Source of the DNA: an uncultured bacterium | GTDB taxonomy: Bacteria; Verrucomicrobiota; Kiritimatiellia; CAIVKH01 | Length of the DNA: 64,000 bases | Assembly: GCA_903906425.1 (NCBI GenBank) | Contig: CAIVKH010000131.1 | Span: 1 to 64,000, forward strand | Direction: 5' to 3' | Part shown: positions 1 through 64,000 of the stretch, in pieces | How the letters are laid out: each line of letters starts with the position of its first letter | Numbering within the stretch: the first letter of the stretch is position 1 | Notes under the pieces: generated by a model | What the model saw: only the letters and a program-made list of their open reading frames with translations | Told to the model about the DNA's origin: nothing | Databases searched by the model: none | Made by a program: the position numbers and the translations under genes

Positions 1-3000
1 CCGAGACTCAACGTACCGCCAGTGAGGTTCCAAATACCGCCATCGTCGCCGCTGACGACATTTCCGGCTGCATTCAATTGAATCCTGTTGACCGCAACAG
101 ATCCTCCAGCCATGTTGAGGACACCGAAGCCATCATAACCAACGCTGATCTGATCGTTGGAAACATTGAGCTGACCGCCGACGATTGTATATTTTGACGT
201 CTCGCCGGCCGAATCACCAATGCGCATATAGTAATTAAGCCCGGCGCTGGTCACATTCATGACACCGCCAGTCTGCACAATCGTTCCCGCATAACCACCC
301 TGAGCGCCCAAGTACAAGCTGCTGACCGTGACTTGCCCTCCTGAGAGCAGATTCAGTTGTCCGGGCGCACCGTTGGCCGCCCGCAAGGTGTTGTTGGTGA
401 TGCTCGCCCGACTGTCGAGGCTCACTGTATTGCGAATATTGACCATACCGGTTCCAACCACGCTGTTGGTGATGGCATAGTCGGGAGCATCAGACCTGTA
501 GAAATACAACTGCCCGTTGTTCGTAATGGATCCCACAATCGAACCGTATGGCGTATTATTGCCTATCACCAAAGTTCCGTTGACTGTCGTACCCCCAGTA
601 TATGTATTTGTACCTGTAAGAACAACATTGCTACTCGCACCTTGTATTGTGAGGCTGCCGCCACCGGAAATCGTGCTGCTCACAAAGATGCTTTCCGCGC
701 CATAGTTATACACACCCGGGGCAGTGGAGATAAAGGAATTGTCCGGCATGGTAATTGGCCGCACCCAGGTGCATGCGCCACTGCCAGCGCGCGAGGCCAG
801 CGTGCCGCCACTTAGCGTCACCGGCGTGGCAACTGTCAATCCGCCATACGCGCCGAGATACGCACCACTACTAACGATGACATTTGTTCCAAGGGCATTC
901 GACGCGTTTTCCGCATAGAGGAATCCTGCGTTGACATATATCTGGAGATTCGTTGCGCCGCTGCACATATCAACGACGTTGTTCCCGACTTTAGTCAGGG
1001 TGAAGTTGTTGCCCTGAATTCCGCCAACGGCTCCAGCGCCATTAACGACACCGATGTCAAACCGCGCATTTTCACCCGCAGTGGTGCCGAACGCCCCGAC
1101 TGTGGCATTGTTTGACAAGATCAAGTAGCGAATGGACGATTTGGCATACACGCCCGCGTTGGTATTGACAATCGCCCCGTTACTATCGGGACCGTTTCCG
1201 CTGATTGTATAGGTATAGCTGTTGTTGGGCTGCTGTATACCATTCAATTTGACCTGACCGGTTCCGTTGAGTGTGATTCCTGCGGTATTGCCAAAGGCAC
1301 CCACACCTCCGGCGACAAGAACGCCGTTGGTGACGGAAATAGGACCAGTGAAGGCGTTCCTGTTGCTTAAGATCAGCGTACCAGACCCCATCTTCGTAAT
1401 CCCTCCAGCGCCGATGATGCTGCCTCCGCCAAGGCTGTAGTTTACATTATTGTTGCTAACAATCATCATGTTTTGGAGCACGGTTTGGGCGACAGTTATC
1501 GCCGTGTTGCTGCCAGAGTCATCCATCAACACGCCATCGCCTTGACCGAAGAGACTTTGCGCACCACTGTCGATCACAAGCCAGTTTGGCGTGGTCTGGA
1601 CGTCCCAAATGTTGTTGCTTGTACCGTTCCACTTGATACCGGCGCCGGCGTTCGTGACTATATATTGAATCATCTTGTTGCCAGAATTGTTGTACAGATA
1701 GCCCCACACGCCGGAGGGAATGGCACCGGTGATGAACGTCATGCTGGATAACGATCCGTAGCGAATCAGCGTATTCGTCGTGCCTATAGTAATTCCGGCG
1801 CCGGTTTCACGCAGATCAATCCTGTTAGTCGAGGTGCTGGTGATAGCTCCAATCACATTCAGTGTCGCGTTCGTGCCGTTCAGATATGCCGCCACATTGC
1901 CACCATTGCCTATCGTCATGCTTGCCACCGTCAACATGCCGGTATCCGCATTGAGATAGTTCGCGCCGATGTAGCCACCGTTTTGAACCGTCACTGCACT
2001 GCCAACATACCCCGTACCACCTAATGTTCCACCGGAGTACACCGTATAAGCGCCGCCGCCGGTGTTAGTGCCATTGACCTGCAGATATCCTGAATTGATA
2101 TTGACAGGACCTTTGAATGGATTGGCACCGCCAAGAATTTGTGCATTGGCACCAATCTTCGCCAGTGTGATCAGGCCTGTATTGTCGCGGATACTTCCAG
2201 AGAAGCTGCCCGCATTGTCGCTGCCGCCCACCGTAAAGATTACTGCGGTTCCTGCGCTATTGGTGACAATGCCGCGCGGCCCGTTGAGGCCATTAACAGT
2301 TATGCTGTAACCGTTGAGATCCAGCGCGCCGTCTTGAATTGTGAGATCACCCTCGCCATTGCCCCCGGAAATTGCATTGACATTGCCGATTCGCAGAGTG
2401 CCGCCAGCGACGGTTGTATCACCCGTATAGGTGTTGGCACCAGTCAGGGTCAGTGTCGCGGTGCCCCACTTGTAGATGCCGCCATCGCCTTCAATTGTTC
2501 CCGCAAACGTATTATTCACGCGTTGGGCTATGGAAAGGATGCCGTTGCTGACCGCAATCTTCGTTCCGGCAGGGCCGCTGATCCCTGCAATTGACGGGCC
2601 GGAAGACATCCAAAGATTGGAAAGCGACGTCTTCGATCCGCCCGGCAGGGTGATGCTGTTGGTGAACCCAAACGCAGTGCCGCTATTAAAATAGCCAAGA
2701 GTGATGTCATGGAGCCCAGAGGCAAGAACAACAGTTCCAGTACGCTCGGTCACGGCCTGGTTGTTATCATTATTTACTACGGGTAAGCCATCAATCCAGA
2801 GCATGCTCCCATCGTCGCTTGCGGTGTAGAACATATAGGTCCCTGACACATCCGCGCGGAACTTGCCGCGATAGCGCGCCTGGAACAACGTATTTGCAAT
2901 GTTATAGGGACTCGGGAAGTTGACACCCGTGGTGCCATTGTTTCCAAAGTCGAGATTGGCCCCTTCTTCCGACGTCATGTACAGATGTGCCGGATTGTTC

Positions 3001-6000
3001 GTCGCGAAATATTGATTCATCAAATCAAGCGTCGCGAAATAACCTGTTGCCGCATTAGTCCCACCGGCAATGTAGTCGCCCGCCAGTGCACTGCCGCTCA
3101 GCGCGATCAGCGTCGCTCCGTTCGCCAAGGTCATATCTGAACTGAAGGTCGCATTGCTCAGCACTATCGTGCCGTCTTGAATTGACATGCCGCCCGTGAA
3201 GCCGCTGCCGCGCGTCAGCATCATCTTCCCGCCACCGATCTTGATAACCTGGCTGGCTTGGAATGCGGAGTTCGCTGAATTGCGTCCGTCGCGCAGCGGC
3301 GCGTTAACCTGCAATGCAACGTCGGCCACGCCCACGCTGTTGCTCACATCAAACACAACCGACGTGAACGAGCCGCCGCCAATTGCGATGCCCGGGAAGG
3401 CGTCTGATCTTGCCGGCCCGCTGATGACAGATGTCGTATTTGTCACGATGACCGTGTTTGTGCCCTTGAAACCCCACGACTCCATGGTCGCATTGAGACC
3501 GGACGGCGTTGAGAGCGTGCCGCCGGAGAATACGACATTGCCGAGGCCGTTGAAGACATTTCCAATGGTTGTAACTGTACCGCCATCGGAAATTCCAATG
3601 ATTGGAAGAACAGGATTCGTGTAGGTTCCAAACCTATCACCGCCGGCAAAAGTTAATGTGCCGTTGGTCAGAACATTGATCCTCGTCGAAGCGGAATTCG
3701 CAATCGTTCCCGCCAAAATGACCTGACCATCAGAAATGTTCATGGGCCCATAGAAACTGCTATTCGTATTGAACAGTGCCACAGTTCCGGTGCCGTACTT
3801 GGAGAATCCATACGTGCTGCGGATGTCTAAACCGCCGAACGAGTACGCCCGCGAGTAATTACTGAAGATCATCACGCCCGGATTGATCGCCGTCGGCAAC
3901 GTTATCGCCGTGTTGGATCCAACATCGTCAAACAGGACACCATCGCCCGGATTGAAGACTGTCGTCGAGTCATCGGCCATCACGAGCCAGTTCGGCGTGG
4001 TCTGCACGTCCCAGATATTATTGCTCTGGCCACCCCACCGCGTGCCGACCGTGGTATTCGTGATCACTAGTTCAATGGTCTTTGCAATGCCATTCGTGTT
4101 GAGATAACCCTGCGCGCCCGACGGCATCGTGCCGAGAGTCAATCCATCGCCGTAGAGAGTGCCGTAACTCATCAGAGTATAAGTTGTATTATTGCGTACT
4201 CCTGCCAGCGTACTGCGGACATCCACCCTGTTCGTCGAATTGATATTGAGCGCGCCCGTCACCATGATCGTCGGATTTGTCCCGTTCAGATAAACAGCCA
4301 CGCTGCCGCCCGAATTGAGCGTCAGGCTTGCCACCGTAAGTGTGCCCGTGTCAGCAGTGGGAATCTTCGCGCCGATAAAGCCGCCATTCTGCACCGTCAC
4401 CGCACTATTGACCGCGCCCGTACCGCCCAGCACAGCGCCCGAGGCCACCGTGTAGTTACCGCCACCGAGGTTGCCGCCATTGACGATGAGAGAACCTCCG
4501 CTAACATTGACTGGTCCTGTCAGTAGGTTCGATCCACCCAACACCTGAACGTTCGTCCCGAATTTCGTTAGCGAGAGCATGACCGAACCTTGATTGATAT
4601 TGCCGCCAAAGTTTCCGGCATTATCACTGACGCCAATCGTCCAGAGTACCGGCGTGGCGGAGGAGTTTGTCACGGTGCCGCGCGGGCCATTCAGCCCATT
4701 GTTCGTAATGCTGAAGCCATTGAGATCCAACGTGCCATCCTGCACGGACAGATTACCTTCGCCCGTTCCACTGGAGATAGCATTGACGTTGCCGATCACC
4801 AGTTTTCCGCCGGCAACTGTCGTATCACCGGTATACGTATTATTGCCCGTCAAGGTCAGCGCTGCTGTGCCATACTTGTAGATGCCGCCGCTGCCCGCAA
4901 TCGTCCCGGCAAACGTATTGCTCGTGCGCTGCATGATGCTGAGAACGCTGTTACTCACGGCGACCGTTGAGCCAGCGGGACCACCGAGGCTCCCGATCTC
5001 CGCGCCCGACGACAGCCACTGATTGGACAGGTAACCCACAGATCCGCCCGGAGGCGTCACACGGGAGTACATGCCAAAGCCACCCGTGCCCTGACCGAAG
5101 GCTATTACAATGTCATGCTGGCCGGCGACCAAGGTAATCGATCCGTTGCGCTCGGCCACGCCTTGCGAATAATTGTTCGACACGACCGCCGTTCCATCAA
5201 TCCATAACATGCTGGAATTATCACTGGCCGTATAGAACGTGTACGAACCGGCGGTCTGTGCGTTGTACTTGCCTCTCCAGCGCATGACGTAGTTCGTGGT
5301 GGTAATTCCGTTGCCTCCGTAGTATGGCGACTGGAAGTTCGCGCCGGCTGTGCCAAAGTCAAAGTTGGCACCCGCGTCCGCACTGCCATACAGATGATTC
5401 ATATTGTTGGTCGCAAAGCACTGGTTCAGCAGATCCAGCGTATTGAAGAATGGCGTCGAATTGACTGGAGAGGCCGAAGCTAACGAGGCCAACAACGTAT
5501 TGGTCGCAATATAATCTCCCGCCAACCCTTGTCCGGCAAGCGCGACCAATGTGACACCATTCGACAATGTGACATCCGCTGTCAGCGTTGCGTTGCTCAG
5601 TATGACGACGCCGTTCTGGACATTCATGCCACCGCTGAAGCCATTGCCCCGTGTTAGCATCATCGTTCCCACGCCCGTCTTCGTCACATAGCTGGCCTGA
5701 TTTATGGACGCCGCATTATGCCCGTCAAGCAACGGCGTGTTCACCAACAAGCCGACAGGCGTAATACTGCTTCTAACATCGAACGTCGCCGACGTGAAGG
5801 AACCGCCGCCGATTTGAATGCCCGGATAGCTCGTGTTTCCAGCAGAACCGGCGATTGTTGCAGTAATGTTTGTGCTGATCGCCGTCAACGTTCCCTTGAG
5901 TCCGTATGACTGCCATGTCGTCGCATTGCCGCGCGAGGCAGCAAGCGTGCCACCAGCCAATGTCACATTGCCAAGACCGTCGAAATACGCGCCCGAATTG

Positions 6001-9000
6001 CTAATTGCGCCGCCTTCAAACGCTGTGAATGTCGCGAACACCTGCGCCGTATGCGCCCCAAATCGGTCCTGCGCGCCAAATACAAAACTGCCGCCATTGT
6101 AGACATTGATTGCCGTCGAATTGCTGTTGGCAATTGTTCCGACCAGATAGACCGCGCCACTATAAATATTAATCGCCCCCGACAGCCCCGGATTCGCGTT
6201 CGAGAATGTCACGCCACCAGCACCAAACTTCGACAAGCCGCTGGCGCAGATGATCTGATTTCCGCCAAACGAATAGGCGTCCACTTCGTTGCTGAATACA
6301 AGAGAACCGGGCGCAACAGCAAGTCCGGGGTCAAGGATCGTGATTGCCGTATTGGCACCCTGATCGTCAAACAAGGTCGCCGCACCGGTAAAGAAAACGC
6401 CTGTGCCGCCGACACCGCCCGCAAACGCCCAGTTCGGGGTAATCCCGGAGTCCCAAATATTATTGTTATAACCCATCCACTGGACACCCGCGCCTGCGTC
6501 GGTGATTCTCAGTTCAATGGTCTTCGCGGCTGTGTTCGTGTACAACGCGCCTTGAGCACCATTCGGCAACGGGGTTGCCAACGTGAGGCCGCCCGGCACA
6601 CTGAGGGTCGCGTAGCTAATCAATGTATTCGTGCTGACAGACACTAACCCTGTCGCCGTGACATCGACATAGACAGGTAATGTTGCGCCCATCTGGCCGC
6701 TCACGATCACCGACGGATTCGTTCCGTTCAGAATCGCCTCAACACGGCTGCCGGCGCTCAAAACCAGATTGCTCACCGTCAATGCCCCGACATATCCGTC
6801 GCTGCGAACACCAATCTTGCCTCCATTCGCCACGTTCACCGTGCCCTGCGCGATGGTGCCGACACCACTAAGGAAGGCATTCGTCGCAACCGTGTAGCTG
6901 CCGTTATTCGTGTGCAGGCCGTTCACATACAGCGTTCCGGTGTTCACAAATGTCTGGCCCGCATAAGAATTCGTTCCCGATAAGGCCAGGCCGCCGAACC
7001 CGGTCTTCGTGATGTTGTAGCCAGAACCGCCGTCGCCAATAGCTCCGCTGATCGTATTTGTGGGGCCAAGTTGATTGCTGACCTTCAAGGAGGAATGGGC
7101 TGTCAGCACGATCGTATTCGTTACCTGCACATCCGTCGCAAGGAACAGACCGTCGCCTGCATCGGCTATGGCCTGGTAATTTGTGATTACAGCCTGACCG
7201 CGTCCTAGTGGATCATATGCCACGCCCAAAGTATAATTGGCTGGCCACCACGGGCCGGTGCCACTGCTTGGTCCGGCTCCGCCGCCGCCGTTATAGACAC
7301 GCAGGTTGAACACATGCATGCCGGGCGAAAGCGTGATCGTTCCAAGCGTGGGAGTATTCCACGCCCCATCGTTGAGTACGACTGAGTTATCTATCTTCAG
7401 CCATGTCACTTCATCTTCATTCTCAGCGAAGGTGTATGTGACAGTCGATGAGTTTGTATTCATCAGATAGCCGGAGAAGACCCACGTCGTATTGCCACCG
7501 AAGTCATTCGTCATGTTGGCGCGCGGCGTTGAGAGCGTGACGGCCGTATTAAGCGAATTTGCCGTTGCGGTGTCAATCGCGGCGCCGCTTCCGATGCTGC
7601 CTTCCTGCAAGCCGGAGCCATCGAGCGCCAGCGTGCCGCCCGCCAGCGTGATCGTTCCGCGCCCGCCTGCGTAACGCGTCTTCAGATTGACGGAGCCATT
7701 ACTGACAATCAGCCCGCCGCTGAACGTCGGATTCTGGTTGCCCGTCGTCAGCGTCAACGTCCCGGAGCCGGCCTTGACAAGTTGCAATTGTCCGCTGCCG
7801 CTTGCTGTATCACGCAGGTAAGAGCCGGAATAGTAGGAATTGCCGGAACCTGTGAGTACCAGCACACCCAACGTGCCCGCTTCGCCGTCCGTGTTTTCAA
7901 TTACACCGCCGCCATTGTCATCGCTGGTCAACTGGCTCAGATACTGAATCGTGCTCATGAGCTTGAAGTAGGTCCAGTCGCCGGGCGACCCACTAAGTGT
8001 GAGCGCCGAAGCAGAGCCGAACTGGTTGTTCGTGCCCATTTGAAGAATGGCAGTGGCCGCGCCAATGCTGTCGGCTTTGTTGCCAATCTGCACCGCGCCC
8101 GGTATGGCATTGCCGGCTGTGCTACCAGCCAGAAGAGTTCCGCCACCGTTGTTGACTATGGTTGCTCCCAAGTAGGAGTTGGAAGCGGTTAAAGTGAGCG
8201 TATTGGCGCTAATCTTGGTGAAGCCCGCGGCACCACTTATAATATTGGTCAGCGTCAGGTTGCCGCCGCCCGTATCAATGGTGCTGTTGGTGTTGATGAT
8301 AATTCGCGGTCCAACCCCGGCGGCACCCGCACTGGAGCAGTAAATTGTGCCGCCATTGAGCACGTTCGTCTTGGAGACCGTCGGGCTTTGATAATAGTCA
8401 AGTGTTCCGGCGGGATTCACATAGATGGAGCCGGGTCCCGAAATAACCGCGACGGTCGTCTCTGGCCGCACGGATCCCGCGTTGATGACTATGTCGCCGC
8501 TATTGGTGACCAACGTATTAACCAGGCCGAACGTGGTTGTTCCGAGCTTCGTCAGGGTATAACCGTTGAGGTTCAGGAATGGATTTGTGCCGGCGCGAAT
8601 ATCCCAGCGATTGCCGCTACCGCCAAAAGCCGCATTGTTGGTAAGCGTGACGTATTGCAACGCGTTGATCTGTTGCGCGCCACTGTTGATGATCGCACCA
8701 TTGCCACCCACGCCCGCTCCCGCGACAAACACCGGTTCCTGACCGAGGTTCTGGCCGTTAGCGTCAAGGGTTGCGCCGCTGCTTATATATGTCGCACCGT
8801 TCGTCAAGCCTAGCGCCGCGCCGCTTGCCGCAATCACGGTGCCGGAATTGATGTATGCCGCGCCGCTGAACGCATTGGCATTGCTGAAGATGACCGCTCC
8901 GCCGCCGTTCACACTGAAGCCGGCAGGACCAACGATGGCAGAACCGGCGAAGCTGTATTGCACGCTTGAATTACTGAAGATCATGGTATTCGGCGCGACG

Positions 9001-12000
9001 TTAGCCGGCAGCGTGATTGTCGTATTGCTGCCCGTATTGTCAAACAACACACCGATGCCTGTATCGAAGTACGCCTGCGACGAATCGCTGAGTGACAACC
9101 AGTTCGGCGTCGTGAGGACATCCCAGACGTTGTTGCTCTGGCCGTTCCACTTGATGCCGGGACCGACGCTTGTAACCACATATTCAATTCTCTTGGCGAC
9201 TGTATTCGTATTCAGCACACCCAGCAGGCCCGGAGGTTGCGAGCCCAGAGTAAGACCGGAACCGCTTAGTGAACCGTATCGAATCAACGTGTTCGTGCTG
9301 CCGCTGACAATGCCTCCGGAGGTCATGCGCAGATCAACGCGGTTCGTCGCCGTGAGCGCCAACGTTCCGGTCACATTCAACGTCGCATTGGTTCCGTTCA
9401 AGTAAGCTGAAACGGATCCGCCATTGTTGAGTGTCAGACTTGTCATGCTCAGCGTGCCGGTGTCCGCGTTGGCGATCTTCGCACCGATGAAGCCGCCGTT
9501 CTGCACTGTGACCGTGCTGAGGACAACACCCGTACCGCCGAGCACCGTGCCGGATGTCACTGCGTATGCGCCACCGCCGGAATTCGTGCCGTTGACAAGG
9601 AGATAACCGCCGTTCACATTCACCGCGCCACTGAATGAGTTGATTCCGTTCATGTATTGCACATTCGTGCCAATCTTCGTCAGCGCGACCATCCCGGCGC
9701 CATTGTAAATACTGCCGGAGAACACACCGTTGTCATCCGCATCGCCGATCGTAAGTGTCACGGCCGAGGCGGCCGTATTTGTGACAATGCCGCGCTTGCC
9801 ATTAAGCCCGTTGATCGTGATGTTGTATCCGTTCATGTCCAACTGACCGTCTTCAACCGTCACATCACCGATTCCAAGACCGTGCGGAATCGCACTGGCT
9901 GTACCGAGTTGCAAAACGCCGCCGCCAACCTGTGTGTCGCCGCTATAGGTGTTCGTGCCATAGAGCTTCAAGCGGCCTGTGCCGAACTTGTAGATGCCGC
10001 CATTGCCGGAGATCGTTCCGTAAAATTCGTTATTGGCCAGCTGCGCGATGGAGAGCAGGCCATTGCTGACTGCAATCTTCGAATCAAGTGAGCCACTCAA
10101 CGTTGCAATGGACGGGCCAGATTGCAGCCAAGAATTCGGAATGACCATGTAGCCCGAAGCTGCATTGGAGACGCTGGGACGCAGATAGGCGCCGCCTGTG
10201 CCATTACCCATGACGATCACGATGTCATGCAGACCAGCGGTCAAGTTCGATACGCCTCCGGCTGTGTCAGTGGTACCGGCACCGTTCTTATACACCATCT
10301 GATTACCATCCACGTAAAGCGCGCTCGCATCATCGCTCGTCAGGAAGAACTGATACGCGCCCGTCGCCGGAATATTGATCTTACCACGATGCCTCGTGGA
10401 TACGTTGGTGATGCCGCCCGTATTCAGGTAGGGCAGCGGCCAGTTCGTATAGCTGTTTCCGTTACCAGAGTAGAAGTTCGATCCGGCTTCCGTCGAAATA
10501 TAGAGATAACTCGGGTTGTTAGTTGAGTACAACTGATTGAACGTGTCGAGCGATCCAGGGAACGCATTGTTCCAAGCGCAGCCAAACGTATCCATGAATT
10601 CACCCGCAAGACCCTGACCACCCAGGGCAACCAGCGTGGTGCCATTCGTCATCGTTACTGGCGCGCTGAAGGTCGCATTGCTCATCACGACCGTGCCATT
10701 CAGAATGTTCATTCCGCCGGTGAATCCATTGCCGCGCGTGAACATCACCTTGCCAGCACCAATCTTCGTGAGCGTACTCGCTTGGAAAGCAGTATTCGCC
10801 GTATTCCGTCCATTATGTAATGGCGCATTCACAAGCAATGCGACGTCCGCCACGCTGTTGCTGACGTCCAACGTGATGCTGCTGACATCCGCCTCGCCCA
10901 CGCCAATGCCCGGGAACGTATCCCAGCGCGCCGGGGCATTGATCGTCGAGGTAACACCCGTGCTCATGACCACAACGTTGCTCTTCAGTCCCCACGTTTC
11001 GAAGTTCACATTCGCACCGCCGGCTGCGCCGAGTGAGCCGCCCGCGAGAATGAGATTGCCCAGCGAATTATAGGAGTTTCCAATGTTTGTAAGTGTACCG
11101 CCCTCGTAAATTCCAATCATTGGAAGTATCGACGTCGTGTGGTTGCCGAACTTGTCGCTGCCCGAGAAGGCCACCGTTCCGGCGTTGTACACGTTGATGG
11201 TTGTCGAAGCCAGGTTGGGCAATGTGCTGGCGAAGGTCACGCTGCCGCCATAGACATTCATCGGACCGCTGAACGATGCCGTATTGTTGCTGAACGTGAC
11301 GCTGCCCGCATTGACTTTCGTCAGGCCGGCCGCACTGGTGATCGCACCATTGGTGAAGGTGTAGTTCACAATCGAGTTCGAGAAGATCATCAGGTTCACA
11401 CTTGCTCCCGCCGAGAGCACGTTGATCGGTAACGTATTGCTGCCCACGTCGTCGAAGAGCACCGAGTCAAAGGAATTAAAGACTGTCGGCAGACCGGAGT
11501 TGATAACCAGCCAGTTCGGCGTAACCGAAATGTCCCAGTTACTGTTGCTGGAACCACCCCAACGCTTGCCAAGACCAACGCTCGACACGACATAGTCAAC
11601 CGAGCTGTTCGCGACGTTGTTGCTGAAGTAGCCGATCACGCCCGCCGGTATTGAACCGGTGACAAACGCACCGAAGCCCGCGCCGCTCAACGTGCCATTG
11701 TACTTGATCAAGACATACGTGCCATTCGTAATCGCCCGGACCGCAATCAGGTCAATCGCATTCGTGCTCACCGTGGTGAGCGCATTATTGTTGCTGATAG
11801 AGAGCGTCGGCACGGTGCCATTCAGATAAGCCGCGACAGATGCACCGTTGCTGAGCGTCAGACTGGCAATCTTCACCGTGCCCGTCGGCGCGCCCAACAG
11901 GTGCGGACCGACATAACCACCATTGGCAACCGTCATCACCGCCGCGACAGTGCCCGTGCCCGCCAGCGTACCTCCGGAAGCAACCGCGTGCGTTCCGTTC

Positions 12001-15000
12001 GTATCATAGCCATTGACCAGCAACATGCCGTTGCTGACGACTGCCGCGCCGCTGAACGTATTCGTCGCGTTCAACACGAGGATGCCACTGCCTGCCTTGT
12101 TGAATCCGCCCGTGCTGACCAACGCGCCGCTCAGCGTGATGATCAAATTGGTCGGCACATCAATCGTCACGTTCCCGTTCGTGGCATTCAAATTCATGTT
12201 GAGCGCGGACGACCAGCTCGCCGACGCCGACAGTGTGCCGCCGCCCAGATTAATAATGTATGCGCTGCCTCCGGTTATGCCGCCCGCGCCGATTGTCAGC
12301 GAGCCGCCGTTCAGGTCGAGGATTCCCGTGTAGGTGGTGTACATCGTCATTTGATAGAGCGATGCAGATCCGCCAATCAAATTCCAGATACCGGCTGCGC
12401 CGTTCCAAGTGAGATATGTTATACCGTTGGGCACGCTCAACGTACCGCCGTACATATTGAAGGTGCTCGTCTCCGCCCCATACTCACCGATCATGAAGGC
12501 TCGGCCGCCTAGGTTGCCGCTATCCGTGCCGTTCACCGCCAGCGAGCCGCTATACATGTTGAGCGTATTGGCAACGGCCTGATTTGCCTGACCCAGCGCA
12601 AGTACGCCGTTGAGCACGATGGTCGAATTATTTGTGATTATCACCGTGCTGCCGCCGATAGTATTCAAAGCACGTGCGGCGTTAGCTATGGTGTTTGTGA
12701 GCGACGCGCCTCTGAACTGGAGAGTGCCCGCCGTCACATAAATAGTATTGCCAAGCAGATCGCCCTGACCCGTCATGATTGTGGTTCCGCTGCCGCGCTG
12801 CTGCAATCCGCCCGTGCCGATGATCGGAGCGGCAAACGTGTACGTATCATTACGATTGAACGCCACCGCGACGCCATTATTTGTGAGCATTGTCTGGACG
12901 ATGTCGCCGCTGTTTCCGCCATTGCCGATCTGGAGGAGGCCCGATGCGATGGTTGTTCCACCAGAATACAGGTTCGTCGCCGTGAAGGTGACAGTGCCCG
13001 TCGTGCCGATGATCGTTACACTGTATGCTCCCGTTATTGCGCCGGCAACAGTGATACCTTCTTCACCATACTGCGGAGGCTTCGAAGCAAAGGACGAGTT
13101 TGCCGTCAGCGTGATCGGGCCGGACCACGTAACATCACCCACCGGCGTGTTGCCCGCGCGCGATGACAACGTGCCGCCGTTCAAGGTCACGGCATTCGTT
13201 ATGAGGCGGCCCGTCACGTTGCCATAAGCGCCAATGTAGCCAGCGCTATTGACAATGATATTCGTGCCGAAGTAGTTCGTGTTCGGAGTAAAGTTTTCCG
13301 TATAGACAAAGCCTTCGTTAATGACAAGCGTCATATTGGTCACAGGGCATCGGATCGGCAACGAAGAACCACCAACCTTCGTCAGCGTGTTGTTGTTACC
13401 CTGTATCCAGCCATTGATACCGATGTCCGTACGGTTGCCTTCAATTCCGGGATTGCCCAACGCGCCGATGGTCGCATTCGTGGCCAGTGTAAGCCAGGTT
13501 ATGGCAGCATTACCGACCAGAGATCCATTGGTGTTGACAATTGCGCCCAAGCCATCCGGACCAGCGCCGCCAATTACGTATTTATAGGTGCCTGTCTGTG
13601 CAACACCGTTGAGGTTGATCTGACCGCCAGCCATGACGGTAATGCCCGTCGTATTACCGAGAGCGCGGAGCGAGCCAATCTTCAGTATCCCGTTTGTCAC
13701 CGTGACCGCCCCAGCGTAGTCGTTGCCAGCACTGCTGATCGTCAACGTGTTTGTGCCGCTCTTGTCAATGCCGGTCAAGCCAGTGATTCTGGCGCCCGTA
13801 AATGTGAAGGCATTCGTGCTCGTCTGGACGGTGATCGAGGCAGGTGCGACTGAACCGATGATATTCACCGTGTTGGTCACGCCCAGCGTATCATCGAACA
13901 ACACAGCATCGTTGTTGAAGAAGAAGTCGTTCTGCGCTGTCGTCGAGTTCCACCAGTTCGTGCTCGTCGCAACATCCCACAGCGTGCTGCTCGTGCCATT
14001 CCATCGCAGAGCGCCCGCAAGAACGTTTGTCACAACGAGGTTGACCTGGTTCGGTGTTCCCTGATCAAGCAGGAATCCAGCGCGTCCATATCCCAGTATA
14101 TTGGAACTGAAGCCTATTCCGCCGCGAGATCCGCCGAAGTTGACCAACCGATACGTCGCATTGTTCGTCGGCGGCGTCTGGAAGTTGAGACTGATCGTGT
14201 CGCCATTCGCCGTAAAGTTGCCGGCTATGGTCAGCAAGTCATTCGCACCGCCGCCAATTGAGTTGGTCGCGCTCAACTTGAAGTAGCTGGTGACGCCGCC
14301 GTTGAGCGTCAGATCGTTGGTGAAGTACAGCGTGCCGGGCTGGTTATAGTAACCGGGTTTCAGGATGGAGCCAGCAGCCATGATCACACTACCCGTAACA
14401 TTGCCGCGTCCAGCGAGGATCTCGCCGGCAGGAATCGTGTAGCCCGGTATGCCGGACAGATCCAAAGTACTGTTGTCGAGTATCGTAATACTTGAATTAC
14501 TGATTGCGCCGCTACCCGTCAGCGCGATGCGGCCACCGCCGATAACCGTTTCATCCGCATAGGTGTTCGTGCCGGACAGAACCAAGGTGCCGGCTCCGAT
14601 CTTGTAGATGCCGCCGTTGCCCGCGATCAAGCCTGCGTTGGTTCCGTTATACGTCTGGGCGATAGTCAGCAATCCGTTGCTGATGTACATCAAGCTGCCG
14701 ACCGCACCATTCAACGTTCCGACACTGGAGCCAGCGCTCAGCAGTGAATTGGAAATATTGTAAATGTTGGTAGACGTCGGCTGCGTGAGCCAGAGATTGT
14801 ACCCGAAGCCGCCGCCGCCCTGGCCATAGCCGAGAACGATATCGTGCAGACCCGCTGTAAGGCTGATCGTGCCATTCGATGTCACAGGACCACCGCCTGC
14901 ATTTCGACCGACGACATACTGGCCGTCAACCCAGATGGCACTCTGATCGTCGCTCCGGGTTCCGAAGGTGTATGTACCGGCGGTCTGTGCATTGAATTTG

Positions 15001-18000
15001 CCCGCGTGAACAACCATGAAGTTGCCGGCATTATTGTTTCCTGCGCCACCAATGCCATACGGCGACGGGAACGCAACGCCGTTGTCGCCGAAGTTGAACG
15101 TATTGCTGCCAGACGCCGCACTGTAGCACATCATGGTCGGGGTCAGCGTTGAGAACGTGCGGAACATATTCGTCAGCGTTTGGAAGTAGGCATCCGCCGT
15201 CCCGGTATTGTAGTAACGCCCCATCAGCCCAAGGCCGCTGCCGCCGATGAAGACCGTGGTCGCGCCGTTGGATATCACCAGTGGACCGCTCAACTGGCTG
15301 TTGGAAACCACGAGCGTTCCGGCGTTGACATACGTCGTGCCGTTGTACTTGTTGCTTATACCGCCGAGGGTGAACGAGCCTAGGCCGGCTTTCACCAGCG
15401 ACAGAGGCGTGGTGAGCGTATTGGTGACGTTGTTCTGGATGCCTCCACGGAACTCGGATGTTCCATTGTTCGCGCCAACAACCAGCGTGCCGGCACCCAT
15501 GTTAATCATTTCGACAGTGCCATATCCCGTCAGGCGATCAATCGCTTCGTAGCCCGTATTCAGGAAAACAACCGCATTCGTCGCCACATCCACGCGGGCA
15601 GAATCCGGCAGAATGTCGCTTGATCCACCGCTTCCACCAATTTCCAAGGTGGTCGTATTGCCCGCAACCCAGACATCGCCGGTAAACGAATTGTTGGCCA
15701 GCGCGGAGTTGATGGTGAAATTGCTGATCTTCTGTACGGCATTCTGGCCGCCGGTACCGCCGGCAAATCCGACATAGCCGGAACTCCCGCCCAATAGGGT
15801 CGCGAGATTCACACCTGGGAAGGTCATGCTGAAGGTCCGCGTCGAATTCTGTTCCGCCAGATAGACGGAGACGCTCTGGAACGAAGGATCGTAGGCGACC
15901 GTAAAGTCAATCGGGTTGCCATTGGTGACCAGATTGACAGGCAATACCGCGTAGTATGGAGCCGTTGCGCCCGTTCCGCCGGTCATAAGCTTAATACCCT
16001 GGGTGTTCGGCGCATAGATACAGATACCTACCGCCATGCTGTTGGCAATGCCGCTATAGCCAAGGCCAGCAGCGCTGGCGCCAATCGCATTGGTTCCAGA
16101 GCCAGAGTTCTGGATGATGAATGAGGCCCCGTCAGCACCCCTGTTGCCTGAAGGCGTGTACGTGAATCTGGCGATGAATCCATTGGTGAGATTGAATTGC
16201 GCTGTGTAGAATGCGCTTCGCGCCTCGCTATTCGTGCCATCCGTAAGCGTCAAGACGTCAGCCGCAAACGGCGGGCTGCTCAATGCGTTGTTGTTCACGC
16301 GCCAACCCGCCCCGGTGACACCAAAGCCCGACAACAGGTTCACCATGCCGCCGACAGGATTGAGTTTGGTCCTGTTGCCGCCCGTGATGGTTAGGTTGCT
16401 AACAAAGCCAGTGAAGGGACCCTGATACTCCGTGCGGTCCGTGTTCATGCCTTGCAGAGTCACAGGGCGATTCATCGTGATAGCACCTGCGAACAAGTCA
16501 ACGACCGTGCCGGCGTCTGATCCAACGGTTATCGTTCCGGCGATGTTTGTCGTTACCGTTATCGACTGCGACACGGTCACGCTGCTGGCATCCGCAATCA
16601 ACCCAATCGCCGCTGTCGCAATTGAATTTGTATCGCCGATGGTGATGCTGTTGTTTACGCCCAGGGCGCCGCTGTTCTGCATCTGGATAATGCCCTGGCT
16701 GAGTGTGACAGTACCCGAGAAGCCGTTCGTTGCAGCCATCAAGACGCTGTTCGTGCCAAGTTTTAGCATGGAACAACTGCCGGTAATCGCACCGGGTCCG
16801 TTGAGGACATAGGCGCGCAGACTGTTCGAGAACACCAGTGACGCGGGCGAGACGGGCTGCACGCCGGAAAGCGTGACAAGATTTGTCAGGCCAATCGTGT
16901 CGTCAAAGACCACGCTGTCACCGTTGAAGAAATAGTCAATCGCCGTGGTGCCGAAGTTATAGAAGTTCTTGTTGCCATAAGAACCGTTCTGCCAGACGAC
17001 ATCATTGGTCGAATTCCACCGTAACGTGCCACCAAGACCCAAGTTTGAGATGCCGATATCAACCGCGCCAGACGGGTACGTGATGTTGTAGGTTCCGCGT
17101 TGCGGCGTCACAACGTCGGTGTTGAACGTGCCGCTGCGCGTCCCGCCGTACGTTATCAGGCGGTATGTGGCGCCGTTCGTGAACACCGTCAACGGAGTCA
17201 AATACAGGCGGTCATTCGAGGTAATCGTCAGGTTGCTGGTAATGTTGACCAGATCGTTCATTCCGCCGCCAACATCGCCGTTGGTGCTCAGAGTGAAGTA
17301 GTTCGTGGCTAAGTCGGTTTCGGTCAGGTGGCCGTTGATGGTCAGTGTGCCCACGAGGTTTCCGACGCCCGGGCTGAGTCCCGCGCCGTTTGTCGCTGTG
17401 ATATTGCCGTCAACCTGACCGCTGCCTTGCAGGATCTGTCCGCCCTTCAGGCCGAAGCCACCAGAAACAGAAACGACATTCATCGTCGCGATGCCGCTGA
17501 CGGTGATGTTCGGGCTGCTCGTGATTGCGCCGGGTGCGACAAGCGTCAATGTCCCGTTGCTGACAACTGTGTTTCCGACGAAGGCGTTATTATTTGTCAG
17601 CGTCAACACACCTGTGCCAACCTTGGTGAAACTGCCCGTGCCGCTGATGATTCCGCCGAGCGTCAAGCTGCCGGATGAGACACCGATGGACGCATTGGAA
17701 TTGAAGGCAATCGTGCCGTTGAAGTTGTTGTTGCCGCCAATATTTTCCAGCGCGCCAACGCCTGCGCCGTTGGTCAATACGCCGATACCGTTGAGTTGAA
17801 TCGGCTCGGTCAGAGCATAGATGCCGACGTTGTTGAGGGCCAGTGTTCCGTTCGAGTTCACCGTCACGCCGCCGGAAACCGATCCCAGTGCATTCGTAGA
17901 GGCGGCGATCAGCTTGACGTCCCTGTTGACGAGCAACGGATTATCGAATGTGTTGTTGCCGCTCAAGGACAGCGAGCCGAATGAGACCGTTCCGTTGTTG

Positions 18001-21000
18001 GTTCCACCCCGGATTCCGACCAGCGAACTGCCTGTGCCAAATACAGTGCTCGTGATGCTCACGCTGTTGGCTGTGTCGGGCAATGCGCCGCCATTATTCG
18101 CGCCCAAGACATCAAACGCCGCCTGATTCTTGATGCGAATCGGATGGCCAACGGTGAATGAACCGTCAAACCGCAGTTCGCCGTTTGTGCTTCCCTGGTC
18201 AAGCGCCAGCACGTTATTGATATTGCCCAGGGCGCTGTCAGATTTGATCGCCAGCACGCCTTTGTTGACAATGTTTGTTGTCGCGATGAAATCATTGACG
18301 CCGCCCAACCGCATGACGCCTTTGCTTGCGCTATTGCCGAAGTCGAGGAACAGAATCAGGTTCGTGTTGCCACCCGTGATCGTGCCAAGCAAACTGAACA
18401 CACTGGTGTCGTCGCTTCCCTGAATGCCAATCTGGTTATTGGTGGCAAACGATGCGAAAGAAGGCAGGGCGATTTTGTTAAGAACCTTGCCGCCGCCCGT
18501 GATGTTGAACTCGAGAGCGCGCAGGCTCTGCACTGAAGCAATCGTCACCACGCCTGTTCCCAAGGCGTTAGTATTCGCGACAAGAATCGCCGCGTTGCCG
18601 GAAGACCCGCTTCCGGACACAATCGGGCCGTTACTGATGATCGTGCCACCGCCGAAGGAATTGATCCCGGACAGCGCCAGCGTGTTAGTGCCGATCTTGA
18701 CCAATCCCAGTGTCTTGGAGCTTCCATCGGACAGCGTGCCGGCATAACTGGACTGGATGTTCGTATCCGCGCCAATTGTCATCACGGCATTTGAGGAGCT
18801 GCTGCCATTTTGGATGGATCCCGCCGCGCCGAGCAGGTTGCTGAACGAGTAGTTGAAGCCATTCAGTTGCAGCGTGCCGCCATTCATCGTCAGGCCGCCG
18901 GAACTGAAGGCGTTCGTGTTGCCGGCCACGGCGATGCCGCCGGAAATCCTGTTGGACGCATAGTTATTGGCATTGCCAGGCACCAGACAGATCACGCTGT
19001 TTGTATTGCCGCCTGACACACCGAGTTCCAGTTCGTAGGCAGGCCCGGTGATTGTTCCCGTAATCGTATTGGAACTGGCGGTTGTCCACACTCCGATGTG
19101 CGAGTTGGCGGCCAGCGTGATCGGGCCGGAAAGAACGCTGCCATTTTCCAGACGAATCGCTCCAGCATTGCCCAAGGCTTCCGGCCAGCCCTGACCGGCA
19201 ATGGAGAGCGCATTTGTAAGTGTCGTTCCGCTGCTGTTGCCCAAGAGGATGCCGCTGCCATTTAAGATGGTGATGCTCGACGCGGTGTTGATCGAATTGG
19301 TTGCCGCGCTGCTGTCAATCCGGACGCGGGCAAGGTTGATTGTAATGGTGCCGGTGAAGCCAGTGTTGTTTCCGGTAGGCAGGTAGTCGCTCTGTGAGGG
19401 CGCGCCGGTTCCCTTGAAGATTATAGCGCTATTGCCGCTGATAGTATTGGGTATGCCCAAGGACGCATTGCTGCGATAGAAGGTGAGCGTTGTGCCATTA
19501 CTGAGAACGACATTGCCGCCACTGATCTGGCCGGATGTGCCGCCGTTGCCGATCTGAACCGAACCGGCACCGATCGTCATTAGCCCGCTGAAGTCATTGT
19601 TCGCAGTTATCGTCAACAAATTCGTTCCAATCTTCACGACAGAAGCAGACCCGCTGATCTTGCCCGCGCCGCTGAGGATGAACTGATTCAGGCTGTTTGT
19701 AATCAACGTGAAAGACGGCATCACTGTGGTATTAATGGAAATATTCGTCTGCACGCCGACGGTGCGGTCGTCAATCAGTGCGGAGTCGGCGCTGAAGAAA
19801 TAGTCGGTGGTCAGGTTAGCAATATTGAACCAATCCGGTGTAATGGCGGAATCCCACGCATTGATACCGGATGCTGCGGTGGCAATCCACTCAAGGCTGG
19901 CCGCGGCGCCGGCGTTCGTGATGATCAATTCGACATAACCCGGATCGTCATACTTAAGTGCGAAGTTTGCGCGAGGCGAAGCGCCGCCAGCGAGTGACAC
20001 ATTAGTGTTGAAGTAACCATTCAAGGCCCCGCTGTACTGGATGATGCGGTATATACCGTTCGTGAGATTGCCCAGCGCCGCCACGGCAATCGTTCCGCCG
20101 TTCGGAGCGAGGTTGCTGACAACCATCTGATCGAACGTCCCGGCGTTTGTCGTCGCGCCGAGTTCGAAGAGGTTGGTTGCACCCGCCGTAAACGTGACCG
20201 TGCCGTTGGTGAAATTCAAAACGCCAACCGTATTTGAACCGGCGGGCGTGACAACCGCACCATTGGTGACATTGAAATTGCCGTTGACAAAGCCGACGCC
20301 CGCCAAGGTCTGGCCCGCTCGCAACGTGTATGTGCCCGTTGCTTGCGTGACATCGAGCACTGCATTGTTAGTTATGATTATAAGGGACGTATTCGTGGCG
20401 GAACCCGCGCCAACAAACATCAGCGTGCCGCCGCTGATTGTCGTGATGCCCGAATACGTGCTGTTTGTCGTGAGTTTCCAAACATTGGAATTTGTTTTCA
20501 CCAAATTTCCAATCCCTGGAATTGCCTTGTCCATCTGGGCGGTGTTCGTGCCCTGCAACGTCAGCGTGCCGCCGAGACTTGCCAGCGGTTGTCCACCATC
20601 CGTGAGCCGCCAGACATTCGTGTCGGTATTCTGGGCATCGAGAATCGCACCAGCCGCGCCGATGGTGAACGCACGACTGCTGTTCGTGTCGCTTGGTGAA
20701 TCGCCGCCGTTGTAGAGGATCGAGCCACCATTGAAGACGAACTGGCTGTTCGTGAACGGCAGCGTCCCGAGGCTGCCCTGCCATACCCAGCTATCCGACG
20801 AGAAGACGCCGCCCGCGTTGACCACCACGCCAGTTGGAGCATTGCCCGCTTGGTTGGAATACAGCTTGCCGCCCGCCGCCACGCGGAGAATACCGGCGTT
20901 AACGATGGTTCCACCGGCATATGTATTGGCTGCGTTACTAAATATCACCGAGCCGGCCGCATTCCCGCTGTTGATGACGACACCGCCCGTACTGCCGCCC

Positions 21001-24000
21001 GGGTTGACGAGCGGTCCCGCCACCGTGATTGTGAAGGTGTTCGGATTAAAGTAAGCGCCATTGTTCTGGTCACGTAAGATCAGGTTCCCATTGTTGTATA
21101 TCGCAAAATTCGCGCCCGCCGCCATTGTGCCGCCCGCAAAATTGAGCACGGAGCCGACCGACGTTGTGCCGATGACGATATTACGCGACAGGGTCAGTGT
21201 TCCACCATTCAGATTCAGCGTGCCCTTGCCTTGATAGCCAGAGAAGTAGAGAGCCTCATTGGGGAACGGTCCGCCCGGGCCAATGTTCACCGCACCACCC
21301 GTTGCGACCGTAAGCGTGCCGGTACCACACGGAGTGCCAGTAGCGCCGCCGCCGATGAACACTCTGCCGCCACCATAACCAACGTTGAGAACGCCGCCGT
21401 TCGACACCGTTACCACGCCGCCGGTTGCGCCAGCGTATCCGATGATGAACCAACTGCCGTTTACCGAGGTCGTAATGTTGTTTGTAATTGTCAGCGTTCC
21501 GCCCGTGATGTTGAGGATTCCGTTGCCGCCGACGCCGCTACCGACCACCATGCCGCAGCCTCCGGTCAGCATGAGCGAACCGCCCGTGATGTTGAGCGTG
21601 CCGGTGCTGTTCAAGCCGATCATCACGTTCGGCTGATAGCTCGCAAGCGTTCCCGCGTTGCCCACAACACCCGTGCCGCTGAAGTTCACAACCGCTTCTT
21701 TAAGAATCTGGACGACGCCGGTGCTTGTGTTGTTGTTATAGATGCCATTGAGTGTCACCACAGAGCCGGTCCCTGCCACAGACAACGGGCCACCGTTGAG
21801 AATGCCGCCGGCCGCGAGGATCAAGTCCGCGTTGTTGGTCACGGTGATTCCGCCCGTGAACAGGTTCGTGCTTGTGCCGTCGAACGTCAGGGTGGCCGGG
21901 CCAGATTGGAGGAGGGATGCGGGTCCGGCGATTGTGCCACCGCTGAACGTGAAGTTGTTGTTCGTCGCCGCGACGGTTATCCGCTGCGGCAGGACAACGC
22001 CGACGATGTTGACGTTGGTCTGCGCCGTCGAATCGAGCGCGTTCGAATCGGAGAAGACGACAATGTCATTATAGCTGAAGGCCAGGCCGGAGTTGGCATA
22101 CGTAGTGTCATACCAGTTCGTGCTGATGTTGTTGTCCCACTTCGCGCCATTCGGATCGGTATTCAATCCAATCCAGTTCAGGATGCCGCGCGGCGCCACT
22201 GTCAGGTAGATGTTGGTGCCGACCGTCGAGACCGTCATGGTCAGAGGATTCGTCGTTGTAAGATTGACGGCAGCCGGGACGAAGTTGCCGAACAACGTGC
22301 CAAAGCTGCCAATGAGATAGGTGCCGTTTGTGAGCGCGGCAACCTGTCTGACGCCGATGTAGGCATTGCTTGGCGTGAGCGTGCCGCCTACAACCAATTG
22401 ATCATATGGCGCAGCCACTGTCAGATCAAAGATGTTAGTAGTGCCGAAGCTCAGGGTGAGATTTGACGTGATCGTGAGCGTGCCAATACTGTTGGTTGTA
22501 GAGCCTGGCCAGATGGAGCCGCCATCATTGACTTTGACCGCATTTTCAAGAATTCCCGTTCCGCCGAGCGTTCCGCCGGAATCCACAATCACCAACCCGG
22601 AACCCAGGCTGGCAGCCGCACCGTAGTTGGCGAACAAGAAGCCGCCATTGGTAACCGTCGTGCCGCCACTGAACGTGCTGTCGGGGCCGGCGACGCTCAA
22701 CAGGGCGTTGGTTGTCACCGTCAACGTGCCTGTTCCAGAGATGGCGCTGGCAAGGGTCTGTGTGGAGCGGCTGAACATCAAGGTTGCGTTGTTGGTGATA
22801 TTGGCGCCATAGGAACCCGCGCCGAGGGTGCCGGAACCGAGAATCATCAGCGTGCCAGCGTTCACGACAGTCGCATTGGTATAGGTGTTGGTGGCAATCA
22901 GCATCAAGGCACCCGACCCGTACTTGACAAGACCGCCGCTGGCATTGTCGCCAATTGAGGCCGTAACGGCGGTTCCGTTGCTGGGCATACCGCCACCAAT
23001 AAGCGAAGCTGAAGGAACGTCTGTGTAGCCCGCACCCGCGCTGGTGAGCACCACGCCGGTCACTGTGCCGCTGGTGTAGTCGAACAAGGCCACCGCCGTC
23101 GCGTTGCTGCCGCCACCGCCGCTGATGAACACATGAGGCGCGCCGATATAGCCGGAAACATTGCCGTTCCATGTGAGACTGGTAACGCCCTGACCCTGCG
23201 GCGGGATGAGAGGCTGTGCCAGCGTGACAGTCAGGCCATTGTCATCAATTACGGCATTGCCAGGATAGACATAGGCCGCGTCGATCGCGCCCGCGCCAGG
23301 TGTGCCGCCGCCCATAAGTATCTGGCTTCCCAAGGCGCGGAGCGTGCCGCCGTTGAAGTTGACGATGCCATAGCCACCGGCTGCATTCCTGTACACGTTC
23401 GACGCCGCCAGCACGCCGCCGTTTAGATTGAGAATACCGAGGGTTGTGCCGCCATTGTTGAAGAAGACACCTCCCTGCCCGATGATAACCACTGAATTGG
23501 TGGCGATGGTGAGTTCGGCGCGTCCCGTGCCCGCCCAGCCCAGACCGATACGCCCGGCGGCATTCATCTGGCCACCGGCGATGTACACCACACCCGTACC
23601 ACTGCCGTTGCCGAGGACGAGGCCGTTGCCGGCGCTGGTCAGGTTATTCGTGCCGCCGAGTAGATAGATCAAGCCGAGACCGTTGCGGGCCGCCTGTTGC
23701 CAATTGGCGCCTGACGCCGAACCACCGCTCAACTGATAGAACCCATAGACGCCAGCCGCTGCATAACCTATGTCAAATTCACCGCTAACAGCCAGCGAAC
23801 CGTTCGTTTGATAGTATCCGCCGAATGCTCCGGCGTTGTTACCAACGTACATAGGACCAGCAACAGTTACGGAGTCGCCGAGGTGGTAGAACATGCCGTG
23901 CGCGCCATTGTTATGGCCGACGACCAGGTTGCCTTGAACATAGGCAGGACCGTTGACTTGATAGAACCAACCTGTTGCGGTCCCGTTCACCCCCACGTAG

Positions 24001-27000
24001 GTATAGCCTCCCGTATTGGTGTAGGTGCCGCCAGTATGGTTGTAGATTCCGAGGCCGCCATTGCCGACATAAACATCGTTGCCCATGAAGAAGGTTCCAC
24101 TCGTCTGATTGACGATGCCGGTGGCACCTGAGCTATTGCCAAGATTCATACGATAAATGCCCTTGAACAAGGCGTTGTCCCCAATATTTAGGGTTCCTTT
24201 GCTGCCGGCATTGTTTCCGAGAACGAGAGTACTGCTACTGGCATCGCGGTAGTAGGCGCTGTTACCCTGCAGGTTGAGGGTTGAAACGAAGCCTGCATTG
24301 TCGGCGATGTAGTCGTTCACGTTCGCGGAATTGGTCAGGATAGCATTGGTGAGCGTGAGCGAAGTGATCCTGCAATCGAAGCCGCCGCCGGAGATTGTCG
24401 TCATGTTATTGGACCAGATCATTGTTCCCGCGCCTTGAATGAATACCTGACCGGGGCCGGACATCGGACCGGCGAGTGTTACGTTGGCTGAAGCATTTGT
24501 AACCGTCCAGTACGCTATTCCGACATTGGTAACCGTACGGAAGGTGGTAACACTCGCAACGCCGTCATAACGCAACGTGCCGTTATTGAAGGTCAACAAT
24601 CCATTGGTGCTGATGCCGCTCGGATTGGTATCGCCCAACTGGTTGATGATGAGTGTGCCACCACCCCGGAGAATCGTGCCACCCGAGTAGGTGTTGGTGC
24701 CAAGAAGCCATGTGACCGCGTTGGCCGCCTGAATGAAGCTGCCGGTATTCGACAGATTGCCGTAAAAGATATTCGTGCCACCATCCGTACGGCGGATATT
24801 ACCGTTGCCGACGATGTTGCTGTACACGAGGAAACTCGAGTTACCGTACGTACGGAACACAACATCACTGCCGCTGGCGGCACCAAGGGTGACCAGACGG
24901 CTGAGTGTACGGTTGCCCGTGGCCACAAGGCCGCCGCTGTTTATGGTAATCTGATTGGTGACGTTACCGAAGGAACTGTCGGCATTGAAGTTAACAACGC
25001 CGGAATTGATGGTTATTGCGCCAGAGAACGTATTCCCGACATTTCCAAGGTAAAGATTACCGCCCAAGCCGCCGCCCGAATCCGACGTGTCGCCATTCGC
25101 GTTGAGAATCAGCGGGCCGCTTCCCGCAATGATCGGACTGATCGTAATAGTTGAATTGTTCGATACAACGGACGAATCAACCGTGCCGCCCGACACGCCG
25201 ATGGACATGCCTCGGTTTGCACTGATTGTGACGTTCGTCAGGAGTTTCAGCGTGCCACCGTTGATGGACAACTGATTCGTGACTGCAGCGCCTGGCGTGG
25301 CACCCAGGCCGCTTTCCGCAAGGATGCTGATGGTGCCGCCGGCGATCGTCGTCTTGCCAGTGAACGTATTCGCCGTCAGGAGCGTGACCGCGCCGCCGCC
25401 AGTCTTGAGAATTTCCGTCGTGCCGCCGATCAGTCCGCTGCCCGCCAGCGTATAGGAATTGGCCATGTTGCTGAAGATCACGGACGACGGTGCCAACGTG
25501 CCGATCAGGCCGACGTTGGTATTTACACCTGTTGTGTCATCGAACACCACGGAGTCGCCAGCGAAGAACGTCAGTCCGGTTGTCATCGTGATCATGTCGT
25601 ACCAGTTCGTAGAGATGTTGACATCCCAGTTCGTACCGGTGGGGCCGTAGCTCTGCAGGCCATACCACAACAGCGATCCGCGGCTGGTCACCACAAGGCG
25701 AATCTGATTGCCCACGGTCTGAATGGTCAGCGTCTTGGAGCCGCCAAGCGTAGAATTCAGGTTCACGGCCTGCCAGTTGAAACCGCCAACCACTGTGCCA
25801 TAAGTTCCCAGAATATATGTTCCATTCGTCAACGCGTTCAACGGATTGATGGCAACCGTCGCGCCGTTCGGCGACAACTGTCCGCTGATGATCATCTGGT
25901 CGTAGGCCATGCCAGCGCCCACATCGAAGATATTCGTTGTGCTGGTGCTGTTGGTCAGACTGTTCGCAAATGTCAGCGTACCGACAACGCCCGTGCCGCC
26001 AGGCCGGATTGTGGAACCCGCCGCCGCCGTCAGACTGCCCGTAATGATTCCGACACCTTCCAATGATTGGAAGTTGGCGAGGGTGTAATTTCCAACGGCT
26101 GAAACATCGAAGGTCGCGTTGCTTTGCAGCGTGATCAACGGCGAATTACTGATTGAGCCGCTGCCGGCGAGAGCCAGCGAGCCGCCCTGAATCGTCGTCG
26201 TGCCCGTATGCTTGCCGATGCCCGACAGCGTCTGCGTGTTCGTGCCGATCTTCAGCAGGGAAAGAGCATTGCCATTGTTGCCAATGTTGCCCGAGAACAG
26301 GCCGCCGCGGTCGGCTGCACCGAAGGTGAACGTGCATACGGCATTGCCGATGTTGCTGACCGTCCCCGCGCCGGCGAGCGCGCCGATCGTCACGGCGTTA
26401 CCGTGCGGTGAGAATACGGCGGGAGCACTGATATCCAGACTGGCCGTATTGCCGGTCCAAATCGAACCACCGGTGTTGCCTGACATGATGCCGTCGAGAA
26501 CGTTGATCTGACCAGACATTGCGACCGTTCCTTTATTGATATGGAACCAGCCTGTGCCCGCCTTGACGACCGTGCCAGCGCCAGTCAGCAGATTGGTATA
26601 TCCCCAGTCGGGAGTCCCATCGTTCGGCGCGGTGGAATTGAATATGTTTGTCGCGCCACTGCTGACGTCAACGGGGCTGACATAACCCGTGCAGTCCATC
26701 AGCGTGAGCGTGCCGGCTTCAACCCTTGTATTGCCGGAATGCGTCACGCGACCACCATTGCTACCACCCAATATGAACGATCCGCCGGGACTGCGCAACG
26801 TGAAGGCCAGTTTGCCGTAATCTGTGCCACCACCATTACGGAAGTACGCATTCCATTGATTGCCGGTCGCGGCCGTGAGAACCAGCAATCCTGTGCAACT
26901 TGTTGACCAGCCTTCATACGCCCATTCAGAATTCTGGATGATACCTCCGGTCAGGTTGGACGCCATGACAACATTGCCGAGCGTCTGTGTCGTGCTGTCC

Positions 27001-30000
27001 AGTTCGAACCGAGCCCAATCGTTATCCGGGGAATTGAAATAGACTGTCGCGCCATTGGTGAACTGGTTGTCATTGCCTTTGTAGAAGCGGACATAGAGCT
27101 GTTGCGAGGAATTGCCGAATTGCAGGTTGTGCGGAATCGCAACAACGCCGCTGGTCTTCTGCGGACGCAAATAAGCCAATGTCGCCACGATGGTGTCGCC
27201 CGTGTATGTATTATTCTGGCTGCCGGCCAGGTAGAGATTATGTGCGGCATTAGCATTCCACAATTCAAGGTTGCCGTTTCCGCTAATCGCACCAGCGATG
27301 GTGCCATCGCCTCCCCAGTTGCCGATACGCGCATTATCATCAAGAATGACGGGACCGCTGAACGTAACACCGCCTTCAATGCGTATCGCGCCAAGATTGT
27401 TGCCACCACCAGCTGACTCCATCCAGCCAAGCCCGGCGATGTGAATCGTGGGCGCGGAGTTGGGTGCGGTGTTGATATAGACCTGCCCGCCGCTCAGGAG
27501 ATTCGTTCCGCATGATGTCGCGTAAATCGTCGCCGCAGAACCCGGCAGTGCATTAGCGCTGCCCACACCAAAGCGGGCATTGTTCGTGAGTACCAACGTG
27601 CCGACATAGTTGGTATTATTGCCGGTCATGGTATAAGAACCATTGTTAGTTACGGTCGGGCCATTCATGGTCCACGGCCCCGTGCCGGCGACGCTCGCGC
27701 TGTAGGTATAGGAACCTGTATTCGTGAACACGAGCGCGGCCGTGCTGCTGACGGTAATCAGGCTATTGAAAGCCGCCGGATTACACAGCGTCAGCGTACC
27801 GTTGGAAACAGCCGTCGGACCGGTGTATGTGAGGAAGCCGCCGCCGCCGCGCAGCATCTGATTGCCGCTTCCGATCATGTTCACGGAGAGCTTGCCGGAA
27901 GTGCCATCGCGCATGTAGCCGTCAAAGGTGTAGTTGCCAGAGCCGGTAATGGTCAGGACTGAGGTGCCGAGGTTGGTCGGACCGCCGACAGTCGGATACG
28001 AATTCTGGACAACGGAGGAGGCATTGGTATAGGTTGACATGAGGCCGGCAACGGACTGCGCCGTGCCTTCCAGGCTGAAACGGCCACTGGCGATGGTGTT
28101 GTTGACTTCCGTCTGGAATATCAGCAACTTATTGCTGGCGATCTGGTTGTCTGCTGTCGCCCAGACATTCGGAGCTAGGCTGTTGAGAATCACCAAGTCA
28201 CCCGGGATGGCCACCGCGCCGGTCTTGGAAAGCGCCAGCGCACCGCGACTGACGACGGTGTCGCCGGTATAGGTGTTGGCCGTTGTGCCGATGAGCGACC
28301 AGTCGCCGCTGCCTATCTTGTAGATTCCGCCGCTGCCGGTGATATTGCCGGCGTACGTCTGGCTGCTGCTATCCTGGCCGACGGTCAGGTACGCGCCGCC
28401 ATTGAGAGCAAGCGTGCTGCCCTGCACGCCAGTCAGCGAACCGACGGTCTGGTTGACTCCGTTGAGATTGAAGGTTACGCCGTTACTGGCCAGATTGAGC
28501 GGGGTCGTCGAAGGCAGTACGCCCCACCACTTGGCCTGCATGTATTGTTCAATCTGCACCCGTTGGGCGGTCGTCAGCACATTGGTGAAAACGAAGAGTT
28601 CACCCACATCACCGTAGGAGTTCTGAGAACCATCCGCGCGGCCGCCAAGGTGCAGGCCAGAGGGACCCTGGCCTCCGGCAACAGGCCCGCCCAGGAGGTT
28701 GCCGTTATTGTAGGCGTAACCAACGCCCGCCGAGTCAATGAGTCCTTCATAGAGATGGTTGCAATAATCAAGAGCATCATTGGGCATGCTGACCGCAACG
28801 TTGAAGTAGGCCCGATTCATATAACCGCCGTCATATCCGAGCAGCCAGTTCGGAGTACTGTAGCAGGAGACAAACCGGTTGTTCGAACCGCCGGTCAGGC
28901 GACCAATGTAAATCACTGAATTGTTATTACCGAAGTTATAGTCATTCGTGAACATCGGTCCGTTCTGGAAGTGGACGAAGCTGTTCTTGTTCATCTTGTT
29001 CGCCGTCCAATTCAGATACGGCGTGCCGCCGACGTTGGTGAAATTACCAGCAGGACTGCTCGGCGCGAGATTCACCCACGAAGTCAGCGGGGTCTGATCC
29101 TCTGGATTTCCCGCGCCGGTCACATTATTCGCATCCAGCCAGACCAGGAGGCCGGGGATGTTTGTCGGCGAGAACGTCAAAGCCGCCGGCTGTTGCAATT
29201 GCAGTGTGCCCGCCGCGACGACCGTCGCGCCACTGTACGTATTGACGCCGCCCAGTGTTACAGTATTCGGGCCGGTAAGCACGATGCCCCACGCGCCGTT
29301 GGTTTCGCTGATTGGACCGGTGAGGGTGAGGTTGCCGTTTTGCGCATTCAAATTCCGGTTTGTAGTATCAAGAACCAGCGGCATGGTCATCGTCTGGCTG
29401 GCCGGGCTCAGGTTGTTCACATCGGCGGACAATGTGATGGCGTTTCCGTTGAGCGTGAACAGACCCGCGTTGTTCGTGAAGTTGATTCCAAAACGCGTGT
29501 TCGCCGCAAAATCATTCGTGTTGATCGTATTGAACGGCGCGCCAAAGGACAAAATGTCGCCCGGCGAAGGAATCGTTCCGCCCCAGTTGTTGGCCGTCAG
29601 CCAGTACGTATCTGCGCCGCCGCCGGTCCATGGCTTCGACGAACCGATGCTCAATTGCAAATAACCGCCATTAGTCACAAAGCTGTACGAGTACCCCGGA
29701 AGAGGATTGGCCACATACAAGGCGCTCGGACCAGCACCGGAAACGGGTCCTGTATATTGAACCAGATTATAGACAGCACCCGTGGCAGGCACGAACGTCG
29801 AAGTCGTGCCATTGGAATAGAGGAGGAACGCGCCGCCGTTGACGGTCAGGCCGCCGCTATTAGTCACAACGAGCATATCATTGGTATTCACGTCAAATTC
29901 CCAGACGTTCGTGCTCTTGGGATTCAGCGTCAGGCTGCCCACCGTGAATACGCCGAGGCCGTTCGTGCCGGGGGAGAGCGTGCCGCCGGCGTTGTTGCTG

Positions 30001-33000
30001 ACCACACCGGAGATGGTGCCCGTACCGGCCAGATAGCCGGCGTTGATGTTCACCGTGCCGCTGCCCGTGCCGGAACCGGTGCCATTGTTGACAGTCAACG
30101 TACCACCGTTGACTGTCACTGTTCCGTTATAGCCTCTGCTGTCACCAAAGAGGACCATGATGCCATTGCCGCTCTTCGTGATGGCAAGACCGTTGGTGAA
30201 CGAGGAGATGACGATCAGATCGGCCGCCCCGCCACCTGCCGCCACATTGAACGTGCCGCCGGCGCGCAGGAAGATGCTTTGCGCAGTAATATAGGACGGG
30301 CTGGCGTTAGCCAAGGTCGTGATGTTGCCATCAAAGATGTAATTGCCTGTCCCGTCGCCCGCGCCTTCCGAAGTGATCGTGCCGGCATTCATTGTAACGC
30401 CGTAGTTGAGGACGGAAGCGTGAACGCCTGCGGCGATTGTCATCGTGCCGCCATTGATGACGAACGGGTTGGGATTGCCGGCATACCAGCCCAATGCGTC
30501 GCCGACAGCCAGTCGCAGAACCGCGCCCGTTTGAACTGTCACCGGCCGGCTCACGCCGAGCGCCGTGCCGAGATTGCTGCCAGATACAGAAACGGTTACA
30601 GTGCCCGCGTTGATGACAGTGCCGGCGCTAAGTGTATTGCTGTTGTAGCCCAGCGTCAGCGTGCCCACTCCAACTTTGCTGATACCGCCAGTCCCGGAGA
30701 GATAGCCAGTCAAAGTCATCGTATTTGTGAGTGTATCAATCGTCGTCATGCCGTTGGTGCCGGTGAGTTGCATGTTCGCCGCCGCCGTCCAGCTTGCCAG
30801 ACCGACGAGCGTGGCACCTCCGAAATATTCGGAATCATAGCCGCTGCGGTTCAATATGCCGCCGCCGCCGATTTCCAGCCTGCCGCTGGCAAGCACAAGG
30901 ACGCCCGTTCCGCCGTGTCCACCGCCGCCGCCGCCGGAGACTTGCACGCCGTAAACCGTCGCCGTGCTGCCGGACATCTGCCACACGCCGCCGCCGTCCC
31001 AACCGACATAGACGATGTCGTTCGAGACCGTCAGAAGACCGCTAACCATGTTGTACGTACTCGTCTCATTGGCCCAAAGCCCGACGCGGAAGGTGGATCC
31101 ACTTCCCGTGTACATGACCACGCCGCCGGATTGGTTGACGACACCGTTGTAGAGGCCTCCATTTTGATTGCCCAAAAGCAAACTGGTTGTGGAGAGAACG
31201 GCGTTGTTTTGTATGTTCAACGTACCATTTGTGCCGCTAGGAATACCGCTGTTTCCGACCTGCAGACTGCTTCCTACACGCAGATAGGCGTTGCCGTTCA
31301 ACGTCACCGCGCCACCCGCCGCGTTCAACTGATTGATGGTATTGCTGGCGGTGGTTATGATGAGTGCGTTCGTGCCAACCTTGTTCAATATCGTCTGACT
31401 GCCGTTCGTTAGTGTTCCGCCATTGAATGTATAGACCAACAAATCATTGGAGACCGTGATGTATCGCGGTGACAGACCGCCGACCAACGTGATGTTGGTG
31501 ATCTGACCGCTGCCGACGTTCCTGTCGTCGAAGGTGACTGAATCACCCGTATAGAAGAAGTCGCTCGTGGCGGTGAGAAGGTTCGTCCAGTTCTTGTTGA
31601 CGCCGACATCCCACAGCCCGCTGCTGGTGGAGTTCCATACAAGCGTCGTGGACAGCGCACCGGCGGCAGATATGGCCAGATTGACCTGATTCGGCGTGTC
31701 ATACTGCAGCGTGTAAACAGCGCGTGACGGCGCGGCCACGTTCGTGCTGAAGTAGCTTCCCAGCGTCCCGCCATACGTATAGAGCGTGTACACGCCATTG
31801 GTCATGAACGAAGTCGGCAGGATCGTGATGGTCGCTCCATTCGGATTGAGGTTTCCACCAATGATGATCTTGTCATTGCCAGCAACCGTGTTCGTGCTCA
31901 ACCAGAATTTGTTTGTCTGGCCTGTCGCCATCGTCAGATCGTTCGAGAATGACAGCGTGCCGACCGCATTGGATACGCCACCCATGATGATCGTGCCGGA
32001 TGCGGCCGTCATCGAACCCGTGACCAATCCGTAGCCTTCCAATTGTTGGAAGTTTGCCAGTCTGTAATTTCCAACCATTGGAGAAACATCCAGAATCGCA
32101 TTCGTGCCGATGAGGATCGTCTGCGAATTGGTGATAATCGCATTGCCGGCAAGCTGCAGCGTGCCGTTCGATATGATCGTCATGCCATGATAGAGATTCG
32201 TACCGGTAATCGTCATCAGGCCCGCACCGGACTTGGAGAAGCCGTTGGTCGGCGTGCCCGCGCCAATGCCGTCGGTCATAGCCGCGCTAACCAGCAAGTC
32301 AGTCGCCGCCACGCCGTCCTGCACATCGAACCGGCCCTGCGTATCGAACATCACGCGTCCGGAGATCACCGAACTTAGCGCATTGGACAGGACATAGATT
32401 CCCCAGTCGGGACCGTTGGCCGCGACACGCCATCCAGAGGCGGTGAGGTTGTTGGTGCCGTTGTTGGACCTAATCTCGCCACCCTGCATATAGACCGTCT
32501 GGCCCCCGCCCATGCCGCCATTCGCGCCCATGGCGGTATCCCCAAGCAAGACGCCGCGATTGATGTAGACTGTCGTCACATTGCCGGACGTCACCGTCGG
32601 GAAGCCGAGGCCTTTCGCCGCCATCACGCGGGCAGTCGCGCCAGTGTTGATCGTCAGCACACCCTTGATGGTTCCCAAGTTCTGGCCGCCATCGCCGTAG
32701 TTCAACGTGAGTGTACCGCCGTTGACGATCGTGCCGCCGCTGTACGTCTCGCAGCGGCCCGGATTCAGGACCATTTCGCCGCTGCCGACCTTGTTCAACG
32801 CAAGCGTTCCTGCCGCGCCGTCAACAATCCAGCCGTTATACGTGCTGTTGTTGTTATCGCCAATGGTCAACGTCGCCGGCAGGCTGGCGCTCATGTTGCG
32901 CACGACCGTGCCAACCGCACCAGTCAACATGCTGAACGATAAGTCATAGCCGTTCAGATTGAGATTGCCGCTGGCGACATTCATCGGCCCGCGGCTGAAG

Positions 33001-36000
33001 GCGTTCGTACTGCCCGCCCAAATGTTGCCCCGCGTGATGCGCGTCTGTAGATAGTTATTGGTCGCTGTCGGCCCGTTGGTGATGTAGGCGGTGGTGTCGC
33101 CGCCATAGAACTCGACTTCGTAATTGCCACTGATGGGGCCGTTGATCGCGCCACCTTCGCCTTTCCACGCGCCGATACGCGCATTGTTCGTGATCGTGAT
33201 CGGACCGGTCACAACCGGCCGGCCGCGCAGGCGGATCGCGCCGTTGTTGGTCTGGCTGTCAAACCAGCCTAAACCCGCAACGATCAGCGCCTGCGTGTAA
33301 ATTCCGCCCGTTTGGAAGTACACTTGGCCGCTGGAATACTCATCATCACCCGCTGCAACATTGATCGTCGCACCTTGCAAGACCGCCGCACTTCCCATCT
33401 GCAAAGAAGCCTCGACCACATTGATCGTGCCCGTGAAAGAAGATCCTGTGCCCGTCAACTGATAGCTGCTCTTGTTGCTCGTGCCGATGCCAATGAAATT
33501 GATGGCTCCATTGCCCGCAAAATTATTCGCTATTGTATAGGGTGAGGCGCCGGAGTCGTTCCGATAGAACGTCAGCGCCGCGTTATTGCTGATCGTGATC
33601 GTGCTGGCCGTTATGCCGCCATCGGCATTGCCATCGCCAATTTGGATCGTTCCGAGATTGATTGTTGTCGCGCCTGTGTAGTCATTCGTGTTGAGGATCG
33701 TCAGGGTATTTGTGCCGTCTTTTACCAGATAGCCCGATCCCGCGATCTTGCCTGCGCCAATGAACGTGTAGGCTGTTACATTGTTCGTAATTGTCACCGA
33801 ATACGGGGCCGGTGCGCCGACGAGCGTGACGACATTCGTCACATTCGGCGTGTCGTCAAAGAACAGCACGTCGCTGTTGTTGAAGGTCATACCGGCGTGC
33901 GTGTAATTGATGTCATACCAGTTCGTGGCGACACCCAGATCCCACGTCGTGGCGCTCGGTCCGTAGTTGTTCAAGCCGTACCACCGGAGGTTGCCGCGAT
34001 CCGCGATCGTCAGGATGACCTTGTTTCCAACATTCGTGACGCTGATCGTCTTGAAGCCTCCAGTCAGCGGATCAAGATTGCCCGCCGAAGCGATGAAGCG
34101 GGTGCCATTATCCGCCGAGTATGTGCCCACAACGAAGGTGCCGTTCGACAACGGCCCCATCGGATCAACTACGACATAAGCATTATTCGGCGAGAGTATG
34201 CCGTTGACAACCTGGGTGGCGAACGTGTCGCCCGACCAGGTGAACACATTGGTCACACCGGAATTGAGCGTCAAATCGTCCGTGAACGTCAGCGTACCGG
34301 ATGCATTGGTTCCGCCCGGATTGACAATCGAGCCATTTGCGGCGGTTACGTCGCCTGTAACTGTGCCAATGCCTGCGAGCGCCTGTCCTTCATCAAGAAC
34401 GTATCCACCGGCAACCTTCGAAACATCGAACGTCACATTGTTCGTCAGGAAGACATACATCGAGTTGCTAATCGAGCCGATGCCGGTCAGTTGCAATGTG
34501 CCGCCGACAATTTCCGTCCTGCCAGAATACGTGTTGTTGCCAGACAACGTCAGCATGCCTGGGCCGTCCTTGATAACCAAGATGTCGCGTCCGCCGCCCG
34601 TGCCCGTCAGAATCTGACCGGCAAACGTGTTGCTCGCCGTCTGATTGATGGACAGAATGCGGAAGCCCGCCGTCTGCGTCGGATTGTTGTAATTCGGATC
34701 AATCACGGCGGTCGTATCGCCAGATAGATTGCCGATCGTGCAGGCGCTCCCATTCGTAACGAACTGTTCTGGGATGGCCATCTTGCCGCCGGTGAGAAGT
34801 GTCAGGTTCGGTGCGCCGCCCATTGCTGTCGTTGTAATCGGAACGAAGTAATAATTCGTCACGATGATTTTGCCCGAGAAATTGTTCGTACCAGCCAACA
34901 GTAGCCTGAAGTTGCCCGTGCCCGACTTCAAGATTGTGCCTGTGCCAAAGAAGTTATTATCAACGGTCTTGTCGGTACTCGGTTCCCACTCATTTGTCGC
35001 GCCGGCATTGATGGTCACAGGTCCAAGACCCAGTCCGTCTTGGTATGTTTGGCACTTCAAGTTGCCGCTCACGATGACCGTTCCGCCCGTGTAGGCGTTG
35101 CCATTGTTCAGCGTCAATGTCCCGCTTCCGCTCTTGCGCAACGCCAAGCCACCAGACAACGCGCCGGTGTAGGTGTAATCAATATTGTTGCTAACAGTGA
35201 GTTCACCCGACCCGACGCTGCTGGTGATCGTTTTGGTGCCGCCCGACGAGCTGAGAACCAGACCGGTGACGGCCTGATCGAATCCATATAGATCGAATGT
35301 CGGGCTGTTGCCGTCAGCTTGTCCCATGGTCAGCAGCGTTGTTGCTGGCAGAACATTGTCGGCACCCATCCTCATCGTGCCGACGGACACCTGCGTCGCG
35401 CCCCAAATGTTGTTGGTTGCATTGAGGACGACCGTTCCCGTGTCCGTCTTGTTGACGATGCCAACGCCAATCTGCATCGGGGCATTGACATTGACTGTAC
35501 CCGACGCGCCGCGGAAGAATATCGTACCCGTGAACGCACTATTGGTAACAAGTCCGGCAATTGTCATATTTCCGGAGGCTGTATCCCCATAAATTTGCGC
35601 CAGATTGTCGCCGACGGGGATAATCGTTCCGTTCCACGTCGCCGTGCTGGTTGTGTACAACGTAGCCCCGTTGCCTGTCGCATTCAGCGTGAGCGTCTTG
35701 TTCGTAATACCGACGCCATTGACCAGTTGAAGCGCGACGCCTATGCCAGCACCCTGGCCAATCACCGTGACAGACGATCCCGCGCCAAGCGCGTCATTGT
35801 TGTTCACAATCGTATAGGTGTTGTTGGAAGCATTGATGATGACCGCACCGGCGAAGGTATTGGTTGAATTAATGGTGAGGTTGGCGGCGTTCATGTTCTT
35901 GAACGAGCCAGTTCCACTGACCATATTTGTGAAGGTGTACGCGTTGCTGCGTTTGATGACGATCTGTCCGTCGTTCGTGATGGCCCCGGGGCCGAACTGG

Positions 36001-39000
36001 CCGACGGTTCCGCCATCGCCCATTTGCACGATGCCATTCTGGATAAACGTCATGCCGGTATAATCATTCGCGGTCGCCAGAATCAATGCGTTGGTTCCCG
36101 TCTTCGTAAGAGCGATTGCGCCACTGATCCTGCCCGCGCCGCTGAGCCGGTATTGAACGAGGTCGTTGCTGAACGTTACAGAGGTCGGCAGGACCGTGAC
36201 GCCAAGTGTCACATTGGTGATCAGGCTGGGCGCGGAGGTGTCGTCGAACAAAACATTGTCACTATTGAAGAACACCGCGCCTGCCGAGGCGGAATTCATG
36301 TTGTACCAGTTGGTGGATGTGGCAATATCCCAAGCCGCGCCACTCTGCGAATTCCACCGCATCGTGCCATTAAACTGGCTGCCGTCTAGGACGACTGCAT
36401 TGGCCGTATAAATCGGCTGTATGCGGCTTTGGTACAGCGTGCCGCCGATCTGCACATAAACATTGGTGTAGAACGCGCCGCTGCGCGCACTGAAGGTCAT
36501 GATCGTATACATGCCCGTGGAAAGCATGGTAAATGGCATGACGTTGATAACATCGGTGGCGGTTGCCGTCAGCGTGTTGCTAATAACAATCAAATCATTC
36601 ACGCCGCCGCCGGTCGTCGTGACATTGGCCAGATCGAACCAGTTGGTCGTTCCGCCGTTCAGCGTCAAATTCGTCGTGATAACCAAGGTGTCCGCATCAA
36701 CCGTGCAACCCGGGATGATCTTCGCACCCGCATTGATGACGAGACTGCCGTTGACGATGCCCGCGCCTTGCAGCGTCTGGTTGCCCTGAATCGTGTACGA
36801 CGTATTTGACGCAACATCCAGTGTGGCATTGTTCGTCAGCGTGACAACGCGCGAACCGAATATTGATCCGGCAGTTCCAATCTGTATCTTGCCTGCCGCA
36901 ATGACCGTCTCGCCACTGTAGGTGTTGGCCGCATTGAGATACAGAATGCCGTTGCTGATCTTAGTCAGGCCACCCGTGCCGGACAGGATCCCGGTCAGGC
37001 TTATCGTATTCGTCGCGCCGGAATCGAACGTCGTCGGGCCGTTGGTGCCGGTCAGATACATCGGAAGACTCGAACGCCAATTCGCATACGCGCAAACTGT
37101 TCCGCCGCCCAGATTGAAGACTGCTGTTCCGGCGAAATTGCTGATGCCGCCCTGCCCAATGACCACCAACCCTGCTGTCATGTTCAGATAGCCGATGCCG
37201 CCATTGGCTGCGATTTGGTAAACGACAGATGTTCCACCGAATAAGTTCCAATTGCCCTGCGCTCCATTCCAAGGCAGGAAAAACAGTCCGTTCGTGACAT
37301 AAAGCGATCCGCCAGCCTGACTGTATGTGCTGGTTCCCATCGGATATTCTCCGATTTGGAATGCACGGTTATAGCCGGCTGCGTCGTAGCCATTGACGGC
37401 CAACGTGCCGCTGTATTGAATGATGTTGCCCCCATTGCCGCTGACCGATGTACCGAGCGCGACATTTCCACCCAGTGTTATGGTGGAGTTGTTCGTAATG
37501 ATGATCGTCGCGCCAGCGCCGGGCGCTTCAATGTTGAAGCTGCGCCCGCCCACGGCTGTTGTCATGGTCACTGTCGCGGCGTTGAAGGTCAACGTGCCGG
37601 TGCCCACCTGTTTGAATGTCGCGCTGCCGGTCATCGTGCCGGAGAATGTGGTGTTCCAGTTGTTGGTGCCGGATGTCAGGGTCTGACCACCCATGACGAC
37701 CGAACCGCCCAGATTGCCGCCGCCTGCCAGCGAACCAATGGCCTCGGAATTGCCGATGACGAGCGAAACGCCCGCCGCATTTGCCAGCAAGACAGGGCTG
37801 CTGTCGGCTATGGCCGCGCCGTTGGCCAGCGTAAGCGTGCCCTGGCTGATGGTTGTCACACCGGTATAGGTATTGGCCCCTGTGAGACTCAGGTTGCCCG
37901 TGCCAATCTTGGTGAGAGCGCCGACGCCGGTCAAGGCTTGGCCGATGCCAACGGCATAACCACCGTCATCAATTGTGCCGCCGCCGCCGTTAATCGTCGC
38001 TGTCGAGATGGCGATGAAGCTGTTTGTGTTCTGCGCCGCCTTGAGCGTTCCGCCATTGAAGTTCATATAGGCAGTTGCACCCGTGCCAAAGGCGCGCGCG
38101 CTTCGCAGCGTGCCGCCGTTGAGGTTGATGGTACCGGTTCCGCCGTAGCCCGCGATATATACCCTGTCATTCGGGAGCGCCCCGCCACCGGAGTTGGCAA
38201 TGCTAACCAATGCATTATTGGAAATGTTAAGTGTTCCGGCGCCCGGCCCGCCGCCGCTGGACATGAACAGGAAGTTCGTAATGTACTGGCTTGAAAGCGA
38301 GCCGCCAACGCCACCGCTAAATCCGACATACGCCGTTTGGCTATTATTTAATATCGTGCTGAGGTTTGCGCCCAGAGTCCATGAAATCGAGAATGCGTTT
38401 GTCGTATTTTGTTCGGCCAGCGATTCAGTGATAGTGCGCGTCGCTGGATTGTAGGATATTGTCATGTTCACCGGATTACCGTTGGTCAAGTTCACGGGCA
38501 GCACCGAGGTGAAGGGCGTGTAAACAGCACCGTTTGTGAAAATTCGAGTTCCAACGGTATTGTTATTATAGAGGTTAAATCCAACGGCCAGGCTATTTCC
38601 GATACCACCATATCCGAGCCCGCCACCGGTGCTTCCTATAACATTCGTGCCGCCAGCGGCATTGTGCATGACGAAAGCAAAACCGTCTGCGGCCTTGTTG
38701 CCGGCAGCCAGATAGGTGAACGACGCGGTGAAGCCGGTGCTGACCAAGAATTGCGAGCCATAGAAGGCTGTGCGTCCCTCATTGGCGACATTATCAGTAA
38801 GCAACAGGACGTTGTTGCTGATGGCGGGACCGACAAAGTTCGTGCTAATTACGTTCCAGCCCGTGCCATTCCCGCCAAACCCTGTATAGTTGGCACCACC
38901 CGAGTCCTGACCGCCGATGAAGACTCGTCCGCCGCCGCTGCCTATGTTCAGCGTCGCACTGCCGGACACATTCACAACGCCGGTGCCGCTGCCGTAGCCA

Positions 39001-42000
39001 ACAAGGAACTCGTCGGCATTGCCAAATGTCATCGTGCCGCCTGACAAATTCAGCACGCCGCCGCCGAAGGCGGTGCCGACTCGCATGCCGTTGACTGAGG
39101 TCGGCGTCGCCGGATAGGCCGCGCTGGCGGCTGTCTCGAAGACGTTCAGCACGCCGCCGGTCATATTCATCGTGCCTGCACTGCCGGAACCAATCATGAA
39201 GCCGGCCGTCGCGGAAACCATGCCTGTCCCGCTGTAGTTGAGCACGCCACCGTTGGTGATGACGATGCTCGCGCCGCCGGCATTCGTATAGTTGCCTAGA
39301 AGGTTGACTGTCGCGCCGTTAACGAGCGTTCCGTACGGATTGAGAGAGGCGCCTGGATTGAGGGTAATCGTGCCGCCATTCGCCGTCATGGCTCCATTCC
39401 AAGTATTCGCATTGGCAAGGACCAGCGTATTGGTGCCGTTCTTCACCAGTGAGGCCGGACCGCCGATGGTTCCGCCCGACACTGTGAACTGGTTGAGGTT
39501 GTTCGAGACGGTGATGGCTGCCGGCAGAACGGTTCCGACCACGGAGATATTCGTCTGGACATTGGGCCGGCTGTCGTCAATGAGCACGGAATCCGCGCTG
39601 AAGAAGTAATCCGTCACAAGCGTGCCGAGATTGTACCAGCCACGTGTCGCCACATTGTCCCACGTATTGAAGGCATCCGCAACCCATTCGAGGCTGGCCG
39701 ACGTGCCCGCGCCGCTGATGAGCAGATCAACATAGGGATCGTTATACTGAAGAGTAAGGCTCGCGCGTGGCGAGGCGCTGCCAATGACGACGTTGGTGTT
39801 GAAAAAGCCCGTGCGAGTTCCGCTGAACTGGAACAGGTGATAGAGGCCGTTCGTGAACGACGAGAACGGCGTCACGATGATGGTCGCGCCATTCGGCGTC
39901 AGATTGCCTCCAACGACCATGCGGTCATAGCCGCCGGCATTGGTCGTCGTGCCGAGTCGGAAGTAGTTGCTCGCGCCGCTGCTCATCGTCAGCGCGCCGT
40001 TGGTTTGGATCAGCGTCTGACCCGACGCGATGTTCGTAATACCGACGATGAGATTGGCTCCGTCCACCATTGTGACGGCACCGGTTATGATGCCCGCGCC
40101 TTGCAGCGTCTGACCGCTTTGCAGGCCGAAACCGCCCGTGACCGCCGAGACATCAAATGTCGCGCCGTTGCTGACCGTGATCGAAGCCGTATTGCTGATC
40201 GAGCCGATCCCCGTCCGCGCCAGCGTGCCGGCGTTGATGAGCGTCTTACCCGAATAGGTATTGTTGCCCGAGAGTTTCCAACGATTGGAATTTTGTTTCA
40301 CCAAATTTCCAATGCTTGGAAGTGCCTTGTCGAGCTGGCCGTCGCCGGATCCAATGAGCGTCAGCGTGCCGCCAGAACCGGCCAACGGATACGCCGCATC
40401 CGAAATACGCCAGACGTTCGTGCCAGTCGTCCGGCTGTCAAGTGTTGCGCCGGCCGCGCCGATGGTGAACGCCCAACCACTGCCCGCCGCGCTCGAATTG
40501 TCGCTGCCGATGTACTGGATCGTTGCGCCGTTGACTTGAATCTGGCTGGCATCAGCGTTCAATTGTCCGAGATCTCCGCCGTAATTCCAGCCATCAACCT
40601 GCAAGACTGATCCCGCGTTGAGAACAACGCCCGTTCCGAGCAACCCGCCGCCCGATGTCGCATAGATCTTGCCGGAACCGGTGATCTTCAGCGTGCCCGT
40701 GGAGACTATCGTTGCGCCTGTGTAGGTGTTCGCTGCGGCGAGGAACAGTGTTCCCTGGCCATACTTGGTCAATCCGCCGCCAAGTCCGGCATCCTGCAAG
40801 CTGCTGCCAATGGTGATGGTAAAGGCGGCGGGATTGAACACCGCGCCTCCATCTTGCACAACCAGCGTCAGATTTCCGGCGGCGTTCGTTACTTGGAAGT
40901 TCGCGCCAGCGGCAAGTGTGCCACCGTCGAAGATGATTGAGTTGGTCTGGTTCGCATTGCCCGCCACGATGTCGCGCGACGCCGTCAGCGTGCCGCCATT
41001 CAGGTTGATTACGCCCAAGCCGCCGTAGCCGCCGAGATATAACTTATCCTTCGGCGATGTTCCTGCCGTGCCAACGTTGAGATTGCCTCCGGCAATGGTG
41101 ACAATGCCTGTGCCGTAACCATTCGCCCCACCCAGATCGCCGCCACCAAAGAACGTCTGACCGCCGCCAAAGCCAATGGCCAGGCTGCCGGTATTAGTTA
41201 TGTTCAAATACCCCACGCCCTTCGTGTAGCCCAGCAGGAATGTGGAACCATTCGACACCACGATTGAGCCGCCGGAAACATTCAACGTACCCGTTGCCGC
41301 GCTTGAACCGGAACCAATCACCATGCCATTGCCATTCGTGTAACGGATCGTCAGCAATCCGCCGAGCATGTTGAACGTTCCCGGCGTGCCGAACGAGGGA
41401 TACAATCCACCGGAATTCGCCATTCCGACCGTTCCCGTCCCGTTAAAGTTCATTATCGCGTTGTTCGTGATCCAGATGCTGTTCGCGCCATTCGTCAGAA
41501 CGAGCGTGCCGTTGATATTCACCACGCTGTTCGGACTGGCTGCAAACAAACCGCCCGCCGCGTTGTGTGTGCCTCCCGCGCCAATGGTCAGCGCGCCATC
41601 CACCACATACGTCGCGCCTGTAAAGTTGTTTGCAGTCAGCAGCGTCAGCGAGTTGGTTCCAACCTTCGTCAGAATCGCCGCGCCGCTTATCTTGCCGCTG
41701 CCGCCCAGGATGAACTGGTACAGGTCGTTCGTGACCATGATGGTCGAAGGCGAAACCGTTCCAACGATCGAAACGTTCGTAACAACGCCCGGCTCATCGT
41801 CGAACAAGACAGTGTCGCCCGCAAAGAAGAACGTAAGCTCTAGATTGTTCATATCCCACCAATCCATCGTCGCCGCCGCGTCCCATGTCGGCGTCGAGGT
41901 CGAAATCCATTGCAACGTGGCGCCCACGCCGGCATTCGATACAACCAGATCAATATAACCCGGCGTCGAATAGACTAGCGTGAAGTCTGCGCGCGCGCCG

Positions 42001-45000
42001 CCGCCACCCGCGAAGAGGATGTTCGTGCTGAAGGTACCGCTGCGCGTGCCGTTGTACTGGATGAGGTGATACGTTCCATTCGACAAACCGCCCGATGTCG
42101 TAATCGCAATCGTGTCCCCGTTCACCGTCAGATTGCTCTGCATGATCATCTGATCGTAGGTTCCCACGGAGAAACTGCGGCCGATATGGAAATAGTTGGT
42201 CACCCCGCCGCTCATCGTCACCACGCCATTGGTAAAGAACAACCGTCCGCCGGGACCGTTGTCCGATCCTGGATTGAGCGTGGCGCCATTCATCGCCGTG
42301 ACGCTGCCCGCCACCGTACCCGTGCCCGCCAGCGTCTGCCAGCCCTGCAGTGTAAAGCCGCCCGCAACCTGCGAAACATCGAAGATCGCATTGTTCGTCA
42401 ACGTGATGGACGTCGTGTTACTGACCGAAGCGCCTGGTCCCAACGCCAGCGTGCCACCGGAAATGAACGTCGTGCCTGAATACATATTATTGGTTTGTAG
42501 CAACCAACGTCCGGTATTGGTCTTCGCCAGGCTGCCCGCTCCCGGAATCGCCTTGTCCAGTTCGCCATTGCCCGCGCCCGCCAGCGTCAATAAGCCCGTG
42601 CTGAGACTGACGATCGGATAACCGCTGTCCTCAATTTCCCAGACATTCGTTCCCGTCGTCTGATTGTCGAGCGTTGCGCCGCCCGCGCCGATGGTGAACG
42701 AGCGGCAACTGTTCGTGTCGGCGGACGTGTCGTTTCCGAGATATTGCAGCGTGCCGCCATCGAGCAGCATCTGACTCGCATCATAACCCAACTGGCCGAG
42801 ACTTCCCTGCCAGCTATAGTTGTCTATCTGCAAAATGCTGTTTCCGGTCACAATCACACCCGTCGAGAGCGAGCCGGAAGTGGCATATAGTTGGCCTGTC
42901 CCCATGACACGCAACGTACCGGCATTCACAATCGTCGCACCCGCATACGTACTTCTGTTGCTCAACGCCAGGGTTCCGATGCCGAGCTTCGTCAGGCCGC
43001 CGCTGACATTCGCGCCGATGTTTGTGGTGCCAACTGTCGCCGCTACAATGAAGCCGCCATTCGACAGCGTAATTGTTGGCACTGCCGTATAGCCATAACC
43101 GGGACTTGTGATCAATATGTTCGTCACCGTGCCCAAGGCCAGATCCATTTGAGCGATTGCCGTCGCGCCCGTGCCGTTACCGCCAATCACCACAAGAGGC
43201 GCACCGATATAACCGGAGCCGCCACTGCCAATTGAAATATTCGTCACACCGCTGCCCGTGGGTGCCAGCAACGGCTGGTTGATCGTGATGGTCGAGTTGT
43301 TGGCATCAATGAATGCGCCGCCTGAATACACGAGCGCGCCGCCGGTCAATCCTTCCATAAATGCCGGCTGCGCAATGCCACCCAACGCCTGCAACGTGCC
43401 GCCGTTGAAATTCACGAGGGCGAGACCGGATTTATTGGACTGCAGGATCTGCTTGGCGATCAGTACGCCGCCATTCAGATTGATGACAGACTTGCTGCCT
43501 GCATTCGCGGCGATCATCAAGTCCACGACATTGTTCGTCGTGTTCAGGACTGCCCCGGCACCCAGCAGGCTCACCTGGCCAAGATTGTTGTTCCCCCCAC
43601 TCTGTCCAAAACCAAACTTGTTCGAGCTGGGACTTATCATCGTGCCGTTCCAGATATTGATCTCCGACGCACCGGTACCCCAGCCTTGCACAATCCAGCC
43701 ACCGTTCACCGTCACAGTTCCGCCGTACATATCGAACACGCCGTTACCGCCATGGCTGCCCGGTGCGAGTTGACCCGTCAGAAGAGTGCCGGCATTCATC
43801 TGGTAGTAACCATAACCTCCGTTAAGGCCCAGCGTCAGGTAATCGGCACTTGCCCCACCTGACCCGACGACCACTGAACCGCCGTTTTGAATCGTCGCGC
43901 CTGCCGCTGTGGCGTTGTTACCGACAAACAACTTGTTCGCAGCCAGATTCGCCGCGATCGTCAAAACGCTGCGATCAGCAGCCGCATTGCCAACAACTAT
44001 CGTATTGCCGCCAACGCCGGTATTTCCATTGATGTTCACCGTGCCGCCAGCCGCGCCGCCATCAATGTTGACGTTACCCAGTCCGTTCGTGCTGCTGCCG
44101 GAGAACGTCAGTATGCCGCCATTGATTGTCGTCAGACCGCTGAAGACGTTCGTTCCACTCAAGATCGCCAGCCCAGATCCCGCCTTTGTCAGAGTGCCGC
44201 CGCCGCCGATCGTCCCGCCAATGTTGATCTGGTTAACTATCGTGTTAATCGTTATGGACGCGGGCTGAACCATGCCGGAGGTTAAGAGATTGGTGATAAC
44301 ACCCGGCGTGTCGTCGAACGTAACATTGTCGCCGTGATAGAAGATGTCGTTCAGCATGCTTCCCGTGTTGTACCAGTTCGTACTGACGGCAACATCCCAG
44401 GTGGGTAACGCAGAGCTGCCTGCCCATCGGAGCGTGCCGGGACCATTGGTCACAATCAAATTGATTTGATTGGCTGTCGCATAATCAACGCCGTATGCCG
44501 TGCGCGTGACGTTCGTCGTAAATTGCACGAGCGGATTGAATGTGCCAGTGCGTGTTCCGCTGTAATTGACAAGGCGATACGTTCCGGCACCGAGAGCTCC
44601 ATTCGCGCTCAGTTGGTTCACCACGATTTGCGCGTTGCTGAGAATCAGATTCCCGCCGACATTCAGCATGCCGTTGGTCCCGCTGGCCGTCGCAGCCCCG
44701 GCGGTCAGATCGAAGTAGGCCGTTGAATTCGTCGCAAACGTGAACGCGACTGGATTCGAAATTGTCAGGGTGCCGCCAGCCAGCAGGTAGCCCGGCCGAA
44801 CGGTTGAACCTGACACGGCGGTAACTATTCCCGTCACGACGCCGTAGCCGCGCAACACCTGGCCGTTGGCCAGCGCATAGCCCGGAATTGCGCTCGCGTC
44901 CAATACGCTGTTGTTCAGAACGATGATGTTTGCGCTGTTGCTGATCGCGCCAGTGCCCGTCAAAATGAGCTTGCCGCCCTGTACCATCGTGTCGCCGATG

Positions 45001-48000
45001 TATGTATTTGTCCCCGACAGCGTCAGGTTGTTCGTTCCGACTTTGTATATGCCGCCGTTGCCGCTAATTGTACCTGCGAAGGTGCCGTTCGTGGTCTGCC
45101 CAATTACCAGTGGACCATTGCTCACAATCAGCGAGCTTCCCGCAACACCGCTCAGTGATCCAACGCCGGATCCGGAACTTAGATAGCTATTGAAGAAGTT
45201 CGTGGCCGTACTGCCGGGAAGTACGACGGTGGCAGTCAGTCCATAACCACCCATCCCTTGACCAAAGCCGAAGAGAATGTCATGCAATCCTGCGGAGAGA
45301 TTGACTGATCCGAAAGCCGGCACGGCTGTCGCGCCCGGATGTGTCACAGTCATATTGCCGTCAAGCCACATCATGCTCGCGTCATCACTGGCTAGCCCAA
45401 AGACATATAAGCCATTCGTTGGGGCACTGAATTTACCCATCCATACGCCTTCGAACATGCCCTGATTGTTTCTTCCGTTGCCACCAACGTTGTAAGGCGG
45501 CGGGAAATAGGCACCGCTGTAGTTGAAGTTGAACTCCGAGCCGGCCCCAAGGCTGCTCACCAGATGCGAGGGGCTATTTGTTGCGAAATGCGCGAAGAAG
45601 TTCTGGATCGTGCTATATCCGACCGGATTGGCTGTAAAAGTATAGTACTGACCGAGTAGGCCATTCGGTCCGATGAACATGGCCGTCGCGCCATTCGAAA
45701 TCGTGATCGCACTGCTTAGCGCGCCATTTGTCACGATGAGCGTGCCTGCGTCAACCTTCGTAACCCCGGTGTAGGCGCTGTTCGTGCCGCTCAAGATCAG
45801 CGTGCCGGTTCCTTCTTTCGCAAGACCAAGGAAACTGTTTGTGGCATTTTGCGGCGTGTTCCAGATGTTGCCGCTGAACTCGCTCGAAGCGTTGAAGACG
45901 CCCACGGTCAGCACCGACGTCGTTACATTGCTGAGCGTGATGAAGCCGCCGCCCGACAAGCCGTTGATTGTCTCACCCACCGTGTTCAGATAGAGAGACG
46001 CGCCCGCGCTGACAACGACACTGTTCGTATCGGGAATGACATCCGTGCCTGTGGCCGCGCCGGTTCCGATGAGCAGAAGCGTATTGGTGCCTGTTATCAC
46101 AACCGTTCCCGTGAAGGAATTGTTTCTGCTGAACGCAATGCGTTGTCCGCCCGTGATCGTCAGCGTCCCAACAGATCCGGCCAGTTGCCCGTCGAACGAA
46201 GTCCGATCCGTGTTCATGCCTTGCAACGTCACAGGTGCGTTCATCGTAATCGTATTGGTGAAAGTTGTATTGAGGACGCCCATGTCCGTTCCGATCGTCA
46301 CGCCACCGGTGGCATTCGAATCCACGATAATCGCACGAGCGAACGTTGCGTTGTTGGAATCAATGATCAGCGCGATTGCCGCACCCGCCGTGTTTGTGTC
46401 GCCAAGAACCACAGTGCCAACATTGCCGAGCACCGGCGAAGGTGTGTCGAGTTGGACGGATCCCTGGCTGATGGTCACGGTTCCCGTAATGCTGTCCGGT
46501 CCGTTCAAGATCAGGCCGTTCGTTCCGCTCTTGTACAAGTTATTCGCCGCCAAGATTGTTCCTACTACATTGTAGAAGTTCGTGTTGTTGTTCAAGAAGA
46601 TGTTGCCCACGGCAACCGGCGCCACAATGGAGATGTTCGACGAGATTACGGTGTCATCGAACAAGACGCTGTCACCCGGATAGAACGTGTCAATTCCGTT
46701 CGTCGTCACGTTCCACCAGTTCGCGCTGGTGGTATCCCACATCGTGCTGATATCCGGCGTTGCATTCCAGCGGAGGTAATTGTTGTTGAAGCCCGTCACC
46801 GCCAGGTTCACCTGATTGGCCGTTGTTTGATCCAGCGCCACGAATGCACGCCCGATGCCGGAAATATTTGTATTGAATGTGCCGCCACGCGTTCCGCCAA
46901 AATTGATGAGCCGGTAGGGCGAACCAATGGTCGGCAGCGTAATGAACGTCACGTCGAGTGAATCGCTCGACGTCGGCGTCAGATTCCCGCCGACAACTAC
47001 GAGGTCGTTGCTTCCCTGCCCGACGGTCGTCGAGGTGTTCAGTTTGAAGTAATTCGTCGTGCCACCGATGAACGTCAGGCTGTTCGTGAACGTCAGCGTA
47101 CCGACGGTCAGACTCCCGCCGGGCTTCAGATAGGACCCGGCCCCCATCACGACATCGCCGGTGACATATCCGCGACCGCCCAAGGTTTGCCCGGCCATGA
47201 TCGTGTAGCCTGAAATGGCCGAAACGTCGAACAGGCTGCCGTCCCAGACCATGATGTTGGCGCTGTTCGTGATCGCCGCGCCGCTGCCGCTCAGGCTCAA
47301 TCGGCCGCCCTGTACAATGGTGTCGCCGGAATACGTGTTCGTGCCCGATAGCGTCAGTGTATTTGTGCCCGCCTTGTTGATGCCGCCATTGCCACTGATC
47401 GTGCCGGCGAATGTGCCATTCGTTATCTGGGCAATAACCAGCGGACCATTGCTCACCACCAGGTATGTGCCCGCCGAGCCGTTAAGTGGACCTACAGCCG
47501 ACCCACTGCTTAATAACGAGTTGGACATGATGGTGCCCGTGCCGCCGGGAAGCGTGTTGGATACAGTCAGATAATAACCGCCAGTGCCTTGGGAGAGGGT
47601 AATCGCGATGTCATGCAAGCCTGCCGCAAGTGTAGTACTTCCTGGGGTGGCGGTGCCGCCTGAGCCTGTCCTTTGTATGACAAACTGGCCGTCTATCCAC
47701 AGGGCGGCCTGATCATCGCTGATCATGCTGAATCCATACGAGCCGGCGACTGGCGCATTGTATTTGCCCATCCAGAATATGCTGAAGTTACCTGCGCCAT
47801 TGTTACCATTGTTGCCTACGTTATATGGCGCAGGGAACATTGAACCGGTCGCTCCGGATGTGAAACCGTTTGTTCCCCCTTGGGCAAGACTACTATAAGA
47901 CATGACTGGATTGAGTTGCGAAAACACCTTGAACGTGTTCGTCAACGAAGTGTAATTGCCATTATTAACATTGTAAAATTGGCCCATCAATCCAGATCCA

Positions 48001-51000
48001 CTGCCATAGAAAACGGCAGTCGCCCCATTTGTAATCGTCAGCGAACCGCTCAACTGGCTGTTGGTGATGATGAGCGTCCCTGCATTAAGTGACAGAGGTC
48101 CGCTGAATTTGTTACTGCTTCCGCTCAGGGTCATCGTGCCCGACCCCACCTTGCTGAGGCCAAGCACTCCGCCGCTGTTCACAAGGTTTGTGACGCTATT
48201 CTGAAGGGTGCCGGCAAACTCGAATGATGAATTGTTCGCGCCCACCGTGAGCACGGAGAGAGCCGGCGTGTTGTTCAACACCGAGCCGGAGCCCGTCAGG
48301 ATATCAATCGTTTCCGCCGATGTGTTCAGAGAGAACGAGGCGTTCGTGCCGACGTCCACGCGGTTGTTATCCGGCAGAATGTCGCCACTCCCGCCGCCGT
48401 TGCCAATTTCCAAAATCGTGCCCGCATCCGCGATCCAGGTGTCGCCCGTAAACGTATTGTTCGTGGCCACCTGGCCGGCCGCCATGAAACTGACGTTGGC
48501 AAACGTCTGGGTAGAAGATGATCCGCCCGCACCGCCGCTGAATCCGACATAGCCCCACGTGCCGCCAAGCAAAGACCTGAGATTCACATTTGAATATGTG
48601 ATGCTAAAGGTATTGGGCGTCGTCAGTTCAGCCAGCGATTCAGTGAGCGTCCGCGCGGCGGAATTGTATGTCAGCGAGACATTGATCGGATTGCCATTTG
48701 TCAGATTCACCGGCGTGACCGGCGTGTAGTTATACACCATGGTTCCGCTTCCTTGGATGATTTCCGTACCGACGGTTCGTCCAATACCATAGATATTCAG
48801 AGAAATCGCAAGATAGTTAGCAATTCCGATCAATCCGTCTGATCCGGCGGTCGCGCCCACGACCGCCGGTCCGCGTGGATCATTCTGGATTATGAAGGTC
48901 GCGCCATCTGCATATGAAACATTGCTATTGCCCATTACCGTGTAGGTGAAACTGGCGGTGAAGTCGCCCGGGATATTGACGGGCGTGGTATAGAATGCGG
49001 AACGCGCCGCATTGAGAGTGCCATCCATCACCATCAGCACATCGCCCGTAATCGGCGTATTGGTGATTACCGTGTTGTTGACCCGCCAGCCAGTGCCATT
49101 TCCGCCGAGACCGGAGATGATCGCGGTGCCGCCGGTCACTGGATTCAACCGCGTCTTCTGCCCGCCGTTGACCGTCAGCGTGCCGACATTGCCTGAAATC
49201 GTGCCGCGATATTCAGTGCGATCACTGTTCATACCCTGCAATGTCGTCGCACGGTTCAAGGTCAGGGAACCCGAATAAATGGCGGCAACAGAACCCGTGT
49301 CAGAGCCGATCGTGGCCGTTCCAGACCCGATATTTTGGACAGTGATCGGCAGCGGATTTGTAATATTGCTGGCGTCGGTCAGCAGTGAAATAGGATTATT
49401 GCCGGAGCCGGCATCGCCCAGCGTGATCGTGCCGCCGGTGCCGAGGGCATGATCCGCCTGCAATTGTACGACGCCCATGCTGATGGTCGCGCCGCCGGAC
49501 TGCGTGTTGTTCGCCGCGGAGATCACAAGATTACTTGTGCCGCTCTTGTACAACGCCGCCACGCCGCTGATGTTGCCGGGGCCGGCGAAGGTGTAGGTGC
49601 GCGTGTAGTTCGTCATGGCGATCAGGGCGGGCTGGACGGAAGGCACGCTGATGGAGATATTGCCGACCAAGCCGGCACGATCATCGAATACTACAGTGTC
49701 GCCCTGATAGAAGACATCCGGCTGGGATGTGCCGAGATTGAACCAGTTCGCGGTCGGACCTGTGTCCCACGCGACGCTGCTCTGTGAATTCCAGCGCAGC
49801 ACCCCGGGCACACCCGCGTTCGCGATGTTCAAAACGACCTGATTTGCGGGATACTGGAGCGTGTACTGGGCGCGCACGCCCGATGAGACCACGTTCGTAT
49901 TGAAATAGCCGGTTTGCGATCCAATATATGTCATCAGTGTGTACGATCCATTCGAAACACCTCCCTGCGCGTTGACGGCAACGATGCTGTTGTTCGGCGT
50001 GAGATTGTTGCCAATGGTCATCTGGTCATTCGTTATGACGGTCGGGGACGCGCTCAAATCAAAGAAGTTGGTCGAAACGGCGTTCAGTGTGAGATCGTTT
50101 GCAAAGGAGAGCGTACCCACGATATTGGTGCTGCCGGGCATCAGCGCCGCGCCACCCGCCACAATCACACCGCCGGAAACGGTCCCGACGCCGGCGAGCC
50201 ATTGTCCGCCGTAAAGCGTGTAGCCGCCGCTTACGGAGCCTACGTCAAATACTGCGGCGTTCGTGAGCATTATAACCGGTGTATTGGAGATCATTCCTGT
50301 AGCGCCCAGTGTAAGCGAGCCTCCAGCAATTGTTGTGATGCCCGTGTAGGAGTTCACTCCGGACAATATCTGTTGATTGCTGTTCGTCTTGGTGAGGGCC
50401 AGGCGGCTCCCGATCCTGCCGGAGAAAGTCGCCGAGGTCCCGCCGTTTGTTCCCAACGTGAGCGTGGCGATCGCTGTATTCGTGACCACATATCCCGCAT
50501 TATTGGTGTAAACATCTATGTTCGTCACGGTTCCCGCCCCGGACAGGGAGGCGATCATTTGCGAGACGCCATTCAAATCAAGTGATCCGCTGGAACTGAT
50601 CGCGACGGTCGTGTTCGTGGGCAACACATTGTTTTGCACGAACGCGCCGGGACTGGACCCAAACCATTTGGCAGCCAGATATGATTCAACTGTCATGCGC
50701 TCAGCCAGCGGCAGTGTCCGCGTGAAGACGAGCACTTCGCCGAAGTCGCAGTCGGACAATTCCGCTGTGAGGGTGGCGGTGCCGCCGCCCAATTCCAAAC
50801 CTCCGGGACCGCTTGTGCCTAAGTTGTTGGCGATCAGAAGCGTTGCAGGGATTGTGCTTCGAGCCGCGTCATAAACATAAATTTCACTGTTGCTACCAGG
50901 CCCGCGAATGACGGCCTCATACATGTGTGCCACGGTATCTGGCGGGGCGCCGGTAGCGCCACCCGGAGGCAGAACCCATGCATTGAGATAGGCCTTGTCT

Positions 51001-54000
51001 TTCGCGCTGCCGTGATAACCGAGCGTCCAGTTGGTCGTAGTTCCGCTAAGAACGCGCGCATTCACACCGCCAACTTCTCGCGAAACAAAGAATATTGTCG
51101 TTGTCGGATAGTTGACGTAATTCGCCATATATTGGCTGCCAGCCGTGCGAAATTGTATGACTGCGTTGCCGTTAATGGTATTTGTCGCATAAGTCGGTTG
51201 ATAACCGTATGTGTTTTGATAGACGGTATTCGTGCTGCCGGCCTTGTCTTTCCATGCGCTAACCTTGCCATAGGCATCCATCGTGATGTAGTTCGTATCT
51301 GACGTGTCGAGCCAGAGGGCCAGATTCGCCAGCGGGGAAACGCCGCTGTTGGCCAGCCTCAGAATGCCATTGTTGACCAGCGTCGCGCCGACATAGGAGA
51401 GCGAATTGCCACCTAGCACGAGGACATTGGTTCCCGTCTTGGTCAGGCTCAGATCGCCACCTGTATCGGTCATTGAGCCGTAGTAATAACCGCCTGCATC
51501 GGCGTTGCCCACCGTGAACGTTACCGGCCCCACGCCGCTGTTGTTGACTGTGCCAACGCCGCCGGTCAGGCCGTTGATCGACGAATTGAAACCGCCCAGA
51601 TCGAAATTGCCGCCGTTCATTACGAGATTTCCCTTGCCTGCATTGTAGGGCAGCGCATTGAGCACGGTCTGGCCAAGTGTGCCCTGATTGACCGTCGTGT
51701 CCCCAACATAAGTAGCCGTGGCACCGCCTATCACAAAGGTTCCGAAACCGGTCTTCGTCAATCCACCGGAACCGGTGATTGCCGCGCTCGCTGCATTCGT
51801 GTACCAGGATGAAGGATCAACGTTGACCGTGGAATTTACATTGCCCATGACCAGCAGGGTGGCATCCTGGAGAACATTCGTTGTGCGCAAGGTGGCCGCG
51901 TTGATCGTCACGACTGCGATTGGACCCACTGTGTTGTTCGTCGTCATATATAATGTGCCGCCATTCACATTGACAGCTGACAGGCTTGCCTGATTCGCGA
52001 CAATGACCGGCGCGCTGAGTTTAACGATACCATTACTGCCGATATTGATCGTTTGCGCTCCTGTGGTTCCCGGATCAATTGATCCCATGAACTCGACTGC
52101 GGTGATATTCGTGCTGCCGTTGTTGACCACATTCAGTCCCATGGCGCCGCCCGCGCCAATGAGATTGAGGCCGCTGAATGCGAGATAGTAATTCGTATTG
52201 ATCGGCGCGGCGGTTCCCGCAGGATTGACGAGCAGCGTCTTGTTGCTGATGCTCAGGACACCCAAAGACAGCGAGAGATAGCCGCCCTGGTCGAGCGTTG
52301 TGTCATTGTACAATACAACGTTGTTCGTCATATAGACCATGGCCGGACGCAGCGGATAGAAAGTGCGCATAAAGGTCATGTCACCCGGGTCAATAGGCAA
52401 TGTGTAGTAGCTACCTGCCGTGCTCGTTGTTCCTGTGGCATTGAAACCAATACCCATGGATCCGGAGAATCCATAGGCCGTAACAGGATTGCCCCACCCG
52501 TTGAGCGCAACCGCGCCTGCGCCGCCGCCGCCATTCTCGAGGCGGATTTCAAGATCATGCCAGCCGGCGTTCTTGGGTCCCGAGCCGAAATTCGTTGCCG
52601 ATGTGCCTGTCGTTAATTGAGAATTCCAAGTTCCATTGTTCAAGCGATTGGTACCATCAATGGTGATCCAGGTGAAATCGTCAACACTCTTGCCAAATGA
52701 AAAGTTTCCATCCGCATCATAGACCTGACCTTTGTAGAGCCACTCTTCATTCTGACCCCAAAGCTGATCGGTGACCTGTGCGGGAGAACGCGACGTGTTT
52801 GCGCCACCATTGAAATGTTCGCCCATTTTCACCGTTGGAGTAATGCCATAATACGTGCCTGAATCAACGATCAGTGCGGTATCCTGAACCGCCACCAGTT
52901 TGTAGCTTTCCGCCAGACCGGATTGATAGCCGAACATCAGCGCGCCGCCATTGAGCGTAATCGAGTTGGCCGGAGTATTCGTTCCGAAGGAAACAGTTCC
53001 GGCGGCATAGACAGTTTTGGGACTGGAGACCATGGTTCCGCCGGAATAGGTATTGTTTGTTGCCGCAAGGATGAGGTCGCCCGTGCCGATATCGTTGACT
53101 GTGCCCGTGCCCGCGATCACGTTCGGCACAATGAACGTGTTCGAACGGTTGAACACGAGCAAGCCGTTGTTGGTGACGGTGCCCGAGCCGAGTGTTCCAT
53201 TGGTTCCACCGACGCCGACCTGCAATATGCCCGTTGGGTTGATGATGCCACCAGCGAAGGTGTTCGCGCCAGCCAGAATCAAGAGATTGGAGCTACCCTT
53301 GAGAAGTTGGCCGCCGCCAGTGATGTTTCCGACAATCGTGTTGCTGGAGTTGTCCGCGCTGATCGTCAGAGAGCCGTCGAGAATGAGATTGCCACCAGTT
53401 CCGGCAAGCGTTCCGATGCTCTGCGAGCCACCGGCTTCCAAGGTTGCTCCGGAGGCGAGCCAGACGGAATTGGTGGACAGAAGGGTGTTCGTCGAAACGG
53501 CATACGCATAGAGCTGCCAAACCTGAGAGGCGGTCAGTGCGTTCGTATAGACATAAACTTCGTCAATCCTCTCGGCAAAGTTCTGATAGTTTGCCCAATG
53601 CCCGCCGACTGACTCAATGTCGGAGGTGCTCTTGGCAGTGGCGGGCGAGCCAACCTGCACGCCATCAATAAAAAATGTCGTTGTCGAGCCGGATGCCACT
53701 GCCGTAAGCATGTGCCAGCCTCTTTGCTGGCTGAGCGGAATTTGATAACCTGTGCCAGAGAAGGAGCCAACAAACGTTCCCAACTGCCAATCGGTTTGGC
53801 TGATGATAATTTGATAGTCATTGGCGGCACTGGCGCGTATCAGCGTGCGCCAGTAGTTGTAGGGCGGATCCCAGTGGTACAAGTTGTAATACCAGGATGA
53901 GAACGTCCAATTGCCGCCGGCGAGGCTGATATTGTTGCTTATGGCCACATATTCCGCATTGGTTGCCAGTGAGAGGCCGAGGGCGTTTCCACGGAAGCCG

Positions 54001-57000
54001 GTGACGATGGCTGCGCCGTTGGAGAACGAAGCATTTTTGTTGGTCATTGAGCCTTCGTTGACGACACCACCGTTGACGATATTATCGAAGGAATAGTAAA
54101 TTGCATAGTTCGTCGGCACGCCGCTTCCAAGCATCAATGTGCCCGCGTTAATGGTCGTTTGCACTCCGTATGTACTGTTGGACGCGAGCGCAATCTTGCC
54201 GGGGCCGATCTGCGTGACAGCACCGGTGCCGCTGATGACGCCCCAGAAAATACCCGTGATTCCCTGATTGAATGTGAGCGCGCCCATATTGGTGATATAG
54301 CCTTGAAGCGAGGACGAGTCGCCTTGCAGCGTGCCGTTCGAAATCGTCGTGCCGCCTGAATAGCTGTTTGTACCGACGAGATTCAACATGCCAGCGCCAA
54401 TCTTGAGAAGGTTGCCACCGATACCGCTGATGGAGCCGGCAAAGGTATTGGACGTGTTGTCACTACCGACGGTGAGGGCGCCCAAGTTGATTACCGAGCC
54501 GGTGCCGGAGAGCGAAGCCAGCGTCTGCGCGTTATTGACCATGTCCACTGTCGCATTCGACACGATTTGCAAAACCATAGTCGATGCAAGGATATTTGTC
54601 GAAATACCCACTGAGGTCGTCGCAAGCCACTTGTTTGTCAGGTAACTTTCGATCGCCTGCCGTTGCACAGTGGTCAAGGCATTGCTAAAGACGAGAACTT
54701 CCGCGATGTCGCCCGAATAGTAGCGCGCGCTGTAGTAGCCTCCAAGAATTGTATTGTTATACGTCGCCGTGTGTCCTGCGCCGCGCAACACTGTCAGCAC
54801 GTGCGTAGTATTCAAGCCGACAAAGCCGTTGCCCGCAACGCCATTGATATAGACCCATCCATTCGTGCCATTGTCGAAGTCATTTGCATTACTGTTAGCC
54901 CACTGCCATGCAGATGCCGAGGCCATTCGGATTCCTTCATCGGCCGCATTGCTGCTACCCCAGATTCCGTTCAGGCTGGAATAGGCCGTTGGTTTGTTCA
55001 CAATGAAAACAGCCTGCGGGCTTGTCAGCAGACTCATGACAAGATTGGTTGTGGTGGCGCTTAGACCCGCAAACCGGACGACCGGTTTTCCATTCAGCGC
55101 ATTCGTCACATAAATGGGCTGGTTTGCCGCCGTTGCCTGGAGGAAGTTATAACCATGGCCGGTCTTGTCATTCCATGCCGCCACATTTGTTCCCGAGCCG
55201 AGGATTACCGAGCCGGGATCGGATGCATCCAGCCAGTACAACAGTCCCATGGTGACCGGCGGTGTCTGATACGTTGCGGCCAGTTGCAATGTTCCCGCAT
55301 TGACGACGGTCGCACCGGTGAACGTATTCGTGGCTGCAAGTATCAGCGTGCCGGATCCGGCCTTGGTCACGCCACCCGTGCCGCTGATGACGCTAGCATA
55401 AACACCGGTGACACCCTGATTGAAGATCAGCGCGCCTTGATTGGTGATGTTGCCCTGCAATGCGAGGGAATCACCTTGCAGAACATTCGAAACCAACGTG
55501 CCGCCGCTGTAGGTGTTGGTTCCGGTCATCGTCAACTGATCTGTGCCGACGGAGAAGACCGCGCCCGTGCCGCTCATCACGCCCGCATACGTGCCGGACG
55601 ATGCCTGATTGAAGATCACCAACGCGTTGTTGGTGATGTTTCCTTGCAACGAAGATGTATTGCCCTGCAAGATACCGGAAATCACGAGCGTTCCACCGGT
55701 GTAGGTGTTGCTCGTGAGCATGACGAGCAGATTGGTTCCGTCTTTCCTCAGATATCCAGGGCCGGAGATGATGCCAACCCCGGAAAGAGTGTAGGCCTTG
55801 CCGTTGTTGGTGAAGCACATTGAGCCGGGCTGGAGGTTGACCGACACATTGACATTCGGCGAGGCTGAACCGGTGTCGTCGAAAATGACGTTATCACCGT
55901 TGTAGAAGACGTTGCCCGAAACGCCGCCCAAAGACCATTTCGCAGCGGAATTGATATTCCAGACATTCGCCGATCCGTCGCCGACCCAGGTCAACACCTG
56001 GCCGGCCCCCGCACCCGCACCGACGACGAGCTTGATGGCGTTGACGTCGTTAGTCAGCGACACACTGCGATAGGCCATGTCGAGTCGGCCTGTTCCCGAG
56101 CCGGCTTTGCTTGCATAGTTGAACAGACAGTAGGTTCCCGCCGCCAGATTACCGTTGACATAGTTGAGGCTGATAACTGAGTCCGCAGTATTGGTCATCA
56201 CGCCGAGGACATTGATCTGGTCATTATTCGTCGTCGCGCTGCTGCTCAGGTCGAATTGGAACGTCTGGCCTGCCAGCGAGAGGCTGTTACCAAAAGACAG
56301 GACGCCAGCCGAACCATTCGTGCCCGGAATCATTGTCGTGCCGGAAGAAAGTGCCAGCGCGCCCGTCACGGCTCCGTAACCTTCCAATGATTGGAAACTC
56401 TGAAGCTTGTAATTTCCAACGATTGGAGAAACATCAAACACGGCGTTCGAACCGAGGATGATACGTGGCGTGTTGCTGATTGAAGCTTTGGAAGAAAGCT
56501 GGAGCGTGCCAGCCGCGATTGTGGTGTTGCCACTATAGCTGTTTCCGCTGAGCGTGCCGGATATGTCAAGGATGGTCGTGCCATAGTTCGTCTTGACGAT
56601 CGCGACATTGCCGTTGATCGAACCGTTGACGAAAATATTTGTCGCGGCTTCGTTGATGGTCAGAGTTGACAACGTTGGAGAAGAATTGGTGATCCAGGCC
56701 ATCGTTGAACTGTAATTTGTGATGCCCGCGACTTCTTGGTTGAACCCGTTCATTTCCAGCATCGTCGCGCCTTGACTAGAAGCGTTGCCCATGAAGAGCC
56801 TGCCAGCACGGTTGAGAGTGCCATTGGCACCCAAAATCAGCCTGCCAACAACGATGTAGTTATTGCCCAAATAGGTATTTGCGCCGCTCAGAATGATCGC
56901 GGCTGTGCCGGGGACGTTTCCGTCGTCGTTGCGTATCGCCAAACCATAATTACCAACTGATCCCACGACGGCGGATATGGTACCGGTGGAATTGTAGGCA

Positions 57001-60000
57001 GCACCCACGCGCGTGCCATCCACCTGGCCGATGGTCACTGTGCCGGCCCATGTGTCGTTGTTAGTAAAGTGCAACGCTCCCATGTTGTCGCTGTTGCCAG
57101 CAATTTGGATGGCGCCGGTCACAGAGATATTTCCAGCCAGGCGGAGTTTATTTGCGACATTCGTCCATACAGAAATCGGGGCGGTGGGCGTGATCGCCAT
57201 GGAGTTCGACAGAATCAGGAAGCCATTGCTGACGATGAGCGAGCCGACAAAGGTATTCGTTCCAGAAAGCGTGTTCGTGCCCGCGCCGCCTTTGATGAAC
57301 GTTATGTTTCCAGCGCTCTTGACGATGTTGCCGCTGAAGATTTTACCGGAATCGTTGTTTTCACCGATTTGTATCCAGCCAGCCGTGGCCGAACTGTTCG
57401 TTATGATGCCGGCACCACTGAACGCGTTGAATCCATCGCCAAGACCGTTCAAATCAAGGAAACCACCCGCGTTGATGGTTACGGGTGCGCTGGTATAGAT
57501 TTGATCGTTACCAGTACCGCCGAGTTGGACTTTGCCACCACTATTTATTGTCAATCCGCCGCCGCCAACGGCATGACCACTACCCGAATTGGTCTTCGCG
57601 AGAACCACAAGGCCGCCATTGACATTGAGAATCAAACCGCCATTGTCGCCAGTTCCAGAGAACGCAACCGTGCCCAGCGTATTGACATTGAGCGTCGGCG
57701 TGCCGGTGACTTGGTAGAACGTGATTGGACCATTGCCGCCCACGTTGAATGTGCCGTTTCCATTGACGGCGTTCGTCATTCCTGCCGCCGTTGCGCTGCT
57801 GTTGGTCACGGTGCCTTGAATCCTGCCAAATTGCTCGCCAATAACCGTACCGCCAAGATCAAGGATCGCGCCGGAGCTGATAAGCACATTGGTAGAGTTT
57901 GGCAGGCCGAGCGCCGCGTTATTGCTGACAATAACGGTGCCGCCAGCGATAACCGTCTGGCCGGTGTACGTATTCACGCCGGACAAAATCAGCGTTCCCG
58001 TGTTGCTCTTGTTCAGCGAACCGACACCGCTAATCACGCCGGAATAATACGGAATCGCATCCGTCCGGTTAAAGTTCAGCACGCCGTTGTTGACGATGTT
58101 GTTTGAGGGCAGCGACGCGCCGGTGCCGCCAGCGCCGATGTTGAGCACGGCACCCGTGCCAACCGTTGTAATTCCGCGATAGGTATTCGTTCCGGTGAGG
58201 GTGACCCCGTTCGTGCCGATGATGTTGATTCCCCACGCGCCGCTGGAATCGTTCGTAACCGTGCCATTGATGGTGATGGCACCGTTGGTCGCATTCAGCG
58301 TGCGCGTGCCGCCGTCAATCGTCAGGCCAAGATTGATCGTCTGGTTTGAGCCATAGTTGTTAATGTCGCCGATGAGGTTGACGGAATTGCCGTTCAGAAC
58401 GAAATTCGGACCACCATTCGTGAAGGTCATCGCAAAGTGCGTTCCCGCCGGGAAATTGTTGTTGTTCGTCATGTTGTTGAACGCGCCAAAGTTCAGCAGG
58501 TCGCCATCCTGCGGCGTGGCAGTCGCCCAGTTGCCCGCCGTCGTCCAGTTCGTGTCCGAAAGTCCCGTCCACGGATTGACGCCGACGGTGCTGATGGTCA
58601 GGCGCAGTGCGCTATTGTTCGACGTGAATCCGTAGAAGATGCCCGGTTGCGGGTTGGCAACCGAAAGCGTGCTCAGCGCACCCGTGCCAGCGATCGGCCC
58701 CGGGAAACCAATCAGGCTGTACCGCCCGGGAATCGTCCACGCTCCGATCGTCGCGTCCACATATATAAGGAAAGAACTGAACCCATTGTTCGTGAACCCG
58801 CCGCTGGTCGTCACGAGGGTGACATCGTTGGTGGCGGGTGGCCCGCTCATGAATTCGTAAATATTCGTACTGCCTGCATTGAGCGTCAGGCTGCCAACGG
58901 TCAGATTGCTGATGCTGTTGCCGGGAGTCAAACCGCCGCCCGCATTCACGATGACCGCGCCGGAAATGATGCCTGCACCGCCGAGAAGACCGCCATTAAC
59001 AAACACGGTGCTTGATCCCGTGGCAGAGCCGTTCGTGTTGTTGACCTTAAGCAGACCGCCACTGATGATGGTGTTGCTGGAATAGTTGTTTGCCGCGCTG
59101 GACAGCACCCATGTTCCCGAACCTTGTTTCGCCAGACCAGCTCCATAGGGTTGGGCGGCATCCAGGACGGAACCGGAAACGAATCCCGTTCCCGCGCCGC
59201 CAAGTCGTAATGTGCGAAGAATTGTAACCGGCGTGAAATTGCCGGCCAAAGTCAGTGTGGAGCCACTTTCCACCAAGATGACCGTGTCGGTGGCACCGCC
59301 ATTGTTCGCAATGTTGCCCACAATAACATTATTGCCAGCCATGTTGCTAACAGCACCTGTCAAATAAGCGGCAGCATATGAAATGTTGGTTTGAATCGTA
59401 ATGTTGCCGCCGGTTCCATCCAGAACCAGTGTGCCGCCAGTGGCATTGACGGTCTTTGTGCCCCGGCCCAAAGAAAGGCTGTTCTTGATGATCAGCGAGC
59501 CGCCGGAAATAATGACCATGCCTGTGAAATTGTTCGCGCCCGGCAAGACCCATGTTCCCGCGCCGGTCTTGCTTAGAGTAGTGAGGCTGGCCGCTTGATC
59601 GTCAATGCTGATGGCGAAGGTATTCGTGCCCGTGTTGCTGCCCGTCAGCGTCAGCGTGCGCGTACCCGCTGTGTCGAACAGGTTCGTATTGACGCCGGAG
59701 AAGGTGAAATTGAGTGTGCTGGTGGTAGCAGCGCCGGAGGCATCAATCGTGCCGCCGGTACCACCATTGAGAATGCGAATCTGGCGGTTGCAGTATTGCG
59801 CGTTCGTGCCCGTGTATTGCAGCGTGCCGTTCTTGAAATGCAGCCCGATGTTGTTGGCTGTTGCGCTTTCTTGCAACGCCTGTCGCGCACCGATGGCGCT
59901 CGCCACGCCGTAATCGGACAGGGAGGCCACATTCACAATGCTGCCGATGACAAGTTCGCCCTGAAACGTATTTGTTCCGTTGAGATAAAATAGACCTGCG

Positions 60001-63000
60001 GTGCTTGACCCAGTCAGACTGCCAAGTGTTAGCCCGTTGGTGGCATTCACGGCCGAGATTGTGTTATTGAGGATGGCGGCGATCGCGGCCGTCTCCTCGC
60101 TCATGCCCGCATTTCCATTCAGCGTGACCGTGCCGTTGATCGTGCCGCCGTTCGCGAAACGAATCGCTCCGTGGCCTTCACCGCCATTGCCTTCAATGAC
60201 AAATGGATTCGGCAGCGTGGGGGCGCCAGTACTGAGATAGAGAGACGCCGTGCCATTTGTTGTCAGGACCGTAATTGTGTTCGTGCCCAGCGGTGTTGCC
60301 ACTGCGGCGTTGACATTGATGCGCCCGCTGAGAATCGCGATCGTTCCCCCAAACGTGGCCTGTGAATTTGGAGTTGAGAGAGCTGTGTCCGTGCTGCTAT
60401 TGCCCATAATCGTCAGTGGCCCGGTTCCGGTGAGTTTGCCGGCGGGAAGAGCCGTAAGTCCGAATCCGGCACCGCCGTTAATCGTTCCTCCGCTTGCACC
60501 GACGGTAAATGTTCGGTTTGCACTCGGTGTGATATTGTTCGTCATGAGCAAGGTTCCGCCATTGAGCGTTACCGTCTGGGCTACTGAAGCATTTCCGAAC
60601 GCCGCGTCCTGGCCAAGGGCTAGCACGCCGGCTGACATGGTCATCTGTCCGGTGAAAGTATTCGCGCCGCCAAGGGTCCAAGTTCCAGTCCCTGCTTTAT
60701 TCAGGCCAAAGATGTTCGCCATGACACCGCCGACGGTACCACTGCCCGATCCCGTCAGATTGAATGTATGATTGCCCACAATTCCTCCATTCCAAGTGAG
60801 CGTTCCCGCCCCGGAGGCATCAAGCGTAGAGTTGCCGTCGGTCGCGGCACCGATGTCGAGACCGCGGTCGCTTGTGTGTCCAGCGCCTGTGTATTTGAGG
60901 GAGTTGTTGACGCCGACCATCGTAATCGTTCCGTTCGCCGCAGTTGCCGGCGCGCCAAGACTGGACGACCCGCCCCCAATGGTCGCAATGCTGTTGAAGC
61001 TCAGCGTGCCGCCATTGTTGGTAATCGGGCCGCTGAAGGTGTTCGTCCCGTTGAGATAAAGCGTCCCGCTACCAGCCTTGGTCAGGCCATAGCCGCTTCC
61101 GCCATCGCCAATATTGCCGCTGATGTTGAGACCGGACGTTGTCGGATTGGCGGGAATGGTGAGCGTGCGACTCGCGCCTGAAAGCGTGACAGGCCCGGCA
61201 AATCCGAGGATTTTGTCGTTGCTGCCGCCAGCCGAATTGATCGTCGTATCAGCCAGAACTGTCACGGCGTTACTGATGGTGTAATTCGCTCCTGTGCCGG
61301 ATCGTATCTGCCCGCCAAAGAGTGTCAGCGGGCCAATGCCAAGAGGTCCGCCGGATACTGTCTGCCCCACAGGGAAGGTTGTTGCGCTGTTCGTATAGAG
61401 GATGGTCCCGCCTGAATAGGTACTGTTCCCGTTTGCGAAATTGATGTCGTTCTGCCCATCGCCCTTAATCGCCAGAACTCCAGCCCCGGAATAATCAACG
61501 ATGGGAGAGTTGATAGTGAGCCTCTGGGTCAATTGATACAAAGTCCCCGTGTTGGGTCCGACGGCGATGCCGCGGTTGGCAGTGATCGTCGGCCCATTCG
61601 AAGTCATGAGCGCGCCGCCATTGAGCGAGATCAGTTTCGCGTCGAACGATCCCGCAGTGCCAAGCGCGTTGTCATTGACAATCAACAGCACACCGCCTGT
61701 GACCAAATTCGTTCCCGTGTAGGTGTTGCCAGCCCCGTAAAGTGCTTGCGTGCCCGTGCCGATCTTGGTGAGTGTGAATGTGCTTCCGCCATTTTGGATC
61801 ACACCGTTAAAGACTGCCGACTGATTGTTTCCACCGACTGTCAGCGAAGAGAATCCGGCCCCATCGCCGCCATAGACATTGCCAAGACCTGAAAGCCCGC
61901 CGATGGTTTCGGCTGTGTTTTGATAAACATAGAATTGACCCCCTGTCGAGATCGAGACGTTGGCACCATCGGGAATCGCATTGTCGGAATTCCGGTCAAC
62001 CCACAGTTTGCCGGTATTCGTGACCGTGACGTTTCCGCTGAATGTATTGTTCGTGTGCAGTGCAACCCGGTTCAGATCAATGGTGCCGCCGCCCGGTCCG
62101 TCAATGACGAGATTCCCTGTTCCCGCGATGATATTCGTGGAAACCATCTGGCCGCTGTTGCCACTATATAGCACCAAGGTGCCATTGTTCGTTATCGCGG
62201 AACTCGCCCAGAAGGCCGCCCCATAACTCATGCCGGACAAGTTGGAAATGATCAACGTGGAACCGCTATTGATGATCGTGTTACCGCCATACGTGTTGGC
62301 GTTCGCCGAAAGCGTTAACACACCCGCACCCGAATGCGTCAGCGACCCGGAACCCGAAATCACGCCCGACAAGGTTTGTGCGGACGAACTGTTGTATGTG
62401 AGCTGGGCATTATCAGTGATAGTTGCCGAATAATTCCCGGTGCCCAACTGGCCTGTTCCGCCAATGGTGAGAGTTCCGGCGCTGACCGTCGTCGCATCCG
62501 TGTAGGTATTGGCGGCAGACAGCGTCAGTGTGCCAGCTTGCGCCTTGGTAAGACCGCCATTGCTCGCAACGCCCGCCAGAACAGCGGAGGCACCGCTTGC
62601 AACACTGATCTGACGGATGCCGGCACCCAAGTTGACGCCGCCGCTGACAGTGATGATTCCGCTGTCCGTACTGTGAGCAAGACTGACGTCATTGCTGATG
62701 ATAAGATTGTTGGCAATATTGCGTGCACCGCCGGCCCCGCTGGTATCGGATGAAATCTGTGAACCGCTCCCCACCATGGTGATCGGTCCCGATCCAAAGG
62801 CATTGCTGCTACCAATGGCAACCCGTCCGCCAGATAGCAAAATTGTTCCGCCGCTGTAGGAGTTGGATGTCACCATGTACATCGCGTTGGCATTGTTGGC
62901 AACAACAGTTCCCGATCCTGAAATGGAAGCGCTCGTGTTGGTGAAATTCACGCCGCTGCGCTGGAACTTCAGCGTCGCATTGTTGGTCACACCGCCGGAT

Positions 63001-64000
63001 CCGAGCGAGCCGCCAGATAAACCGCTGCCGACTTGCAGCGTGCCTGAATTGATGACCGTCCCGCCGCTATAGGTATTGTTGCTGGGGAAAACGACTGTTC
63101 CTGCGCCACTATGCGTCACAACGCCCGCACCGCTGATTGCTCCCAGATTGGTGTGAATGTCGGAACGATTGAATACGACACTTGCATCGTTCGCAATATC
63201 CCCAACCATCGCACCCGAGGTGCCGCCGGCACCAATTTGCAGTGTTCCGCCACTGATGGTCATCCCGCCGGAACTTGTATTTGTTCCAGAAAAAACGAGC
63301 GTACCGGCCGCTGTTTTTGTAATCGGGCCGATTCCGCTGACGTTTCCAGCCATCGTCAGTTTCTGCCCTGCAGCCACCAACCACGGTTGCGCAACCGCCA
63401 GCGAAACATCAAGCGAAACGATGTTTGTTCCGTACGAATCCGTCACTCCATTTTGAACCGTGATCGAGTTGCCCCGTAGATCGAATCCGCCATTCGTGAA
63501 GGTCAGGGCAGCCAGTGACAGGCCGACGAGATTGTTGGTATTGATCTGGGCGTTCGGCGTGCCAAATTGCACGATCGAGCTGTTCGTCGGGGCATCGAAG
63601 ACGTCCCAGTTAAACATGCTGCCCCAATAGTTGTCCATATCTGCGCCGTCCCAGACATAGAGATCGGAACTGACATGTGCCGGCTGATAAACAAGCTGAA
63701 TGTCATTGCCACTTTGTGCGACCGACCATGCGCCGCCGAATGTGTTGATGAAATCCGCGGGCTCAATAGAGATGACGCCGGCATCGAACCCGACGATGGA
63801 ATCTGCGCTTGCAATCTTCTGCGTGTGACCAAGATATGAATTGAAATTCGACGCCAAGCCGGAAACACCCGAGTAGGTGAGCGACGTCAATCGGATCGTG
63901 AACTTGTTGCCGGACGTCGCGGAAATCGTGAGTGTCCCGGTGCAGTTGAGTTTGTCGTAGCCCGGATCACTGCCATACGTGCCAGTGAAATCGTTGACTT
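1..64000 (-). CDS. Giant PATR-repeat adhesin with lectin, PA14 and LamG domains (partial at both ends)
   Basis: A single minus-strand frame (first full codon 63998-63996, last 5-3) appears open across the whole window, giving 21,332 complete codons, roughly 2 MDa, with no start or stop visible. Spot translation at both edges and near 54,000, 45,000, 30,000 and 12,000 stays in frame and gives the same type of protein. The backbone is autotransporter-associated beta-strand repeats (units like SGTNTYSGDT-V--GTL), which in known families form a secreted parallel beta-helix. Inserted domains are three L-type lectins, six classical and two divergent PA14 domains, one LamG and three other ConA-like folds. 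Cys is very rare and no enzymatic domain is evident. The likely role, by inference, is an extracellular or surface adhesin or glycan-binding fibre. The N-terminal signal and the C-terminal export or anchor region are outside the window, so the secretion route cannot be decided. I recognise the family but not a specific named gene. Confidence 0.95.
80..280 (-). repeat. IGEY--GTSTY solenoid module, copy at window edge
   Basis: It reads QTGGVMNVTSAGLNYYMRIG, DSAGETSKYTIVGGQLNVSN, DQISVGYDGFGVLNMAGGSV. It is closest to the copy near 31.0 kb (FRVGLWANETSTYNM, VGWDGGGVWQMSGS). It continues through NAAGNVVSGDDGGIWNLTGG and TLSLG to the edge, so the coding sequence continues downstream with no sign of a C-terminal domain. 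Confidence 0.6.
2634..3092 (-). other. PA14 domain, copy 6
   Basis: It starts ALAGDYIAGGTNAATGYFAT, then LMNQYFATNNPAHLYMTSEE, NFPSPYNIANTLFQARYRGK, DVSGTYMFYTASDDGSMLW, IDGLPVVNNDNNQAVTERTG and LASGLHDITLGYFNSGTAFG. The SDDGSMLWIDG core is the best match to the PA14 consensus in the window. Confidence 0.87.
3560..3607. repeat. Paired palindrome, site a
   Basis: TTCCAATGGTTGTAA at 3560-3574 (one arm degraded) and TTCCAATGATTGGAA at 3593-3607 (perfect), starts 33 bp apart. The coding strand reads LPIIGI and TTIGNV. The third homologous module, coding VFATFTAFEGG near 6.04 kb, has the same length but no palindrome. Confidence 0.8.
5037..5535 (-). other. PA14 domain, copy 5
   Basis: It opens GLAGDYIATNTLLASLASAS, then LLNQCFATNNMNHLYGSADA, GANFQSPYYGGNGITTTN, RWRGKYNAQTAGSYTFYTAS, DNSSMLWIDGTAVVSNNYSQ, ERNGSITLVAGQHDIVIAFG. 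SDD is SDN. It has a longer N-terminal loop than copy 6 (extra LLASLASASPVNS). Its sequence is otherwise close to the copy 2.4 kb downstream (LNQYFATNN, SDDGSMLWIDG), indicating a relatively young duplication. Confidence 0.86.
7165..7515 (-). other. Divergent PA14-like domain, copy 2
   Basis: The residues include NDFGGNTTWVFSGYLMNTNS, VTYTFAENEDEVTWLKIDN, VVLNDGAWNTPTLGTITLSP, GMHVFNLRVYNGGGGAGPSS and WWPANYTLGVAYDPLGRG. The W-GYL...Y-FAEN-D--TWL-ID....L-PG-H-F-LR--NGGGGAG order matches the copy at 52.4-52.9 kb. The block that contains it (9.0 to 6.4 kb) lacks a classical PA14 and is the one odd member among the C-terminal tandem modules. Confidence 0.6.
10146..10620 (-). other. PA14 domain, copy 4
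   Basis: It starts GLAGEFMDTFGCAWNNAFPG, continues with LYSTNNPSYLYISTEAGSNF, RHRGKINIPATGAYQFFLTS, DDASALYVDGNQMVYKNG and LTAGLHDIVIVMGNGTGGAY. LWIDG is LYVDG. It is the first of the PA14-bearing tandem modules at the C-terminal side of the window and is preceded by RGNGFTGGMNILNGTVVMSN, a segment repeated before copies 5 and 6. Confidence 0.82.
11078..11125. repeat. Paired palindrome, site b
   Basis: TTCCAATGTTTGTAA at 11078-11092 (one arm degraded) and TTCCAATCATTGGAA at 11111-11125 (perfect), starts 33 bp apart. The coding strand reads LPMIGI and TNIGNS. Here both units sit in the same codon phase, unlike sites c to g. Confidence 0.78.
12350..12520 (-). repeat. IGEY--GTSTY solenoid module, copy at 12.4 kb
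   Basis: It reads GGRAFMIGEYGAETSTFNMY, GGTLSVPNGITYLTWNGAAG and IWNLIGGSASLYQM, followed by TGILDLNGGSLTIGAGG. It aligns well with the copy at 37.2 kb (RAFQIGEYPMGTSTY, WNGAQGNWNLFGG). Confidence 0.65.
14776..15232 (-). other. PA14 domain, copy 3
   Basis: It opens GLMGRYYNTGTADAYFQTL, then FSTLTPTMMCYSAASGSN, FPSPYGIGGAGNNNAGN, VHAGKFNAQTAGTYTFGTR, SDDQSAIWVDGQYVVG and LTAGLHDIVLGYGQGGGGFG. It carries a Cys in the opening region, unusual in this protein. It is closest in layout to the PA14 at 47.5-48.0 kb (GLMGQFYN, SDDQAALWIDG), and both follow a lectin. Confidence 0.85.
15706..16332 (-). other. L-type lectin domain, copy 3
   Basis: It starts GVTGAGWRVNNNALSSPP, then LTLTDGTNSEARSAFYTAQF, FIARFTYTPSGNRGADGASF, IIQNSGSGTNAIG, SMAVGICIYAPNTQGI, VAYDPSFQSVSVYLAEQNS, GYVGFAGGTGGQNAVQK and ISNFTIN. 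ADGASF is intact; the last signature is YVGFAGG rather than YVGFSGG. It is followed after a short PATR run by a PA14 domain, the same lectin-then-PA14 order as at 49-47.5 kb. Confidence 0.83.
16333..19014 (-). repeat. PATR runs and LQGMNTDRTEY segment before lectin 3
   Basis: About 890 residues. From the N side: TLGLVKIGTNTLALSGINSF, a charged unit with EFNITGGGKVLNKIALP, then GGVNDFIATTNIVNKGVLAI and GTGVLTLTNNNAFVGNTVV. An FDD cassette lies at about 16,905, followed by NGFSGTVTLSQGIIQM and LQGMNTDRTEYQGPFTGFVS. That last segment also precedes lectin 1 at 49.2 kb. A lectin-less version (LQGMNTDRTSFDGQLAGSVG) occurs near 46.2 kb. Confidence 0.7.
19015..19200 (-). repeat. GLGW---GAIRL module, copy 3
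   Basis: The residues are GQGWPEALGNAGAIRLEN, GSVLSGPITLAANSHIGVW, and TITGTITGPAYELELGVSGG. GLGW is GQGW here. The downstream NTNAFSSGGLTMNGGTLQLN then GFNYSFSNLLGAAG matches the segment following copy 1 (NAFSRGPMNVASGNLNLN, GYDLSFSMLTGAVG), so copies 1 and 3 share a longer block than copy 2. Confidence 0.68.
20476..20521. repeat. Paired palindrome, site c
   Basis: TTCCAAACATTGGAA at 20476-20490 and TTCCAATCCCTGGAA at 20507-20521, starts 31 bp apart. The coding strand reads IPGIGNL and NSNVWK. It corresponds to site d in the homologous module 20 kb away. The outer TTCCAA and TTGGAA arms are better conserved than the centre. Confidence 0.78.
20522..20790 (-). repeat. FTIGAGGATLD/TNVW module, copy 3
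   Basis: It reads SLGTLPFTNSQFVFNGGSIL, YNGGDSPSDTNSSRAFTIGA, AGAILDAQNTDTNVWRLTDG and GQPLASLGGTLTLQGTN then AQMDKAIPGIG. It matches the copies at 42.55 and 40.32 kb. It runs into palindrome pair c, as copy 2 runs into pair d. Confidence 0.7.
22945..23195 (-). other. GSGY--AP repeat domain, copy 2
   Basis: The residues are VTSLTWNGNVSGYIGAPHV, FISGGGGSNATAVALFDYT, GTVTGVVLTSAGAGYTDVPS and ASLIGGGMPSNGTAVTAS. It corresponds to copy 1 at 43.0-43.26 kb. In both places it lies after an aromatic-ladder region and before a GGL-K-G-G-L-L PATR run, so the pair marks a shared larger arrangement about 20 kb apart. Confidence 0.68.
23701..24165 (-). repeat. Aromatic-ladder solenoid, about 25-residue period
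   Basis: At least five consecutive near-regular units are visible: YVGNGGLGIYNHTGGTYTNT, YVGVNGTATGWFYQVNGPAY, VVGHNNGAHGMFYHLGDSVT, YVGNNAGAFGGYYQTNGSLA and DIGYAAAGVYGFYQLSGGSA. Each has (Y/V/D)-(V/I)-G near the start and a paired aromatic (FY, YY, FY or IY) eleven or so residues later. The period is about 25 residues (75 bp). Stacking these would put aromatic pairs in register along one face, as in carbohydrate-binding solenoids. This is inference: no fold has been computed. Confidence 0.75.
24166..27249 (-). repeat. PATR runs around the FDD cassette near 25,530
   Basis: About 1,030 residues of PATR-type repeats including LAGSQNNTYTG, SGNTRVEAGTLTLMD, TNTQTLSGIGKHTGTTTIQG and NAVTWLLGTNTYSGGT. 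An unusual unit near 26.7-26.9 kb (RNGGGTDYGKLAFTLRSPGG then SFILGGSNGGRVTHSGNTR) keeps the length of a repeat but changes its consensus. Near 24.3-24.5 kb, GPGQVFIQGAGTMIWSNNMT and GGGFDCRITSLTLTNAIL lead into the aromatic ladder. Confidence 0.7.
26058..26104. repeat. Paired palindrome, site e
   Basis: TTCCAATGATTGGAA at 26058-26072 (the same 15 bases as at 56382) and a decayed partner TTCCAACGGCTGAAA at 26090-26104, starts 32 bp apart. The coding strand reads SAVGNY and NFQSLEG. The second unit has lost symmetry at several positions, making this the most degenerate of the closing-segment sites. Confidence 0.75.
27250..27438 (-). repeat. GLGW---GAIRL module, copy 2
   Basis: The visible residues are GLGWMESAGGGNNLGAIRIE, GVTFSGPVILDDNARIGNW, GGDGTIAGAISGNGNLELWN. 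It aligns with the copies near 33.2 and 19.1 kb. It is followed by GSQNNTYTGDTIVATLAYLR and a Trp-rich region (EWAYEGWSTSCTGLLVLTAA near 26.9 kb) not seen elsewhere in the window. Confidence 0.68.
28516..29162 (-). other. ConA-like (LamG-like) domain, LWLDA type, copy 3
   Basis: It opens IPGLLVWLDANNVTGAG, then TSWVNLAPSSPAGNFTNV, SFVHFQNGPMFTND, NWLLGYDGGYMNRAYFN, CNHLYEGLIDSAGVGYAYNN and closes GDVGELFVFTNVLTTAQRV then IEQYMQAKWWG. The strand order is as in the other two copies, but the W-DK-G motif has become WVNLAP and the ending YMQAKWWG, so this copy is the most diverged. It follows FGA copy 2 with only a short PATR unit between. Confidence 0.72.
29310..29935 (-). other. FGA cassette, copy 2
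   Basis: A lead segment (TNVWEFDVNTNDMLVVTN ... VQYTGPVSGAGPSALYVANP) precedes KPWTGGGADTYWLTANNW, PSPGDILSFGAPFNT, INFTNNAGLFTLNGNAIT and TTNRNLNAQNGNLTLTGPIS. It matches copy 1 at 58.26-58.88 kb in every core element and in the preceding GTLSPGTNG---F-VGSLTLN spacer. The two copies are about 28.95 kb apart and divide the window into two similarly organised halves. Confidence 0.7.
30945..31120 (-). repeat. IGEY--GTSTY solenoid module, copy at 31 kb
   Basis: It reads GSTFRVGLWANETSTYNMVS, GLLTVSNDIVYVGWDGGGVW and QMSGSTATVYGVQVSG. IGEY is replaced by VGLW, but ETSTYNM and the VGWDGGGVWQM core match the other copies. It is followed by a run of eight consecutive glycine-rich residues (GGGGGGHG) and then LASGRLEIGGGGILN, an unusually glycine-rich stretch even for this protein. 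Confidence 0.6.
32037..32083. repeat. Paired palindrome, site f
   Basis: TTCCAATTGTTGGAA at 32037-32051 and TTCCAACCATTGGAG at 32069-32083, starts 32 bp apart. The coding strand reads SPMVGNY and NFQQLEG. The arrangement and codon phases are the same as at site g, 24 kb away, although the surrounding module content differs. Confidence 0.8.
33100..33285 (-). repeat. GLGW---GAIRL module, copy 1
   Basis: The residues are GLGWFDSQTNNGAIRLRG, PVVTGPITITNNARIGAWKG and EGGAINGPISGNYEVEFYGG. The same module appears at 27.25-27.44 and 19.0-19.2 kb. The conserved pattern is GLGW....GAIR-E-G----GPI-L--NA-IG-W...I-G-I-G--ELE. It is about 62 residues and probably two beta-helix coils with a conserved Trp at each corner. 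Confidence 0.7.
37210..37380 (-). repeat. IGEY--GTSTY solenoid module, copy at 37 kb
   Basis: It reads NRAFQIGEYPMGTSTYSQAG, GSLYVTNGLFFLPWNGAQGN and WNLFGGTSVVYQI. It belongs to a four-copy family whose other members are near 31.0, 12.4 and 0.2 kb. The conserved pattern is F-IGEY---TSTY---GG-L-V-NG---L-WNG--G-WNL-GG, a solenoid coil with aromatic residues at repeated positions. It lies between two PATR runs. Confidence 0.65.
38251..38885 (-). other. L-type lectin domain, copy 2
   Basis: It starts GGNGTGWNVISTNFVGP, followed by LLLTDNVANEGRTAFYGSQF, FTASFTYLAAGNKAADGFAF, VMHNAAGGTNVIG, SLAVGFNLYNNNTVG, VNLTNGNPVNMTISYNP, TAYVGFSGGVGGSLSSQ and YITNFLF. ADGFAF and YVGFSGG are intact. Unlike copies 1 and 3 it is not preceded by the LQGMN-DRT segment but by GGGRVFIGGQDSGGANYTG, a glycine-rich solenoid turn. 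Length is about 210 residues. Confidence 0.83.
40276..40321. repeat. Paired palindrome, site d
   Basis: TTCCAACGATTGGAA at 40276-40290 and TTCCAATGCTTGGAA at 40307-40321, starts 31 bp apart. On the coding strand they are read within LPSIGNL and NSNRWK, in two different codon phases. The intervening coding-strand DNA is ATT-rich (TTGGAAATTTGG...) like the spacer at the other sites. Confidence 0.8.
40322..40580 (-). repeat. FTIGAGGATLD/TNVW module, copy 2
   Basis: It reads DLGQLNADASQIQVNGATIQ, YIGSDNSSAAGSGWAF, TIGAAGATLDSRTTGTN, VWRISDAAYPLAGSGG and DGQLDKALPSIG. It corresponds residue for residue to the copy at 42.55-42.8 kb and to the one at 20.5-20.8 kb. It runs directly into the palindrome-bearing segment at 40276-40321 and then a PATR unit (SGNNTYSGKTLINAGTL). 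Confidence 0.7.
42548..42800 (-). repeat. FTIGAGGATLD/TNVW module, copy 1
   Basis: The visible sequence is GQLGYDASQMLLDGGTLQYL, then RSFTIGAGGATLDNQTTGTN, VWEIEDSGYPIVSLSTG and GELDKAIPGAGSLAKTNTGR. The same module occurs near 40.3-40.6 and 20.5-20.8 kb. In this copy the DNA coding AIPGAGSLAKTNTGRW does not contain the paired palindromes found at the equivalent place in the other two, although its length is identical. Confidence 0.7.
43030..43262 (-). other. GSGY--AP repeat domain, copy 1
   Basis: The residues are TNISIGSGGSGYIGAPLVV, IGGNGTGATAIAQ, GTVTNILITSPGYGYTAVPT and ITLSNGGFIVAATVG. Two half-repeats share the pattern I----GSGY---P-V-I-GG-G-GA-A-A, a short beta unit known from many secreted bacterial and phage-tail-type proteins, for which I know no assigned function. 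It is followed by NVSGGLTKLGIGTLALSNRS, the next PATR run. The second copy is at 22945-23195. Confidence 0.7.
43265..43930 (-). repeat. Aromatic-rich solenoid repeats
   Basis: Residues run SVVVGSGGASADYLTLGLNG, GYGYYQMNAGTLLTGQLAPG, HGGNGVFDMYGGTVTVNGG, EINIWNGTMISPSSNKFGFG, then KSVINLNGGVLIAKQILQSN. The units (G-G-Y-M--G-L-V--) are about 25-30 residues and differ from standard PATR in carrying a regularly placed aromatic (Y, F or W) before the turn. This is the same style as the block at 23,701-24,165. It ends with LALVNFNGGTLQALGG and runs into the GSGY domain. Confidence 0.65.
45211..45668 (-). other. PA14 domain, copy 2
   Basis: It opens GLLGQYYTFTANPVGYST, continues with HFATNSPSHLVSSLGAGSE, YFPPPYNVGGNGRNNQG, VWMGKFSAPTNGLYVFGL, then ASDDASMMWLDGNMTV and LSAGLHDILFGFGQGMGGYG. 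The core reads SDDASMMWLDG rather than the usual LWIDG. Copy 1 (47.5-48.0 kb) and this one lie about 2.3 kb apart, each followed by the same T-AG-ISGNGGI-K-GTN repeat entry, and so are probably products of one module duplication. Confidence 0.85.
47550..47998 (-). other. PA14 domain, copy 1
   Basis: It begins GLMGQFYNVNNGNYTSL and contains FPAPYNVGNNGNNGAGN, SIFWMGKYNAPVAGSYGF, MISDDQAALWIDGQFVIQ, and LAAGLHDIAITLSQGTGGYY. The order Y-F--SDD-S-LWIDG...L-AG-HDI...-----GG is the classical PA14 signature; PA14 domains are beta-barrels found in glycosidases, adhesins and toxins and often bind glycans. It is followed by a PATR-like segment (QITNGTFAGTISGNGGINK). Confidence 0.85.
48481..49116 (-). 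other. L-type lectin domain, copy 1
   Basis: The domain starts GNGTGWRVNNTVITNTPITG, then LMVMDGTLNAARSAFYTTPV, FTASFTYTVMG, YADGATFIIQND, ANYLAISLNIYG, VNLTNGNPINVSLTYNS and WGYVGFSGGAGGSSSTQTF. The YADGATF and YVGFSGG signatures are those of legume/bacterial L-type lectins, where the Asp of ADG helps bind sugar and calcium. All are retained, so it may be functional. Length, about 212 residues, is normal for the family. It is preceded by a conserved segment LQGMNSDRTEYRGTISGNVG (about 49.2 kb) that is also found before copy 3. Confidence 0.85.
50655..51338 (-). other. ConA-like (LamG-like) domain, LWLDA type, copy 2
   Basis: It opens ANLALWLDTSDTNYITMD, followed by KVSAWKDKAGSTNTVYQ, PTYATNTINGNAVIQF, TTIFFVSREVGGVNA, then DTVAHMYEAVIRGPGSNSEI, and closes CDFGEVLVFTRTLPLAERM with VESYLAAKW. 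It differs from copy 1 by carrying a HMYEAVIRGPGS loop, which is echoed as HLYEGLIDSAGV in copy 3. Copies 2 and 3 therefore look like closer relatives of each other than of copy 1. One Cys occurs in the closing strand. It is preceded by a short PATR run and followed by a run leading to the FDD cassette near 49,680. Confidence 0.75.
52370..52915 (-). other. Divergent PA14-like domain, copy 1
   Basis: The residues include YKLVAVQDTALIVDSGTYYG, KMGEHFNGGANTS, EEWLYKGQVYDADGNFSFG, DDFTWITIDGTNRLNNGTW, and NAGWHDLEIRLENGGGGAGA. The W-YKG...F-F....DD-TW-TIDG...GWH-LEIR--N-GGGAG order matches a PA14-like beta-barrel, but it lacks the opening LAG-Y segment of the classical copies in this protein. A relative with the same WLKID and NGGGGAG features lies at 7165-7515. 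By analogy PA14 domains bind carbohydrate. Confidence 0.6.
53497..54114 (-). other. LamG/ConA-like jellyroll domain
   Basis: It starts with YAIYYSFDNIVNGGVVNEG, then ASFSNGAAIVTGFRGNALGL, ISLAGGNWTFSSWYYN, QQRGWHMLTAVASGSTTTFF, IDGVQVGSPA and finally AERIDEVYVYTNALTASQV. The pattern (SFD...V.D.SG...G...G..GN.L.......V.I......TFS.W......W...........F.IDG...........DEV.....L) fits a canonical LamG domain of about 205 residues. It is the only copy of this subtype in the window. The IDE in place of the more usual IDD before the last strand still suits the calcium-edge position of the fold. Confidence 0.82.
54615..55262 (-). other. ConA-like (LamG-like) domain, LWLDA type, copy 1
   Basis: The domain opens GLLYWLDASDPGSVILGSG, continues with VAAWNDKTGHGYNFLQ, QPIYVTNALNGKPVVRF, VFIVNKP and WVYINGVAGNGFVGLN, and closes GDIAEVLVFSNALTTVQRQ then IESYLTNKWLA. 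Length is about 215 residues. This order of strands (LDA-D, W-DK-G, NG-P-V-F, AEVLVF, IE-YL--KW) is a laminin-G/ConA-like jellyroll common in PVC surface proteins and usually inferred to bind glycans. It sits between PATR runs right after the first FDD module. Binding specificity cannot be read from the sequence. Confidence 0.75.
56016..58259 (-). repeat. PATR repeat block between FGA copy 1 and the first FDD cassette
   Basis: About 750 residues of PATR units, including GVTLTGTNTYRGITTVGTG, GTLILSGVNTYTGQTVIAGG and GAGTNTLSGTNTFVGSLIV. The block ends with a closing segment containing VFDVSPIVGNYKLQSF and QSLEGYGAVTGALALSSG, then GVLSFGNSLSLAGQTFQFDL. One of the paired palindromes (56382-56428) is embedded there. 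Small variations include a GGLVVLAKTNSGSGHAVGGG stretch near 57.6 kb that breaks the repeat rhythm. No globular domain is visible. Confidence 0.75.
56382..56428. repeat. Paired palindrome, site g
   Basis: Two 15-bp units lie 32 bp apart start to start: TTCCAATGATTGGAA at 56382-56396 (perfect around a central G) and TTCCAACGATTGGAG at 56414-56428. On the coding strand they are read as SPIVGNY and SFQSLEG, in different codon phases. This is the first of three sites in closing segments of the DVS--VGNY----FQ-LEG type, the others being 32037 and 26058. Confidence 0.8.
58260..58880 (-). other. FGA cassette, copy 1
   Basis: A lead segment (NIYEFMSGPPATNDVTLV ... SLIGFPGPIAGTGALSTL) is followed by NPWTGLSDTNWTTAGNW, then DGDLLNFGAFNN, a TFTNGGPNFVLNGNSVNL strand and GGTRTLNATNGAITINGT. 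This differs from the 19 FDD cassettes: the conserved core is W-G--D--W-TA-NW...GD-L-FGA. The only other copy lies at 29.3-29.9 kb. Both copies are preceded by the same GTL-PG...SLTLN--STN-(Y/W)EF spacer, so a block of at least 600 bp is shared. Its function is unknown; it is probably a beta-sandwich linker between PATR stalks. Confidence 0.7.
58890..63379 (-). repeat. N-proximal PATR repeat block
   Basis: About 1,500 residues are almost pure PATR units, each roughly 25-35 residues. Examples are GAGTVVFPSNNTYSGGT, GAGVLTLSANANTYGGNT, GSGTLYLNGTNTFSG and GAGTWVLPGANNFTG. Typical side motifs such as SGTLQVGSGLSGGSLGSGG and NNATLKFQRS (strand-turn-strand around an asparagine or serine turn) recur. 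No globular insert is visible here. This is the longest stretch without a recognisable domain and is predicted to be a continuous beta-helix stalk. It ends with a spacer (FVNGGLLGGAGIISG, then NAGGGLTPGNSISN) leading into the first FGA cassette. Confidence 0.85.
63380..63660 (-). other. PATR entry cassette (YVWDG...NWDVFDAP type)
   Basis: Residues read DLYVWDGADMDNYWG, then MFNWDVFDAPTNSSIVQFG, ALTFTNGGFDLRGNSITV and PWLVAAGQKLTMAGNVSGIG. This is the usual opening of a PATR module: a Trp-rich NW segment, an F-N strand, a G--ITL strand, and an end that leads directly into the first G-GTL-FSG repeat. It differs from both the FDD cassette and the FGA cassette found downstream, making it a third linker class in the same protein. 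It follows the closing segment of the previous module, marking a module boundary near 63,670. Confidence 0.6.
63678..63998 (-). other. C-terminal tail segment of a preceding PATR module
   Basis: The first visible residues contain FTIRLTSLTYSG, ASNFNSYLGHTQKIASA, then IVGFDAGVISIEPADF and WSVAQSGNDIQLVYQP. This arrangement (KL-SL...G--ANF...W-IA...I-GF--..F-V...F-N...F-V---GN-L-L-Y-P) is what I know as the closing segment of PATR modules in PVC-type proteins. It normally follows a PATR block. Its presence at the window edge therefore indicates at least one more PATR module upstream, beyond 64000. The assignment rests on recalled family style, not on a search. Confidence 0.6.

What the first reader, a model, noticed from the sequence alone, without database searches (positions are those of the whole stretch)
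1..64000. An uninterrupted coding frame of at least 21,332 codons fills the whole window
One minus-strand frame stays open from 63998 to 3, and both edges translate as the same kind of repeat protein, so the real gene is longer than 64 kb. This is among the largest bacterial genes; known comparisons are the roughly 36,800-codon gene of Chlorobium chlorochromatii and giant genes reported in Omnitrophota. Such genes are usually broken by assembly, so an intact one is informative.
Basis: partly seen in the sequence, partly recalled or inferred. Interest (0 to 1): 0.9.

Follow-up and report, generated by a model that had tools for sequence, protein, structure and literature searches.

The report
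Giant chain of fused adhesin-like units
A bacterium carries one gene that encodes a surface-type protein of at least 22,000 amino acids, built from more than twenty copies of a unit that other bacteria use once per adhesin, which gives a way to study how such enormous proteins grow, fold and leave the cell.

Summary
Confirmed: the minus-strand frame has 0 stops in 21,332 codons. The window is bases 1-64,000 of a 127,286-bp contig. The gene starts about 2.4 kb beyond the window (ATG at 66,407, or more likely 66,260 or 66,257), so at least 22,085 codons are present. Its 3' end is cut off by the contig end, so the gene is not intact. No exact direct repeat exceeds 24 bp, which makes short-read repeat collapse unlikely.

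The protein is a tandem array of at least 22 passenger-like units: a start motif (LRWxG..WD..NW..FDD), a PATR beta-helix and an end cap; 21 caps and 19 start motifs score. The modelled cap aligns with the autochaperone regions of IcsA, Ssp, Ag43 and EspP. Eight lectin, laminin-G or PA14 domains are inserted; no catalytic family was found. Units diverged under purifying selection (dN/dS 0.20-0.32). Smaller siblings show at most 4 caps and many end in a shared C-terminal domain without a Pfam or NCBIfam match above cut-off. No autotransporter barrel was found in the genome.

Best reading: an exported, multivalent glycan-binding fibre grown by unit duplication. Its size is no record; its architecture is a new variant of a known kind.

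The parts
3..63998 (-). window part of the giant coding sequence; the whole frame is contig 3-66407 (22,135 codons from the first ATG, 22,086 from ATG 66260), 3' end cut by the contig end
53520..53960 (-). Laminin_G_3 domain (PF13385)
   Evidence: 37.8 bits, cut-off 27.6
48471..49043 (-). legume-type lectin domain (PF00139)
   Evidence: 40.8 bits, cut-off 26.3
38253..38891 (-). legume-type lectin domain (PF00139; also PF18483 below its cut-off)
   Evidence: 39.3 bits
47559..47801 (-). PA14 domain (PF07691)
   Evidence: 34.6 bits, cut-off 24
14805..15032 (-). PA14 domain
   Evidence: 36.6 bits
10167..10409 (-). PA14 domain
   Evidence: 32.1 bits
5079..5321 (-). PA14 domain
   Evidence: 36.8 bits
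2625..2930 (-). PA14 domain
   Evidence: 58.3 bits
13548..14507 (-). modelled junction: autochaperone-like end cap (14019-14507) followed by the next unit's start motif (13737-14009)
49521..50291 (-). cap 49806-50291 plus start motif 49521-49799 (E 9e-56 and 2e-32)
31356..32135 (-). cap 31659-32135 plus start motif 31356-31643 (E 2e-58 and 2e-27)
1368..2057 (-). last cap (1641-2057) and start motif (1368-1637) before the contig end; the other 17 caps and 15 start motifs are listed
1632..4037 (-). one complete unit of 802 residues with a PA14 domain and 3 PATR stretches

Best explanation
The gene encodes an exported, extracellular or cell-surface fibre. It is a tandem array of at least 22 autotransporter-passenger-like units, mostly 700-1,300 residues long. 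Each unit is a beta-helix closed by an autochaperone-like cap, and some units carry a sugar-binding-type domain. Inferred working: the chain leaves by Sec, each cap nucleates and closes the folding of its own unit so that the fibre folds unit by unit, and the lectin, laminin-G and PA14 domains give multivalent binding to glycans of a surface or another cell. The missing end most likely holds one or more further caps and the C-terminal domain shared by many siblings, which would be the export or anchoring tag. The gene grew by duplication of whole units, which then diverged under purifying selection. Shown here: frame, units, cap model, domains, divergence. Inferred: export, location, binding, missing end.
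For: PATR at E <= 0.01 in 22 of 22 pieces that cover the protein, over its cut-off in 21 of 22, 72 stretches in all. 21 caps and 19 start motifs, each of the 19 starts 1-5 residues after a cap. Junction model pLDDT 87.7; its residues 1-162 align with IcsA autochaperone 3ml3 (Z 14.3, 135 residues, 2.5 A), Ssp 8e7f (Z 14.8), Ag43 7koh (Z 12.9), EspP 3sze (Z 10.8) and 7jvi (Z 16.9). Eight binding-type domains over cut-off and no catalytic family. dN 0.33-0.47 against dS 1.3-1.9 in 6 of 6 segment pairs. Siblings: 21 of 31 frames have at least one cap, and in 11 of the 13 frames with both a cap and the C-terminal domain the domain begins within 21 residues of the last cap's end. Hydrophobic stretch at residues 65-83 just before the first start motif.
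Against: The C-terminus is not seen. No signal-peptide program, expression data or reads were available. The cap and start profiles were cut from one alignment of the giant's own copies, so their adjacency inside the giant is partly built in; the siblings are the independent test, and 10 of 31 sibling frames show no cap. Foldseek itself gave only E 0.003 or weaker. The whole-unit model is poor (pLDDT 65.8). dS is near saturation. Binding is read from domain names only. Weak NCBIfam hits to autotransporter peptidases (best E 2e-12) and one xylosidase (E 0.002) lie below their cut-offs (4 of the 22-piece span tested there).
Confidence: 0.62

Rival explanations
1. A true type V autotransporter: the missing C-terminus carries a 12-strand barrel that exports the array.
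For: PATR and autochaperone-like caps are hallmarks of type V passengers (the link to type V is recalled).
Against: PF03797 has 0 matches in this 93% complete genome while E. coli and Caulobacter ring; 12 of 16 PATR-matched sibling frames with a seen 3' end finish in another domain. A diverged barrel could be missed.
Confidence: 0.1
2. A giant surface weapon or polysaccharide-degrading protein, as proposed for Omnitrophota giants.
For: Similar size class and PVC-type lineage; two of the upstream neighbours are glycoside hydrolases GH127 and GH123.
Against: No catalytic Pfam family at E <= 0.01 in any of 22 pieces covering 22,135 residues (a domain cut by a piece border could be missed); no array of membrane helices by hydropathy, only 7 windows of 19 residues above 1.6.
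Confidence: 0.1
3. A polyprotein cut after export into separate units of about 800 residues.
For: Unit borders are sharp, with cap and next start 1-5 residues apart.
Against: No protease domain appeared over a cut-off; a cleavage motif was not looked for.
Confidence: 0.1
4. Assembly artefact: several PATR genes joined by repeats.
For: Assembly of 383 contigs with PATR matches on 31 of them in a capped list; other PATR contigs do break inside the conserved C-terminal domain.
Against: No exact direct repeat above 24 bp in 66.4 kb; no shared C-terminal domain inside the giant, as fusion of whole genes would leave; even composition and codon pattern; the one contig-end overlap seen elsewhere was 37 residues, far above 24 bp.
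Confidence: 0.04

Closest known systems
Type V autotransporter passengers with PATR and an autochaperone (IcsA, Ag43, Ssp, EspP)
   Same: PATR beta-helix; the cap fold aligns with their C-terminal passenger region, for IcsA the named autochaperone
   Different: they have one passenger and one autochaperone next to a barrel (recalled); here 21 caps lie in one chain and no barrel is found in the genome
Giant ORFs of Omnitrophota (PMC10066038, passages read)
   Same: ORFs over 20 kb, some with laminin_G_3, presumed adhesion
   Different: those reported often have many membrane helices or few annotated domains; here a regular array of PATR units
Chlorobium chlorochromatii Cag_0614 and Cag_0616 (PMC4053972, passage read)
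   Same: 36,805 and 20,646 aa, repeat-rich adhesin type
   Different: described there as similar to hemagglutinin and RTX-family adhesins with calcium-binding repeats; not compared by sequence here
Giant1-5 of Apilactobacillus kunkeei (PMC12863079, abstract and outline read)
   Same: very large surface proteins, beta-solenoid domains predicted for Giant1-4
   Different: 3,000-8,000 aa, lactic acid bacteria, solenoid domain at the N-terminal end
PATR proteins of the same genome
   Same: start motif, PATR helix and cap; 21 of 31 frames have at least one cap
   Different: at most 4 caps and 3,447 residues as assembled (15 of 31 are cut at their 3' side), and many end in the shared C-terminal domain

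Membership tests
PATR-repeat proteins (PF12951, TIGR02601) | PATR matches over the curated cut-off | tested here: met
   Pfam in 21 of 22 pieces; TIGR02601 in 4 of 4 pieces tested
Classical type V autotransporter | C-terminal 12-strand beta-barrel translocator | tested here: inconclusive
   the giant's C-terminus is missing; genome-wide PF03797 gives 0 matches with two control genomes ringing
Classical type V autotransporter | beta-helical passenger with autochaperone-type cap | tested here: met
   model of one junction; the profile occurs 21 times rather than once
Classical type V autotransporter | Sec signal peptide | tested here: inconclusive
   hydrophobic stretch at residues 65-83 and a plausible start at ATG 66260; no predictor run
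Giant genes (over 20 kb) of the PVC group | single ORF longer than 20 kb | tested here: met
   66.4 kb
Omnitrophota-type giant proteins | multiple membrane helices | tested here: inconclusive
   hydropathy only: 7 windows above 1.6 in 22,135 residues
Proteins with the shared C-terminal domain (alignment A1) | 150-residue domain ending in TNRFLRLRVTRP or close to it | tested here: inconclusive
   not inside the giant; the place where it would be is not in the contig
Type IX secretion | SprA translocon in the genome | tested here: inconclusive
   0 matches to PF14349, but no control genome rang

The most novel reading that the evidence does not exclude
A polymeric autotransporter passenger without a type V barrel: some 22 passenger units, each with its own autochaperone cap, are exported as one chain by an undescribed exporter that recognises the shared C-terminal domain (25 near-full-length and 15 partial matches in this genome), the serial caps letting an indefinitely long chain fold outside the cell unit by unit.
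Probability: 0.35. Interest if true: 0.82.

Novelty: new variant of a known kind. Interest (0 to 1): 0.62.

Why it matters
It turns an odd size record into a testable design: a giant bacterial protein made of repeated, self-capped folding units whose smaller siblings, with 1-4 caps, lie in the same genome. That allows direct tests of how giant genes grow (unit duplication), how very long beta-helices fold after export, and which exporter reads the shared C-terminal domain, for which Pfam and NCBIfam gave no match above cut-off in the proteins tested.

Tried and rejected
A sigma factor then gave best hits of 64% identity to the Chthoniobacter flavus genome, 52-60% to six other genomes whose record titles I place in Verrucomicrobiota, and 46-47% to two Planctomycetota; of four genomes of the same family or class given, three had 62-71% and G032 only 44%. 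So Verrucomicrobiota is likely, but the class is not named.

Finding the missing 3' end: no other place in the genome overlaps the contig start. Sibling contigs with open 5' ends (C300, C262, C51 plus C186, C248) could hold it, but nothing singles one out. The giant's tail resembles regions about 670-760 residues before the end of C300 and C183, but also regions 1,279 and 2,198 residues before the end of C230. The last unit is 545 residues long at the cut against a median cap-to-cap distance of 837, so the missing piece may be short; this is inference.

Synteny: the GH127 neighbour has only 28-32% best relatives in the family, so no syntenic test was possible. Shared leader: 450 bp upstream of the giant's first ATG matched none of 19 sibling upstream regions; no Rfam match in the window and L004 at gathering thresholds. 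Independent assemblies: an exact 30-mer and one junction protein found nothing in viral contigs. The census of PATR frames in the class lists rows by E-value, is cut, and scores at most 22 candidates a genome, so 10,689 codons is only the largest frame seen there outside this genome. A whole-unit model was too poor to use. One search ended in a script error after printing the tail comparison; the self-comparison was redone.

Full report
Observation. In the window the minus frame 63998..3 has 21,332 codons and no stop; the five other frames hold 230 to 1,406 stops. A first-order Markov model expects 535 stops. GC3 is the highest codon position in 42 of 42 bins of 500 codons, and synonymous codon use correlates at 0.91 with three neighbouring genes taken together; the gene's GC (0.565) is lower than the flank's (0.607). 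The open frame is therefore coding, not chance.

Extent. The window is bases 1-64,000 of contig C131 (127,286 bp) in a genome of 6.66 Mb and 383 contigs, 93% complete, 5.36% contamination. The frame continues to 66,416; the first ATG is at 66,407, and ATGs at 66,260 and 66,257 come just before a hydrophobic stretch and the first unit's start motif, so I take these as the likelier starts. At least 22,085 codons are present, up to 22,135. The 3' end is cut by the contig start.

Assembly. The longest exact direct repeat in the 66.4 kb is 24 bp and there is no exact inverted repeat of 18 bp or more. Elsewhere in the genome two contig ends share 37 residues exactly (C51 and C186), which suggests an overlap length near 111 bp, far above 24 bp. 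Sibling PATR contigs, in contrast, in several cases break inside a conserved C-terminal domain (C154, C241, C328, C339). No other place overlaps the start of C131. Reads were not available.

Anatomy. The whole 22,135-residue protein was scanned in 22 pieces. PATR (PF12951) was found at E <= 0.01 in 22 of 22, over its cut-off in 21, with 72 stretches in all; five PA14, two legume-lectin and one laminin-G domain passed their cut-offs; no catalytic Pfam family appeared at E <= 0.01. NCBIfam, run on 4 of these pieces, gave TIGR02601 in 4 of 4 and, below their cut-offs, autotransporter adhesin and peptidase models and one xylosidase model. Self-comparison showed a higher-order repeat: 485 piece pairs after a simple redundancy filter at E <= 1e-8, median identity 40%, maximum 67.5%. 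The most repeated piece gave an alignment of 18 copies (A2). Split into an end part ('cap') and a start part, it finds 21 caps and 19 start motifs in the giant at E <= 1e-3, each start 1-5 residues after a cap. Caps lie a median of 837 residues apart; 19 of 20 distances are 697-1,296 and one is 2,064. The two caps without a scored start have a visible W..NW motif. The array is thus at least 22 units, counting the cut-off last one; the stretch before the first scored cap (residue 2,469) and the 2,064-residue gap may hide more. Adjacency inside the giant is partly built in, since both profiles come from its own copies. In the siblings, which were not used to build them, 21 of 31 frames have at least one cap and the same cap-start order appears; 10 of 31 show no cap, so not every PATR protein here is of this type.

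Fold. The junction model (320 residues, 18 sequences) has mean pLDDT 87.7. Foldseek's best hits, at E 0.003 and 0.014, are the Ssp autotransporter and the IcsA autochaperone; none reaches 0.001. Realigned, residues 1-162 match 7jvi, titled a beta-helix domain from a gut metagenome (Z 16.9), Ssp (Z 14.8), the IcsA autochaperone 3ml3 (Z 14.3, 135 residues, 2.5 A), Ag43 (Z 12.9) and EspP (Z 10.8); residues 163-311 match 4kh3, titled a bacterial self-associating protein (Z 11.8). By sequence, the last part of the profile, the PATR-like end, also finds IcsA 5ke1 at E 2e-5. No Pfam autochaperone family matched the 18 copies at E <= 1; 13 of 18 matched PATR. So the caps look like autochaperones by fold, and the chain looks like passenger units fused head to tail. 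The whole-unit model is too weak to add to this (pLDDT 65.8).

Evolution. Six pairs of related segments give dN 0.33-0.47 against dS 1.3-1.9, ratios 0.20-0.32, so the segments have been kept as protein; dS is near saturation. The most alike segments are both neighbours (residues 20101-20900 and 20907-21700, 56%) and distant ones (5701-6579 and 16629-17500, 52%), as expected from repeated duplication of units.

Siblings and the C-terminal domain. The PATR search of this genome scored 150 of 399 candidates, on 31 contigs including C131. I fetched the 30 others, long contigs in part. A composition filter gave 31 frames and dropped the frame of C160, which has one PATR match but a different composition. 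Fifteen frames run off their 3' side. Of the 16 with a seen 3' end, 13 finish in one conserved domain of about 150 residues; C98, C220 and the first of two overlapping frames of C248 do not. Counting only frames with a listed PATR match and adding C160, it is 12 of 16, since one frame of C325 has the domain but no listed PATR match. In 4 of 4 such proteins tested the domain had no Pfam or NCBIfam match above cut-off; the one weak hit in it was Gpi16, E 0.01, below cut-off. The genome gives 40 matches to it, 25 near full length and 15 partial, many of those at contig ends; it is also on proteins that look unrelated to PATR. Of 57 other genomes searched, one of the same family has a strong match (E 4e-54) and the rest are at 6e-12 or weaker. 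It is not inside the giant. Siblings show at most 4 caps as assembled; in 11 of 13 frames with both, the domain begins within 21 residues of the last cap's end (exceptions C300 and C363). No autotransporter barrel was found in the genome. The SprA test is inconclusive because no control rang.

Spread. PATR occurs in 245 of 345 genomes of the class, this one included; the longest frame in the listed rows outside this genome is 10,689 codons, but the list is cut and sorted by E-value. The junction profile finds 46 of 345 genomes, this one included, at E <= 1e-15, with frames up to 6,459 codons in the listed rows outside this genome; at most 7 candidates a genome were scored.

Working hypothesis. 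Shown: the frame, units, cap model, binding-type domains and selective constraint. Inferred: Sec export, folding unit by unit on the caps, a fibre that by general knowledge of beta-helix geometry would be a few hundred nanometres long, multivalent glycan binding, and a missing end with a cap and the shared C-terminal domain.

Comparison with print. Larger bacterial genes are known: Cag_0614 of 36,805 aa (PMC4053972, passage), an Omnitrophota protein of 39,678 aa (PMC10066038, passages), and up to 85,800 aa cited in PMC12057145 (one section and passages). A census of huge proteins points to the PVC group (PMC11573180, passages), and planctomycetes are rich in giant genes, the largest of Fuerstia being 36,239 bp (PMC5177795, passages). 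Ten searches of the open-access library listed no paper, by title and the start of the abstract in the rows shown, on serial autochaperone caps in one protein; several listings were cut, and most subscription papers and preprints are not held, so this is no proof that none exists.

Verdict. A real giant gene, incomplete in this assembly, not a size record, with an ordered architecture that appears to be a new variant of the PATR passenger.

Noticed in passing
contig C131 66878-126593 (outside the window; e.g. L004 9615, 9647, 14324, 14356): Palindromes of the form TTCCAANNNTTGGAA, mostly TTCCAATSATTGGAA and often in pairs 32 bp apart: 39 copies in 60.9 kb of flank, 0.0 on average in 20 mononucleotide shuffles of the flank, 8 in the giant gene; 210 more in 534,522 bp of other held contigs.
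   Followed up: partly
window 26058, 32037, 56382: In three end caps the same palindrome-like DNA lies at the cap's GQxLxG position and reads FQSLEG or FQQLEG, at a fixed place in the unit. Chance or past insertion is open.
   Followed up: partly
L132 10971-11420, L147 8869-9318 and 11 others (alignment A1): A 150-residue C-terminal domain without a Pfam or NCBIfam match above cut-off gives 40 matches in this genome (25 near full length), on PATR and other exported-looking proteins; it may be an export or sorting tag.
   Followed up: partly
contig C227 11039-12073 (within L164): The shared C-terminal domain is fused in frame to an N-terminal part that reads, by eye, like a response regulator; possibly an assembly join.
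   Followed up: no
L151 (C248) 3171-3315: Two long PATR frames overlap out of phase, looking like a frameshift in one sibling gene.
   Followed up: no
L004 6690-6718, minus strand: A sigma-70-like promoter match (TTTACA, 17 bp, TACTAT) lies about 280 bp upstream of the first ATG; 3 such matches in the region against 0.7 in shuffles.
   Followed up: no
L004 7071-14286: Upstream neighbours are a GH127 and a GH123 glycoside hydrolase and a sensor kinase.
   Followed up: partly
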